A stretch of 64,000 bases of DNA from Onthophagus taurus. Taxonomy: Eukaryota; Arthropoda; Insecta; Coleoptera; Scarabaeidae. This document shows, piece by piece, positions 1 through 64,000 of the stretch (position 1 is the first letter of the stretch; each line of letters starts with the position of its first letter). The stretch spans positions 23,002,001 through 23,066,000 of the forward strand of contig NC_091976.1 in NCBI RefSeq assembly GCF_036711975.1, written 5' to 3'. The translations under genes were made by a program, and so were the position numbers. The notes under the pieces are model-generated. The model was given only the letters and a program-made list of their open reading frames with translations, had not been told where the DNA came from and made no database searches.

Positions 1-3000
1 TTGGGTTTAAATTGGACGATCGACGAATATGCGATATGCAACATATTTTCGCTATCAAAACTGAGAAGAGAATTTATTATTTAGCTGCTGAAACGGAAAC
101 TGAACTTCAGAATTGGACTAGATATGTTTGCGATGTTTGTGGACTTAAACCTACTAATGGAGATGATGGAGGTAAGTAAACAACGTGATTTTAATAATAA
201 ATTAAATTTATTTATAACAAAATATTTAGACAATATTCAATTGATCTAATCTACCTGTCAAAATTGACATTAAATTATTTTTAACCTAAAATAATTATTT
301 TATTAAATTTTCTTTTATATACTTTTATATATATATATTATGTAATAGAAAACCTTTAATAAACACAACAGACCATCAAAATATGGTTGAATTAGAATAA
401 ATAAATTTATAACAAAACATTTGTCATTTTGACCTAATATTCAATTGATCTAATCTAACTGTCAAAATTGACATTTGTATAATTTTTAAGTTTAAAATAT
501 TTTAAATTTTCTTTTTAATTTTTATATAGTTGAAGCCCATAGTGTAATAGATGAACCTTTAACAAACGCAACAGACCATCACGACCATCAAAACATGGTT
601 CAATTAGAACTTAGAAATACGTTGGAAACCCCGCCGATATCCCCAGTTAGCACAAGTCCTTATATTCCAATATCAGAATGCATCACAGGAAAATCGCCCG
701 TGTTTTGTACAAAAGATTTAAGCGTAAGTTTAATTAAATCGTTTCGTTTTGTCAATTAAATTTAAAAATATTTTAGAACTTAACTAAAGAAATGTTACGA
801 ACGACCTGTGATCCAATCCACGTAAATAGTTTATCAAATCAAATCTATGAAGGTCATGAGTACCACAACTTCGTTGCACCTCCGATAAATTACGAAATTC
901 CGCGATCTTTACTACCTAAATTAAGTAAACCGCCTGATGATGGCGCGAAAGGTTCCGATTTTGATTCTGATAGTGTTTTTACGGATGATACTTGGTCGGA
1001 AAGTACGGTAATTGGTGATAAGGGACCAAGAACGCCGAAATATTCTGATAGTTCGGCCGATATGGACGCATTCCTCGCACAAAGAGTCGGTCGGCTTTCT
1101 ATGGATTCAAGTAAAATTGAGGTGGTTCCACCAAGACCCCCAAAACCTGCACATATCAATCAAGGCAGTAGTTACTTAAACATATCAGGACAAAGTAAAA
1201 TAAGTAATGTTAATGAAGAAGTTAAACACTATCCGATTAATGATGAAACGTACGATTTTCCAAGATCGCATCGTTTTGGGGGTGAAGAAGCTTCTTCATT
1301 GAATAGAAGACATTGTTATAATAACGCCGCTCCCGGTATATGTGGAGATGGAAAAATTTTTAGGTTTGATGTTATAACAAAACCTAACCCCAATACAATT
1401 TCACAGGTAAAATTAAACAATAAAAAATTTTGATAATACAAACTTTTTATTTTAGGATTTTCATTCAGATACTGATGCAGCAAGTGATATTCCACCATCA
1501 CCATCTTCACAGTGTTCCTCAGCCATGTATTCAAACCTACCTAGTCCCAATTTAACAGAACAGGCAAGTTTAATAGTGTATTAAAAAAAAAGGTTTCATA
1601 AGACACGCTTGAAATGCACGAATTCAAGTAGAAAAAAGAGTGGTTTTAAGTCTTACGAAACGTATTTTTTGTAATCCTTTTTTTTAACAAGAATAAATTT
1701 TGACAATGTAGGGAAATAGGTATGTAGCAGTTGGTAACACTTGAAAATAGAAATTTGAATTGACAATTAGAATTTGTCAAAACACAAAATGTATTCAGCT
1801 GAAAAAAATTTCATGTACACCTCCCAAAATAAGAGAAATTGCTCAGAGTTTAATGTCCTCGTCATTGTGTCAAAATTGTCACATTGACAACTAGAAAAAT
1901 TAATGACCCAATGTCATCAACTTAAACTGGTCCCATAAAATGTTACTAAAATCTCATTACAGCATTGGCTGTTGTAAAGAGTCTTATTACAGCACCTGGT
2001 TGAGTACTGTAATAGCTTTCATTACCATCGCGAATTACAAAAAATTTATTTCATTTAAAAGCTTTGTGGTTTCTAAACGATTTTCGTTGTTCTTATAGTG
2101 ATTCATTACGTTGACCTTGCTACATTATTTAAACTTGTTTTTATGCGTTCCTTTAAAATGAATCAACATTCCTTATACATTTTATGGATTGTTTTTAAAG
2201 CCTAGATTAATCATTTTTTTGTTATGCTTGTAATTTACTTTAATTTCATTTAAAAGTCAATAAAACACGTGCTTTCAGTTGCTACGTTCTTTTTTAACTG
2301 GGTTCTACAATGTCATAAGCGGTATTGTAACGCCATCCAGTGGTCAACTTAATAATACATTACAACTTCCCTTTTTTTTGCAATGCTTACATCTAAATAC
2401 TTCTTAAATTATTAAACTAATTTATGAATACATGTATTGGTATTTATGTTTTACAATACGACCTGATCTAGTTTTATAAGCGTTCATGTCGGTCAGTATT
2501 TCTTTCTCATGTTTTGTGGTGTGTTCATTCTTCATGTTTTGGTCTCTTTTTTATTATAAACATTTTCAAAAAGAGGTAAATCATTCAAAATCGTAAAGTA
2601 GATCAAAAATGCTTTAAAATGAGTCCAAAGTCGATGGGGTTATCTCAAAAATTAACCAAAACAACAAATTTTGGTAATAAAAAAATTCAAGATGGCGGTT
2701 ATTGTTGATTTTAACCTAACTTTTTTAATTTTTCAAAAAGAATTAATTTATTCAAAATCGTAAAATAAATCAAAAATGCTTTAAAACGAGTCCAAACTCG
2801 ATGGGGTTATCTCAAAAATTAACCGAGATAACAAATTATAGTAATAAAACAATTCAAGATGGCGGTTATTGTTGATTTTAACCTAACTTTTTTAATTTTT
2901 CATGTAAATATGTCGTATTTGGTATCAAATTAAAGGGTTTTTAATGTAGATTACGAATTTAACATTATCATCAACAAAAATTAACCGAGATAACAAATTA

Positions 3001-3755
3001 TATAATAAATATATAATAAATCAGCATATTTTTCAAAACCTCTATTTAACTGATTAACTTTTCTTAAAATGTCTACTATGGCTTGTACTTTCCTTTAATT
3101 CAATGTAAAAGTTTTAAACTTTTTAGGTCTTATCTCCGCCACCTGTTGTAAATCGTGGGTTAAAACCAAAACGAAAATTATCCGATACAAGATCAATAAC
3201 TTCAAATCCTGAACCGTCTTCGCCTCGTTTAGCTCCTAATGTGGATAGACACTTAAAACCACTCCTAAGTATACCCGTAAGTAATTTGTTATCACATAAA
3301 ATATTAAAATTTAAGGTTGTTAATTTATCTTTTTTAATTTAGAGTCCCGATCCAGGATTATACACAAATTTAATTCCAAATAAAGGTACTAATCGTAAAA
3401 TTCGCGCTGCCCCAAGTCCAACTCCACCAACAGAACGTCGATCTTTCAGTGATGTTTCATGTGATAATGAAGAGGTGATACGACGAATCCCATTTAGATC
3501 AAATTTGTTTTTATCGAATTGTTTTAGGTGTTTCGTATCTTTCCAAACAAAGCCAAAATGAAGGATTATTTCAAATTGGAGTATTTAGATTTGGATTTGG
3601 ACGCATTGGGGGGTCCTGCGCCTACGGTACCTGGCGGTAGTATTTGTAGCGCAACTAGCGATGATACGATTTATAAAAAGGTGGATTTTTTCCGAACCGA
3701 AGCGTTTAAAATGACAAAAACTAATTTGGAAAAGGAACGGAATAAATTTTCTTAA
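1..3755 (+). CDS. dos: Gab-family docking protein (daughter of sevenless), 3' part
   Basis: Partial adaptor gene, cut at the left window edge. Exons read: <1-171, 530-723, 777-1406, 1456-1563, 3127-3276, 3343-3474, 3528-3755, all in continuous frame. The first exon encodes the end of a PH domain (FAIKTEKRIYYLAAETE, then CGLKP). Downstream is a long disordered docking tail. It carries a Grb2-SH3 type motif PPRPPKP, a second one of the Gab type (PPPVVNRGLKPKRK), Crk-type YxxP sites (NYEIPRS, YDFPRS), the Gab signature YLDLDLD, and a C-terminal YKKVDF site of the SHP2/Corkscrew-binding kind. In flies this family links receptor tyrosine kinases to Ras signalling at the plasma membrane; that role is carried over from the family. 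Intron 4 (1564-3126) uses a GC donor (CAG|GCAAGT). AATAAA signals lie at 4375 and 4395. The N-terminal PH start is outside the window. Confidence 0.9.
196..620 (+). repeat. Tandem duplication inside dos intron 1 with decayed copy of exon 2 start
   Basis: Two head-to-tail copies of about 200 bp. Shared blocks are the intron text around 'caattgatctaatctacctg' (about 237 and 431) and the exon 2 text with ACAGACCATCA (about 368 and 571). The upstream copy matches the start of exon 2 but contains in-frame stops (TAATAAAC and AATAAATAAAT), so only the downstream copy can be coding. Confidence 0.75.
2563..3010. repeat. Tandem repeat, about 166 bp x 2.6, in dos intron 4
   Basis: Two near-identical units (about 2563-2730 and 2731-2897) share 'gatggggttatctcaaaaat' and 'attcaagatggcggttattg'. 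A third partial unit follows. The rest of this 1.56 kb intron (1564-2562) shows no recognisable gene. It has an imperfect inverted repeat near 1595-1665 (tttcataagac / gtcttacgaaa). Confidence 0.7.
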
Positions 3756-4409
3756 ACGAAAGAAATGAATTTAAATATAAAGTTTTCGTTAAATCAATTT
3801 GTTACATTGAAAGTAAAAGTATTTTTGTGATGAGTATTTTTTTACAAATTAAAATGAAATATGGAATGTATTTTTTCTATATGAGAATAAGGTTAGGTGT
3901 TTTTTTTTTGTTTAATTTTCTTTAAGTGTAATATGTTTAGCTTTAAAAAAATTAAAAGAATACAAATAGACTACTATTAAATTTTATTGTTAGTTTTGTG
4001 GCCATTGTGAATTTCTCTTTTAATATTCTAGTATGGATTTTTTTAATTTTTATATATTTTTTTTTGTCTTTAAAATCTACAAGATACACGATGATAATAA
4101 TAATATGTATTTATTAGAATTTTATACAAATATTTGCTTTTTATCATTACTGTTATAAAAAACTTGGTGATTATTAACTTTTAAGAATTTTAAAAAGCAT
4201 TTCTTACCGCATAGTCTTTGATTCAATTGATTGTGAGCATTTATACTTTGTTTTTTAGTGCCTCTCCTCTGTTTTCCGTTTTTATTCTCATTCTCTCTTT
4301 CTACTTTTTATTGATATTGTAAGTACAAAAAAATGAAATATACGTGTTATGCATTTATTAATTAAATAAATGTTTAGATGAAAAAATTATACTTAATAAA
4401 GCCTTTTAA

Positions 4410-6069
4410 CCCGTTTATGCTCAAAGTTCTAATAATGGAACACCTCGTTTTTCTCCCCTCCACGCTTTGCTGTTAGTTGCAACGTGATTTTGTAGGCAGA
4501 AACATGTGGATTAGTGAGAGTACAAAAAAAAAACACTTTCCTTAAAGTTCCAATATGGGCTAAACGGGTCCATAAAGATTTTTAATAATTTCAAATAGGA
4601 ATGTGTGTCAAAATCGAAGAGTACAGAATGCCAAAACAAATGCCCCAGTGCAGAAGGTGTCAAGGTTGGAGCCACACCAAATGTGTAATGTTAATGTGCT
4701 GGTGAACACTGGACCAGCGAATGCACTAAAGCCAAAGAAATCGTGACTTGAAAGTTGCATCATTCGCATCTAAACATGAGAAGAGAATGCACTATCATCC
4801 CAACATCGAGGCCATCCAGCTTCTCGACAAAGAGAATGTCCTGCGTTGCCTTCAGAGGGTGAAGCCGTTCGATTTAGTGACCTAGTGCCCTAGTCGATTC
4901 ATTATTACATTATCAAAACATTAAATTATCATACATCAAAACATTATCTAGTTTAATTTGGTGTTAAAAATAAGTAACTAATTAGTATGTATTTACTAGG
5001 TGTTATACAATTGTACTATGCATAATATAGAAAAAAAATCGTACTTTCACTATTGGTGATAGCGACATTGACGAAGAGTTAAATAGTGACAACGAACCTT
5101 TGTCAGAAATATAAAAGAAGTTGCCGAAAAAAAGAAACTGTCAAAAATCCGATTTTATTTCTGGGTTTCCGAATTTTGAGAAACTGATGCAATCAGCACC
5201 TTTCACATTCTTTCTGCTCCGGTGGAATCCTTTGAGCTTTATCTTGATGATAGTATTATATCATTTTTGGCAGGAATGACGACGAATGCATAGCAAAAAG
5301 GCGAACTTAATTTCCCAGTTTCCAATGAAGAAATAAAGTGTTTTTCAATCTGTCCATTGTGTTGTTCCTAGATGTAGAATGTAGTGGGAGCTAGGAACCG
5401 AATGCATTATGGCACTAGTGAATTCTATGAGAAGAAATAGATTCGAAATGATAAAAAGATAACATTCCTCCGGGCGACAAATTTGCAAAACTAAGAGAAT
5501 TGATGCAAATGCTTAATTCAAAATTTTTGAAATACAAGATTCGTTGCAAATTACAAGTGTAGTGTTGAAAAACCGACGAGAGAAAATGCAGCTGATAAAG
5601 AAGAAAATGCCACAACCACAAAAAAAGTATGTTTCTAGTGTTAGTTCTAGTTTTACACTAGCACTACCACTAGAACAAACACAAGACCTAGAATAATTCG
5701 GGTTTAGCCGTCTTGAGAAACGTGCGACTAAATCTATTGCTGTAGCCTTCACTTCGTAGCAGAAGTCGAACTGTTTCGACTTTATATTAAAATAATATAG
5801 ACTCTAATATCCTTCATTTAAAAAATTCATTGAATTACCTTACAGGAGCTAAGATATTATTATTTTCTGGGGTGTATGTAGACTTTATTGTATCACTGTA
5901 TATAACAAGATAATAGACAATAAATAATTCCAATACATTTATTGTTAAAGTTTATGTTGATTTAATTGAGAAAAAATAATATTTTCTTAAAAATAATGCT
6001 TGGAGTAAGTTACAAAAGATAAAAACTGCACCAAAAAACCTAAAAAAAATTAATTCGGGCATAAAAGGG
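4410..6069 (+). mobile_element. piggyBac-family DNA transposon remnant A
   Basis: Both ends are recognisable: TTAA target duplications at 4406-4409 and 6070-6073, and inverted ends CCCGTTTATGCTC on the left against CCCTTTTATGCCC on the right. Broken transposase similarity runs about 5040-5630 (pieces such as FELYLDDSIISFLAGMTTNA, ARNRMHYGTSEFYEK, LRATNLQN). These match the N-terminal half of piggyBac transposases; the catalytic half is not visible. Around 4640-4870 a zinc-knuckle-like stretch (CRRCQGWSHTKC) suggests a LINE ORF1 scrap nested in it. Many stops; not functional. Confidence 0.75.
5630..5745. repeat. Single copy of the palindromic 122-bp repeat
   Basis: One monomer of the family seen in arrays at 8.9 and 40 kb: the CTAGTGTTAGTTCTAG palindrome followed by the ATTCGGGTTTAGCCG...CGACTAAAT hairpin. 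It lies inside piggyBac remnant A. Confidence 0.7.
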
Positions 6070-6213
6070 TTAAACTAAATGAATAATAACGCATAAATGA
6101 TGTTAATTTGATTTTATTTGCAAAATACTCAAATTAATATTCTGTAAGTGTGATAATAAGCAAAATGAATCTAAAAACGTAAATGTTATAAATAATTTTC
6201 AAAAAAGTGTTAT

Positions 6214-9200
6214 TTAAGACATGGTATTAACGATATCATCAATCTTCAAGATGGAACGAACTGTTTCAGTAGCTAAAGTAATAGCACTCACTGAAACTAA
6301 TAAAGGTTGAACAACATTTTCTTCCAAAATATCCGAAATGGTTCCTTTACGCACATTAATTCCCGCGGAAATTTCATTTTTAGCATGTCTATTTCGCAAT
6401 TCTGTTACGGTTTGGATTGGATTTAACCCGGCGTTTTCAGCCAGAGTAAAGGGAACCACCTCTAAAGAATTCGCATAAGCTCGCATGCAAATCGCGTCTA
6501 AACCTTCGCATTTATCAGCTTGGGCGGCCAATTTTAAAGCCAATTCGATTTCCGGAGCTCCACCTCCCGCGATAACCGCCTTCTTCCTAACTAAACAACG
6601 AATTACACAAAGCGCATCGTGAATGGAGCGTTCGGCTTCTTCTAAAACTAATTTATTTGAACCACGGACTAGAAGGGTGATGGTTTTTCCTGCGTTTTGG
6701 GCCCCGGTTATTTTCACCATTCGATTTCCACTGAATCCTACTTCTTCAACTAATTCAGCGTTGGAGAGATTTTCCGCGGTGAAGTGATCTAGAGATGCAA
6801 TCGGGCGACAATTTAACGATTTACAAACAAATTCAATATCTTCGCGCTCAACGTCTTTAACAACCATCACTTTTATTTTATCAAGGAAATGTAATGCAAG
6901 ATCGGACACTGCATCTCTTAAAATCGATTTTTGAATCTAAAAATTATTATAAATTAATTATTTTATGGGAGGATATTTGAAATATTTACCAATAAGACAT
7001 TACATCCAGCTTTTTTAATTTGTTTAACAATGTTTAGAATGTACTGCCTTTCTTCGCGTAAAACACGATCCATTGCAGCATAATCAGAAACAATCACGTT
7101 ATGATCCATATCAGTTTTTGGTGGGGAAATACAAAATTGAATTAGACCTATTTTTGCTTTTTCAATACGTTTGGGGCCGTTTATATTTGCCGCTCTTTGT
7201 GGGAAAACAATACCCTCAACTAACTCTGTATCTTCAACAGTTCCACCTAACTGTTTAAGTACTTTTATATCAGTGAGATTCACTACAGATTCATGACCTA
7301 AACACAAATATTATTGTAATTTTTTTATTGTTATACAGGATGGCTGGTATATAAACGTATTTATTGAAATGCATTATTATAGAGCTCATTTGCAATTGAT
7401 TAATCCAAATATGCCTCATAGAAAGATCTATAGTTTAGGAGTTATTTAAATCTTTTGGTTTTTGTACATTTTCAGTATACAGGTAATAGGGCCGTTAAGT
7501 ATTTTAAAATTGATTGACCCTATATTTTTTAATTTTTGATTCTGAGGCTGTTTTTCAAAAAAAAAATAATAATGTTTGAAACTACAGTGCACGAACTCCA
7601 AAGTACGTCACTCAGATTTGAGCGTATAAAAATCAATAAAATTCCTGGAGAGAGACAATGCTACAAATCTTATGCATTAGAAAAAAGGGGAGCGAGCGTA
7701 ACGTCTGTGATTTCTTTCTTCTTACTTAAAACGTCATCTGGAGTCGGGGGTGAGGAATTTTAAACTTTTACATTAATTATTGCAAAAATTAAACAATTTT
7801 CGAACGTGAAAACGTTACTAGTCCGCTTAATTTAATTTAGATTATCGATTTTTTGAAAGACGGTCGTGGGGTAATAATTCCATAGAAACCAGGGCGTACC
7901 CAAGGTTTATATATAAGAGAAACACTCCTGCTCTTGCCCCTCGCCCACGAACTAAAATCAAAGTATTGCAGCATAGGAACTTAGACAACCTATAATATAT
8001 AAACCTTGGGGCGTACCTACTTATAGTTCGTTTTTTTTTCTATAATACTTGTCAATGTAAATTTTTTAGGGATTTCTGTTGGTATTATCTAGGACCCTTA
8101 TAAAATTTATGTTGTGTTCCTGATTTTTAGTAAAATTATCAGTAACTCAATAGTTGAGGTTAAAATACTTTTATACATTTTTAGATAAATACGATTTTAA
8201 CGAAGTACATATTTATTGTAAAAACGTAATTAAATAGCACAAAACACCTTTTCTAGGTAAATAAATGACAAATAAACACCCCACAACATTTTTTATGCAT
8301 AAATGGGATGAAATTCTCCATATTTCTCTAATATAAACGTTTTTCACGCCACACCCTTATCATATGTTACCTTCCAAGATTTAACTAAAATATTGAATTT
8401 TTGATTTTGTTAAAATTTTTTTTATATGTAAATTAAGTTGAAAGAAATTTAAATCCATTCCTAAACCTCACCTACTAACAAAATATTTTTCCATTATTTT
8501 GTATAATATTCTAAGTAAGTTCACCTTTTCAAATTCCGATTTCTCCTTACCGTTATTAATACGTTCCATTTAATTTTTTTTTAATAAAATTTAATCTTCA
8601 GAAATACATTCTGTATTATTTTCACCGATTAATACGTTCCAGTTAGCATTTGTTAATTTGTTTCTTAAATTTAGGTACTGAAGATGAAACATTAGTTTCG
8701 AAACATGTTTGCTTGAATTGAATTAAACATTTTAGTATTTCTCAAAAAGTTTTTACTTTTACCTACATCATATTTTATTTTTTATGCACCTTTTCGTTTT
8801 GAATAATGAAAGCTCAAACGTCAGTGTGACATATCTATTTCAAAACATGATAAAACAAAACTCCCTGTTAATTTTGCCAACTTTACAACAATAAAATGCA
8901 ACATATCTGAATGTTTTTGGTTGTAGGTTTAATGTTAGTTCTAGTGACAGTGGTAGGTAGCGCTAGTTAACATAAGATATCACCACATGTTCCATATTTT
9001 TATTGAACTAAAACTAGACCTAGAATAATTCGGGTTCAGCCGTCTTGAGAGACGTGGGGCTAAATCCGAATGTTTCTAGTTCTAGTGTTAGTTCTAGTTT
9101 TACACTAGTACTATCACTAGAAATAACACAATACCTAGAACTAGAATCATTCAGGTTTAGCAGTCTTGAGAGACGTGGGGCTAAATCCGAATGTTTCTAG

Positions 9201-12142
9201 TTTTCGATCTAGTATTAGTTCTAGTTTTGCACTAGCACTATCACTAGAACTAACACAATACCTAGAACTAGAATCATTCGGGTTTAGCCGTCTTGAGAGA
9301 CATGCGGCCAAATCCGAATGTTTCTAGTTTTGGGTCTAGTGTTAGTTCTAGTATTGCACTACCACTGTCACTAGAACCAATACAAGACCTAGAAATATAA
9401 TCATTCGAGTTCAGCCGTCTTGACAAACGTGCGGCTAAACCCGAATATTTCTAGTTCTAGATCCTAATGTTAGTTCTAGTGAGTGAAAGCCTCCGGATTT
9501 CTTGCAAAGTATAGTTTGTGATGTAATGTATTTGGCAGAATGGAACTATCAGTATTCATGTCATCAACGATCTATTGTTTAGATGGTGATGCACATTACC
9601 ATCTAAGTTAGAGTGAAGTGGAATCACTCTCTTATGTTGGGGGCGAAGATACTCGTAGCTGCTACATCCATTTCTATCCAGTTTTATTTTATGTACCTTT
9701 AGAAAACAGATTGATCCCAAAATGTTCGAAATTCATTAAATGAAATGTTTCCTAATCGTTGGTTTGGGAGAGGTTGACCAATTCCATGGCATGCAAGGAG
9801 TCCTGATTTGACGCCTCTTGATTTTTATGTGTGGGGCTACACAACTCAACTCTAAAGATGAATTAATAGAAAAAATCCAAAACGAAGCATATGTTTTCAA
9901 AACGTTAATTACAAGTAAGATAACAAGATCGAAAATCAGGAAAAAAACTCGTGCATGTATTAGGAATAGAGGTGTAGTTTTTTGACTTGAAAGTATGAGT
10001 TCTTTTTAGACAGAATTAGACAATGCGTTCCTTTGGTTACTTGTTTTTGTTGATGTTAATCTGATACATAAAATTGCTGGTTTTAAAAACAAAATGTTGG
10101 TTGCTGGTTTCAAAAAAATAGACTCAGCATGAACAAAGCCAAAACGCAAACCTTAAATTTTTCTCTTATAAATATCTGGAATATCGCCATGTTTGCAATT
10201 CACAGACTTGGTCCCTTTCGATATACTGATAGGCACATATTGTAGTTATTTCTTTAGTCATGCCACCTACGCCTTATTACCTTGGCGTCATTCTGCTTAT
10301 ATTGATCGAGTTTTTGAAGCCCAGTCAAAATGCGTCAGAGTGATGGTAAACTTGGGATTGCTGTAGAGCAAAATTTATGAAACTTTGAATGTTAACAATT
10401 CCTTGCCTCTACATCCTCCACTGCCTTCTTTACATTAAAAATAACATCACCCAATACAAAACGATTAGTTTTGGTCATAACTATAATACAAGGGTGAGCT
10501 CAAAATTAGCTTTAAACTATTTTCACTTACCTAGGCACAACATTTTATAATGTCTTGCCAGATTGTGTCGTTGGGTTAGAGACGAATCTGTTTAAACGCA
10601 AAATTAGGAATTATTTGACAGAGAAAACCTTCTATAGTGTGGAGAAATTTTTCAATAATAACTTTGACGACCTGTAGAACGTGTGTCGCCCCTCGTATTT
10701 TGATTTTTGTTTTATTATTTTGCTGCAGTTTCGTTAATAAAGTATTATTATTATTAATTTGTATGTTTTTTTTTTCAATAAACGTTATTAATAACCTTTT
10801 AGCTAACTTTTGCCAGCTACAAAAATTGTAGTCACTCCAATTGTTACCCTATAAATTATATGTTTAGTCAATGATTGATAGCTATTAATCAATTAACGTT
10901 TTTAGTTTCTATTCGCTAAAATTAACTAATTGGAAAGAAATTTACCCCTGCTTAATATCTCATTCATAATTTGTACAAAACACTTTTTCCCCTGTATTTT
11001 TAAAGAATCTTATTACTTAAAATGTGTATTAAACTGTAGTCTATCCAGAAAAGTCAATATGATGCCAAAGAAACTATTATTAAATTCTAAATTCAAAATG
11101 AAAATGTACAAACACCAAAAAATTTAAATAACTCGTAAACTATTCAACTTTGTATAAGGCATATTTGGCTTAATCAATTGCAAATGAGCTCTATAATAAT
11201 GCATTTTAATAAACGCATTTATGTGCCATACTTTTTTTTTAATATTTACCTGGTTCAACAATTTTTAAAACAGCATCAACAGCCAATGGTGCTAATTGGC
11301 TCGAATATTGTGAGACTACTTTTGAATTTAAAGAAGTTGAAGCACTACGAATGAGTTGTTCACGATTATCTAATTGGACTGGTGTTGAAATATTAGTTAA
11401 GATCTGTATAAGATAAGTAAAATTAATAATTTTGTTAACAAACATGATTTAATTATAATAACCTCAACAGCATGTGAAGCAGCTCTTTGGAAAGACTCAG
11501 AAATAGCTGTTGGATGGATTCCACGATATAATAATTTCTCTGCTGCTTGTAATAAAGCCCCAGCCATTACAACAACGGTTGTTGTTCCATCACCAGCTTC
11601 AATATCTTGTGCCCTTGATAATTCAACTAACTAAAAATATATTAAAGATACCTCAAATATTATTATAACACCTCAAATATTATTAAATTACCATTTTAGC
11701 TGCTGGATGAATGACATTCATCTGCTTCAAAATAGTAGCTCCATCATTTGTGATGGTAACTTCCCCATTTCCAGATTGGATCTATAAAAGAAACAATAAT
11801 TAACACATGTTTGTTAAATTAAACATAACTTACCATTTTATCCATACCCCTGGGGCCCAAACTCGTGCGGATAGCATCACTAACAGCTGAAAATATAACC
11901 TCAAATTACAACGAATTCTCGATAAATAAACCTGATTTATCAATTGTAGGTGATTATTAATGCCATAAATTGTTTAATAAAACACTTTTTAGGGGTTGTT
12001 ACGAATTAATTAATTAATAATAAGGAAATTAACCTTTAGCGGCATTTATGTTGCTCAGCCGGACATCGGCCGGTTTGGTTTTATCCTTATAAGCGGTAAT
12101 TTGCGATCTTCCAACATCACCTGCTGCTGTTGGGGCCGTCAT
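6214..12142 (-). CDS. CCT4: T-complex protein 1 subunit delta (CCT4)
   Basis: Subunit of the cytosolic TRiC/CCT chaperonin that folds actin, tubulin and WD40 proteins with ATP. Exons on the minus strand: 12142-12034, 11886-11834, 11781-11692, 11630-11463, 11403-11250, 7297-6990, 6936-6214, giving 534 codons, close to the 530-540 usual for CCT4. Visible signatures: [29 protein letters not shown], the ATPase loop [11 protein letters not shown], the CCT4-specific [32 protein letters not shown], and AGGGAPEIE near the C-terminus. I chose ATG at 12142 because [12 protein letters not shown] then falls about 18 residues in, as in other insects; an open frame continues upstream but without an ATG. 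Intron 5 (7298-11249) is 3.95 kb and full of transposons. A poly(A) signal (AATAAA, minus) lies at 6118-6113. Confidence 0.95.
7901..8008. mobile_element. 108-bp MITE with 9-bp target duplication
   Basis: Ends CAAGGTTTATATA and TATATAAACCTTG are inverted repeats. They are flanked on both sides by GGGCGTACC (7892-7900 and 8009-8017). A 9-bp duplication is typical of MULE elements; an 8-bp reading (hAT) is possible by shifting one base. Confidence 0.75.
8932..9482. repeat. Array of palindromic 122-bp repeat (about 4.5 copies)
   Basis: Copies of GGCTAAATCCGAATG recur about every 122 bp. Each unit holds two hairpin-forming palindromes: a CTAG-rich one around TCTAGTGTTAGTTCTAG/CTAGAACTAACAC, and one of the form CGGGTTTAGCCG...CGGCTAAATCCG. 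Same family as 40085-41090. Confidence 0.8.
9530..9970 (+). pseudogene. Tc1/mariner-type transposase fragment (C-terminal)
   Basis: Broken reading with FPNRWFGRG, then [16 protein letters not shown] after a stop. This is the block carrying the last catalytic Asp/Glu position of an insect IS630-Tc1-mariner group. Upstream a faint DGDAHY-like segment matches the middle aspartate region. It has frameshifts and stops throughout, so no activity is expected. Confidence 0.65.
10230..10760 (+). pseudogene. LINE (Jockey/CR1-like) 3' fragment
   Basis: Frames joined by eye give RT C-terminal text such as [33 protein letters not shown] and ending [21 protein letters not shown], followed by a TTATTATTA-rich tail near 10745. 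A 5'-truncated LINE inserted in the CCT4 intron element. Confidence 0.6.
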
Positions 12143-12816
12143 TTCGTCTTTTAGCCGGTTCTTTGTAAATTCGACGATTTTATCACGAGATGTTTTAGAT
12201 TTTTCGAGAATAAACTGCGACACCTCCCTAAAGAACGAATGACATTAGAATTCAATTACATTAGGAAACTGTTTTATCGGCATCAAATTATATTCACAGT
12301 TTATTTTTAAATATTAAAATAATAACAATAAATATCAATTATAAATAAAAAAAGGCAATTTCTCAATTAAAACTTCTACAATAAAATAATATAATAATAT
12401 AATTAATACGAAATTTTAGCATACACTTCTCGCATGTGACAGTCAAGTTGACATAACCTAAAAAAATGGTAAATAATGTTTTTATTATTAATTTTTTAAT
12501 AAAACTTAATTTATAGTTAATAATATTAATTTAACACAAAAAAATCAATTTCTTAATTAAAAATTCTACATTAAATTACTTTAATTAATCCCAAAATTTG
12601 GCATACACATTTCGCATGTGACAGTTAACCTAACCTCAAAAAAATGGTAAATAACATTTCTATTATTTATTTTTTAATAAAACTTAATTTATAGTTTATA
12701 ATATTAATTTTACACAAAAAAATTAATTTATTAATTAAAAATTCTACACCAAACTACTTTAATTAATCCCAAAATTTGGCATACACATGTGACAGTTAAC
12801 CTAACCTATAAAAAAA
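12143..12816. promoter_or_regulatory. Divergent CCT4-FCF1 promoter region with triplicated unit
   Basis: A 675-bp gap between two divergent start codons. From about 12318 it consists of three head-to-tail units of about 175-180 bp; the third ends in FCF1. Each unit carries CGCATGTGACAGT or ACATGTGACAGTTAACC, then an A-run, then ATGGTAAAT (ATG at 12466, 12644 and 12817), then ACTTAATTTATAG. No TATA box is evident. Confidence 0.7.
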
Positions 12817-13477
12817 ATGGTAAAATAACATTTTTATTATTTATTTATTAATAAAACTTAATTTATAGGGTAAAGCAAAGAAAACACGAAAAATCGTTGA
12901 AAAGCGATACGCCCAGATGAAAAAAATGATTAGTTTAAGCGATCCGCGAATAAAAGCGTCTCAAAGGGCCGCACCGCGGCGAAAAAAACCGGAAGATCCC
13001 CAAGAAATGAAAGTACACAACGCCCCACAAGTTAGTTCTGCTTTATTCTTCCAATATAACACCCAACTAGGCCCGCCTTATCATATATTAATTGATACAA
13101 ATTTTATAAATTTCTCAATCAAAAACAAATTGGATATTATTCAAAATATGATGGACTGTTTGTATGCAAAATGTATTCCGTATATAACAGATTGCGTTTT
13201 GGCCGAATTGGAAAAGTTAGGTCAGCGGTACAAGGTTGCTTTAAGAATTATAAAGGATCCTCGATTTCAAAGGATTGCTTGTGTTCATAAAGGAACGTAC
13301 GCCGATGATTGTTTGGTGCAAAGAGTTACTCAACATAAGTGTTATATTGTTGCAACTAATGATAAAGATTTGAAGAGGAGAATTAGAAAAATTCCAGGCG
13401 TACCTATTATGTATGTTGCTCAACATCGATATACAATTGAGAGGATGCCAGATGCTTATGGGGCACCAAAAACATAA
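12817..13477 (+). CDS. FCF1: rRNA-processing protein FCF1 (PIN domain)
   Basis: Nucleolar small-subunit processome factor needed for early pre-rRNA cleavages. Exon 1 contributes only the ATG (12817-12819). A 49-bp intron (GTAAAA...TTATAG) follows, and exon 2 is 12869-13477, giving 203 residues against 198 in human. The sequence begins GKAKKTRK after the splice, then a basic N-terminus. The PIN domain shows [59 protein letters not shown] and IPGVPIMYV. The acidic PIN residues (D of LIDTNF, E of LAELE, D of YADD and ATND) are present. It ends [11 protein letters not shown], as in the family. An AATAAA lies at 13506. The ATG-only first exon is present in three tandem copies upstream, so two further ATG exons could splice to the same acceptor. 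Confidence 0.95.
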
Positions 13478-14267
13478 GACTAGTTATTTTGATAAGGTAT
13501 ATTTTAATAAATACAATACATTTTGAAATAAATATTTAAGTGATTTTTTTTATTTCAATTGGAGACCAATTTAAAAATTAAAAACAGTGATTGCACTTTG
13601 TACTAAGTAAAAAAACACGAAGAAAAAAATGTGAATATGTATATATATATAAAAAGTTTTTAAGAAGATTAATTAATAAACTAGTGGTGACTTTGGAGGT
13701 TATAAAAGTTAAAAAAGTCGTTTTTTTAATCTACTTTTCTATAAGAACAATAAAAGATTAAATAATTAAGTCTACTTTTGATATGGCAGTGAAAAATAAT
13801 GAATATCATACTAGAATACGTGCGCAATTTAAACAAATTTTCGCGATATGCACCTTTATATATGAAAATATTACAAGAAAATAAAAAAACGGTCCAATCA
13901 CCTAACAAATAAATAATAAAAGATACAAAACAAACATTTTCATCTCATATTTTCAATTCGTATTTCATCTAAACTTCTATGCATAAGTACACAAAAATGG
14001 CATAACGTTACAATAAACTATTATAACTATTTATATATTTATATTTTCTAATATATATATTTTATTTATATATTTACTTCCTATATGCAACAATATCAGA
14101 CTTGCAAATCAAAAAAAAAAACCCTATTTATATACGATTTATACGAATTTAACTAAATCCTAACATCACTTGGGGGCTTGGTTTCTTATTATTCATTTTC
14201 TTGATATGGTTTTGAAAAATCGATTACTCGAATATCACTACTAATAACAAAAAAAAAAGAAAATCTA
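13478..14267. other. Intergenic gap between convergent FCF1 and RASSF8
   Basis: AT-rich 790 bp holding the two 3' UTRs and a FCF1 poly(A) signal at 13506. I see no further gene. Confidence 0.6.
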
Positions 14268-17200
14268 CTACACCCAAACACCGTGGGGATTTTTATTAGT
14301 CGGGACAGCATTTTCCAATTGTCTCGGCGAACCGATCATTTTCCTCGTACTTCCGACTTTATTTGGACCTTCAAAAATATGTTTTAATTCTTCCGGCGGC
14401 GCAATACTCAAACTTTGCAAATTAGCCTCTTTCATTTCCGTTACTAAATGCTCAACTTGTTTCTTTTTTTCCACAATAGCACCTTCTAAACTTGCCACCT
14501 AAAACGATTAAATTTTTTTATTTATAAAATTGGTTTTAATAACAATTAGTTTTTTACCTCTTTTTTAAGAGCTTCAGCTGTGAGATGATGTAATTCAGTT
14601 CCTTGTTTCGCCAAATCAATGTCGTGTTGTAACCGTTCCATTTCTGCTAATAAATTCATTTCCATTTGTTTTCTGGACTCGTTTCGACGACTTTGGGCGC
14701 GTTGTTCCATTTGTAATTCGTCCATTACCAATCTAAAAATTGATTTTAAGTTATTCTTTTATTACAACAAAACTAATTAATTAAAAATGTTAATCAATAT
14801 TTTTTAGTTTGAAATTAATTGAATTAATTTCAATTATCATAAATTCGATTAACATACCTTATTTTATTTTTACATTGCAATAATTCCGTTTCGCAATTTG
14901 CAAGTTTCGATCTCAACAATGTTATCTCCGATTTCAAAGTTTTTTCTTGTTGCTTAACAATTTCCGCTTCTTCTTCAACGTAACTCAAAGCTTGTATTTG
15001 TTCGGCGTTAATCCTACTTGCATTACTCATTGTAACTAATTCCTGGGCGATAAAATCTAGTTGAAATTGTTTTTCACGTTCTTTACCTTCCCAAAATAAA
15101 ATTTCCGCGTCATACTACAACAATAATAAAATTACATTTTTAAAAAGTTTATATTTTATGCACCACTTAGGTTCAGAATCAAATTTTATATGTAATACAG
15201 TATAATCTCGATATAACGAACCTTGTTAGAATCGACTTTGGTTTAGCCATTTTAAGAGACTAAACTCAAATGATTCTAGTTCTAGGTCTACTGTTAGTTC
15301 TAGTGCTTCAATTCCTATTGATGGAGGTGAGAGCAAAAGTGTTAGAGAGCGATGTGTAAAGGGTAAAATTAGCTACAACTTTTGTTGTAAAAGTTTTTCT
15401 GTATCATGCTTGGAATATCGTTTTTGTTTTATGAGCAACTTGTGAAACTACGAATTCTTCCAATTTTCATATTTTTCTCAACATTGATGCAGCTAAGAGC
15501 AAAAGTGTTAGAGAGGAATATGTAAAGGGTAAAATTAGCTACAACTTTTGTTGTAAAAGTTTTTCTGTATCATGCTTGGAATAGGTTTTTTTTTATTAGC
15601 AACTTGTGAAATTATGAATTCTTCCAATTTTCATATTTTCGAATTTTTCTCAACATTGATACAGCTGAGAGCAAAAGTGTTAGAGAGCAATGTGTAAAGG
15701 CTAAAATTAGCTACAACTTTTGTTGCAAAAGTTTTTCTGTATCATGCTTGGAATAGGTTTTTTTTTCATTGTGAAATTACGAATTCTTCCAATCTTTATA
15801 TTTTCGAATTTTTCTCAACATTGATGCAGCTGACAGTAAAAGTGTTAGATAGCAATGTGTAAAGGATAAAATTAGCTACAACTTTTGTTGTAAAAGTTTT
15901 TCTGTATCCTGCTTGGAATATCGTTTTTTTTTCATTAGCTACTTGTAAAATTACGAATTCTTCCAATTTTCATATTTTCGAACTTTTCTCAACATTAATG
16001 CAGCTGAGAGCAAAAGTGTTAGATAGCAATATGTAAAGGATAAAATTAGCTACAACTTTTGTTGTAAAAGTTTTTCTGTATCATGCTTGGAATATCGTTT
16101 TTTTTCATTGTGAAATTACGAATTCTTCCAATTTTCATATTTTCGAACTTTTCTCAACATTGATGCAGCTGAGAGCAAAAGTGTTAGATAGCAATATGTA
16201 AAGGATAAAATTAGCTACAACTTTTGTTGTAAAAGTTTTTCTGTATCATGCTTGGAATATCGTTTTTTTTCATTGTGAAATTACGAATTCTTTCAATTTT
16301 CATATTTTCAAAATTTTCTCAACATTGATGCAGCTGAGAGCAAAAGTGTTAGACAGCAATGTGTAAAGGGTAAAATTAGCTACAACTTTTGTTGTAAAAG
16401 TTTTTCTGTATCATGCTTGGAATAGGTTTTTTTTATTAGCAACTTGTAAAATTACGAATTCTTCCAACTTTCATATTTTCGAATTTGTCTCAACATTAAT
16501 GCAGCTGAGAGCAAAAGTGTTAGACAGCAATGTGTAAAGGGTGAAATTAGCTACAACTTTTGTTATAAAAGTGTTTCTGTATCATGCTTGGAAAATCGTT
16601 TTATTTCATTGTAAAATTACTAATTCTTCCAATTTTCATATTTTCGAACTTTTCTCAACATTGATGCAGCTGAGAGCAAAAGTGTTAGACAGCAATGTGT
16701 AAAGGGTAAAATTAACTATAACTTTTGTTGTAAAAGTTTTTCTGTATCATGCTTGGAATATTGTTTTTTTTTTTCATTGTGAAATTACGAATTCTTCCAA
16801 TTTTCATATTTTCGATTTTTTCTCAATATTGATGCAGCTGAGAGCAAAAGTGTTAGACAGCAATGTGTAAAGGGTAAGATTAGCTACAACTTTTGTTATA
16901 AAAGTTTTTCTGTATCATGCTCAGAATACCATTTTTTTCCATTAACCAATTGTGAAACTATGAATTCTTCCAATTTTCACATTTTTCTTGACGTTGATGA
17001 ATCTGAGAGCAAAAGTGATACAGAGCAATGTGTAAAGGGTAAAATTTGCTACAACTTTTGTTATAAAAGTTTTTCTGTATCATGCTCAGAATACCATTTT
17101 TTTTCCATTAACCAATTGTGAAACTATGAATTCTTCCAATTTTCATATTTTTCTTGACATTGATGAATCTGAGAGCAAAAGTGATACAGAGCAATGTGTA

Positions 17201-18439
17201 AAGGGTGAAATTTGCTACAACTTTTGTTCTAAAAGTTTTTCTGTATCAATTTTTATTAAAATTTTTCCCTTCCACATTTCAATCCACTATATCGAAGTGT
17301 TACTGTACTTACAACTTCAATTAATCATTAATCTTACCTTTGTGAGATCAGCTTGTTGAGAAGATAACTTTTCTCTTTGATAATTTACCAAAGACACCAA
17401 CTCGCGATATTGAGCGTTATAATGAACGCTTTCTTCGTTTTTATTGAGTTTATTCTTATCCAATTTATTGCATTCTTGTAAAATATTACGAAGCTTTTCG
17501 CTGTTTACGGATGAGGTAGGCGGTGGGGGATCTCTGTAAGGTGGTGGAGCCGGTGGATCTTTATAAGGGGGCGCAATGCGTTGACTAGGAGAATCGGACA
17601 CGGAATCCGAATCACACTGGCTTCCACCCTTTTTCGGGGAGCTGTATTCGCGAACTTCTAACGGATTAGAACGAGCCTGTGGTATACCTTTCACTATCCC
17701 CACATTGTCAAGATTTGACTGATAATTAGTACTAATAACAAAAAATATAAAATTAAGATAAATGTGTACTCAAAATTTATACATTCTTACCTGATTAATT
17801 TTTGTAAATCTTTGTTTTGTTTCTCAATGGTGTTATCAACAATTATATTTGGTGCTGTTGGTGGTGGTGTTATTGGAATTGCACTTTTTGTTGATTTTGT
17901 ATTATTAAATTGAGATTTTGAACTTTCATTCCAATGTAATATAAATTGTACATCGTTTGAATATTCACCCCATTTCATTAAAATCTATAAAATAATATCA
18001 AACTTATTTCAAATTTCATAAATTAAAAATGATTCATATTAAAAGAACTTAAAATTGTTTCTCAAAATGCTTAGATAAAACTTGTTACAATGAGTTCATT
18101 CATACAAAAATGATGAATAAGTCGCATACAACCTAAATCAACTCAAACAAGATAAGAATATTTAACCAAAACAAAACTTGAAATAAAACTTATATTACCT
18201 TAAGTGGATTTTCATGTGGAGCTAGCTGCCTTTCATTATTTCTCCACCTTTCAATTAATGTAAACCTTCCAGATTTGCCAGTAGCATGGGCCAATGCAAA
18301 AACGACGTCCTAAAAATTTAAAAGCATGATAAAATCTTAAAAATGCCTATTTTCTTGTTGAAATTACCTGACATGTTGTGCTATCCGTAACCCCACAAAC
18401 GATGCGTTGTATCCCTTCGACCCAAACCTTAAGTTCCAT
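14268..18439 (-). CDS. RASSF8: Ras association domain-containing protein 8 (RASSF8)
   Basis: N-terminal RASSF protein linked in flies to junctional integrity and growth control. Minus-strand exons: 18439-18368, 18309-18199, 17984-17791, 17731-17338, 15114-14858, 14732-14558, 14498-14268, all frame-consistent, 477 residues. Residues 1 to about 80 form the Ras-association ubiquitin fold ([63 protein letters not shown]). The middle is proline-rich with one PPxY (PPPYRDP). From about residue 250 to 440 there are coiled coils ([52 protein letters not shown]). It ends [15 protein letters not shown], matching the conserved RASSF7/8 tail. Exon 4 needs the upstream acceptor at 17733/17732; the nearer AG puts the frame out. 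The 2.2 kb intron 4 carries a repeat-filled transposon. Confidence 0.93.
15198..17305. mobile_element. Tigger/pogo-like non-autonomous element carrying 12 tandem repeats
   Basis: Left end TA|CAGTATAATCTCGATATAA and right end inverted CAGTAACACTTCGATATAG, with TA on both sides (15196-15197 and 17306-17307). These ends resemble pogo/Tigger termini. Between 15300 and 17240 a unit of about 167 bp recurs 12 times, each with GCAAAAGTGTTAG and TAGCTACAACTTTTGTTGTAA. No transposase is seen. A scrap of the palindromic repeat sits at 15235-15310. It lies wholly inside RASSF8 intron 4. Confidence 0.65.
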
Positions 18440-20155
<1,716 letters not shown>

Positions 20156-20479
20156 GCCCATCAAAGCAAGGAAACAGTGATGATCGAATATAAAACAGTG
20201 TGCTCCATTTGTTGATGATTGTAAATTTGGTTGAAATGAAGTACATTCTTTTTTTGTATAAGATAGGGTTAATATGTTGTACTTAAGTAAAGGTGAAGTG
20301 ATCCAATATTAATAAAAAACCAAATATTTTTAATAATCTGTATAAATTTATAACCTAAAAAGCCATTAGATCTATTTCTGAGTATAACAAGGTGTGTTGT
20401 ATCTACTCATGATACATTACAAGTTGATTTTCCACCTCAAATTTTCATTTTATTATTAATTGACAACGTTAATAATTTA

Positions 20480-21545
20480 ATAATGTAATATCTCTCAGAT
20501 TGTATTTAGGATACATTTGAAACACATTAAGCTCTTTCTAAACATTGAAATGTGTTTCTTTTCTAAAATAAGTCAAAAAGTTGTTAAAAAATTATGACAG
20601 GTACATATTTGAGGTTATGTTTAAAAGTGTATTAAATCTCTTTTATTTACAACCTTATATATTGTTTATTATTATATTCCGCACATTGTATTTAGGATAC
20701 ATTTGAAACACATTAAGCTCTTTCGAAACATTGGAATGTGTGTCTTCTAAAATAAAACGAAAAGTGGTTAAAAAATTATGACAGGTACATATTTGAGGTT
20801 ATGTTTAAAAGTGTATTAAATCTTTTCTATTTACAACCTTATAATATATTGTTTATTATTATATCCCTCACATTCTATTTAGGATACATTTGAAACACAT
20901 CAAGCTCTTTCTAAACATTGAAATGTGTTTTTTTTTCTAAAATAAAACTACAAGTGGTTAAAAAATTATGACAGATACCTATTTGAGGTTATGTTTAAAA
21001 GTATATTAAATCTTTTTTATTTACAATCTTATATCCCTCGCATTGTATTTAGGATACATTTGAAACAAATTAAGCTCTTTCTAAACATTGAAATGTGTTT
21101 CTTTTCTAAAATAAAACTAAAAGTGGTTAAAAAATTATGACAGGTACCTATTTGAGGTTATGTTTAAAAGTGTATTAAATCTTTTTTATTTACAACCTTA
21201 TATCCCTCACATTGTATTTAGGATACATTTGAAACACATTAAGCTCTTTCTAAACATTGAAATGTGTTTCTTTTCTAAAATAAAACTAAAAGTGGTTAAA
21301 AAATTATGACAGGTACCTATTTGAGGTTATGTTTAAAAATGTATTAAATCTTTTCTATTTACAACGTTATACATATATTGTTTATTATTATGTCCCTCAC
21401 ATTGTATTTAGGATACATTTGAAACACATTAAGCTCTTTCTAAACATTGAAATGTGTTTCTTTTCTAAAATAAATCTGTCATTAAAAAATTATGACTTAA
21501 ATTATGAGGCTATGTTTAAAACTTAAATCTTTTTTATTTACAACC
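20480..21545. repeat. Tandem array downstream of thymidylate synthase, 165-190 bp x about 6
   Basis: Six units carry ATTTAGGATACATTTGAAAC, TCTAAACATTGAAATGTGTT and AAAATTATGACAGG, with periods of about 165 to 195 bp. The array fills the gap between the convergent Ts and DnaJ genes. Small open frames in it are by-products. Confidence 0.8.
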
Positions 21546-21562
21546 TTTTAATTACATTAATA

Positions 21563-22473
21563 TCACAGTTCTGCATTGTTAATATGATTTTGTTCTTCCC
21601 ATCGTTTCTGTAATCTTTCTAATTGTACTTTGTTTCCATTTCGTTCAGCTTCCTCTTGCAATTCTTTTAATATCGCTTCGTTTTCAGCAGATACTTTTAT
21701 TAACTTGTCTCGTTTTAACGTTACAGATGCACTAAAAATTACTTGTTAAATTTTAGGTCTTAAATATAAAATAAACGTTACTTTATTGCGATAACTTGAA
21801 GAACAACTCCGATTAAAGTAACCAAAAGACAAATTAGAACAATAACAACATTTGGAAGTTTTTTTAATCCTTTAATACCATAGTATGGTTTAGTTTCGTA
21901 ATATTTGTCTTGGGATTTATCACGATTATGCCAAAAGATTGGGTCATCAAATGGAGTTCTAAAAATGATTTTAAATAAAATTGTTTAGTTAATTTATTAT
22001 GTACCTTTGTGAAACAGGGTTGTAGTATTGTCCTGTTGCTTCATCTTTTGTAACAATCATTCCTAAATCGTAACTTCTCCTTAAATTTGGTTTACTTAAA
22101 ATGTTGTAAGCTTCAACAATTCGTACAAATTTTTTGTTGGAATCTGGAGATTTGTTTGCATCCGGATGATACTAATTAATAAAATCAAATTAAAATTTAA
22201 ATAAACGGTGATGTTCGATTTACTTGTTTCGATAGTTTAATAAAAGCATCTTTAATCTCTCTGTTGGAACAATCCCTTTTCACTTTTAATACGTCGTAAT
22301 GACTCTGGTGCCTGTTTCTGGACAAAAACGTTTAAAAAACACCCAGTTTTTTTATTTTTATTCATTATCACACGTTTTATTTGCATTCTTTTCACTTGCC
22401 TGGTAACTGTCGAAAATTGAAAACGTTTAGTTGTTAACAATGCCCATTTTGCACTAAATAATTTTGCCTGCAT
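21563..22473 (-). CDS. J-domain membrane protein, DnaJ-60/DNAJC4-like
   Basis: HSP70 co-chaperone. Minus-strand exons: 22473-22400, 22317-22224, 22171-22005, 21958-21782, 21731-21563, giving 226 residues against about 220-240 in the family. The N-terminus (MQAKLFSAKWALLTTKRFQF) is basic and lacks acids, like a mitochondrial leader. The J domain follows (HYDVLKVKRDCSNREIKDAF, then the HPD loop YHPDANKS and FVRIVEAYNILS). A single hydrophobic segment PNVVIVLICLLVTLIGVVLQ and a charged coiled tail (AILKELQEEAERNGNKVQLE) complete it. Intron 1 has a GC donor (ACCAG|GCAAGT) and is needed: without it the J domain is out of frame with the only upstream ATG. A poly(A) signal (minus) lies at about 21537. 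Membrane location is inferred from the segment; mitochondrial placement is inferred from the leader. Confidence 0.85.
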
Positions 22474-22747
22474 TTTATTCTTTCCCAAAACCAAATTATC
22501 ACGTCATTTTGGCTACAAAGTTGGTTTATTTACGTCATTTTATGGTTGACATTGTATAATTTGATGTGTATTTGGTTGCATATGTATTTTTTAAATTTAG
22601 TTATTTGTAATATTTTTAATAATTGTCATTCTTTCTATGTAAGTAGAAAGAATGCAATAACTCAAAGTCTCATTAAGCATGTAAATACAAAAAAAACAAT
22701 GTATGTATTTATTTTATTTTATAAATTTAATCTAACACCTAAAAGAT

Positions 22748-23414
22748 ATGTTAACTGTAGAAGAAAGTTTTAATTCCAATTCAAATCTTTTAACTAGGAT
22801 AATTAAGAAAGATGAAATTAAACGTTGCTTAGATTTTTTGGAAAAGAATTTTTACACAGACGAACCGGTCAGTAAATATTTAGAAGTTCTGAGTAGTCTT
22901 GAATCATTGGAATATTTTCGAAATTTTGATAATCACTACATGGAACAAGATGTTTTGATAATTATGTTGAATGGACCAGAAATTGTGGGAATCTGTGGTA
23001 ACCATATCATTAAAAAAGGATTTGATGTTGAAATGAAACCAGTTCACCTACCTACAAATACAAATAATTTAGAAATTATATACGAGAAAAAATTGGTATT
23101 TTTGATAATTACCCAAATTTGGAAGCATATTTTAGGATAAGTGTTTGTTTTCTGGCTAAAAATTATCCAAAACAACGATTTGCAACACATTTAATAAGAG
23201 CATCAATTGATTGTTTAGGCTTTTAGCTGAAAAGTTGAACTATAAATTAATCATTTCTCAATGCAATAATTTTCATGCCAATAAAATGTTATTGGAGTTG
23301 GATTTTAACATTATTTATAAACAGAAATATAAAAATTATAAAGTTAATGGAGAAATCATTATTAATCCAGAATATCCTCATGAATATGTAACATTTTATG
23401 CACTTTTTATCTAA
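22748..23414 (+). pseudogene. aaNAT-like GNAT gene A, frameshifted
   Basis: An open frame from ATG 22748 encodes the front of an insect aaNAT-like acetyltransferase (FLEKNFYTDEPVS with the catalytic-type Glu; MLNGPEIVGICGNHIIKK). Near 23075-23095 similarity jumps one frame (GIFDNYPNLEAYFR, AKNYPKQRFATHLIRASID). Near 23205-23220 it jumps again to LLAEKLNYKLIISQCNNFHANKMLLELDF, ending at 23414. The acetyl-CoA loop is degenerate (PKQRFA where RGQGIA is expected). The phase-2 intron shared by C, E, G and AANAT1 is absent. It is best read as a recent pseudogene; assembly error at two places is the alternative. The start lies 275 bp from the divergent DnaJ gene. Confidence 0.75.
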
Positions 23415-24139
23415 ATGTTAATCATAATATTTATAGCAATAACTTGTAATACTTTGTGCATGAGTTGTTTAAGAAGTACAAGTTAATATACACTCTTTAC
23501 TTATTTTAATAGCTTCACTTCACAATAAGAATACTTCTTCCTCTTCAACGAACCATCTTATATCAAAAACCATTGCCTCATAATTACCAAACTAGGGCTC
23601 TTAATTGAAACAATATTATGATGTGAATTATAATAAATCATGTAAATCACATTTAAAAAATCTAAATTGCTATTAATACTAATGTTTCTGTAGATTCAAC
23701 TCTTCGATTTATGTTTCTATAACCCCAAATTTTTTGACAGCTTTTATTAAAATTTATTGAATTCTATTTAAAACTGTTAAATTCGAATAAAATCTTAAAA
23801 AACATGTTGCTTTTTATTAGATTTCAATTAATTCTTGTATATTTTAAAGTACTTTTTAGTTAAAAACACAATTGAGTTTGTTAATTCGATCTCATTTATT
23901 ATTAGTTAGAATTTCTTGAAAATCCACATTTTTCCTAAAACAAAGTTTAGTGGTGATCAATTTATTCAATTTTTATTAATAATTATAGTTTAAATTAATA
24001 AAATCATAAATTGATACGTTCAAAAACTTATGTTTTTCCTTTAATTTCTTCTTTTGATCAACCCCTTATATTTTCTTGACCAATTAGAGATAGGGATTCA
24101 AATCGAAAACAAAAAATGATCAAAGTAGGCGATGGTAGT
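23415..24139. other. Gap after GNAT A, nothing recognised
   Basis: AT-rich sequence with no gene, repeat or transposon signature that I can support. Confidence 0.5.
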
Positions 24140-24140
24140 C

Positions 24141-24403
24141 TATATAAAGGCTCGCATTTTTGGAAGAAAGAACACTTGTTTTTTCGTCAACAAATAGTGC
24201 ACGTCAGTTAATTTTTAACTTAACCTTAAACAAACGGGTGATTTTCAAGTCGTATCTAGTTAATCAAAAAAAGACTCGCGAAGTGTCTATTTCAAGATTC
24301 AATTAATGAAATTGGATGGAGTGAACATTATTATGGTTCCCCTAGATGTTACTTGTGCGGCTTGTTCACGAGTGTTGAAATTACACAAAGTTCGCGGTTT
24401 ACG
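24141..24403 (+). promoter_or_regulatory. Orphan promoter-like segment with possible first exon
   Basis: TATATAAAGG at 24141 is followed by an initiator-like TCAGTT at 24203. An ATG at 24306 opens 32 codons (MKLDGVNIIMVPLDVTCAAC and on) that run to a good donor, ACG|GTACGT at 24404. No downstream exon of a known family was found before the piggyBac remnant. It could be the surviving 5' end of a lost gene. A scrap of the palindromic repeat lies at 24660-24720. Confidence 0.3.
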
Positions 24404-25099
24404 GTACGTACTGTTCTTTGAAAATGTTTGATGGTGATAGTGATACCATATCGTGTAATATACCAAGAAAATGGAAGAGAAAGGTACATCACTTTAGAAA
24501 AGTTGTTAAAAAACGCAGATGATTAGATTGGTTATTGCCAGCAGAAGGTAAGATATAATAATAATATTAGTAATGATAAAAATGAATCCTTCGAGTTTTA
24601 TTATTTACTTTTTTATGTTGAATCCATACAACTTAGCTTACTTAGATCATAAGCTCAGATATTTGTGGAAGAACTAAAACTAGAACCAAGACAAGCACTA
24701 GAACTAACACTAGACCTAGTCTCTTAACTCTTACCGCCGCAGTGGTACAAAAAATAAACCACCTAAATTTTGACCTAACTGACGCAGTGGTGTATAATGT
24801 AGACCACCAATTCGTAATTATTTTCCTACTTTCGTAGCCGCAAAAAATTTAAACCACCATCGTTGTATCGTACGTTAGTGCATTGTAAATTACTAATTAC
24901 GGCATTATTATATGCAGAAACTTATTTAGCTCATAGCTGGTGTATATAGTTCGTCAAAAATCATCTTTTATTTGTTTTTTTTATATGAAACAGTGTTACA
25001 TCAGTTCAGGTAAGTTGAATATATTGTTTTACAAATATATATTTTTGATAAGCAGTAATTATTTTGATTATCTGGTTGAATATTTGTACCACCGAATGT

Positions 25100-26270
25100 C
25101 TACAAATGTATTTGTCTGCAGGAAATGTCAGGCAATGACGATCTATCATTTCGTCTTAGTAGGAATGACTCGAGAGGAACTTGAGAGAAAGAGAGAGAAA
25201 GACCTATACGCTTATTCTTTGCCGTTTGGTGACGCGTCAGATTTAGGGGATATAGATGTAGATATAACAAATATTAATATATTTATTCCAGTGACTGACA
25301 GTGAACTGATTCAGATGACAACAAACCTTTATCTGTACGTACATCAAGCAAGAATTGAAAAAAAAACTACAGTTATCCAGCCACCTATTAGGGGTAAAAC
25401 GGAAAGATTTTCTTCTCCTCACCCTTGCGGTGAAATCAGAGGTTCTCAAATCTATATTCTCTGTTTTAACTATTTTTCGACGAAAATTTTATAAATCATA
25501 TAGTTTTTCAAACAAACTTTTATGCCGAGAACAAATACCTACTAGAAAACATTACAGGAGAACGACGTGCAAAGAAATAAATGCCTTTTTAGGAATAAAT
25601 TTGCTTATGGGGATCAAGCATTTACCAAGTTATACAGATTATTGGTTCAGTGCACCAGACTTACATGATTTTTACGTTAGTTCCCTTATGACACAAAAAA
25701 AATTTGGTTGGTTTTTAGGACATTTGCAATAGTGATTCGGAATATTTTGATCGTCTCTATAAAGTACGGCCATTGTTAAATCATTTAGAAAAAGTCTTTA
25801 AATATTGTCTTTTATCAGTGAAGTATTAACCTTGAGGAGTTGATGATTAAATTTAAAGGTAAAAGTGTGCTAAAAAAATATATGCCCAAGAAACCCATAA
25901 AAAGGGATGCTCTGCGATAAGTCGGGATACTGTTTGAAATTCGACATTTATACTGGAAATTCCCAGGATCAACTTATGGGACAAAGCCTTGGTTCTAGGG
26001 TTGTGAATAGGCTTCAAAGCAGCTTCAAAGAGGTGCATTCGATTGGTACACAAGTGATACAAAACTATTTGCAGTGAAATGGAAACATAAAAAGGTCCGT
26101 ACACTATTTGCCTGATAGATTAACGGCAAATGATTTCAGGAGGGCTGTTGTAGGTCCGATCTTGTAGGCGCAGTTTTAGTATCTAATTCCAAAAGGACTA
26201 AGGAATCACGACCACTAATACATTAAAAAATCAAAGCCGTTTATACCACAGAGTGTGCGATTAAACTTTG
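25100..26270 (+). pseudogene. piggyBac-family transposase remnant B
   Basis: Open stretches 25150-25494 and 25400-25732 read NKLLCREQIPTRKHYR, EINAFLGINLLMGIKHLPSY and DYWFSAPDLHDFYVSSLMTQ, followed by broken IKFKGKSVLKKYMPKKPIKR and GQSLGSRVVNRL. These are ordered blocks of a piggyBac transposase spread over several frames with stops. I could not fix both termini; the left could be near the TTAA at about 24725. Non-functional. Confidence 0.75.
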
Positions 26271-26510
26271 TTACGCATCAGCCTAAGCGTTGATCAAGAG
26301 GAAGGTGAGTCCTTATATACCTATGGAAGGGTGATATATAAGTCATAACTGTTACGTAAACCTTACTTTAGTACCTTATTAAGTTTTTTCTGCAATATTG
26401 CATAAGCTTATCGTAATTATAGGTTTAAAGATTTGAGAATTACTTAATTTGTAATATGTATATTTATTTTATTCATTCATGTTTTGAAAATGTATCAACA
26501 ACATTTTATT

Positions 26511-27278
26511 TTATTCTTTTGCTGGAGCCGCTTCTGTTTCTGGAGCTTGTTCTGCTGGTACCGCGGGATTAGCCTCGGTGATCGAAGGAGTTGGTGGAGC
26601 TATGGGGGATGGAAAACTTTTCAAAAATCCAGCATTTTCAATTTTCATGACATAAACTCCAAAAACTTCGTTACCATCTTCACCTTTAAAGACAAGTTCG
26701 TCATCTACCTTGTATTCATTGTAAACGATCTCGGCTAAACAGGTCCAGCCTTTCTTCTGGGCTACTTTTCCACAATCGGTGTTGCAAAAATCAATTCTCA
26801 TCAATTTCAAACCTAATTTGAGAGCAACTTCTTTGCTGTACTCAACTAAGCGCTTCACCAAACCTAGATCACGATCATCTTCGCTAACCGCCAAGAAGGT
26901 GACGTGAAGATATTGTTCGAATTCGGGGTGTTTGCCGAATATATCGGCTTTTTCGGTCGCATTGGTTATGAAATTTTCGATTTTTGTTAACGAAGCATTT
27001 TTCCAGGTGACTGGAGGTTGATCCTTGCGAATAACTGCATTACAAGCAACCCCGGCAACATCTCCTTCGCTGGTAGTTGCTACAACGGAGACGTTTTGGT
27101 AAAGGAGATTAGTACAAAATTTTCTTAATTCCTCAATGGCTTGTTGGTCTTCAATTAAAGATAAAGATTTCGAAAGTGGCTCGGCTGGGAAATAATTTTC
27201 CATTAAAAAGTCGACTACCCTAGGGATATCTTTGCAATGAACCATTCCAACGTTTAATTTACGAAGGGAGATGGACAT
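26511..27278 (-). CDS. aaNAT-like GNAT B1
   Basis: Intronless coding frame of 255 residues in the insect arylalkylamine N-acetyltransferase-like group. Front: VDFLMENYFPAEPLSKSL keeps the glutamate aligned with Drosophila Dat E47. The acetyl-CoA loop reads RDLGLV, with the usual final Gly/Ala changed to Val and the first Gly to Asp. The Dat serine pair region reads DFCNTDCGK, so both catalytic serines are gone. The C-terminal 35 residues are an Ala/Pro/Glu-rich tail (APETEAAPAKE) unusual for this family. A 5' UTR intron lies at about 27344-27288. In exon 1 the first ATG (27351) is followed at once by TAA, so translation should begin at 27278. A poly(A) signal (minus) is at 26468. Divergent from GNAT C. 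The substrate is unknown. Confidence 0.85.
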   Translation of the reverse strand: MSISLRKLNVGMVHCKDIPRVVDFLMENYFPAEPLSKSLSLIEDQQAIEELRKFCTNLLYQNVSVVATTSEGDVAGVACNAVIRKDQPPVTWKNASLTKIENFITNATEKADIFGKHPEFEQYLHVTFLAVSEDDRDLGLVKRLVEYSKEVALKLGLKLMRIDFCNTDCGKVAQKKGWTCLAEIVYNEYKVDDELVFKGEDGNEVFGVYVMKIENAGFLKSFPSPIAPPTPSITEANPAVPAEQAPETEAAPAKE

Positions 27279-27414
27279 TGTGGTGTTCTAAATGAAAAAT
27301 AAAAATGTTTAAGATAAAAATATTAAAAAAAGTTTAAAATTTACCTTACATGGTTGAAATGAAGTTGTTTTTCGTTGCGATGATTGTAGAAGTGGTTGGA
27401 AGAGCTGCACACAG

Positions 27415-27455
27415 CTAGAATGATGGTCGAACGTTTAATTCGGCTTTTATACCAA
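27415..27455 (-). promoter_or_regulatory. TATA-initiator core promoter of GNAT B1
   Basis: On the minus strand TATAAAAG (27452-27445) is followed 30 bp later by TCATTC, a full match to the arthropod initiator TCAKTY, predicting a start at 27422. The same pair at the same spacing is kept in B2. Confidence 0.7.
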
Positions 27456-27715
27456 AAAGTTTTGCAGAAACACCTCACAAGTGTTGTAATTTTTTGATAA
27501 AATACCATTTGATTATCGTATATTTAAAAATTTGTTGCAAAAATGTATGAGTAATAATTTAATTGGAACGTTTCGATTAAAGTTTATTAACTTCTTATGA
27601 CTTATGATTGACGTATTTAAATAAACGTCATAATGAATTTTCAAAATTTTTTGTCATTTGTCTACTATTTTTTAATAAAATAATTATTTTGGAAATTATA
27701 AGAAAATTAAAAGTA

Positions 27716-28552
27716 ATGAATTCCTTAAAGAAAATTACAAAATTTTGTTTAAATTATGCGAAGAGATTTCCTGTAAGACGATATACCCAGGTATATACCA
27801 CATAAATATTGTTCTAATGTGATTAAATATTTTTAAAATTTATTTAAGAATACGCAAAAAGGAATCTCGCCAAAATTAATTGAATCGGCAGATAAAGACA
27901 AATTGGTTGAGTTCTTAGCACAACATTATTACCCCTATGAGCCGTTAAATGTTTCTTTAAGAGTCGAACGGCTTCCGGACGCCGTAAGTGAACAAAGCGA
28001 GTTTTACGCCTCGCATGCGATTCAAGATAAATGTTCTTATATGCTTGTAAATAATGAAAATAAAATCGTTGCTGTAATTTTGAACAAGATCGAGACACGT
28101 TCTATGTTTACTCCATGGAAGTGTAAAAACCCGCATGTTTGTACACTCGCAAAATTTTATAATCACGTCTATTTGGAATGTATGGTTACCAAAAAATTCG
28201 ACACAGATAAATTTTTAAATATCGAAGTTGTAGCGGTTGACTTGAATTATGTGGGTAAAGGACTTTCGCAGTGGATGGTTACCTTAACAAAGTAAAAAAT
28301 TTGGTTCTTTTTAATATAAATTTATGTTAATTATCTTTTTTTAGGGATTATGCTAAAAATAATAAAATAAAATTGATTACGTTAATTTGTACGAGTAACT
28401 ATACAGCTTTGTCTGCAATGAAGGCTGGCTTTCTTGAAGCCTATAAACTTCACTATGTTGATTATCACGTTGAAGGAAAACAGGTTTTTAATCCGAAACC
28501 ACCACATAAGGAAGTTGTAGTTTTCGCATTGTCCATTTTTGTCACTCAATAA
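27716..28552 (+). CDS. aaNAT-like GNAT C
   Basis: Exons 27716-27790, 27849-28291 and 28345-28552, 241 residues. The first exon is a basic, acid-free leader (MNSLKKITKFCLNYAKRFPV, then RRYTQ) that looks like a mitochondrial presequence. Exon 2 has LAQHYYPYEPLN with the catalytic-type Glu, NKIVAVILNKIE, and an acetyl-CoA loop VGKGLS (Arg replaced by Val). Exon 3 begins after the phase-2 intron shared with E, G and AANAT1, and gives LICTSNYTALSAMKAGF, where the Dat serine pair is Ser and Thr. It ends HYVDYHVEGKQVFNPKPPH. The frame is intact and it is likely an enzyme, though the loop change weakens that. Divergent from B1 with about 290 bp between. Confidence 0.82.
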
Positions 28553-28559
28553 TTATTTA

Positions 28560-29788
28560 ATAAATTAATAATAAAAAAAATTATAAATATTTATCGTATT
28601 TTTCGCATATTTACGCAGCCGTACTATTTAAGACAACTCGCCGTAAGTTTCACAGTCACGGCATTCTGTCCTATACAGCATACACTTTGCTCTTTGTATG
28701 AATAGACATATTCAGGTCACTCCAGCTATGGATCGCCATTTCTGCCAGGCCTCTATGCTACACGTTGGCTCCCACAAATCGCATTCTAAGCACTCTTTCT
28801 TTAATCTGCTCATCTTAACTCCCGCACTATCTAAAGTTTTGATGCATACGAAGAGTGTGTTCTGGAGTTCGATTGGAGTCTTGGCGATATCATCCTTCTA
28901 GAGTGGTGGTTCTAGGATGTCCTACGTAATCATGTTTATCATAAGATTAACTAGTACAGTTCCACTTCGAATTCTTTGTCCAATTTCGTTTGCCAAAAAA
29001 ACACATTCCCAGAGATTTTCGCAAGTACTACCTAGATGGAATATTGAGAGTGAAAGAAAATATCAGGAATACCTCGATAGTAGTGATATAGATTTCAAAC
29101 ACTCAAGCAGAACGAAGCTAGGAGAACGTCCACCTATTGTTTAGATGAGTCCAACCAAGTAGCAAACCATATTTACTAGTATCAAGAACTTCCAAAGATA
29201 AGGATCTCACCAGACGTATTAAGAGAGAGCTGATGAAGTCTCCAGCGTACTCCAATAGATGATAATCAGCAAAACCTCGGACTTTGACGGCATCCATAAC
29301 AAGTTACTGGTTAAGTGCAGCCAAGAATTGGCTAGCAGGATTTTACAGATATTCTAAAAAACGAATTTATTCTTAATTATACCAAAGGAATTTAAGAAGA
29401 TCATCTCAAACGTTCTCATTTGAAAGCGAATTGGTGATAAGATTACCGCTCGAACGGACAGGATTTTTTTTAGTTATCAATTAGGGTCTATCCATTGATG
29501 TCGTCTAGTTTCGTGCTCACGCAATGTGCTCAGCTTTTATACACAAAACACTACACGAGATCATATGGTTTTCTTCTCATTAATCTTCGGACGTGGTGTT
29601 TGTTGTCTATCGTTTAAGAGCCTTTGCGTTGTCGTGGAGGTGGAAATCTAGTTTCATGCTTTTCAGCAAACCTTTTAAATTCTTAACGGTTCCGTATCTA
29701 CTGACATTAACTATGTTTCGTAGTACTTTATTCTGGAATAATTGAATACACTTGATGTTCAAGTCTCTGGCACAGCCCCTAAGCTGGG
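28560..29788. other. LINE-derived and unclassified sequence in unit 1
   Basis: Scraps such as SDFDGIHNKLLVKCSQELASRI (29270-29340) match the reverse-transcriptase entry region of a Jockey-type LINE. The remainder, 28590-28920, is possibly LINE on the minus strand but not assignable. About 29471-29658 differs entirely from the matching place in unit 2. Confidence 0.45.
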
Positions 29789-29980
29789 TGTTACGTAAAC
29801 CTTACTTTAGTACCTTATTAAGTTTTTCTGCAATATTGAATAAGCTTATCGTAATTATAGGTTTAAAGATTTGAGAATTACTTAATTTGTAATATGTATC
29901 AATTTATAAAGAGAGAATTTTTTTAATAATATTTATTTTATTCATTCATTCATGTTTTGAAAATATATCAACATTTTATT

Positions 29981-30831
29981 TTATTCTTTTGCTGGAGCCG
30001 CTTCAGTTTCTGGAGCTTCTGCTGGTACCGCGGGATTAGCCTCGGCGATCGAAGGAGTTGGTGGAGCTATCGGAGATGGAAAACTTTTCAAAAATCCAGC
30101 ACTTTCAATTTTCATGACATAAACTCCAAAAGCTTCGTTGCCATCTTCACCTTTAAAAACAAGTTCGTCGTCTACCTTGTATTCATTGTAAACGATCTCG
30201 GCTAAACAGGTCCAACCTTTCTTCTGGGCGACTTTTCCACAATCGGTGTTGCAAAAATCAATTCTCATCAATTTCAAACCTAATTTCAGAGCAACTTCTT
30301 TGCTGTACTCAACTAAGCGTTTCACCAAACCTAGATCACGATCATCTTCGCTAACCGCCAAGAAGGTGACGTGAAGATACTGTTCGAATTCGGGGTGTTT
30401 GCCGAATATATCGGCTTTTTCGGTCGCATTGGTTATGAAATTTTCGATTTTTGTTAACGAAGCATTTTCCCAGGTGACTGGAGGTTGATCCTTGCGAATA
30501 ACCGCGTTACAAGCAACCCCGGCAACGTCTCCTTCGCTGGTAGTTGCTACAACGGAGACGTTTTGGTACAGGAGATTAGTACAAAATTTTCTTAATTCCT
30601 CAATGGCTTGTTGATCTTCAATTAAAGATAAAGATTTCGAAAGTGGCTCGGCTGGGAAATAATTTTCCATTAAAAAGTCGACTACCCTAGGAATATCTTT
30701 GCAGTGAACCATTCCAACGTTTAATTTACGAAGGGAGATGGACATTGTGGTGTTCTAAATGAAAAATAAAAATGTTTAAGACAAAAATATTAAAAAAGTT
30801 TAAAATTTACCTTAACCCTGAAGGTGTACAT
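29981..30831 (-). CDS. aaNAT-like GNAT B2
   Basis: Sister of B1; by eye the proteins differ at four substitutions and one single-residue deletion in 254 positions. Exon 1 coding part 30831-30811 and exon 2 30754-29981. Here the 5' exon ATG stays open through the splice (MYTFRVK|NTTMSIS), so the predicted protein is 264 residues with ten extra at the front; a start at 30745 is possible. The loop (RDLGLV), lost serines and Ala/Pro/Glu tail are as in B1. TATA (30931-30924) and initiator TCATTC (A at 30901) are intact. Confidence 0.83.
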
Positions 30832-30894
30832 GGTTGAAATAAAGTTGTTTTTCGTTGCGATGATCGTAGAAGTAGTTGGAAGAGCTGCACACAG

Positions 30895-30935
30895 CTGGAA
30901 TGATAGTCGAACGTTTAATTCGGCTTTTATACCAA
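30895..30935 (-). promoter_or_regulatory. TATA-initiator core promoter of GNAT B2
   Basis: TATAAAAG to TCATTC at 30-bp spacing, the same as in B1. Confidence 0.7.
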
Positions 30936-31062
30936 ACATTTTTGCAGAAACACCTCACAAGTGTTGTAATTTTTTGATAAAATACCACTTGAATTATCGT
31001 ATATTTAAAAATTTGTTGCAAAAATGCATGAGTAATAGTTAAATTCGAACGTTTCGATGCTT

Positions 31063-31258
31063 TTTTAGGAATTATGCTAAAAATAATAAAATAAAATTGA
31101 TTCTGTTGATTTGTACGAGTAACTATACAGCTTTGTCTGCTATGAAGGCTGGCTTTCTTGAAACTTGTAAACTTCACTATGTTGATTATCACATCGAAGG
31201 AAAACAGGTTTTTAATCCGAAAAGACTACATAAGGAACTTGTAATCGTGTATTCGTAA
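31063..31258 (+). pseudogene. Last-exon remnant of GNAT C (C')
   Basis: It preserves the acceptor (TTTTTTAG) and exon 3 text (LICTSNYTALSAMKAGFLE, FNPKRLHKE) at high identity to 28345-28552, but exons 1 and 2 are deleted. It sits divergent from B2 exactly as C does from B1. It cannot encode an acetyltransferase by itself. Confidence 0.8.
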
Positions 31259-31679
31259 TCATGTCCATCATAAGATTACACAGTACAATTCCACTTTCAA
31301 TTTTAGGCTGAGATTGACCATTAACCTAACTTTGGTACGAACTCCTTGTCCAATTTCGTTTGCCAAAAGACACATCCCTAGAGGTTTTCGCAAGGACTAT
31401 GTACCTGGATGGAATATTGAGAGCGAAAGAAAATATCAGGAATACCTTGATAGTGGTGTAAGAGATTTCAAACACTCAAGCAGAAAGAAGCTAGGGGAAA
31501 GTCCACCTATTGTTAAGATGAGTCCAACTAAGTAGCCAACCATATTTATTAGTGTCAAGAGGTCCCAAAGATAAGGATCTCACCAGACGTATTAAGAGAG
31601 AGCTGATGAAGTCTCCAGCATACTCCAATAGATGATAATCAGCAAAACTTCGGACTTCGATGGCATCCATAACGAGTTC

Positions 31680-32860
31680 CTGGTTCCGTGCAGCCAAGAA
31701 TTAGCTAGCAGAATTTTACAGATATTCTAAAAAATGAATTTATTCTTAATTATACCAAACGAATTTAAGAAGATCATCTCCACCCTAAACCAGAGGAAAG
31801 CCGGCGGACCTGCCTGATATCTAAACTCCTAGAACGCCTCATTTGAAAGCGAATTGGTGATAATATTCCCGCTCGAACAGACAGGATTCAGATGGGGCTG
31901 CATCTGAGTGCATCAGGTACTCAACTTTACAACTTATATCGAGGCTGACTTTCAGAATCGGGAAGAACACCTGCCATCTTTGTGGACCTAACAGCAGACT
32001 ACAATACTGAATGGATGGAAGGACTGCTATTTAATGCTTTTCAGCAAACTTTTTAAATTCTTAACGTTTCCTTACCTACTGACATTAACTATGTTTCGTA
32101 GTACTTTGGTCTGGAATAGTTGAATACACTTGATGTTCAAGTCTCTAGCACAGCCCCAAAGCTGGGTGTCATAGTGCCATATTGGTTTCAAGTTCTGATT
32201 GTAAATAAGTATTTTTTATGGGGTTCTTGTTTACACGCTCTTTTTACCTACGTTTGGTGTCCAAAGTTATGTGGATAGACACTGTAGTGAATGTAAGACA
32301 CTGGGGTTGCTGCCGAATAACATGTTGACTAGCAGATCCTTCCGCGTCATTTTGGAACAAACGCAGAGCCTTATATAAATATTATTGCAACAACTCTTTT
32401 CAATCTCTATATTACAGACATGCCCTGGCTATGAGCCGTAACACAGTGGAAGAGACAGAGGGAATTCCGACTAACGATTTGATTGTGATGAGGGAGTATT
32501 ACAGAAAATGGAGATTAACACCTAATCTAGTGCAAGTGTTTCGACATTAATAACAAAGAGGGCCACACATCAGCTAGATATTCGATTTGGTGGTCACTCT
32601 GTAGCGCACAACTCAACTTCAAAGTATTTGGGTGTGACTCCCTCACATATTCCTCACACATGAACCCTGCTGTGCTCGCTCCTAGGATTTGTCTACAGTG
32701 CTGCTCACCCGTCTGTGACAGCTTAGATGCCTCATCATGCTTAGATGCGGCCTCATCCACTATGTTCAAACTTATACATCTTGTGATAAGGGTAGCTTGG
32801 CCCCTATACAATGAGCACTATTCTTTCTCGCCATGATTGACGTTTTCAAAGAAAACTAAG
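31680..32860 (+). pseudogene. LINE (Jockey-type) reverse-transcriptase fragments
   Basis: Pieces in order: SKLLERLI with RIGDNIPARTD, then GRTPAIFVDLTADYNTEW (31790-32035); later IRFGGHSVAHNSTSKYLGVT and Leu/Ser-rich C-terminal RT text with ASSTMFKLIHLVIRVAWP on shifted frames (32550-32830). Stops and frameshifts are frequent. Confidence 0.6.
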
Positions 32861-33143
32861 TTTACCTAACATTTTTTGGAAACTTGAAATAATGTCACTT
32901 GTTATTATACTTTTGAAATTTATTAATTCTAATTTATTTTATTTGGAAAAATAAAAAATTTGTACATAAAGTTGCCTATTTATCAGGAGTATGATTTTCC
33001 ATTCCAAGTTTGTAGTGAGATCTTCTCATAACTTTGAACTTTTCCACCTAATTTATAAAATATAATATAAATTAAAAAAGATAAGCGAGAAATTGGATCT
33101 ATAGCTATATTTGTACAAAGCGACAACAAAACGCATAACAAAT

Positions 33144-33830
33144 TTACCCGATTCTTTTACAATAAACACAAAATTCGGTGTGTGGTTCTTCTGGTTTAAA
33201 CACTTGTTTGCCGTTTATTTTATAATCTGAGTATTTCAAGGTGTAAATTCGTTCAAATCCCAATCGTTCGGCCGCTTTGGCACTAAATAAACTTGTACAA
33301 TCCACTCTTAATAGTTTTATTCCTCTCTTAATTGCCACATCTCTGAAAAAAAATTAAGAACAATTTTCATTGAAAAAATTAATTTTTGTTTTGTACCTAG
33401 ACATATCTAGTAATTTTGTAGCAATTCCTTGTCCTCTAATATTTGGGTCAACGGAAACAATATCATGTTGAAGATATTGATCGATATTTGGATATTTTTC
33501 AAAAATTTTACACTCTGTGTCGCCTTTCTCCATAATTCCAACGATTTGTGAGAAAACAGGATCTTCAAAGTTTACATCATCCGTTTCAATTTTTGTTCTA
33601 ATTTTATTTAAACACACTCCAACTATTTCATTTTTATCATTTAAAGCTTTTAACGAACAATTATATTTTATAGGTAACGTTGAATAAATTTCTAACGATT
33701 TAATGGTCTCTTCTCTTTCCCATAATTTTACACAAACATTCAACGGTTCATCTTTGTAGAAAAACTTTTTCAAAAACTGCTGCACTTTCGGCGTATCACT
33801 TTCCGTTAAAATAGCATATGACAGGTTCAT
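33144..33830 (-). CDS. aaNAT-like GNAT E
   Basis: Two exons, 33830-33397 and 33342-33144, 210 residues, intact. KKFFYKDEPLN holds the catalytic-type Glu. IVGVCLNKI and DIVSVDPNIRGQGIATKL give a full acetyl-CoA loop RGQGIA. After the conserved phase-2 intron, LLRVDCTSLFSAKAAERLGF keeps Ser at both positions aligned with Dat S182/S186, and the end reads YSDYKINGKQVFKPEEPH. All three features expected of a working insect aaNAT are present, so an active N-acetyltransferase for an amine substrate is likely. Which amine cannot be told from sequence. No leader peptide is seen, so it is likely cytosolic. Confidence 0.88.
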
Positions 33831-35020
33831 TTTTTGATAGGAAAACGCGATAATGTGTTCTGAATAAATGTAATGCTCGCACTGACACCCTGAAATTGCT
33901 AATAATTATCATCATGTTTGGATTGTTCCGAGTTTATCTAATCTGTCAATGTGCTCAGTGAAATAAAATCGGCTATTTTTATTTTTCAGTAGTTATCTCA
34001 CTGTTCGTTAATAACAAGTATATCTTAAATGGTTTTAGAACGAATGTAAAATTTAAATTATTATTTTGTAACAAACCGAACTAAATTGAACTGTAAAAAC
34101 TTAAAATAAAAAGTATTATTGCGTTACTAATGTTTTTCATCTCTTGAATAAATAAATAATGAAGTGTACAACAATAAGGTGATAAAAATTTTGTTTTATT
34201 TTATTTAAGATATAATTTAAAAAATAATTTCGGATTAACATTTTTCTTGACCTATTTTTCGGGAAGTGTACGTCATTCCAGAAGTGTAGCGATTGCTATG
34301 GAAACGAAGTGGAAAGTATTGTTCCACTACATGTCGTGCTAAGTATTTTCCACTCATACAATATCCTTTCTGTGGAAATAATAAATCCAAAAACTTTATA
34401 ATTATTTCCCTCTAATTTTGTAACATACTGTATAAATTACACACGAATACAAAAGCCTTCTATTACTAAAATCTTATCAGTTTGTAATCTAAGTTTAAAT
34501 AAACGTTATAAATCACTTAACCCACCTTAAAAAACAATCGATTTGTCTAAACTTGTGTAAACAAGATGATTCAGTCAAATGATTACAAATGATTTCAAGA
34601 ATATTTAAAACGTGGATTAAAATTGTTGGAAAATTTATTTAAATATTGCTTAAAATGGTGTTATAAAGTTATCAAGCTATCATGAAACAGGTTTGACGCA
34701 GAATTGATTCAGATGTAATGAAGTTTTGGTGGAAACTTGATACATTCATGTCAGATCTTTATTGCAGTCTACTTCATCAAATCAGCAGAATTAGGTGAAG
34801 TAGCAGAATATTTGCCCTAAGTTGAGCTACAATTTGTATCAATTTTTTTTGCACTACCGACGTCTTCGATGTCGACAGCTCCAAGTATCACGTATAATAC
34901 TTATGACTGCTGATGTCTTTGAAGTTGGCCGAGCTTATTTCTGTTGATATAAGAAATAATCTCAACCCAACCCAAGTACCATACTCGACTACATTGTGAT
35001 TAAGCACTCTGCAACAAAGT
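33831..35020. other. Gap with no gene seen
   Basis: AT-rich. 34860-34960 matches, inverted, a segment at 38190-38290 (shared GATATAAGAAATAATC-like and CGTATAATACTT text), so an unnamed dispersed repeat is present. Confidence 0.45.
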
Positions 35021-35024
35021 AAAC

Positions 35025-35900
35025 AGATACATGAAGGGAAGTATAAAAACTATAGACCTATTTCTATACTTCCTGTTTTTTTCAAAAATCTTCGAATCTC
35101 TATTAAAAAGCAGATTTCTTGAGTATATGGAAAGTAACAAATTATTTAATGAAGCTCAGCACGGTTACCGGGGATAAAAGTCTATTACTTTAGCTCTAAC
35201 TAGCTTGGTTTGACGAGAAGGAGGATGTTCAATTATTATGTTGTGACTTGTCAAAGGCTTTTGATTGTGTCCAACATGAAATTCTGTTGAATAAATTGGA
35301 ACATTATGGTATAATAGGTGTACCAAATAAAATGATTCGTAGTTATCTTAACAATAGAATGCAGTGTGTAGAGTGGAAAGGTCGAACTTCGGATGTTACT
35401 AATATTATATCTGGTGTGTGTCCCACAAGGATCAATTCTGAGCCCAATGCTCTTTATTATTTACATAAATGATCTTCCTATTAATATGTCAGCTGATCAT
35501 TTATATATATGCTGATGATACATCTTTTGTGCTAACGTCGAAATATAGAGTAGAACTTGAAAATAAGTCAGAAGTTGTTATAGCTGAAGCTGCGGAATGG
35601 TTTGGGGCCAACAGTTAATGTCGAAAAGACGCAAAAACTACTATTAACAACTAAAATTGAGGGACGGGAGCAAGAACCTATTACATTCCTGTGGATATAT
35701 GTTATGTCAAACCTAAGCTGGAACTCTCATGTTGAATATCTAGAAAGATGCCTGGCTGCAGCAATATTTACGGTCAGGCGCATACGGGCTATAGCTGGAT
35801 ATGAGGCCGCCAGAGCAACCTACTTTGCCAACTTTCGTAGTAGAGCGTCGTATGGAATACTGCATATGTGGAGGAGTTTCTTCAACTACCACCTTCGGAG
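35025..35900 (+). pseudogene. LINE reverse-transcriptase fragment
   Basis: Ordered RT blocks: NYRPISILPVFSKIFESLL with small shifts, YMESNKLFNEAQHGYRG, LSKAFDCVQHEILLNKLEHY, then a broken SGVCPTRI...YLHK, then FLWIYVMSNLSWNSHVEYLE and SYGILHMW. Typical of a Jockey-superclade LINE; decayed by several frameshifts and stops. Confidence 0.75.
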
Positions 35901-36019
35901 ATGGAGTCTTCTGTTTAGTTTTGTAAATTATATAATTTTCTTTTCTATTTATATACATTGCTTTTGTTTTGTATATATTTATATTTTTTTCTTTTTTTCT
36001 CGTGGCGGTGCTTTATCTG

Positions 36020-36338
36020 TTTTATACTTTCTTTTATTGACGAAAGAAGATATGAAGAATAGAATAAAGGAAAGCTTTAGAAATATCTCTACTGAAACAC
36101 TAGATAATGTGCAAGCCGAATGCGTAAATCGGCTTCATCTATGCATAAAGCACAGATGGCAGATATTTGAACACTTATAAATAAAGTTTGGTTGAAAATT
36201 ATTTATCGTCTTACTTTATGACCTACTAATCAATAATAATAATAATAAAAAATGAACAAGATCTGCCATACTTTGCATGATATTGATTAATTCCACAATA
36301 TCTCAAAAACTACAACTCATAGGTTTTCGAACACCCTG
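36020..36338 (+). mobile_element. Tc1/mariner-type element, right end with transposase C-terminus
   Basis: An open stretch ending at 36180 reads NRIKESFRNISTETLDNVQA and VNRLHLCIKHRWQIFEHL, the usual tail of these transposases. The element end GGTTTTCGAACACCCTG is followed by TA (36339-36340). The left part was not found; it interrupts or abuts the LINE. Confidence 0.65.
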
Positions 36339-36340
36339 TA

Positions 36341-37047
36341 TAAGATAGACCGATATAGTCAATGGCACTCTATTTAAGGATATCCAAGCAGCAACTGTCA
36401 CAAATTTTAACTTTCTTGCTCGATCAGTCGCCAAGAAATTCAGATTTGAAGGGCACAGTGTTAATTGCTAGAAAAAGCTTCTACGTGTGCTAAATTTCCT
36501 ACAACTTATGCCTAAGAAAAAACTGCTTATCTCGGCTCCTTAATGCCATTTATGTACTTTGTTGCTTACGTGGGACACCTGTATGTCCAAATATATCATC
36601 TGCAAGTGCAAGAATACCAAAAAGAATGCGTCATTTGCGCATGCGTGCAAAATAAATTAACGTGCAATATTTCTTGCCGGCAATGAAACTTGCGAACTGT
36701 AAAGTGGCCTTTAAGACAATTAGGTGATCTAATAACAATTCTTAAAAAAATAATAATTAACAATTCAATAAAACAATAAAAACAGGCTTTTTTGTTGTAT
36801 GTTATGAAGAAAAGTATTTAAAAGTTTCACATCAAATATCTTATTTTTAATAAAATCTTTCAATTACTTAACCTCATTGTATTTTATTTCGTTTTAACTC
36901 CATATTAGTAATATTATTGTACATAGTTCTCCCGACAAATACATTTTATGAATTCGAATTATTTTAATTTTAACTATTTTTAGTTACCCAACGCAGCCCA
37001 ACGAGAATTTTTAAAATTACAAACAATTTTTTGTTAATTTTTTGAAG
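36341..37047. other. Gap with no gene seen
   Basis: No supported feature; includes the 3' UTR of GNAT F. Confidence 0.4.
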
Positions 37048-37803
37048 TTATATTTGGTCGTTAATTGGTGTGCGAGTAAAAGTAGGTGCAGATTTTTTTC
37101 TTTTAATACCCGAGTTATTTTCATTGTGAATTGTCTGTACAAAAACGGAATAACCGGTGTTGGGATAAATTAGTTGAAAGACGGGTTTATCATCAAGAAT
37201 GTAATTTTCGTAATTAACCGTATAAATTGGTGTAAATCCTAGTTTACGGGCAATTTTTGCGTGATGACTTCCAGTGGTGTCCATCCGAATTAAAGACATA
37301 TTTCTTTCATGAGCAAGATGTTTTGTCATAGCAATAAGTTTCCTTTGAATTGTATCACCTTCAACGGTCGGATCTGCAGTTAAAGCTTCCATTTTCACGT
37401 ATTGATCTATGGCAAATGTTTGAAACAGTTTACATTTTTCATCAACCGCCTCCACCAAATAAGCTATTTTTTGACAACGTTCATCGTGAAAACGGAAACA
37501 ATATCCGTATTCGCTAATAATCCGATTTAAGCTTATCCCTACTATTTCTTTATCACGATTTACCATTATTAGAGACATCTCCGATCTGAACGCCTCTTCT
37601 AGAAATTTTTCATAAGATCGTAAACCCGATGGACTTTTATGTAGATTTAACGAAACTAACAAAGGATCCTTATCGTAGAAATGTTGCCGAAGAAATTTTC
37701 TCGCTTTTCCGCGATTACCCTGGCGTATGACTTGCACTTGTAAATTCTCCAATGATTTCATCCCGAAATGACGAATTTGGGTAAATAAATATCTAATGGC
37801 CAT
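37048..37803 (-). CDS. aaNAT-related GNAT F, likely catalytically altered
   Basis: Intronless frame of 251 residues. The N-terminus MAIRYLFTQIRHFGMKSL is basic with no acids, mitochondria-like. The GNAT body aligns end to end with H. Key positions depart from the family: the catalytic-type Glu of xEPLN is Asp (YDKDPLL), the acetyl-CoA loop R/QxxGxG/A reads EGDTIQ, and the serine region reads DTTGSHHAK. The hydrophobic core strands remain (MSLIMVNRDKEIVGISLNRI, KIARKLGFTPIYTVNYENY) and there are no stops, so selection for a protein seems likely. A pseudoenzyme or an enzyme with a changed mechanism are both open; I favour the first. Confidence 0.82.
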   Translation of the reverse strand: MAIRYLFTQIRHFGMKSLENLQVQVIRQGNRGKARKFLRQHFYDKDPLLVSLNLHKSPSGLRSYEKFLEEAFRSEMSLIMVNRDKEIVGISLNRIISEYGYCFRFHDERCQKIAYLVEAVDEKCKLFQTFAIDQYVKMEALTADPTVEGDTIQRKLIAMTKHLAHERNMSLIRMDTTGSHHAKIARKLGFTPIYTVNYENYILDDKPVFQLIYPNTGYSVFVQTIHNENNSGIKRKKSAPTFTRTPINDQI

Positions 37804-39119
37804 GATTTATGAGATATTTTTTTGATCGAACGAAACGAAATATCAATTTGACATATTTTTATTACTATATGATTGATTAGAACAGATATGACAATTGGTA
37901 ATATTTGCAATCGTTGACAGTCTATTCTTTTTCATTTTTAAAATGTGCTTATTTCAGAGTCTTTCTCCTGCGTGCACCCATCTGCATTATCTTCCTAACG
38001 AATTTCTTTGCTTCTTCTCTGATCTCATAGTGTGTTTCAGTGACTGCTCTCAAAATCTCCATCTTAGTATGCAACATATTTTTGATTTCCGCGTCTTCAC
38101 AGTGTTGTTTCTCCTCATAGTCGTCCTTAGTGTTCCCCCAATTCTGGCTGAGGTTGCTTGCGGCCGAGGCGATTAAATGTGCTGAAAATTTTGTTAATTG
38201 GATTTCTTACATCCACAGAAATAATCTCGGCCGACTTCAAAAATGTCGTTCAAAAGTATTATACGTGACCAAGTATCATTTAAAGTATAGTTAGGGATAT
38301 TAATTGCTTCTAACAGCTTCTAAAAGTGAAAATTATTTCTAAAAATTGCTTCTAAAAGGTTTGATTGCAACTAAAACGAGTGTGTCTGGTTGTCCTACAT
38401 ACTGGTGGATAGAGATGAATAGAGATAAAAGATGAGTGTGTTTGAGTTGGTTTCAAATACAGACTTCAAGGATGCCAAACTTGGTGGATTTATGGTGACA
38501 GAACTGACTAGAACATGATTATGAAATTTATAAAAATTACAAAACTAATAAGACTTTTTAAGATTCTCAATTACTTAGTAATAATTAAAATTTTGTATTA
38601 TCGAAGTTATGACTCATCCTATAACTTTAGAATTGAAATGGAAAGTCATATGTTTAAAACGAGTTTTTTTTATGGTATTAGACCAACACGCAATATATAA
38701 AAGTATTATTAGCCCGAAGCTAAAGTTTCATTTTCTTCAAATTTGGCATTTACTCTTTGTTATTACTAAACCCGACGTTCTATTAATTGCGTTATTAAAT
38801 CGTTATTTAAAATTTTAACGCATCACGCAAGTGTAGAAAATCGTTACATAACATTTTTTTGTCCCCTATTTTGATTTGACTTAAATAAACCTTTTTCTTT
38901 TAGAATAAAAATAAAAATATACTTCCTGTATTATTACATAGTACCATGTTTTGAACTTTGCACACTTCACTTATTCAATTTGAATGCAATTTTATTACAC
39001 GAAACGTGACGTGTTATTCAAATTGATGATACAGTTAACAAAAAAATAGGGGGGACTTTAAGTTAACAATGTAATTTCAATTCAGAATCATAGCATTATT
39101 ATTTAGTTCCCTTTTAAAA
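37804..39119. other. Gap between divergent GNAT F and G
   Basis: 1.3 kb, AT-rich, no gene recognised. It contains the inverted partner of the 34.9 kb dispersed repeat (38190-38290). Confidence 0.45.
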
Positions 39120-39839
39120 ATGGACAGAAACGTTTTGAATTTATCATTTGAGGTAGCTAATACATCTGCGAAAAGAATGCAAGTATTAAAGTTTTTAAAA
39201 CAACATTTTTTTCTTGACGAACCCATCGTTGAAGCATCAAAACTCTACGAGGACGAACAAGGTTTAAAAGAACTCGAAAATTACACCAAGGCTTTAATTG
39301 ACGATGATTTATCTTTAATCGTTTCGGATTTGACAAGTAAAGAAATCGCGGGCGTTGCTGTGATTAGTGTAAAATATAAAAATCAAACAAAATCAGTGCA
39401 AAAAATTAAATCAAAAAAATTTGAAAGAGTAGCAAAATTTTTGGAGCACTTAGAAAATGAGGCTAAAACTTTCCAAAGAATTGATAACTTAGAAAAGGCG
39501 ATCTCTTTAGATATGTTATCAGTTAATCCCAATTATAGAGGAAAAGGACTGGCTAAAATTATGATTGAGAAAGTCATGTGATTATTATTTTGATAAGGCT
39601 GTGATTATGATGATAATCTTTTATTTTTTAGCAATTTTGCGAAAGAAAAAGGGTTTAAATTGATACGAATCGATTGTACAAGTTTATTTAGTACAAAAGC
39701 AGCGTTAAATCTAGGTTTTGAAAGTGTTTACAGAATAAAGTATGCTGAATATAAAGACGATGGAGAAATTGTCTTTAAAATCAACGAAAACCATCCTCAT
39801 CAAGAAGCTAACGCTATGCTACAAATAATTAATGTATGA
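39120..39839 (+). CDS. aaNAT-like GNAT G
   Basis: Exons 39120-39577 and 39632-39839, 221 residues, intact. LKQHFFLDEPIVEA keeps the Glu; LIVSDLTSKEIAGVAVISVK follows. MLSVNPNYRGKGLAKIM carries a canonical acetyl-CoA loop RGKGLA. The phase-2 intron is at the family position; after it LIRIDCTSLFSTKAALNLGF keeps both serines. It is closest to E by eye. Likely an active acetyltransferase with unknown amine substrate. An AATAAA lies at 39847, just after the stop. Confidence 0.88.
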
Positions 39840-40084
39840 GTTAATCAATAAAATTTAATATGTTATATTCAAACCTCTACTAAGACTGTTAATTCCTTTA
39901 TCTCTCCATTTCAATAAAAAAAATACAGTGAATTTCACTTAAGATGCAATATAGTTTGTCCCATATAAAATGCAACATGTCAAGTAAAACCTCGATATAA
40001 CTCAATACGAGGAATGCAGTGTCCGTTATAGCTCAATAAAAATATACAACAATCTAGCGATGAATAACAAATAAAACTAGACTT

Positions 40085-41090
40085 ACACTAGGACTAGAAC
40101 TAACATTAGAACTAGAAACATTCCGTTTAGTCGGCTAAACGTGTCATCTTAAGAGACATGCGGCTAAATCCGAATGTTTCTAGTTCTAGGTCTAGTGTTA
40201 GTTCTAGTTTTACACTAACACTATCATTAGAACTAACACAAGACCTAGAACTAGAATCATTCGGGTTTAGCTGTCTAGAGAGACGTGCGGCTAAATCCGA
40301 ATGTCTCTAGATCTAGGTCTAGGTTAGTTCAAGTTTTACACTAGCGCTGTCACTAAAACTAACATAAGACCTAGAACTAGAATCATTCGGGTTTAGCCGT
40401 CTTAAAAGACGTGCGGCTAAATCCGAATGTTTCTAGATCTAGGTCTAGTGTTAGTTTTGCAGCAGTACTGTCACTAAAAGTAACATAAGACCTAGAACTA
40501 GAATCATTCGGATTTAGCCGTCTTAAAAGACATGCATCTAAATCCGAATGTTTCTAGTTCTAGCTCTAGTGTTACATCTAGTTTTACACTAGCACTATCA
40601 TTAGAACTAACACAAGACCAAGAACTAGAATCATTCGGATTTAGCCGTCTTGAGAGACGTACGGCTAAATCCGAATGTTTCAAGTTCTAGATCTAGTTTT
40701 AGTTTTAGTTTTGCACTAGCACTGCCACAAAAAGTAACACAAGACCTAAAACTAGAATCATTCGGGTTTAGCCGTCTTAAAAGACGTGCGGCTAAACCCG
40801 AAAGTTTCTAGTTCTCGGTCTAGTGTTAGTTCTAATATTGTACTAGCACTATCACTAGAACTAACACAAAACCTAGAACTAGAATCATTCGGGTTTAGCC
40901 GTCTTGAGAGGCGTGCGGCTAAACCCAAATGATTCTAGATCTACATCTAGTGTTAATTTTGCACTAGTACTGTCACTAAGAGTAACATAAGACCTAGAAC
41001 TAGAAACATTCGGATTTAGCTGTCTTGAGAGACGTGAGGCTAAATCCAAATGTTTCTAGATCTAGGTCTAGTGTTAGTTTTAGTTTTAAG
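40085..41090. repeat. Array of palindromic 122-bp repeat (about 8 copies)
   Basis: GGCTAAATCCGAATG-type cores recur about every 122 bp. Each monomer has two palindromes, one rich in CTAG (AGTTCTAGGTCTAGTGTTAG and its mirror) and one around GTTTAGCCGTCTTGAGAGAC with mirror GCGGCTAAATCC. It carries no coding potential. Confidence 0.85.
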
Positions 41091-41199
41091 TACAGCGTTA
41101 GATTGTGGTATATTTTTATTCAACAAAAAGTAGAAGCGTCTCTTAAGAAGACCATTTCCAAGCAAAACTTTTCCTTTGCAAAAATACCCAATGCCTGTA

Positions 41200-43418
41200 C
41201 AGGGTGTCCCAATTTCGATGTCTGCATAGGCCATCTCCGAAACTAAAAGAGATAGAAAAAAAGTAACTTACATGTCACGATCTCGTTTTTCGAGAAAATG
41301 CTAATGCCGAAAACTCCGAATAGCTATCGTCTTTTGTTTTTACCCTATCGGCAAAAACTGAAAATTTTGCAAAAACGACAATCGCGAATATCTCACTTAT
41401 TATCAAAGATGGAGTATTATAAATAAAACATTATATGGGCAACTTTTTACGAAGAATTCAGTGGCGTAGGTAGAATTTTTTTCCCATCTTTTATTTTCGA
41501 GATTTTAGACGTAACTTTATTTTTTTAAATGGAAACCATAGTTGGCTATGACTTAAAATAATTTGTTATTTTCTTCTGATAACAAATATATATAGTTTGT
41601 AGGGTATATTTCTTATGGTTATTGAATAATTAACAAAAATTCATTTTGTTCTGTCTAAAACTAATGTATGTATTTAAAAATTAATGTTGCTATGGTGATA
41701 ACCATACATACTATGATGGAACATAATGTATCAAATAATTGCCAAAGTTTGTATTTAAAAATTCGATATCAACTCTGGCATTATGTGCTGGCATTATGCA
41801 CCAGCGTGTTAGGTGTCAAAGTATAACAAAACTGAATAAAACTTTACAATGAATTTCGAAAATTATGAAAAATGTAACATGATGGAATGCTATATGTTAT
41901 CAGATAAGAATGCGACGTTAGCCGCGGAATTTTATTTCACAAGATATGCAGAAAATTTAAGAGATTTTTAGATATTTTTAGATATTTGATCCTTTCCCAA
42001 ACCACATACAAAAACATACCAAAATGACCTGCAAGAGAAACTGCAACAAGACGTCTGACCCAAAAGACGCTGCTCCCGAATATGAAAGAAAAATAAGTAT
42101 AAACCATACAAAGCGGGGCTAACTCATTATTTACGTGCCGGAGATGTCAATCGAAGATTAGAATTTTGTAGATGATATTTAAAAAAATTAAATAATCTGC
42201 TGTTTGTTCAAAATGTAATCTGGACCGATGAAGTCTCTGAGTGTTCAAAGAAGATTGGGGTTCAATATATGGTGTGCCCTTTTAGATAATAGAATTTTGG
42301 CATATAGTATCTACCATAAAAACATAAACTCAGGGAAATACCTCAATATATTAAGGCAGCACATTGAGCCTCTGGACGACAATTTGCCACAAAATATGTC
42401 TCAAATGATATATTTTCAATATGACGGAGCACCAGCACATAATGCCAGAGTTGTTAGTGAATTTTTAAATACTACTACAAACTCAAGGACAGTAGAATCT
42501 AACAGGACTGCTACATCCATTGTTGTGACAGCCTACCAGCAAACTACGTCACACCATTTTCCACGCCTAGCTGTTGTTATAGTCTATGCGTTTGCTGTGT
42601 GTTTTTAGAGGTTATATCCTAGACGTATTCATATTAGTTTTGAAGTTTTATGTTTTTAGACGTATTAATGTCTATCATATAACCTCTAAAAACATAGACA
42701 GTTAACAGGGCGTGGCAAATAGTGTGACGTAGAGTGCGGGCAACCAACCCGTAGTCGACTACAAAAATACAATGGATGTAGCAGTCCTGTTAGATTCTAC
42801 TGTCCTTGCTACAAACTTTGGCAATAATTGGAAACAATGCTTTCCCTCATAGTATGGTTATCACCATAACAACATTAAGTTTTAAATACATACAATAGTT
42901 TTAGAAAGAACAAACAAATTGATACATTATATTCCATCATAGTATGTATGGTTATCACCATAGCAACATTAACTTTTAAATACATACATTAGATTTAGAT
43001 GGAACAAAATGAATTTTTGTTAATTATTCAATAACTATAAGAAATATACCCCACAAACTATATATATTTGTTATCAGAAGAAAATAACAAATTATTTTAA
43101 GTCATAGCCAACTATGGTTTCCATTTAAAAAAATAAAGTTACGTCTAAAATCTCGAAAATAAAAGATGGGAAAAAAATTCTAGCTACGCCACTGAATTCT
43201 TCGTAAAAAGTTGCCCATATAATGTTTTATTTATAATAACCATCTTTGATAATAAGTGAAATATTCGCGATTGTCGTTTTTGCAAAATTTTCAGTTTTTA
43301 CCGATAGGGCGAGAATAAAAGACGATAGCTGTTCGGAGTTTTCGGAATTAGCATTTTCTCGAAAAACGTGATCATGACATGAGATAGCCTATGCGGACAT
43401 CGAAATTGGGACACCCTG
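41200..43418 (+). mobile_element. Mariner-like element with about 550-bp terminal inverted repeats
   Basis: Left end TA|CAGGGTGTCCCAATTTCG at 41200 and its inverse ending at 43418, with TA on both sides. Arms match nearly base for base to about 41750 and back from about 42840; the right arm has an extra internal duplication. Between the arms a decayed transposase runs 41850-42475: NMMECYMLSDKNATLAAEFY, RRLEFCR, VIWTDE with the first catalytic Asp, FNIWCALLDNRILAYSIYHK, and FQYDGAPAHNARVVSEFLN with the second. The final catalytic block is missing. Frames break between these blocks. Confidence 0.85.
42484..42808. mobile_element. 325-bp foldback MITE, MULE-like, inserted in the mariner-like element
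   Basis: Ends CAAGGACAGTAGAATCTAAC and its exact inverse; flanked by perfect 9-bp duplications CTACAAACT (42475-42483 and 42809-42817). Arms stay complementary far inward (GCCTACCAGCAAACTACGTC versus its partner; CTCTAAAAACA palindromes). No coding capacity. Nine-bp duplications fit Mutator-like elements. Confidence 0.85.
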
Positions 43419-43609
43419 TACTATTAAGCCATGTTGCATTTTATATGGGACTGTGCAAGTGCACAGTAGTTTCGTAACTATGGTTACTGCGAGTTATATA
43501 AAATTCCCGGTATAATAAAAAAAAATAAAATTGATCAAATGTGGTTGGAACCAATTGAACCATTTCATGTCAAATCGTGTCAAACATTCGTTCAAAATTT
43601 TTCATAATC

Positions 43610-44407
43610 ATGGCCATTAGAACATTCTCATTAAACCAAATTCGCAATATCTGCCGAAATGTAGAACATTTAGAAATCAGATTAATGCAGAAAAATGATC
43701 GCGTGAAGGCAAAGAAATTTTTGGAGAAACATTTTTACAAAAGACACCCTCTCCTCGTTTTATTGAACCTCGATAAAAGTCCATCGGGCATAGAGGTTTA
43801 CGACAAATATCTCGGAGAAGCGATCAAATCTGAATTGTCATTAATGATGTTGGACGATCGTAATGAAATAATTGCGCTAAGTGTGAATCGAATTATGGAC
43901 AGATATAGTAATAAGATCCAATTTAAAGATCCACGTTGTCAAAAACTTGCTTTTTTGGTGGAAGCGGTTGATGAAAAATGTAATTTATTCAAGAAATTCG
44001 GCGTAGATCGATATTTGAAGATGGAAGTTTTAGCTGCGGATCCGACGGTCGAAAATGGAGGAATTCAAAAGAAACTTATTAAGATAACTAAAAGTTATGC
44101 CCATCGAAAAAGTATTAAATTAATTCGATTTGATACTACTGGATATTACGATGCAAAAGCCGCTATTAATCTTGGATTTAAACCACATTATTCCCTTAAT
44201 TATGAGAATTACGTTGTGAATGATGTACCTATTTTTCGACCACCACCTCCAAACACTGATTATTCAGTTTTCGTACAGACCATTGACGATGGTAGTAATA
44301 AACCGGATCGTGTAAAATGCTGGAAACCTACTTTACCTAATATTACTTTCACGTCTATGTCGAATGTGTTTGTTAAAGAAACAAGTGGATCTCTTGATAA
44401 GGGGTAA
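43610..44407 (+). CDS. aaNAT-related GNAT H, likely catalytically altered
   Basis: Paralogue of F, about half identical by eye. The frame from ATG 43610 gives 265 residues. Leader MAIRTFSLNQIRNICRNV is basic and acid-free. The family Glu is replaced by His (YKRHPLL), the acetyl-CoA loop reads ENGGIQ, and the serine region DTTGYYDAK. Shared with F: LLVxLNLxKSPSG, RCQKxAxLVEAVDEKC, YENY. An alternative end exists: splicing 44403|GTAAAA...TTTTTTAG|44461 would swap the stop at 44405 for 30 further codons, ending at 44554 (KGDMRQKKSAIMIQNF and on), with frame and splice sites both good. No coding intron at the family position. The upstream TATATAAAA at 43495 may be its TATA box. Confidence 0.82.
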   Translation: MAIRTFSLNQIRNICRNVEHLEIRLMQKNDRVKAKKFLEKHFYKRHPLLVLLNLDKSPSGIEVYDKYLGEAIKSELSLMMLDDRNEIIALSVNRIMDRYSNKIQFKDPRCQKLAFLVEAVDEKCNLFKKFGVDRYLKMEVLAADPTVENGGIQKKLIKITKSYAHRKSIKLIRFDTTGYYDAKAAINLGFKPHYSLNYENYVVNDVPIFRPPPPNTDYSVFVQTIDDGSNKPDRVKCWKPTLPNITFTSMSNVFVKETSGSLDKG

Positions 44408-44819
44408 AAAAAATTTTGTATTTTTCTTGAGGAATTTTTGTAACTAAAATTTTTTTTTAGTGATATGAGGCAAAAAAAAAGTGCCATAATGATTCAAAAT
44501 TTCTTAAATACACAAAAAGAAGAAGATACCCCATTAATATATACAATTAAATAACTTTTTGTATGTAAAAATATACAAAAGTGATTTATATTTTAATGAT
44601 TTTTATTGTCACGATTTGTTCTGGTGTTTTGCTCAAAATCAAATTTGTTCAAAGATGACCCAGCTGCTATAATAGGTAAAACGCTAAAAAACACTACGCT
44701 TCTTGCCACGTGGCACGTGGTCCTTTGTTTATGTTCGATGTCTGTTCTGTTAATATTGTCTTTAATTACTAATAATTATCAGTATTAGTTTATTGTTATT
44801 ATTATTAATGTATATTAAA

Positions 44820-45590
44820 AACGTTCGACGCCTGAAGGTGAGCGAGACTCACTAAATTATACTAACAGTAATGCTGAGCAAATGCCTGAAGAATCACAAT
44901 TGAAAACATCTGAATCACCAAGTCTTGTAGAACCAACATAACCTGCTTCTGCATCAAGAAAGCGCTCGTCCACCACCATGTTACCACCACCACGAGCAAA
45001 ATTATTGAAACGTCATAAACAACCGCCGAACAGAAAATACAATAATCAAATTACAAAAGATTGCAGAACTAGCTACTACAGACACAGAATACCAGTAGAA
45101 TCAATTTGTAAAATCTTGCTTCCCAAATGCGAGGGCCCCCTTTGAGAATTTTTATTTTACTTTAAAGTAAGACACGAAACCTGATTAGTTTTACACGGAA
45201 TAGCCTGTCTAAATACGGTATCTTGTATTTTGATCAAAGGTTCAATTAATACCAACAATTCTTGAAAATGAGAGTTATTCTTAAAACATTTCGGTATATT
45301 TGTGGATCCTCTTCTTTCAGCTCTTGAAGAAGTTTTGAAAACGCTCCTAATTCTTGTCTTCTTTATATCCATGACCTAATCTACCATCGTCTCTGTTCAG
45401 TTTACAGTGATGCTCATTAAGTATTTCAAAACTAAGCACACTCACACCCACCCTTAACAACTGCTTAATTAATTGTTTACTATTGGCAACATTGTAATGA
45501 AATGTCAAAATGTTTTTTTCTGAGTTAGCCATGAATAACATGTTGAATACATGTTATTAACCTTAGGTGAGTGTTTAGGAAACTGTAGTG
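44820..45590 (-). pseudogene. PIF/Harbinger transposase fragment
   Basis: Minus-strand text 45400-45157: STNIPKCFKNNSHFQELLVL and EPLIKIQDTVFRQAI, the N-terminal part of Harbinger transposases (normally ...LIKKQDTxxRxAI...). Nothing downstream is preserved. 44820-45150 on the plus strand has a short Pro/Arg-rich reading I cannot assign. Confidence 0.55.
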
Positions 45591-45965
45591 CAGTTGTCAT
45601 GCTTTATGCAGAAAAGTTTCCCAGAAGAAACGTAGTAAATAAAAAATGTTTAGAGCCCTGGAACGACGTTGTCGAGAAACTGGAAATGTGAGACTAAAAA
45701 AATTAATTCTGGTAGGCCCAGAACAACAAGAACAATTCAGAAAGAGAATATCATTTTAGATTTGGTTGATCAAGATCCAACAATATAGCACAAACAAATA
45801 CGTCTTCTACAAGTAATTGGAGAATACTTAAGAAGCAGCAGCTACATCCTTATCAATACAGACAGATCTACCAGTTAGAGTCGATTTTTGTGAAACGTTA
45901 CAAGGATAGCCCTCAATACAATTTTTTTTAAATGTATCCCATTTACCAACGAAGCCACCTTTACG
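45590..45965 (+). pseudogene. Tc1/mariner-type transposase N-terminal fragment
   Basis: Frames give RRCRETGNV, then ILVGPEQQEQFRK, IWLIKIQQYSTNKYV and LPVRVDFCETLQG, matching the helix-turn-helix and the ...YPRRVEFC block of the family seen at 42 kb. Truncated; frameshifted. Confidence 0.5.
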
Positions 45966-45996
45966 CGACAAGGAACTCTATTGATATGTATATCTA

Positions 45997-46405
45997 TACT
46001 CTGTTTTTAAACCAGGAGGAGTATTTTAAATTTGTCACCAGATTGACCTTGCACGTGATTAGTTGAATGCGAGGAAGGTTCACATACAGGCAATTTTGAA
46101 TTTTGATTTTGAATTTGAAGGTTAGGTAATTGATAATTCGACAGTTTCGTGTCATTATTGTATATTTTGTGTTCTTAAACCCTTTTTTATTATATTTTGA
46201 AATAAATACACTCATAACTTCAATGTTAATTTGCATGTATAGTGTTGACGATAACAAACGAAAATAAATACAATAATAAGTAAATAAATAAATAATAATT
46301 ATTAATTTTAATTTACCGCCAAAATATCTAGTGATGTTTTCTGGTGATTTTTCCCAGTGTAAATCTGACTTTCGCGTTTACTCCTCCTGGTTTAAAAACA
46401 GAGTA
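45997..46405. mobile_element. MITE copy 1, 27-bp perfect TIRs, TA target site
   Basis: Starts TACTCTGTTTTTAAACCAGG and ends with its exact inverse; TA on both sides. About 409 bp. Nearly the same as the copy at 46937. Confidence 0.85.
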
Positions 46406-46499
46406 TAGTTCTAGTGCAAGTGTTAGTTCTAGTTTTAATTGTTATTCAGCGCTAAGTTGTATATTTTTAAGTTTCGGGTTTAGCCCTGTGTCTTCAGAC

Positions 46500-46935
46500 G
46501 CTGAATGTTAAGTAAGGTTAGTTTTGTTTACAAACAGTAATTATACCATGAAGTATTCTTTGGCAATCAGTAATGACAATTATAGCGTGAAGTTTTCTTT
46601 TGTGATGTCAATTATAGCGTGAAGGAATGTTCGGTAAGGTTAGTTATGTTTACAAACATTAATTATACCATGAAGATATTCTTTGGCAATTTGTAATGGC
46701 AATTATAGCGTGAAGTTTTCTTTTGTAATGTCAATTATAGCGTGAAGGAATGTGAGGTAAGGTTAGTTTTGTTTACAAACATTAATTATACCATGAAGTT
46801 TTCTTTGGCAATTAGTAATGGAAATTATAGCGTGAAGTTTTCTTTTGTAATGTCAATTATAGCGTGAAGGAATGTTAGGTAAGGTTAGTTTTGTTTACAA
46901 ACATTAATTATACCTTGAAGTTTTCTTTGGCAATT
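46500..46935. repeat. Tandem repeat, about 120 bp x 3.6, between two MITE copies
   Basis: Units carry GGTTAGTTTTGTTTACAAAC, ATTATACCATGAAG and TCAATTATAGCGTGAAG, the last half-motif itself repeated. The array begins after a palindromic-repeat scrap (46405-46500) and is ended by MITE copy 2. Confidence 0.75.
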
Positions 46936-46936
46936 A

Positions 46937-47348
46937 TACTCTGTTTTTAAACCAGGAGGAGTATTTTAAATTTGTCACCAGATTGACCTTGCACGTGATT
47001 GGTTGAATGCGAGGAAGGTTCACACACAGGCAATTTTGAATTTTGATTTTGAATTTGAAGGTTAGGTTATTGACAATTCGACAGTTTCGTGTCATTATTG
47101 TAAATTTTGTATTCTTAAACCCTTCTTTATTATATTTTGAAATAAATACACTCATAACTTCAATGTTAATTTGTATGTTTAGTGTTGACGATAACAAACG
47201 AAAATAAATACAATAATAAGTAAATAAATAAATAATAATAATTATTAATTTAAATTTACCGCCAAAATATCTAGTGATATTTTCTGGTGGTTTTTCCTAG
47301 TGTAAATCTGACTTTCGCGTTTACTCCTCCTGGTTTAAAAACAGAGTA
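46937..47348. mobile_element. MITE copy 2, same family
   Basis: Same ends as copy 1, TA on both sides, about 412 bp, a handful of differences. Inserted into the tandem array (CAATTA|TACTCTG). Confidence 0.85.
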
Positions 47349-47479
47349 TAGTGTATATATGTAGACGCTTACACGTGGATCGTACGATAAGCGTCGATTA
47401 ACCTCGGATGAGATAAGAGAAGTAGCGCGCTAGATTAATGAATCAATTGTTAGGTCTACCCAGGCGATTAGGAAGTAAG

Positions 47480-48800
47480 AAGTAATAATGTTGACTTGTC
47501 AATATACAGAAAACAAGGTGTGAAATCGGCGGATGGTTCACTGAAGTGGAAATATAAAAGATAAGGAAATTAGTGGACAAGAGTATAATTGCAAGCTACT
47601 TTGAAGACCAAGTGGAGCTAATTTTACACTATGTGGAGAAACATGGGTCCATAGGGACTAATTTACTAGACAATTAGGCGAAAGAGACGGGGATTTCACG
47701 CGCGAATAATTAGATTCCTGAAGTGCTGGAAAGGACAGCTTATCAAGATAATTCCCAATTCGGACAAGTAGATATTGATAGTTAACGGCCTATTAGTCTA
47801 TTTCTAGTAATAGGGAAAGCACTCTACAGCTTTGTATTAAATAAGGTCAAATACCATATGTACTTGAATAGGTTAATGCACGATTTTGTTGCGGTTATGT
47901 GGCGCATTGTTCGCTTTTAGAAAAACAAGTCTGTATATGGCATATTTAGTAAGCGTTATCAACTTAATTAGAATTAAAGTTACTGAACGAAACGAATGTC
48001 GATATCCATAACTCAGCATGGTCTTCAGCAATGCTTGTGTTGGGCTTCATTATGAGTATTATTTCTAATAGAGATTAAAGCAATATTTCAATAACGAAGC
48101 CAGGTAGAACGTTTGTAGGTTTTTTATAATTTTTTCGGTTTTAAAGTTATATTTACATATTGTAACTTAACCTACAAAATATTCTTAGCGTATTGAATAG
48201 GGAAGCAGACATCCTTATTGTTATTCGCAACTATAGAAGTGGATAATACGTACGTTAATGGAAATTGCAACTCAAGTATCCGATAGCGGCTACAATTAAT
48301 TGCAGGACACTGTCATAAAATAAAATCTACTGTTTCACCAATCTCTATGTATGTTAGATTAGGGATACATGAGTTACCACCCCATCGAATTAAATTTCTG
48401 ATGCTGAAAATTGACAGATGCTCTAATATGGCCTGGATATTCGCAAATATATAGGCAGTACAGAGAATATGAATAAAGACGAATAATATGAATACCTACT
48501 GACGTACATCCAAATCATCAGTACTGTCCGCTAGGAGTTGAGAGTTTGAACCTACCGCTTTGAACCTACAGAAGAAACAGAAAGGTGCATCCATAAACAT
48601 TTTCACAGACAGTCGGGCCGCCTTAAAGGCAATTCAGGCCTATACGTGTGACTCCGCACTGATCAGAGAGAACCCACCATAGGGCAATGAGTCACTCTCA
48701 GAATGCTAACGAAAGCTTCAACTCGACAGTTTGGCTATTGACCCCAAAGCACAAACATTCCGGTTTGAAAATTGTCTAAATTTTTGCTTTTATTGCGGCT
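47480..48800 (+). pseudogene. LINE fragment with RNase H domain
   Basis: RT scraps around 47760-47930 (IIPNSDK, GKALYSLVLNKVKYHM, frames mixed). Then a clear RNase H core KKQKGASINIFTDSRAALKA with IQAYTCDSALIRE at 48565-48680. RNase H places it in the I/R1/Jockey group. Heavily decayed. Confidence 0.6.
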
Positions 48801-50436
48801 AGTCTGTTTCATGAAGGACACAGCGCCATTTTAGAAAAAATGAATTCATTGAATATTGTTATCTCTACCGCCCGGTTAATACCAAAAATATTTTGCTTCT
48901 AAAAGTACATTGTCGAGAACTTAAAAGAAGACCAGTATTTCCTAGCGACGTGGAAATGAAATTATGAACAATATCTTCCAAAAAACTAAAAGTGTTGTAA
49001 CTGCTGGAAGCTGGTGTGAGGTGTAAATTGATGAAGGTCAATGAGGATGTCTTTAAAATTGTGTAGGTTACTCGGTTGGTGGACAATACAGTTTGATGAA
49101 GTTATGGCAATATTTAAACTTCTGCTACATACTTGCTAATTTTGAATCAGATATTTGTTCATCTTGGGTGGAGTTTACAGCAGTTTGATAATTGCTTAAC
49201 ACGTTTCTAACTCTGCAAAACTTGCTAAATGGTGAGTCCATATTATCAATAAACACGACAGGATTAACAGATAATCCTTCTAAGTTTATTTTGTGTGTTC
49301 AAAGACCATTTCTTCGAAGATTTACAGAGTATTTTTCATAACACTCAAGTCGTAACTGTTAAAAATATTTTTAACTAAAGGATTTGACAATGCCAGCCAT
49401 TATAGTCAAAATGCAGGAAATGCAATAAGGAAAATTGTCAAGACTCTTTTTCTGACTGAATAAGGTATCATGTTAATGTTCGGTTAAGTTAACATGGATT
49501 TAATCAAGTTCTATAAAGTTGGTCCAAAATTTGTTAGACATAAATAAAACTATTTTATCCATAATCACCTTGTAATTGAAGTTTTATCCACACTTATGAA
49601 CCGTATAAAGTACCATTTTATACACTAGTGGAATAAAGTAACTTTATTCCATTAGTGGACTAATGAAAAATACAATCTTAAATCAATCACATCCTATTCT
49701 TTGATTTAAATAAATAAAATATTGTTATTGTTGCTATATTAATAAATAGATATAAATAAATAAATATAAATATATTTTTTAATAAATAGCAACAATTCAG
49801 CACCTCCCAATGTTGTTTAGTTAATTGCAATGATTTTTTAGGTGACAGCCGCTGTCAGAGTGAAATGTCAAATCATTTTTTGATAACATCAGATGAAATT
49901 TTGGCGATTCTGATTCTAAATGAGTGTGATTGTGGATAAAACGTTGTATTGCATGCGTGTTTTAGATGCATTTTATTCACTTAAGAACATTCTAGCGTGA
50001 ATAAATTGCTGTCTAAAACACTACACAATAAATAACTGTTATCATCACAGTTCATAAAATAAACTTTTTAAGTTCAAGGATAATTTATTTAAACATTTAA
50101 TATCAAACATCGAAAAAATTTAAATAAGACACAAAATCTAGAAAAAAATTCTTTATTAACCTCATCTTTTCATTAATTTATCACAACAGAACAAAAACAA
50201 TCTCAATAATTTATGTTATTATCATCACAACTCACAAAATACACATAATTTTAATATTTTAAGTTCAAGGTTAATTTGTTCAAATTTTTTTAATAATGAT
50301 AAGATCATTTTTTCCTTATTAAGTACATTTCACCAAATACGGTTATTAATATTTAATACCTGTATAGACACTATACATTAATTAATAATAATTATTATAA
50401 AAAAAAATAGGAAAATTTCTCAAAGGGTTGCTTAGC
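48801..50436. other. Gap downstream of AANAT1, no gene seen
   Basis: AT-rich. The last part should be the 3' UTR of AANAT1. An imperfect repeat (CATCACAGTTCATAAAATA at 50042, CATCACAACTCACAAAATA at 50222) is present. Confidence 0.45.
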
Positions 50437-53400
50437 TTAGTTGATCCTTTGAATGTAAACGGTAACTTCTTTGTGTGGATGTTCCGGATTAAATACTGGG
50501 CGACCTTCCTTCTTATAATCTTCATATTTTAACGAATAAATACATTGGAATCCAAGCCTGGCGATCGCTTTTGCACTAAAATGACTCGAACAGTCGCATC
50601 TCATTAACTTAAAATCTTGTTCTCTAGCAAGTTCTCTAAAGAAAAAAAGATAAAAATAAAAAAATAAATAATTGAGACTCTTTAAGTTGTTGGGTAAGTC
50701 ACCAGATGCAACCGAAAACGTCTTTAGTTTATTATTAATACGAAATGTTTGTTTATTTAATCAAATGTTTATTTTTTCTTGTTAATGAAGTGCTGAGCTA
50801 AGTCGTGGCGATTTTATTAAACTTATTCTAATTTTGAATTTAAATTAACAATTTAATTAATGCTTTTTATTGGGGTTGAAATGATTAAGAACGTGTTTAT
50901 TAGAATTTATGTAACAGCTCGATGAATATTTAATTACTCGTGTAATTGATTATTGTTTAGTTATAAACGGTACATTAACGCAAATTATCCGTTACACGTG
51001 CTTTAATGCCTATATCACGTTCATATATTTTATTGCCAAAGAAAAGTTTTCATTACCTCGTTTTATTCATAAGTTTCTTCGCTATTCCTTGCCCCCTCCA
51101 AGATTTATCAACTGATAAAATATCAACAGAAATCATTTTATCAATATCAGGATATTTTCCAAAAACATCAGCCATTTTATCTACGTAACTTAATAAATTA
51201 GTTATTTTCGAAAATTTCGGATCTTTAACAATAAATTCTTCTTTTCCATCGTTTTTATTTATAATTCCATTTAAGCAAACGCCAATTATTTTTCCTGAAT
51301 CGGTAATAGCCATAACAGAAACGTTATCTTTTAAAGCTTTCATTGAGTATTCTTCAAGTTCTTTACAAGTTTTTTCGCCGTCTAAAAGCTTTACATCCAC
51401 GTTTAACGGCTCATCCCGAAAGAAAAAAGTTCTTAAAAAATCTAAAACTTTTTCGCTTTCTTCTTTTTTAATAACTCTCAATTGAAAAGGTTCCGGAGGT
51501 GGTAATAATGGAGTATCCGGTGTTTGTGGTGTACAAGGAGTTTCAACGCTTGGTGGTAAACTCTGAAATAATAAATAAAAACAATTAAACCGAAATTGAA
51601 AGGGAAAACAGTTTTAATGACTTTATTTCAAACTGCGTAGTGAAGCTAATTAATTGCGTTGATTAATATGTTTTGTAATCCAAGTCAGGAATTTGTTTTC
51701 GGCTTTTTAAATTTAAATGAAAAATCGTAAAGAGAATAAGTTAAGTTGGTATTTGTTGGTTTATCATTTAAAAAAATTATGGGTTGTAACAAATTTCGAT
51801 TTGTAACGATGTTGGTAAAAATAACTTGGTTAAGTAAACGTTGCTCGTAATCTCGATTTGAATCGGTTTTCGTTGGTTGTTTGCCAAAGAATTTAACGTT
51901 TCCACTGTTCGATTTCCATGTTTGCTAAATGTTACTTAAATAAAGATAAATTGCTTTTAAACCTTTAAAAACGTTTAACATCATTTTGTTTGAAACGCAA
52001 ATGTAAAATATGATTTTGAAGTGGTTCTTAATGTTAAAATGTTTTTGCTTTTAGCAATTTAAATACTTATCGGTTAGTTATCCTTGAAAATATACATCAT
52101 ATATAATTATTTATTTCAGGAACGTTTTATGGAACAATAATAAGCAAATTCTTTTATGCAAATTGAGATATGTGTGATTTAAACACTCATTTATTTCACT
52201 CAGTTATTTAAACAGTTGAGTATGTATATAGGGTTAGCTAACAAAAACTTGCATATTTCCCAAGAGCGAAAACAAAGAGATGGGCTGACACCAACGTTGT
52301 TTAATCTGGGGTTGGAACTTACCATAAGAAAAATGAAAATAAGAAGTTGAATCTATTGATAACCAAATCAGTGTCCTATAAAAACGATATTAATATCTTA
52401 AGCCAAACAAGAAAGGATGCAGAAGAAACGTACCTATAGACAAATAGTCAGGAAGAGTCGTGAAAAAGAATATTTTGCAATACAATCAAATTTGAGGATA
52501 TACATAGAAATATGAAGTTCCGGATCTATAAAACAATTTTAAGGCTTTGTGAGAGAATGCTGTGGGACATGGACGTTAACTCAGAAACTGCTCAATAGCA
52601 TAGATGTCTTTAAGAAGAAGATCCTGGGAAGAATTGTAGGCCCAATATAAAACCAAAAACTCTCGGCGTACATCAAAATCCAGAGATTTTAATGGGCAGG
52701 ATATGTGGCCACAATGAAAGAGGGAAAACTACCGAAGCAACTATTTAACAGAAAAATGCAAGAACCGAGACTTATAAGCAAGAACACCAGGGCTGATACT
52801 GGACAGAGAAGCTTGGAGGCAAAAATTGAGAGATGCTATGATCATGCTAGTTGATCCTATTCAACTATAGTATTGAAGCTGTTAAACGACGTCTTGTTAT
52901 CTACTGATAATGGTGATACTGTAATTTTTCTTGATTTTACAAAGACTTTTGTCACAATTGATTTCCTGGTACTACCAAGATGTGTAAAGTTCTTGCCATG
53001 TACACATTTCAGTTCTCTAAACAATATTATGATTGTAAAATGTTTACTTTGCAATAATACTGCGTATAGACGAAATGTAAATTAATGTCATGTAGTTAAA
53101 TACAACTATAATTAATCGTGATTAGTGTCAACTTGATTTGTATATTAAGAGTAAATAGCACAGCTCTTTCATTCATTCAGCTTTTTGTTCATCTTCTAGT
53201 TACAAACATACTGGACACATCAATTTAATGATTTTCTAAAGCCCTTAAGTCGTAACCTCTTCAAAGTTGGCTTGTCAAATTGAATATGTTGTACCATCTC
53301 GTCGTTTTGTACGCAAGTATGATAGATGATACTAAGCTTTGCAGCGGTCTGTAGAGCCATTGAAGATGAAGAATTCCAAGAACGAACGGAAACATATTCG

Positions 53401-56400
53401 AAAGAATAAAAGAGTGAATAAGAAATTGTGAAAAAGTAATAATATCTCATGTTTCGGGAGAAACTGTCAATACGGAAAGCCAAGAAGAACCTGATGAAGA
53501 AAGAAATCCATGAAGAAAAAAACCATTAATACCATATGAACCCAAATGTAGTTAACACATGCAGCTTCGGTTAAACGTAGGGCGAAGAATTATGACTTCG
53601 TCTGATTATGGTGGAAATAGATCATTTCTTCTGATTAAGCCGAGGTTCCTGGCGGCCAAGGTTCAACAATAAATACCATGTGGACCCAAATGTAGTTAAC
53701 ATATTACAGCAAGCAGCCTTGGCTAAACTTAGAGCTAAGAATCTATGACTTTGTCTGATTATTGTAGAAATGGATCATTTTGTCAGATTAAACCAAAGTT
53801 GTTTGCGGCCGTGACTCAACAATAAATACCATATGGACCTAAAAGTAGTTAATATCATATATTACAGCAAGCAGCCTCGGCTAAACTTAACCCTTAACCC
53901 CAAACATAGGTTCAGTAGACAGTTTGAATTGTCATAGTGCAGTGTAATGTGAGTGGTAGGCTCTAGAAACGTGCAAGTCTATGAAATCAATTGTTTTGAA
54001 TTACAGTAAGGAGGTCCTAAAGACCTCTAATTGCATATATATGTATACTAAACAAAAGTAGCAACTAGTTTAGCAACTATCGCTAAACCAGGTCCTAGTA
54101 GACATGATACCCGAATAAATTTGAATGATCAAAATTTTGAAAATAAGATAATAAGAAGTTGTTGTGTAATGGAACAAGATTATATTTATCGGACGAAGAA
54201 CTTGATGAAATAGCAGATGATCCCGACCGAGATCCTGATTATATTTTAGAGGATAGTAATGATTCAAGTCAGATGATAATTTCCTGGACATATCCGACGA
54301 AGTCACATATTGTGGCAAAAATGGTTTTCAGTGGACGTCGACTAAACCAACAAGAAATACTGAAACCAGATCGCATAATATCATTACAAGATTACAAGGG
54401 CTAACTACAATTGGTAGAAATTTAAGAAATATGATATATTCATGAAATATGATATGATACGAATTCTACTTAAATCAAAGCGCTGCTTGGACTCCTTATG
54501 TAGCCATTAATTATGAAATCCTCACATGAGGACATGTTATCCATATTTTCCAAAGATTATTTGGGACGGCCCATTTTTAGAACGACAATTTCGAAAAAGG
54601 TTCGAAATTTTACTAACCAGCCTTTGATTTGATAACAGCGTAGATCGGGAAGAACGAAAGAAGTCGAATCCAACAGCTATGATCTCTGACATTTTCGACA
54701 AATTCGTTTCAAACAGCCAAAAACTATTTTCTGTATAAAAATGCGTTACTATTGATGAAATGCCTATGCCTTTTAGAGATAACTGTCGTGTTCGTATATA
54801 CATGCCTAGCAAGCCAGCTAAATATGGCATAAAAGTTATGTGCATAACCGCACGCAATTCGTATTTCTACAATGGCTATATTTACGCAGGAAAAGATACT
54901 GATGTTAGGTGTAGGGCTCTCTGAAGAAGAGAGAAAACTATCGAAACCTTCACAATGTGTGATTAGATTGTGTAAACCTATCGACAGATCAAACAGAAAC
55001 GTAACTCCAGCTAACTATTTTACGTCAATAGAAGTAATTGATAAATTGAAGAGATCTGGCTTGACGCAATAAAGCAGTTCTATTAGCTTCAATTATGCAT
55101 CATTCTAAAGATAATGAACTTGGAAAGCCAGAAATAATTAAATATTACAACCATACCAGTCAGGAGGTTGTTCTCGATATGAAATGCGCTAATTTTATAT
55201 AATACATTAGCTGTATTTTATACTCTAGTAAACATCAGTACAGTAAACAGTTTTATTTTATATCTGTGCTATCAGGGTGACCAAATGTTTTAAATTTGTG
55301 AAGGAGTTGGCTTTTGAACTGTTAGAACCTCATCTAAGGTAAACACTAACAACAGACTTTCCTGGGGAACTGCGGTCTAAATCTTTTGAGATTTGCTGTT
55401 GCACATCAAGTCCACAATGATGAAAATACTGTTCCCGATGACAAGAAAAAGTTGTAGTATTTGCCCATCCTCAAAAATGAGAAAAACGAATTATTGTTAG
55501 ACATGTTGTTTCTAATAAGGTTGATATTTCAGTGTTTCGGGTTAAGGGTTAAAGCGGGGAATCTATGACTTCGTTTGATTATGGTGGAAATAGATGACAC
55601 CAATTATGGCTCCAAAAGTGCACAACATTCTGCAACTCCCCACCACAAGGCAGCCTTGGCCAAACTTAGAGTGCAGAAACTTTAAGCAGAGGTCTCTTAC
55701 GGTTCAATATATATATTGATGCAACAACGGACAATACATGTTACAAGGATTCGGCAGACAAGTGATCATAGCTATGTACATTAAGATGGAGAGAATTAAA
55801 GGTGTTTCAGGAAGTCAAAGCAATACAATATTAATACGCGTATTGTATCAATATGATATATTAACTATAACCCCTCGATCGAAAGCGGCCTTGGCTTAAT
55901 CAAACAGTAAGTACGGATCTGAATCTCCAAGCATCTAAATCAATAGTTACAAGTAATAATAATTGATGAAGAGATGGGTTCGATAAAAAACCTTTTCATT
56001 CTTAAGTTCAGACTAAAGCAGATGAAATCATGTAGAGTTATAAAGCTCGATTCGTTACTAAAGGCTAAGAAACGTTGATTCTTATTAGTACATTTGACAC
56101 AATGATATTGACATTGATATTGGGTGAAATAAAAAGTATGATGCTGAAACAATTCTACTAAAAGCAGCTTTTTAGCAGCAATTGCGAAAGAATAGGAAAT
56201 ATTTATAGTTTGCAAATTACATGGAAACATATGGTTTCTGCAAGATGGTGGTATAAACCATCATTTCACTTTATGAAAAGTTTGGATTTGGGTTAAGGCA
56301 TCATCTAATTTGGAAAGAGAAATCCGTAGACAAGGCAAAAAGAATGGCTGATGCACACAATCTGGAGATACAACTGTATGTTAAGTAAAACAAAATCAAG

Positions 56401-57891
56401 AATATATAAGGCATGCATCAGCTCTATTATGAGATATGCAAAAGAAACAAAGGCGGAGATGGCAGAAACAAGATGAGAGAAGAGTTGGTATCATGGATGT
56501 TGTGCAATGAATGCGAGGTTGGAACGAATAACATAACAGATTGTTAAAGATCATAGAGGATAGAAAACCACTGCCAAGGCAACTACTAGAACGCCCCTTT
56601 ATGTGGTGAAGGGATTATTAGCACAAGTAGAAGGATATTTTGCCGCATTAATTAATAAATACAAAATGTATTTCACATCGGATATGTTATTGAACAAATC
56701 TTTAAGCTTCCTTATTACTTTCATCGCGTGCCCAATCCAGTTCCATTTCCTCATGTGGGTGTCTTGACTGAGTTGGGTTTGTTTTACGAGTCTTCACACT
56801 TCCTCGGTTCTTATTCGGTCTGTTCATTTGATTTTTAATATTTTTCTGACGCATTTCTTGATAAACAGTTACAGTTTCGAGTCTATTCTTATTGAAGTTT
56901 TACACGTTTTAATGAATTGGGTATGCGCTGTGAAGGGAATTTGAAAATTTTGCAAGGACATTATGAAAAACACATAAATTGAGTATTTTGCGAAGTTTCT
57001 TTGATTGTTGCCAAATATTGCAATTAAAATTAAAGTTTTAGTGATGTTCCTTAGATTGAGCTAATATATTAAAACCTTAATCTAATCTTATCAAATGTTT
57101 TCTGATCTATTAAAACTGTTGAAAAGTTATCGTTGAAAACATAACAACATTTTAATGTGAATAAATATTTATCGATTACTTCGTTATTTGCCAAAATATT
57201 TCAGGCTTCCGCTAGTTAATTGGATTATTTGTGAAATGATTCTTAAATATAGATAAATTTCTTTTAAAACTTAACATAAATTTTCTTTGTGACGTCAAAA
57301 GTGGTTTAAAAAGGGTTCTTGAGACGTTGAAATGTTAATTCTTTTTATTTAACTGCTTCAACATTTCTCGGTGAGTTATCCTTGAAAATTTACAACGTAC
57401 AAAATAATTTTTGTATAAATAATTTTTTTATGTAAATCTTTTAAATTTTGATGAAAAACTGTAGTTAGATTACTATAAAAAATTGTTTGAAATTATTTAA
57501 AAAATTTAAACAATTATTCTTTAGAACATAACAACATTTAAAAACTGAAAAATGTTTGTTGATAAGAAAAAAAAATGTTTCAACTATTTGTTTTGAAACA
57601 AAAACCACTTAAAGTGATGTAAATTCAATTTCAATATGTGTTTATCTAAAAGATTAGTTTAGTTTCGCCGAGATGAGTTTTCTCTTGAACAACAAACTGT
57701 ATACAAATTTGAACATTAATAAATTGATTCTTGGCGCGATTCCAAAAAAATAATTTAAAGATCCAAAAATACACATTTGTATGCTTCAAAACGTTAAGTA
57801 GATAAACAATAATTTGCAGACTTACCACGAATTCTGAAAATTTCAATTTGGTGAATTTTTCTTGGATGTATGAAGGCATCTCCACGGCCAT
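50437..57891 (-). CDS. AANAT1: Arylalkylamine/dopamine N-acetyltransferase (AANAT1, Dat-like)
   Basis: Acetyl-CoA dependent N-acetylation of dopamine, serotonin and related arylalkylamines, feeding cuticle sclerotisation and amine inactivation in insects (family knowledge). Exons: 57891-57826 (MAVEMPSYIQEKFTKLKF, SEFV), 51562-51057, 50635-50437; 256 residues, phases 0 and 2. After a Pro-rich linker (TPQTPDTPLLPPPEPF) come LRTFFFRDEPLN with the Glu equal to Dat E47, GKIIGVCLNGII, and DILSVDKSWRGQGIAKKL with a canonical loop RGQGIA. Then DCSSHFSAKAIARLGF holds both catalytic serines, and the end is EDYKKEGRPVFNPEHPH. The closest member here to Drosophila Dat. Intron 1 is 6.26 kb and holds LINE, tandem-repeat and piggyBac sequence. 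The upstream exon is joined by its good donor, phase match and lack of any other ATG in frame. Confidence 0.9.
52240..52860 (+). pseudogene. LINE fragment in AANAT1 intron 1
   Basis: FNLGLELTIRKM, then ECCGTWTLT-like text, FKKKILGRIVGPI, and WAGYVATMKEGKLPKQLFN: the C-terminal RT region of an endonuclease-RT LINE. Several stops. Confidence 0.6.
53540..55720. repeat. Tandem repeat about 160 bp, split by piggyBac remnant C
   Basis: Units hold CCATATGGACC / CCATGTGGACCCAAATGTAG, GCAGCCTTGGCTAAACTTAG and AATCTATGACTTTGTCTGAT. Copies lie at 53540-53890 and continue at 55549-55720, so the element inserted into an existing array. Confidence 0.7.
53891..55548 (+). mobile_element. piggyBac-family DNA transposon remnant C
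   Basis: TTAA target duplications (53887-53890 and 55549-55552) and inverted ends CCCTTAACCCCAAACA / TGTTTCGGGTTAAGGG. The transposase is broken but ordered: LSDEELDEIADDPDRDPDYI, FDKFVSNSQKLF, MPFRDNCRVRIYMPSKPAKY, GYIYAGKDTDV, LGVGLSEEERKLSKPSQCVI, NRNVTPANYFTSIEVIDKLK, then C-terminal scraps to about 55200. Total 1658 bp; several frameshifts and stops. Confidence 0.85.
56330..56640 (+). pseudogene. LINE C-terminal fragment
   Basis: RIYKACISSIMRYAKETKAE followed on other frames by RGWNE and IIEDRKPLPRQLLERP, the family ...IMTYxxETRADT...WNEHISR...P tail. Non-functional. Confidence 0.5.
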
Positions 57892-57994
57892 GATGGTTTC
57901 TTGTTTTTAAAGAAATAAAAAAATGTTAAAAAAACCACTTTGGTGAAGGTCTACCGTTTAAAGTTTAAAGTGTGGTTACTGAGATGGTTCTTAG

Positions 57995-58035
57995 TCGACT
58001 GGCGGTACGTTAATCGCTCCTCGACTTATATACAC
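57995..58035 (-). promoter_or_regulatory. Predicted core promoter of AANAT1
   Basis: On the minus strand TATATAAG (58032-58025) and, 32 bp on, an initiator-like CCAGTC with A at 58000. This predicts a 5' UTR of about 109 nt before the ATG at 57891. Confidence 0.6.
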
Positions 58036-58984
58036 ACACGAAGAATTGGACTATTATACGAAAGAAAACGGAACGAATAATCGATGTTATAAAATACAAC
58101 TCCACCCAACTTTGAATAGAACAAAACCGGCACAGAGAGTGAAATGAAAATCGTTTTAAAGTCTGCACCAAGTCAACTCGGTTCGTTCGTCGACGACTTC
58201 GTAATCTGGATTAATAATAATAAATTCCAACCGCGTTACTCAAATACTTTGTGACCCAATCCAAAAGTATTAATTTAATTTTGTTCAAAGAAAAAAAAAT
58301 TCTTTAATCTCACTATTGAGTTGTATTATTTGTTGAAGTCGACGCCCTCGCATCGACGGTTATTGTCGTACTGAAGCGTTTAAACGTTGGCAGAGGATCT
58401 TTTATATCATATTGAGCCTAGTACGGTGTGGGTGACGAGGAGCACATGCCGATTTTGTTTACTATCTATTGGCGTTTTACTAAACTGGATTTGGCTTCCT
58501 TCGTGTGCGAATGTATGCGTTGAGCGTGTATTGTAGAACGTTGAGGCAAGAATTCGAATAAAGGATTCATGATATGGAGGTCATGGCTGAAAAATAGCTC
58601 GCAGGAATGCTTCCTATGGTCGGATTTTATCAGGAAATGATTTAAAAATGAAATAAAAACTAACGATTATTGACTTGTCTTTATGATTACTAATTAAATC
58701 AAATTATAAAGAAAATGTTTATGTAATTTGATTCGAAATGGGCGAAGAATTTTTAGAATGTATTTGAAGGATTTAGTTTGTTCTTATAAAGTTGTTGTGG
58801 AAATAGTTGAAATTTTAATGAATTCTAGTGTTTTTTTATTTCCACTTTGATTGTAGAAACATATTTCCTTTAACGTTTCTTTATTATTTGTTAATTAACT
58901 TTTATTGTTTCGTCATTTTAAAAATTTAAAGAATTTGATTTCTTCAAATGCCACATTTTTAATACCGAGGTTTATGATCACGAA
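58036..58984. other. Upstream region of AANAT1, no gene seen
   Basis: Mostly AT-rich, with a more balanced, CpG-containing stretch at 58160-58560; may hold regulatory sequence. No motif I can name. Confidence 0.4.
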
Positions 58985-60251
58985 CTTAATAATTTGAATT
59001 ATCACAACTCTTTTCGTGAATTTTGGTTATTTTAAAAACTTTTTATCTCATAAACTAATAGAGATTTTGAAGAACGCTTTTATTCATGAAAAAAAAAATA
59101 CTTTTCTTTATAAATCATGAATGTTTCATCAAGATATCTTAAAAATTCGATGTTTCACGATTTCTTAAAAATGACTGCATAAAATTGTTTTTGTCTTAAA
59201 ATCGCAAAAATTCTGGTTGTTTTTAAAATTGTTATCTCATGAAAGAATAGAGATTTTCAAGAACGGTTTCATTCATGAAAAAAATATATACTTTTTTTAT
59301 AAATCACGAATCAAGATATCAACATGATATCTTAAGAATTCATTTTTGAAATGATAGATAATTGATATCTAATTCTGGTTGCTTTAAAAAGTTATTATTT
59401 CATGAACGAATATAATCAAGAACGTTTTGATTCATGAAGAAATAGATACTTTTCTTTATAAATCATGAAAGTTTCGCCAAGATATCTTAAGAATTCGATC
59501 TATAACGATTTTTAAAAAATGATTGTAGAAAATTGTTATCTAATTCTGGTTGTTTTAAAAAGTTATTATCTCATGAACGAATAGAGATATTCAAGAACTG
59601 TTGGAGTCATGAAAAAATATATACTTTTCTTTATAAATCATGAAAGTTTCGCCAAGATATCTTAAGAATTCGATCTATAACGATTTTTAAAAAATTATTG
59701 TAGAAAATTTTTTCTCTTCTTAAAATCGTAAAAATTCTTGTTGTTTTTAAAATTTTTATCTTATGAACGAATAGAGATTTTCAAAAACGATATGATTCAT
59801 GAAAAAATACATACTTTCTTTTATAAATTACGAACGTTTCATCAAGATATCTTAAGAATTCCATATGGCACGATTTTTAAAAAATTATTGTAGAATATTG
59901 TTATCTTCATATAAAATCATAAAAATTGTGGGTGTTTGAAAAAATTTTTATCTCATGAACAAATAGAGGTATTCAAGAACTGTTTGATTCACGAAAAAAT
60001 ACATACTTTTCTTTATAAATCACAAATGTTTCATCAAGATATCTTAACAAGCGGTTCCATCACGATTTTTAAAATATTATTGTAAAAAATTGTTATCTTC
60101 TTAAAATCGTAAAAATACAGGTTGTTTTAACAGTTATTTATTTTTATTTATTTATTTGTAATCTTTGGGATACAAACAGGACAGGCCCAGTGAAGTATCC
60201 ACTAATAATACATAAGAAGAACAATACAAAAATTAATGTTAATAATAATAA

Positions 60252-60296
<45 letters not shown>
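60252..60296. repeat. (TA)n microsatellite
   Basis: About 22 uninterrupted TA units inside the insertion that splits the array. Confidence 0.9.
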
Positions 60297-60300
<4 letters not shown>

Positions 60301-61552
60301 TAAACAAAAACCAGCAAAAGGGAAAAAATTAACAAAAAACAAAATAATAACAAAAACAAAATGACAATATGTTTAATGATATTAATAATAATATCAATAT
60401 CATCTCATGAACGAATAGAGATATTCAAGAACTGTTTGATTCATGAAAAAATATATACTTTGAAACGATTGTAGAAAATTGTTATCTTCTTAAAATTATA
60501 AATTGTTATCTAAATCTGATTGTTTTGAAAAGTTATTATCTCATGAACGAATAGAGATTTTCAAGAACGGTTTGATTCATGAGAAAATAATATTTTTAGT
60601 ATATATATATTATATACTTTTTTTTTGTAAATCACTAATGTTTCATCAAGATATCTTAAGAGTTCGATCTATCACGACTTTTAAAAAATTATTGTAGAAT
60701 ATTGTTATCTTCATAAAATCATAAAAATACAGGTTGTTTTAAAAGTTATTATCTCATGAACGAATAGAGATATTCAAGAACTGTTTGATTCATGAAAAAA
60801 TATATACTTTCCTTTATAAATCACGAATGTTTCATCTAGATATCTTAAGAATTCGATATATCACGGCCTTTTAAAAGTGGTTGTAGAAAATTGTTATCTT
60901 CTTAAAATCGTTAATTTTCTGGTTGTTTTAAAATATTGTTATCTCATGATCGAATACAGATATTCAAGAACGGTTTGATTCATGAAAAAATATATTCTTT
61001 TCTTTATAAATCACGAATGTTTCATAAAGATATCTTAAGAATTCCATCTATCACGACTTCTTAACAATGATTGTATAAAATTGTTATCTTCTTAAAATCG
61101 TAAAAATTCTGGTTATTTTAAAATGTTATTATCTTATGAAGGAATAGAGATATTCAAGAACTGTTTGATTCATGAAAAAATATATTCTTTTCTTTATAAA
61201 TCACGAATGTTTCATCAAGATATCTCAAGAATTCCATCTATCACGATTTCTTAAAAATGATTGTATAAAATTGTTATCTTCTTAAAATCGTAAAAATTCT
61301 GGTTGTTTTAAAAAGTTGATATCTCACGAACGAATAGAGATTTTCAAGAACGGTTTTATTCATGAAAAAATACATGTTTTTCTTTATAAATCACGCATGT
61401 TTTATCAAGATATCTTTTTAAAATTGATTATAGAAAACTGTCATTTTAATAAAATCTTAAAAATTCTTGGTTGAAAACATTTTTATCTCAAGAATGAATA
61501 GAGATTTTCAAGAATGGTTTTATTCCTAAAAAAGTACATACTTTTCTTTATA

Positions 61553-62500
61553 ATAATAATTAAGTAATAATAATGTATTGTTTCCCAGAAGGTTACAATT
61601 TATACAAAGTACCACAACATGTACCAAAGTACAAAGTATAACTTATATAATTCTTATCTCTTTACCAGCTTGTCCCTGTCACTCGCTGCCACCAACTCCC
61701 CTATCCATCTCCTGCTCTCTCCCCCAGCACCTGCTTCCAATCTACCTTTTCTCAACTCACTGCACTCCACCAGCAGACGGTGCAAAGACTTCCAGCCTTC
61801 CTCACAAAGTCTGCACCATCTTTCCTCATCCTGCATCCAATATCTATTGGCCCTTTCTTCATTGCCACATCTAAATCTGGGTACCAACCTCATCCCTCTC
61901 TGTCATTAGGTACTTTGGTAACTCCTCCGCTACAATTTTGGCATATTTTGGGTTGTACCATCTTTCCCTTATTACATCTCAATCCCCTCCTTTCTTTTCC
62001 TGTTCACTTCTTCCGTTGAATACCCCACCCTTCTGTAGTATTCCTCCCTTTTTCGCTGCCCATAACGACTTTTTCCTGTCTCAATCTCTCTACGGCACAG
62101 TCAACCAAGGTTTTATAATGCACCTTTCCATCCACCCCCGGAGTCTACCTAACCAACCCCAGCACCCAGCTCCAGTACCTGGTCTGCACATCTTCTAAAA
62201 GTCCTTGTTTCTTCCATCTCCATACATCATAACATATATTAACCATTAAATTTTTATCAAGCTCTCAAACATTATTTTCCTTTTTCCCACATCGTTCCCA
62301 AATATCCTATCACCCCATACCTCCCCCATAACCTTATTCACTTTCGCTGCCAATATTTTAATATGCCCGCCTTTCTTGTTGTTTTCTTTAAATCTGTACG
62401 CCAAGTATGTGTACTTCCTCGATCACCTTTATAGAACTTCATCATCTTCGTTTTGTCTACGTTCACCTCCAAATCCTTCCACCTAAAATACCTTCAAAAT
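61553..62500 (-). pseudogene. LINE 3' fragment, minus strand
   Basis: Minus-strand reading RCGNEERANRYWMQDEERWC and RLCEEGWKSLHRLLVECSEL (a C-terminal zinc-knuckle-like block of R1/Jockey-type LINEs), with VNVDKTKMMKF and KYLG-region text toward 62450. The ATT-rich end at 61553 is its 3' tail. Array sequence resumes at about 62500, so it inserted into the array. The opposite strand is C-rich, which explains several long accidental open frames there. Confidence 0.65.
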
Positions 62501-62844
62501 TCATCCTTTTCTTTGTAAACCACGAATGTTATATCAATAAATCTTTATACATCATTTTTTCTCGTTTTACCACAATCTTTTTTGAGAATTGAGATAAAAA
62601 GATAATCTTTTATTTATTTTTTTTAATTAACGTTATGCACGTTGTTTATATCGGCAAACGCGTTTGTAGGCTTGATTTATTGTTTATTTATTATATGTCT
62701 ACATGTCTACACGTGTAATATTTTTTTTTATTTGAATTGCATAAATTTCTTGACATTCGTACCAAAGGACGTCTACGAGGTACGAGGAACGAATTGTACA
62801 TGATCGCATTTACCTTCTTTCTAAGAAAAATGTAATTTTTTAGG

Positions 62845-63052
62845 GTTGAATCAATATATTTTATACGATAAAGATAGTAAAGAAGTCTTGAAATGCATGG
62901 AGGAGATAGGATGGAATCGATATGTAGGAACAAGACGTTCGTTGGTTATAGATTATGCAATGGTTGATCAAAAAATGTGGAAGATGCTAAAAATGTTTAA
63001 ATGGGATGATGTAATAGATTCTGATCATCAAACAACATTGGAGCAGTTTTAA
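62845..63052 (+). pseudogene. LINE endonuclease fragment
   Basis: A short frame reads WNRYVGTRRSLVIDYAMVDQ, then DDVIDSDHQTTLEQF, the end of an apurinic-type LINE endonuclease (SVIDYxLVDxExW...DSDHxP). The catalytic SDH is present but the N-terminal half is absent. Confidence 0.6.
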
Positions 63053-64000
63053 TGCGTTCAAAATTAAGATACGAATTGACTAATGTTTTTAGTTTTTGCA
63101 TGGTTTGGATTAAAATCTCCAATAATCAAGCTATGTTGAAAATTGATTCTTCGATTTGACTATGTAGATGAACGAAGGCGTAGAAAATCGTTACATACGC
63201 TTTAAAAACTCCACACAAATTATATTTAAGAATAAAATAATCATTATCAAACGATTGAAGACGTCACATACAAATAAATTCATTTGCGTCATACCTTTTT
63301 AATCTTTAAATTACAAAAGGAACACAATTTATATAACGAAAATAGTCACTATTTACTATAATTATCGTATTTTGAATACGTAGAAAATATCGTATGACTT
63401 CACTTTCCGTATGTAATAATATAAAAAGGCAAGGACGTTTGTAAAACGATTCTTTTTCAAAAGATGAAATTACAATCCATTATTAGATTGTAATTCAATC
63501 GACAAAGCCGCTATTGTAATTTTTATCTGTTCATCTATTGATTTGTAATTGGATTTTTTTTTATTTGCTAAAAACAAATAAATCACGTGCAATTCGTTCT
63601 TGACCAACTAAAAACTAAAACGTTTCACTCTAAAACTAATTTAAATTAGCGATAACGTCAATGTCGCTTTTGTAAAACGAATACACGTTGACCAACACAC
63701 GAGGCTTTTTGTATAACAATGTGATGTTATTCCTTAACTTTGCATAAGCAATCGTTTTCGAATTATTTGTTTATCTCTAAATTGTTTTTGATTACTTTTA
63801 TTAAGAAATTTACTATGTATTATAATATATGTTCTTAATTCATCTGTTAAATCTAAAAATAGTATTAAAGTACACGACCTACGCAAAGATGGGTTCTAAA
63901 TCAGTCACTTAAAGAAGAGGACCGATTTATTTAGAACGGTTAAGGCTGAAAATATAAACGAAATGTTAACGCACTGCAATTGATGTTGTTTAACATTAAT
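63053..64000. other. Right end, nothing recognised
   Basis: AT-rich sequence with no gene or repeat I can support. Confidence 0.5.

Follow-up and report, generated by a model that had tools for sequence, protein, structure and literature searches.

Intron-free aaNAT copies with changed active sites in a gene cluster of Onthophagus taurus

Introduction

Insect aaNATs have roles in amine signalling and in the colouring and hardening of the cuticle. A stretch of 64,000 nucleotides of the Onthophagus taurus genome (NC_091976.1, positions 23,002,001 to 23,066,000; hereafter the window) carries a cluster of such genes, in which a sequence-only reading had seen catalytic residues kept in some copies and lost in others, as one graded series leading to a local family of open, stop-free "pseudo-acetyltransferases or altered enzymes". 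The question raised by this locus is whether its changed copies are decaying genes, proteins that have given up catalysis, or enzymes with rebuilt active sites. Being natural paralogues, they allow the contested parts played by Glu47, Ser182/186 and the Asp46-Arg153 switch to be tested directly; they would also show a GNAT being rebuilt, or losing its enzymatic role, on separate occasions within the same genome.

Gene content of the cluster

The aaNAT cluster occupies ~22.7-51.6 kb of the window. A profile search based on the eight window gene models, whose own matches are therefore present by construction, matched 27 ORF pieces, 16 at iE <= 0.005 (ten loci) and 11 at iE >= 0.7. The earlier count of nine or ten aaNAT genes thus stands for loci, but open insect-type genes number only eight (AANAT1, B1, B2, C, E, F, G and H), the others being one frameshifted pseudogene and one lone second exon. 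The features are listed below, with residue sites (46, 47, 153, 182, 186, 220 and others) in Dat numbering.

22748-23414, plus strand: A, aaNAT pseudogene in three pieces with shifting frames, without intron
26514-27278, minus strand: B1, intronless aaNAT-like gene, 255 aa; Ala46 Glu47 Arg153 Cys182 Cys186 Asn220
27867-28549, plus strand: C, exons 27867-28291 and 28345-28549; Tyr46 Glu47 Val153 Thr182 Thr186 His220
29984-30745, minus strand: B2, tandem copy of B1, 254 aa
31043-31255, plus strand: C2, orphan copy of C exon 2 (match 31061-31243, 92.35% identity)
33147-33830, minus strand: E, exons 33830-33397 and 33342-33147; canonical aaNAT, Thr182/Ser186
37051-37803, minus strand: F, intronless, 251 aa; Lys46 Asp47 Glu153 Thr182 His186 Asn220
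39120-39836, plus strand: G, exons 39120-39577 and 39632-39836; canonical, Thr182/Ser186
43610-44404, plus strand: H, intronless inverted paralogue of F, 265 aa; Arg46 His47 Glu153 Thr182 Asp186 Asn220
50440-51562, minus strand: AANAT1, modelled exons 51562-51057 and 50635-50440; canonical Asp46 Glu47 Arg153 Ser182 Ser186 His220

An eleventh copy, L020, starts ~5 kb beyond the window end. A had been listed among the genes of the cluster; judged by its two frame breaks, it is a pseudogene and is not to be counted among the open genes. The first break lies around 23070-23100 and the second consists of 14 bases (23209-23222), too short for an intron; at the intron position, these 14 bases separate the pieces where ~3 would be expected (by eye). 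A joint duplication of B and C fits a self-blast of 20-60 kb of the window, in which 26350-27577 matches 29789-31058 at 92.6% and 28337-28519 in C matches 31061-31243 in C2 at 92.35%; C2 adjoins B2. As a separate observation on the 290.8 Mb genome analysed, there are almost no TTAGG arrays (2 overlapping matches).

Gene structure and phylogeny

AANAT1, C, E and G have in common a phase-2 GT-AG intron that directly follows the acetyl-CoA loop; L014 and L020 outside the window carry it too. It is absent from B1, B2, F and H, each of which is one uninterrupted frame, and likewise from three outside genes of this kind (L011 and L012 on contig C10, L013 on C14). No start codon lies in the modelled first exons of C, AANAT1 or L014, so upstream exons appear to be needed, going by the reading frame.

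Our tree comprised 19 proteins, including the outside genes L011-L014, L020, L022 and L047; distant homologues on C6 (three places) and at C10:4.25 Mb were excluded. B1/B2 and L011-L013 have as their sister the intron-bearing L014, which keeps 9/10 active-site residues (support 100/100 for the whole group), and the five intronless proteins themselves group together at 96/95. F and H form a pair (100/100) away from the B clade. A second tree, reduced by removing two long rows (L047 and aaNAT5b), gave the same picture. Deeper forks, including the one that would join F/H to its closest intact relative, are weakly supported. A single intronless clade was rejected (p-AU 1.2e-4 for the full set, 5.3e-5 for the reduced set). 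As B and F/H lie in separate clades, active-site change arose at least twice, once in the B clade and once in F/H. The single graded series of loss proposed earlier is accordingly replaced by at least two separate origins, plus the pseudogene A.

With regard to mechanism, mRNA-mediated copying or intron loss is the most likely source of B1/B2 and F/H, as judged from gene structure. Members of the B clade lie 17.5 Mb from their intron-bearing sister L014 or on another contig; F and H, though intronless, sit inside the cluster. Any link between intron loss and active-site change concerns two contrasts only. A rule that intron loss always accompanies active-site change was rejected by two genes: L022 is without the phase-2 intron yet keeps its catalytic residues, and the distant L047, also without it, keeps them except for Asn48 and Lys220.

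Active-site residues

The canonical set (Asp46, Glu47, Arg153, Ser/Thr182, Ser/Thr186 and His220) was observed in AANAT1, E, G, L020 and L022; L014 departs from it by Cys182. Glu47 is kept in AANAT1, B, C, E and G; it is Asp in F and His in H, which therefore lack the DEPLN motif with its catalytic Glu47. Asp46 is replaced in B, C, F and H. The acetyl-CoA loop reads RGQGIA (AANAT1, E), RGKGLA (G), VGKGLS (C), RDLGLV (B), EGDTIQ (F) and ENGGIQ (H), agreeing with R/QxxGxG/A in AANAT1, E and G, partly in B and C, and not in F or H. These strings, together with PKQRFA in A, and the residues at site 47 are as first read.

The serine pair, described as kept in AANAT1, E and G and lost in B, F and H, required more revision. 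It is indeed altered in B (Cys/Cys), but E and G have Thr/Ser and C has Thr/Thr, while F and H differ at site 186 (His and Asp) and both keep Thr182. Thr at 182 should not be scored as lost in E and G: by sequence comparison it is ordinary, being present also in AANAT2, aaNAT5b and the Tribolium enzyme. Likewise, judged by the three sites first read, H (His47, ENGGIQ, Asp186) and, allowing for the conservative change to Asp47, F come close to having lost all of these features, with Thr182 alone left in each; B does not, since Glu47, Pro48, Arg153 and Gly156 are still in place. In L011, L012 and L013, respectively, site 46 is Asn, His and His, site 47 is Ser, Ala and Ser, and site 153 is Ser, Ala and Gly, with His182 and Glu186 in all three. 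His220 is gone from B, F, H and L011-L013 (the alignment is gapped there in L012 and L013).

For a conserved-column test, we used 32 columns (10 active-site, 22 other) conserved in nine intact proteins, namely 3 from the PDB and 6 from the O. taurus genome. As this reference set was chosen as intact, its members score high by construction (active-site/other: AANAT1 10/22, E 10/21, G 10/18, L014 9/20). For each remaining gene, the list gives how many of the 10 active-site and how many of the 22 other columns it keeps, followed by Fisher p by identity and Fisher p by similar residues.

B: 4, 18, 0.037, 0.06
F: 3, 15, 0.062, 0.096
H: 3, 12, 0.27, 0.056
C: 7, 12, 0.47, 1
L011: 1, 13, 0.019, 0.018
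L012: 0, 15, 0.0003, 3e-6
L013: 0, 15, 0.0003, 2e-5

On these counts, active-site-specific loss is clear in L011-L013 and borderline in B and F; it is not seen in H by identity, nor in C by either count. For the window genes, the statistical case for such loss is thus weak, a point against the rebuilt-site reading proposed below. The only genes keeping none of the 10 active-site columns, L012 and L013, both lie outside the window.

F and H show a further pattern. Among nine conserved acidic columns, both are basic at one, site 46, and among nine conserved basic columns, both are acidic at one, site 153. The chance of these two flips being salt-bridge partners is ~1 in 81 (given one each; noted post hoc). 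In addition, F has Asp47/His186 and H has His47/Asp186, the same residues in swapped order; of 250 aligned columns, Asp in F with His in H occurs at 1, and His in F with Asp in H at 3. Both patterns were spotted after the fact. The first suggests that the Asp46-Arg153 switch pair is charge-reversed in F and H as Lys/Arg46-Glu153. Together with the Asp/His swap, it also suggests that pocket closure and the acid-base groups of F and H are still selected, in new form, and such compensating changes favour remodelling over plain loss.

The leading alternative is that F, H, B and, above all, L011-L013 are true pseudoenzymes, their fold retained for some role other than catalysis (amine or CoA binding, for example, or pairing with an active aaNAT). 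The almost complete removal of active-site residues from L011-L013, with 13-15 of the 22 other conserved residues kept, is what such proteins would show, and the loss of His220 from B, F and H as well as L011-L013 points the same way. However, B retains Glu47, Arg153 and Gly156, F retains an acid at site 47, and the 46-153 pair of F and H is reversed, not merely lost; F, H and B all carry other residues with acid or base groups at these sites. We regard this alternative as a strong contender, if somewhat doubtful.

Predicted fold and alignment

Independently of the window profile, relation to characterised insect aaNATs (iAANAT, GNAT superfamily) was found by phmmer against PDB aaNATs for B1 (8e-17), F (1.7e-16) and L012 (4.8e-10), with 1.2e-22 for the first-exon ORF of E; among PDB sequences, 4fd5 ranks first for B1, F and L012, and 6v3t second for F. 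Against Pfam Acetyltransf_1 (PF00583, cut-off 20.7 bits), AANAT1 scored over the cut-off (34.7) and B1 under it (16.4), while F and H gave no match at E <= 1. The N-termini of F and H are basic, for which a mitochondrial presequence is a candidate reading.

H and B1 were modelled with AlphaFold2 from 19-row alignments limited to direct translations. Mean pLDDT was 83.7 for H and 84.9 for B1, with most 10-residue core blocks > 90 and C-terminal tails < 50. The top Foldseek match was 4fd6 for the H model (TMt 0.84) and Dat 5gii for the B1 model (TMt 0.87), and ranks 1-21 were insect aaNAT/AgmNAT entries for both. H and B1 are thus predicted to have the insect aaNAT-type GNAT fold. Site 182 lies before a helix and site 186 on it in both models, as described for Dat (PMC7427786); site 47 lies slightly outside a helix in the H and B1 models, whereas it is on one in Dat, and the B1 acetyl-CoA loop is predicted to be partly helical.

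An apparent loss could arise if residues had shifted in the alignment. The alignment has no gaps at 46-48, in the loop or at 182-186, and as the H and B1 models place sites 182 and 186 in the elements where they belong, the residues there are, by these models, replaced and not shifted. More broadly, the pattern might be an artefact of alignment, gene model or assembly, or B1 and B2 might be two haplotypes of one gene. The splice models do use GT-AG and shared phase alone, and the frame breaks of A could in principle be assembly errors, but no splicing is called for in F, H and B, whose frames are open throughout, and B1 and B2 stand 3.47 kb apart on one contig, with the C copy cut to exon 2 on one side only. 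We therefore consider an artefact very improbable.

Selection on the changed copies

Pairwise codon likelihood gave an omega of 0.075 for B1-B2 (p 8e-8 vs omega = 1; NG86 0.06) and 0.280 for F-H (p 2.5e-9; dS 1.43), the latter being softer given its high dS and each pair value being an average over two genes. By NG86, F-H has dN 0.372 and dS 0.969 (ratio 0.38). B1 and B2 differ at 22 of 254 aligned codons, 18 of these synonymously. Outside the window, omega was 0.355 for L012-L013, 0.211 for L011-L012 and 0.135 for L011-L013, and all five values differ from 1 at p <= 6e-5; omegas of B1-L014, F-E and H-E were discarded owing to saturated dS. As dN/dS is far below 1, B, F and H are under purifying selection and are not decaying. 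For L012-L013, selection is present with the catalytic residues gone, which agrees with the pseudoenzyme alternative. A contig scan for H orthologues, in a genome collection without an insect set, yielded 18 pattern matches and 0 confirmed.

Neutral decay, in which the copies are pseudogenes still open by chance, is true of A (two frame breaks) and C2 (exon 2 only) but scarcely credible for the rest, as the five omegas are well below the value near 1 named beforehand as its sign, ~5% of point changes give stops (frames of B1, F, H and L012), and several tens of stops would be expected in F plus H at dS 1.4 (our arithmetic) where 0 are present.

Proposed interpretation

The reading that we prefer, with middling confidence, is that B1/B2 and F/H represent two intron-free lineages of separate origin, whose fold is selected and whose active sites were rebuilt, giving altered acyl-CoA enzymes. 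AANAT1, E, G and partly C are ordinary insect aaNATs; B, F and H would not be dead enzymes but would still act on acyl-CoA, with changed chemistry or substrate. The idea of persisting "pseudo-acetyltransferases or altered enzymes" survives in this form for B, F and H, shorn of A, the serine criterion and the single graded series.

In F and H, the cofactor-pocket switch would be kept as the charge-reversed pair of Lys/Arg46 with Glu153; that the pair touches, that the cofactor binds and that catalysis of any kind follows is what we infer from sequence. The candidate general base would be Asp47 in F and the His47/Asp186 pair in H, whereas in B, Glu47 would stay the base, with Cys in place of Ser/Thr at 182 and 186. 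A bolder version, which we think rather unlikely, is that F and H are working acyltransferases with the acid-base pair moved between helices and the salt bridge reversed in polarity, and that the B clade tried out first Glu47/Cys182/Cys186 and later His182/Glu186 (L011-L013), catalytic groups thus being re-sited on one GNAT scaffold.

Comparison with known systems

The Asp46-Arg153 salt bridge is described as arising on acetyl-CoA binding, and the proposed triad is Glu47, Ser182 and Ser186, while another group favours Glu47 plus water (PMC7427786). In AgmNAT, Glu-to-Ala leaves 0.05-0.07% of kcat, and Ala at the equivalents of Ser186 and His220 leaves ~9% of kcat and ~1/18, respectively (PMC5647378; the residue numbers were matched by us). 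Activity is almost gone after Glu-to-Ala in three other aaNATs (PMC6070697). H may be inactive by analogy, because Ala at this Glu nearly abolishes activity in both studies (PMC5647378, PMC6070697). Dat R153A raises kcat ~fivefold, with a higher Km (PMC6070697). In Bombyx aaNAT, Ala at the Asp46 equivalent causes a tenfold loss of ligand affinity (PMC7427786), an observation that counts against the altered-enzyme reading of B (Ala46). Among the Foldseek-listed entries are, by title, Dat D46A (8wmb) and Dat E47D (5gif), crystallised with acetyl-CoA; the former is the change found in B and the latter that in F, although crystals are no proof of activity.

Among the open-licence papers listed by our searches on aaNAT/GNAT expansion, gene duplication and gene families, retrogenes or pseudoenzymes, no title or abstract beginning points to a comparable gene family. 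Drosophila Dat (AANAT1; 3te4, 5gif, 8wmb) has the same motif order, and the H and B1 models align to the listed Dat entries at TMt 0.83-0.92. The window's AANAT1 is identical to Dat at 46-48, 153, 154, 156-158, 182, 183, 186 and 220. F and H differ from Dat at 46, 47, 153, 158, 183, 186 and 220, among others, and B at 46, 154, 158, 182, 183, 186 and 220; the changed copies are 22-25% identical to it. Aedes aaNAT2 (4fd5) and Tribolium AANAT (6v3t) have Thr182 like E, G, C, F and H, but they keep Asp46, Glu47, Pro48, Arg153 and the RGxGxA loop. Aedes aaNAT5b (4fd4/5yag) is an active spermine acetyltransferase (PMC5858766) in which the Pro of DEP and the second Gly of the loop are altered (EEG; RGHSLG), so that both can vary in a working enzyme; it retains an acid at 46, Glu47, Arg153 and His220. 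Finally, Drosophila AANATL2 is active, with a His suspected as base in place of the DEPLN Glu (PMC6070697). Although that Glu is still present and the likeness is by description only, AANATL2 offers a precedent for altered bases among insect aaNATs.

Extent and surroundings of the aaNAT cluster

The aaNAT cluster continues past the end of the window. A further member of the family, the canonical two-exon gene L020, starts approximately 5 kb beyond it:

C11:23069949-23073392, L020

L020 has RGRGIA as its acetyl-CoA loop and carries Thr182/Ser186 (Drosophila Dat numbering), and in the protein tree it forms one group with AANAT1, a canonical intron-bearing aaNAT of the window (supports 87/96). 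A thymidylate synthase gene adjoins the cluster, and direct-repeat blocks, identified by self-blast and minisatellite-like, lie around it (copies 74–96% alike):

19020-19910, + strand, thymidylate synthase (PF00303, 1.8e-86)
20456-21558, 40078-41088, 45995-47352 and 59019-60000, direct-repeat blocks

Two mobile-element remnants, both found using Pfam, are situated between aaNAT genes, and self-blast identified inverted repeats that enclose one ORF:

25319-25729, transposase remnant (DDE_Tnp_1_7, which we take to be of the piggyBac type)
35200-35469, reverse transcriptase remnant (RVT_1, score under the RVT_1 cut-off)
41271-43381, inverted repeats (464 bp, 95.7% identity)
42219-42608, enclosed ORF

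The enclosed ORF had no Pfam match at E <= 0.01; we consider it mariner-like in appearance.

TTAGG is the usual insect telomere repeat. Because a whole-genome search found a 30-base TTAGG array at a single place only (two overlapping exact hits), this repeat seems to be either absent from this genome or unassembled.

Terminal extensions

In the alignment, each of the intronless aaNAT-like copies (B, F, H) ends in a C-terminal tail some 25–40 residues long:

26514-26633, 37051-37125 and 44288-44404 (all approximate), C-terminal tail regions of B, F and H

Predicted order is low in the tails of H and B1, the two modelled proteins, and F and H additionally have an N-terminal extension. The canonical AANAT1, E and L020 lack such C-terminal tails.
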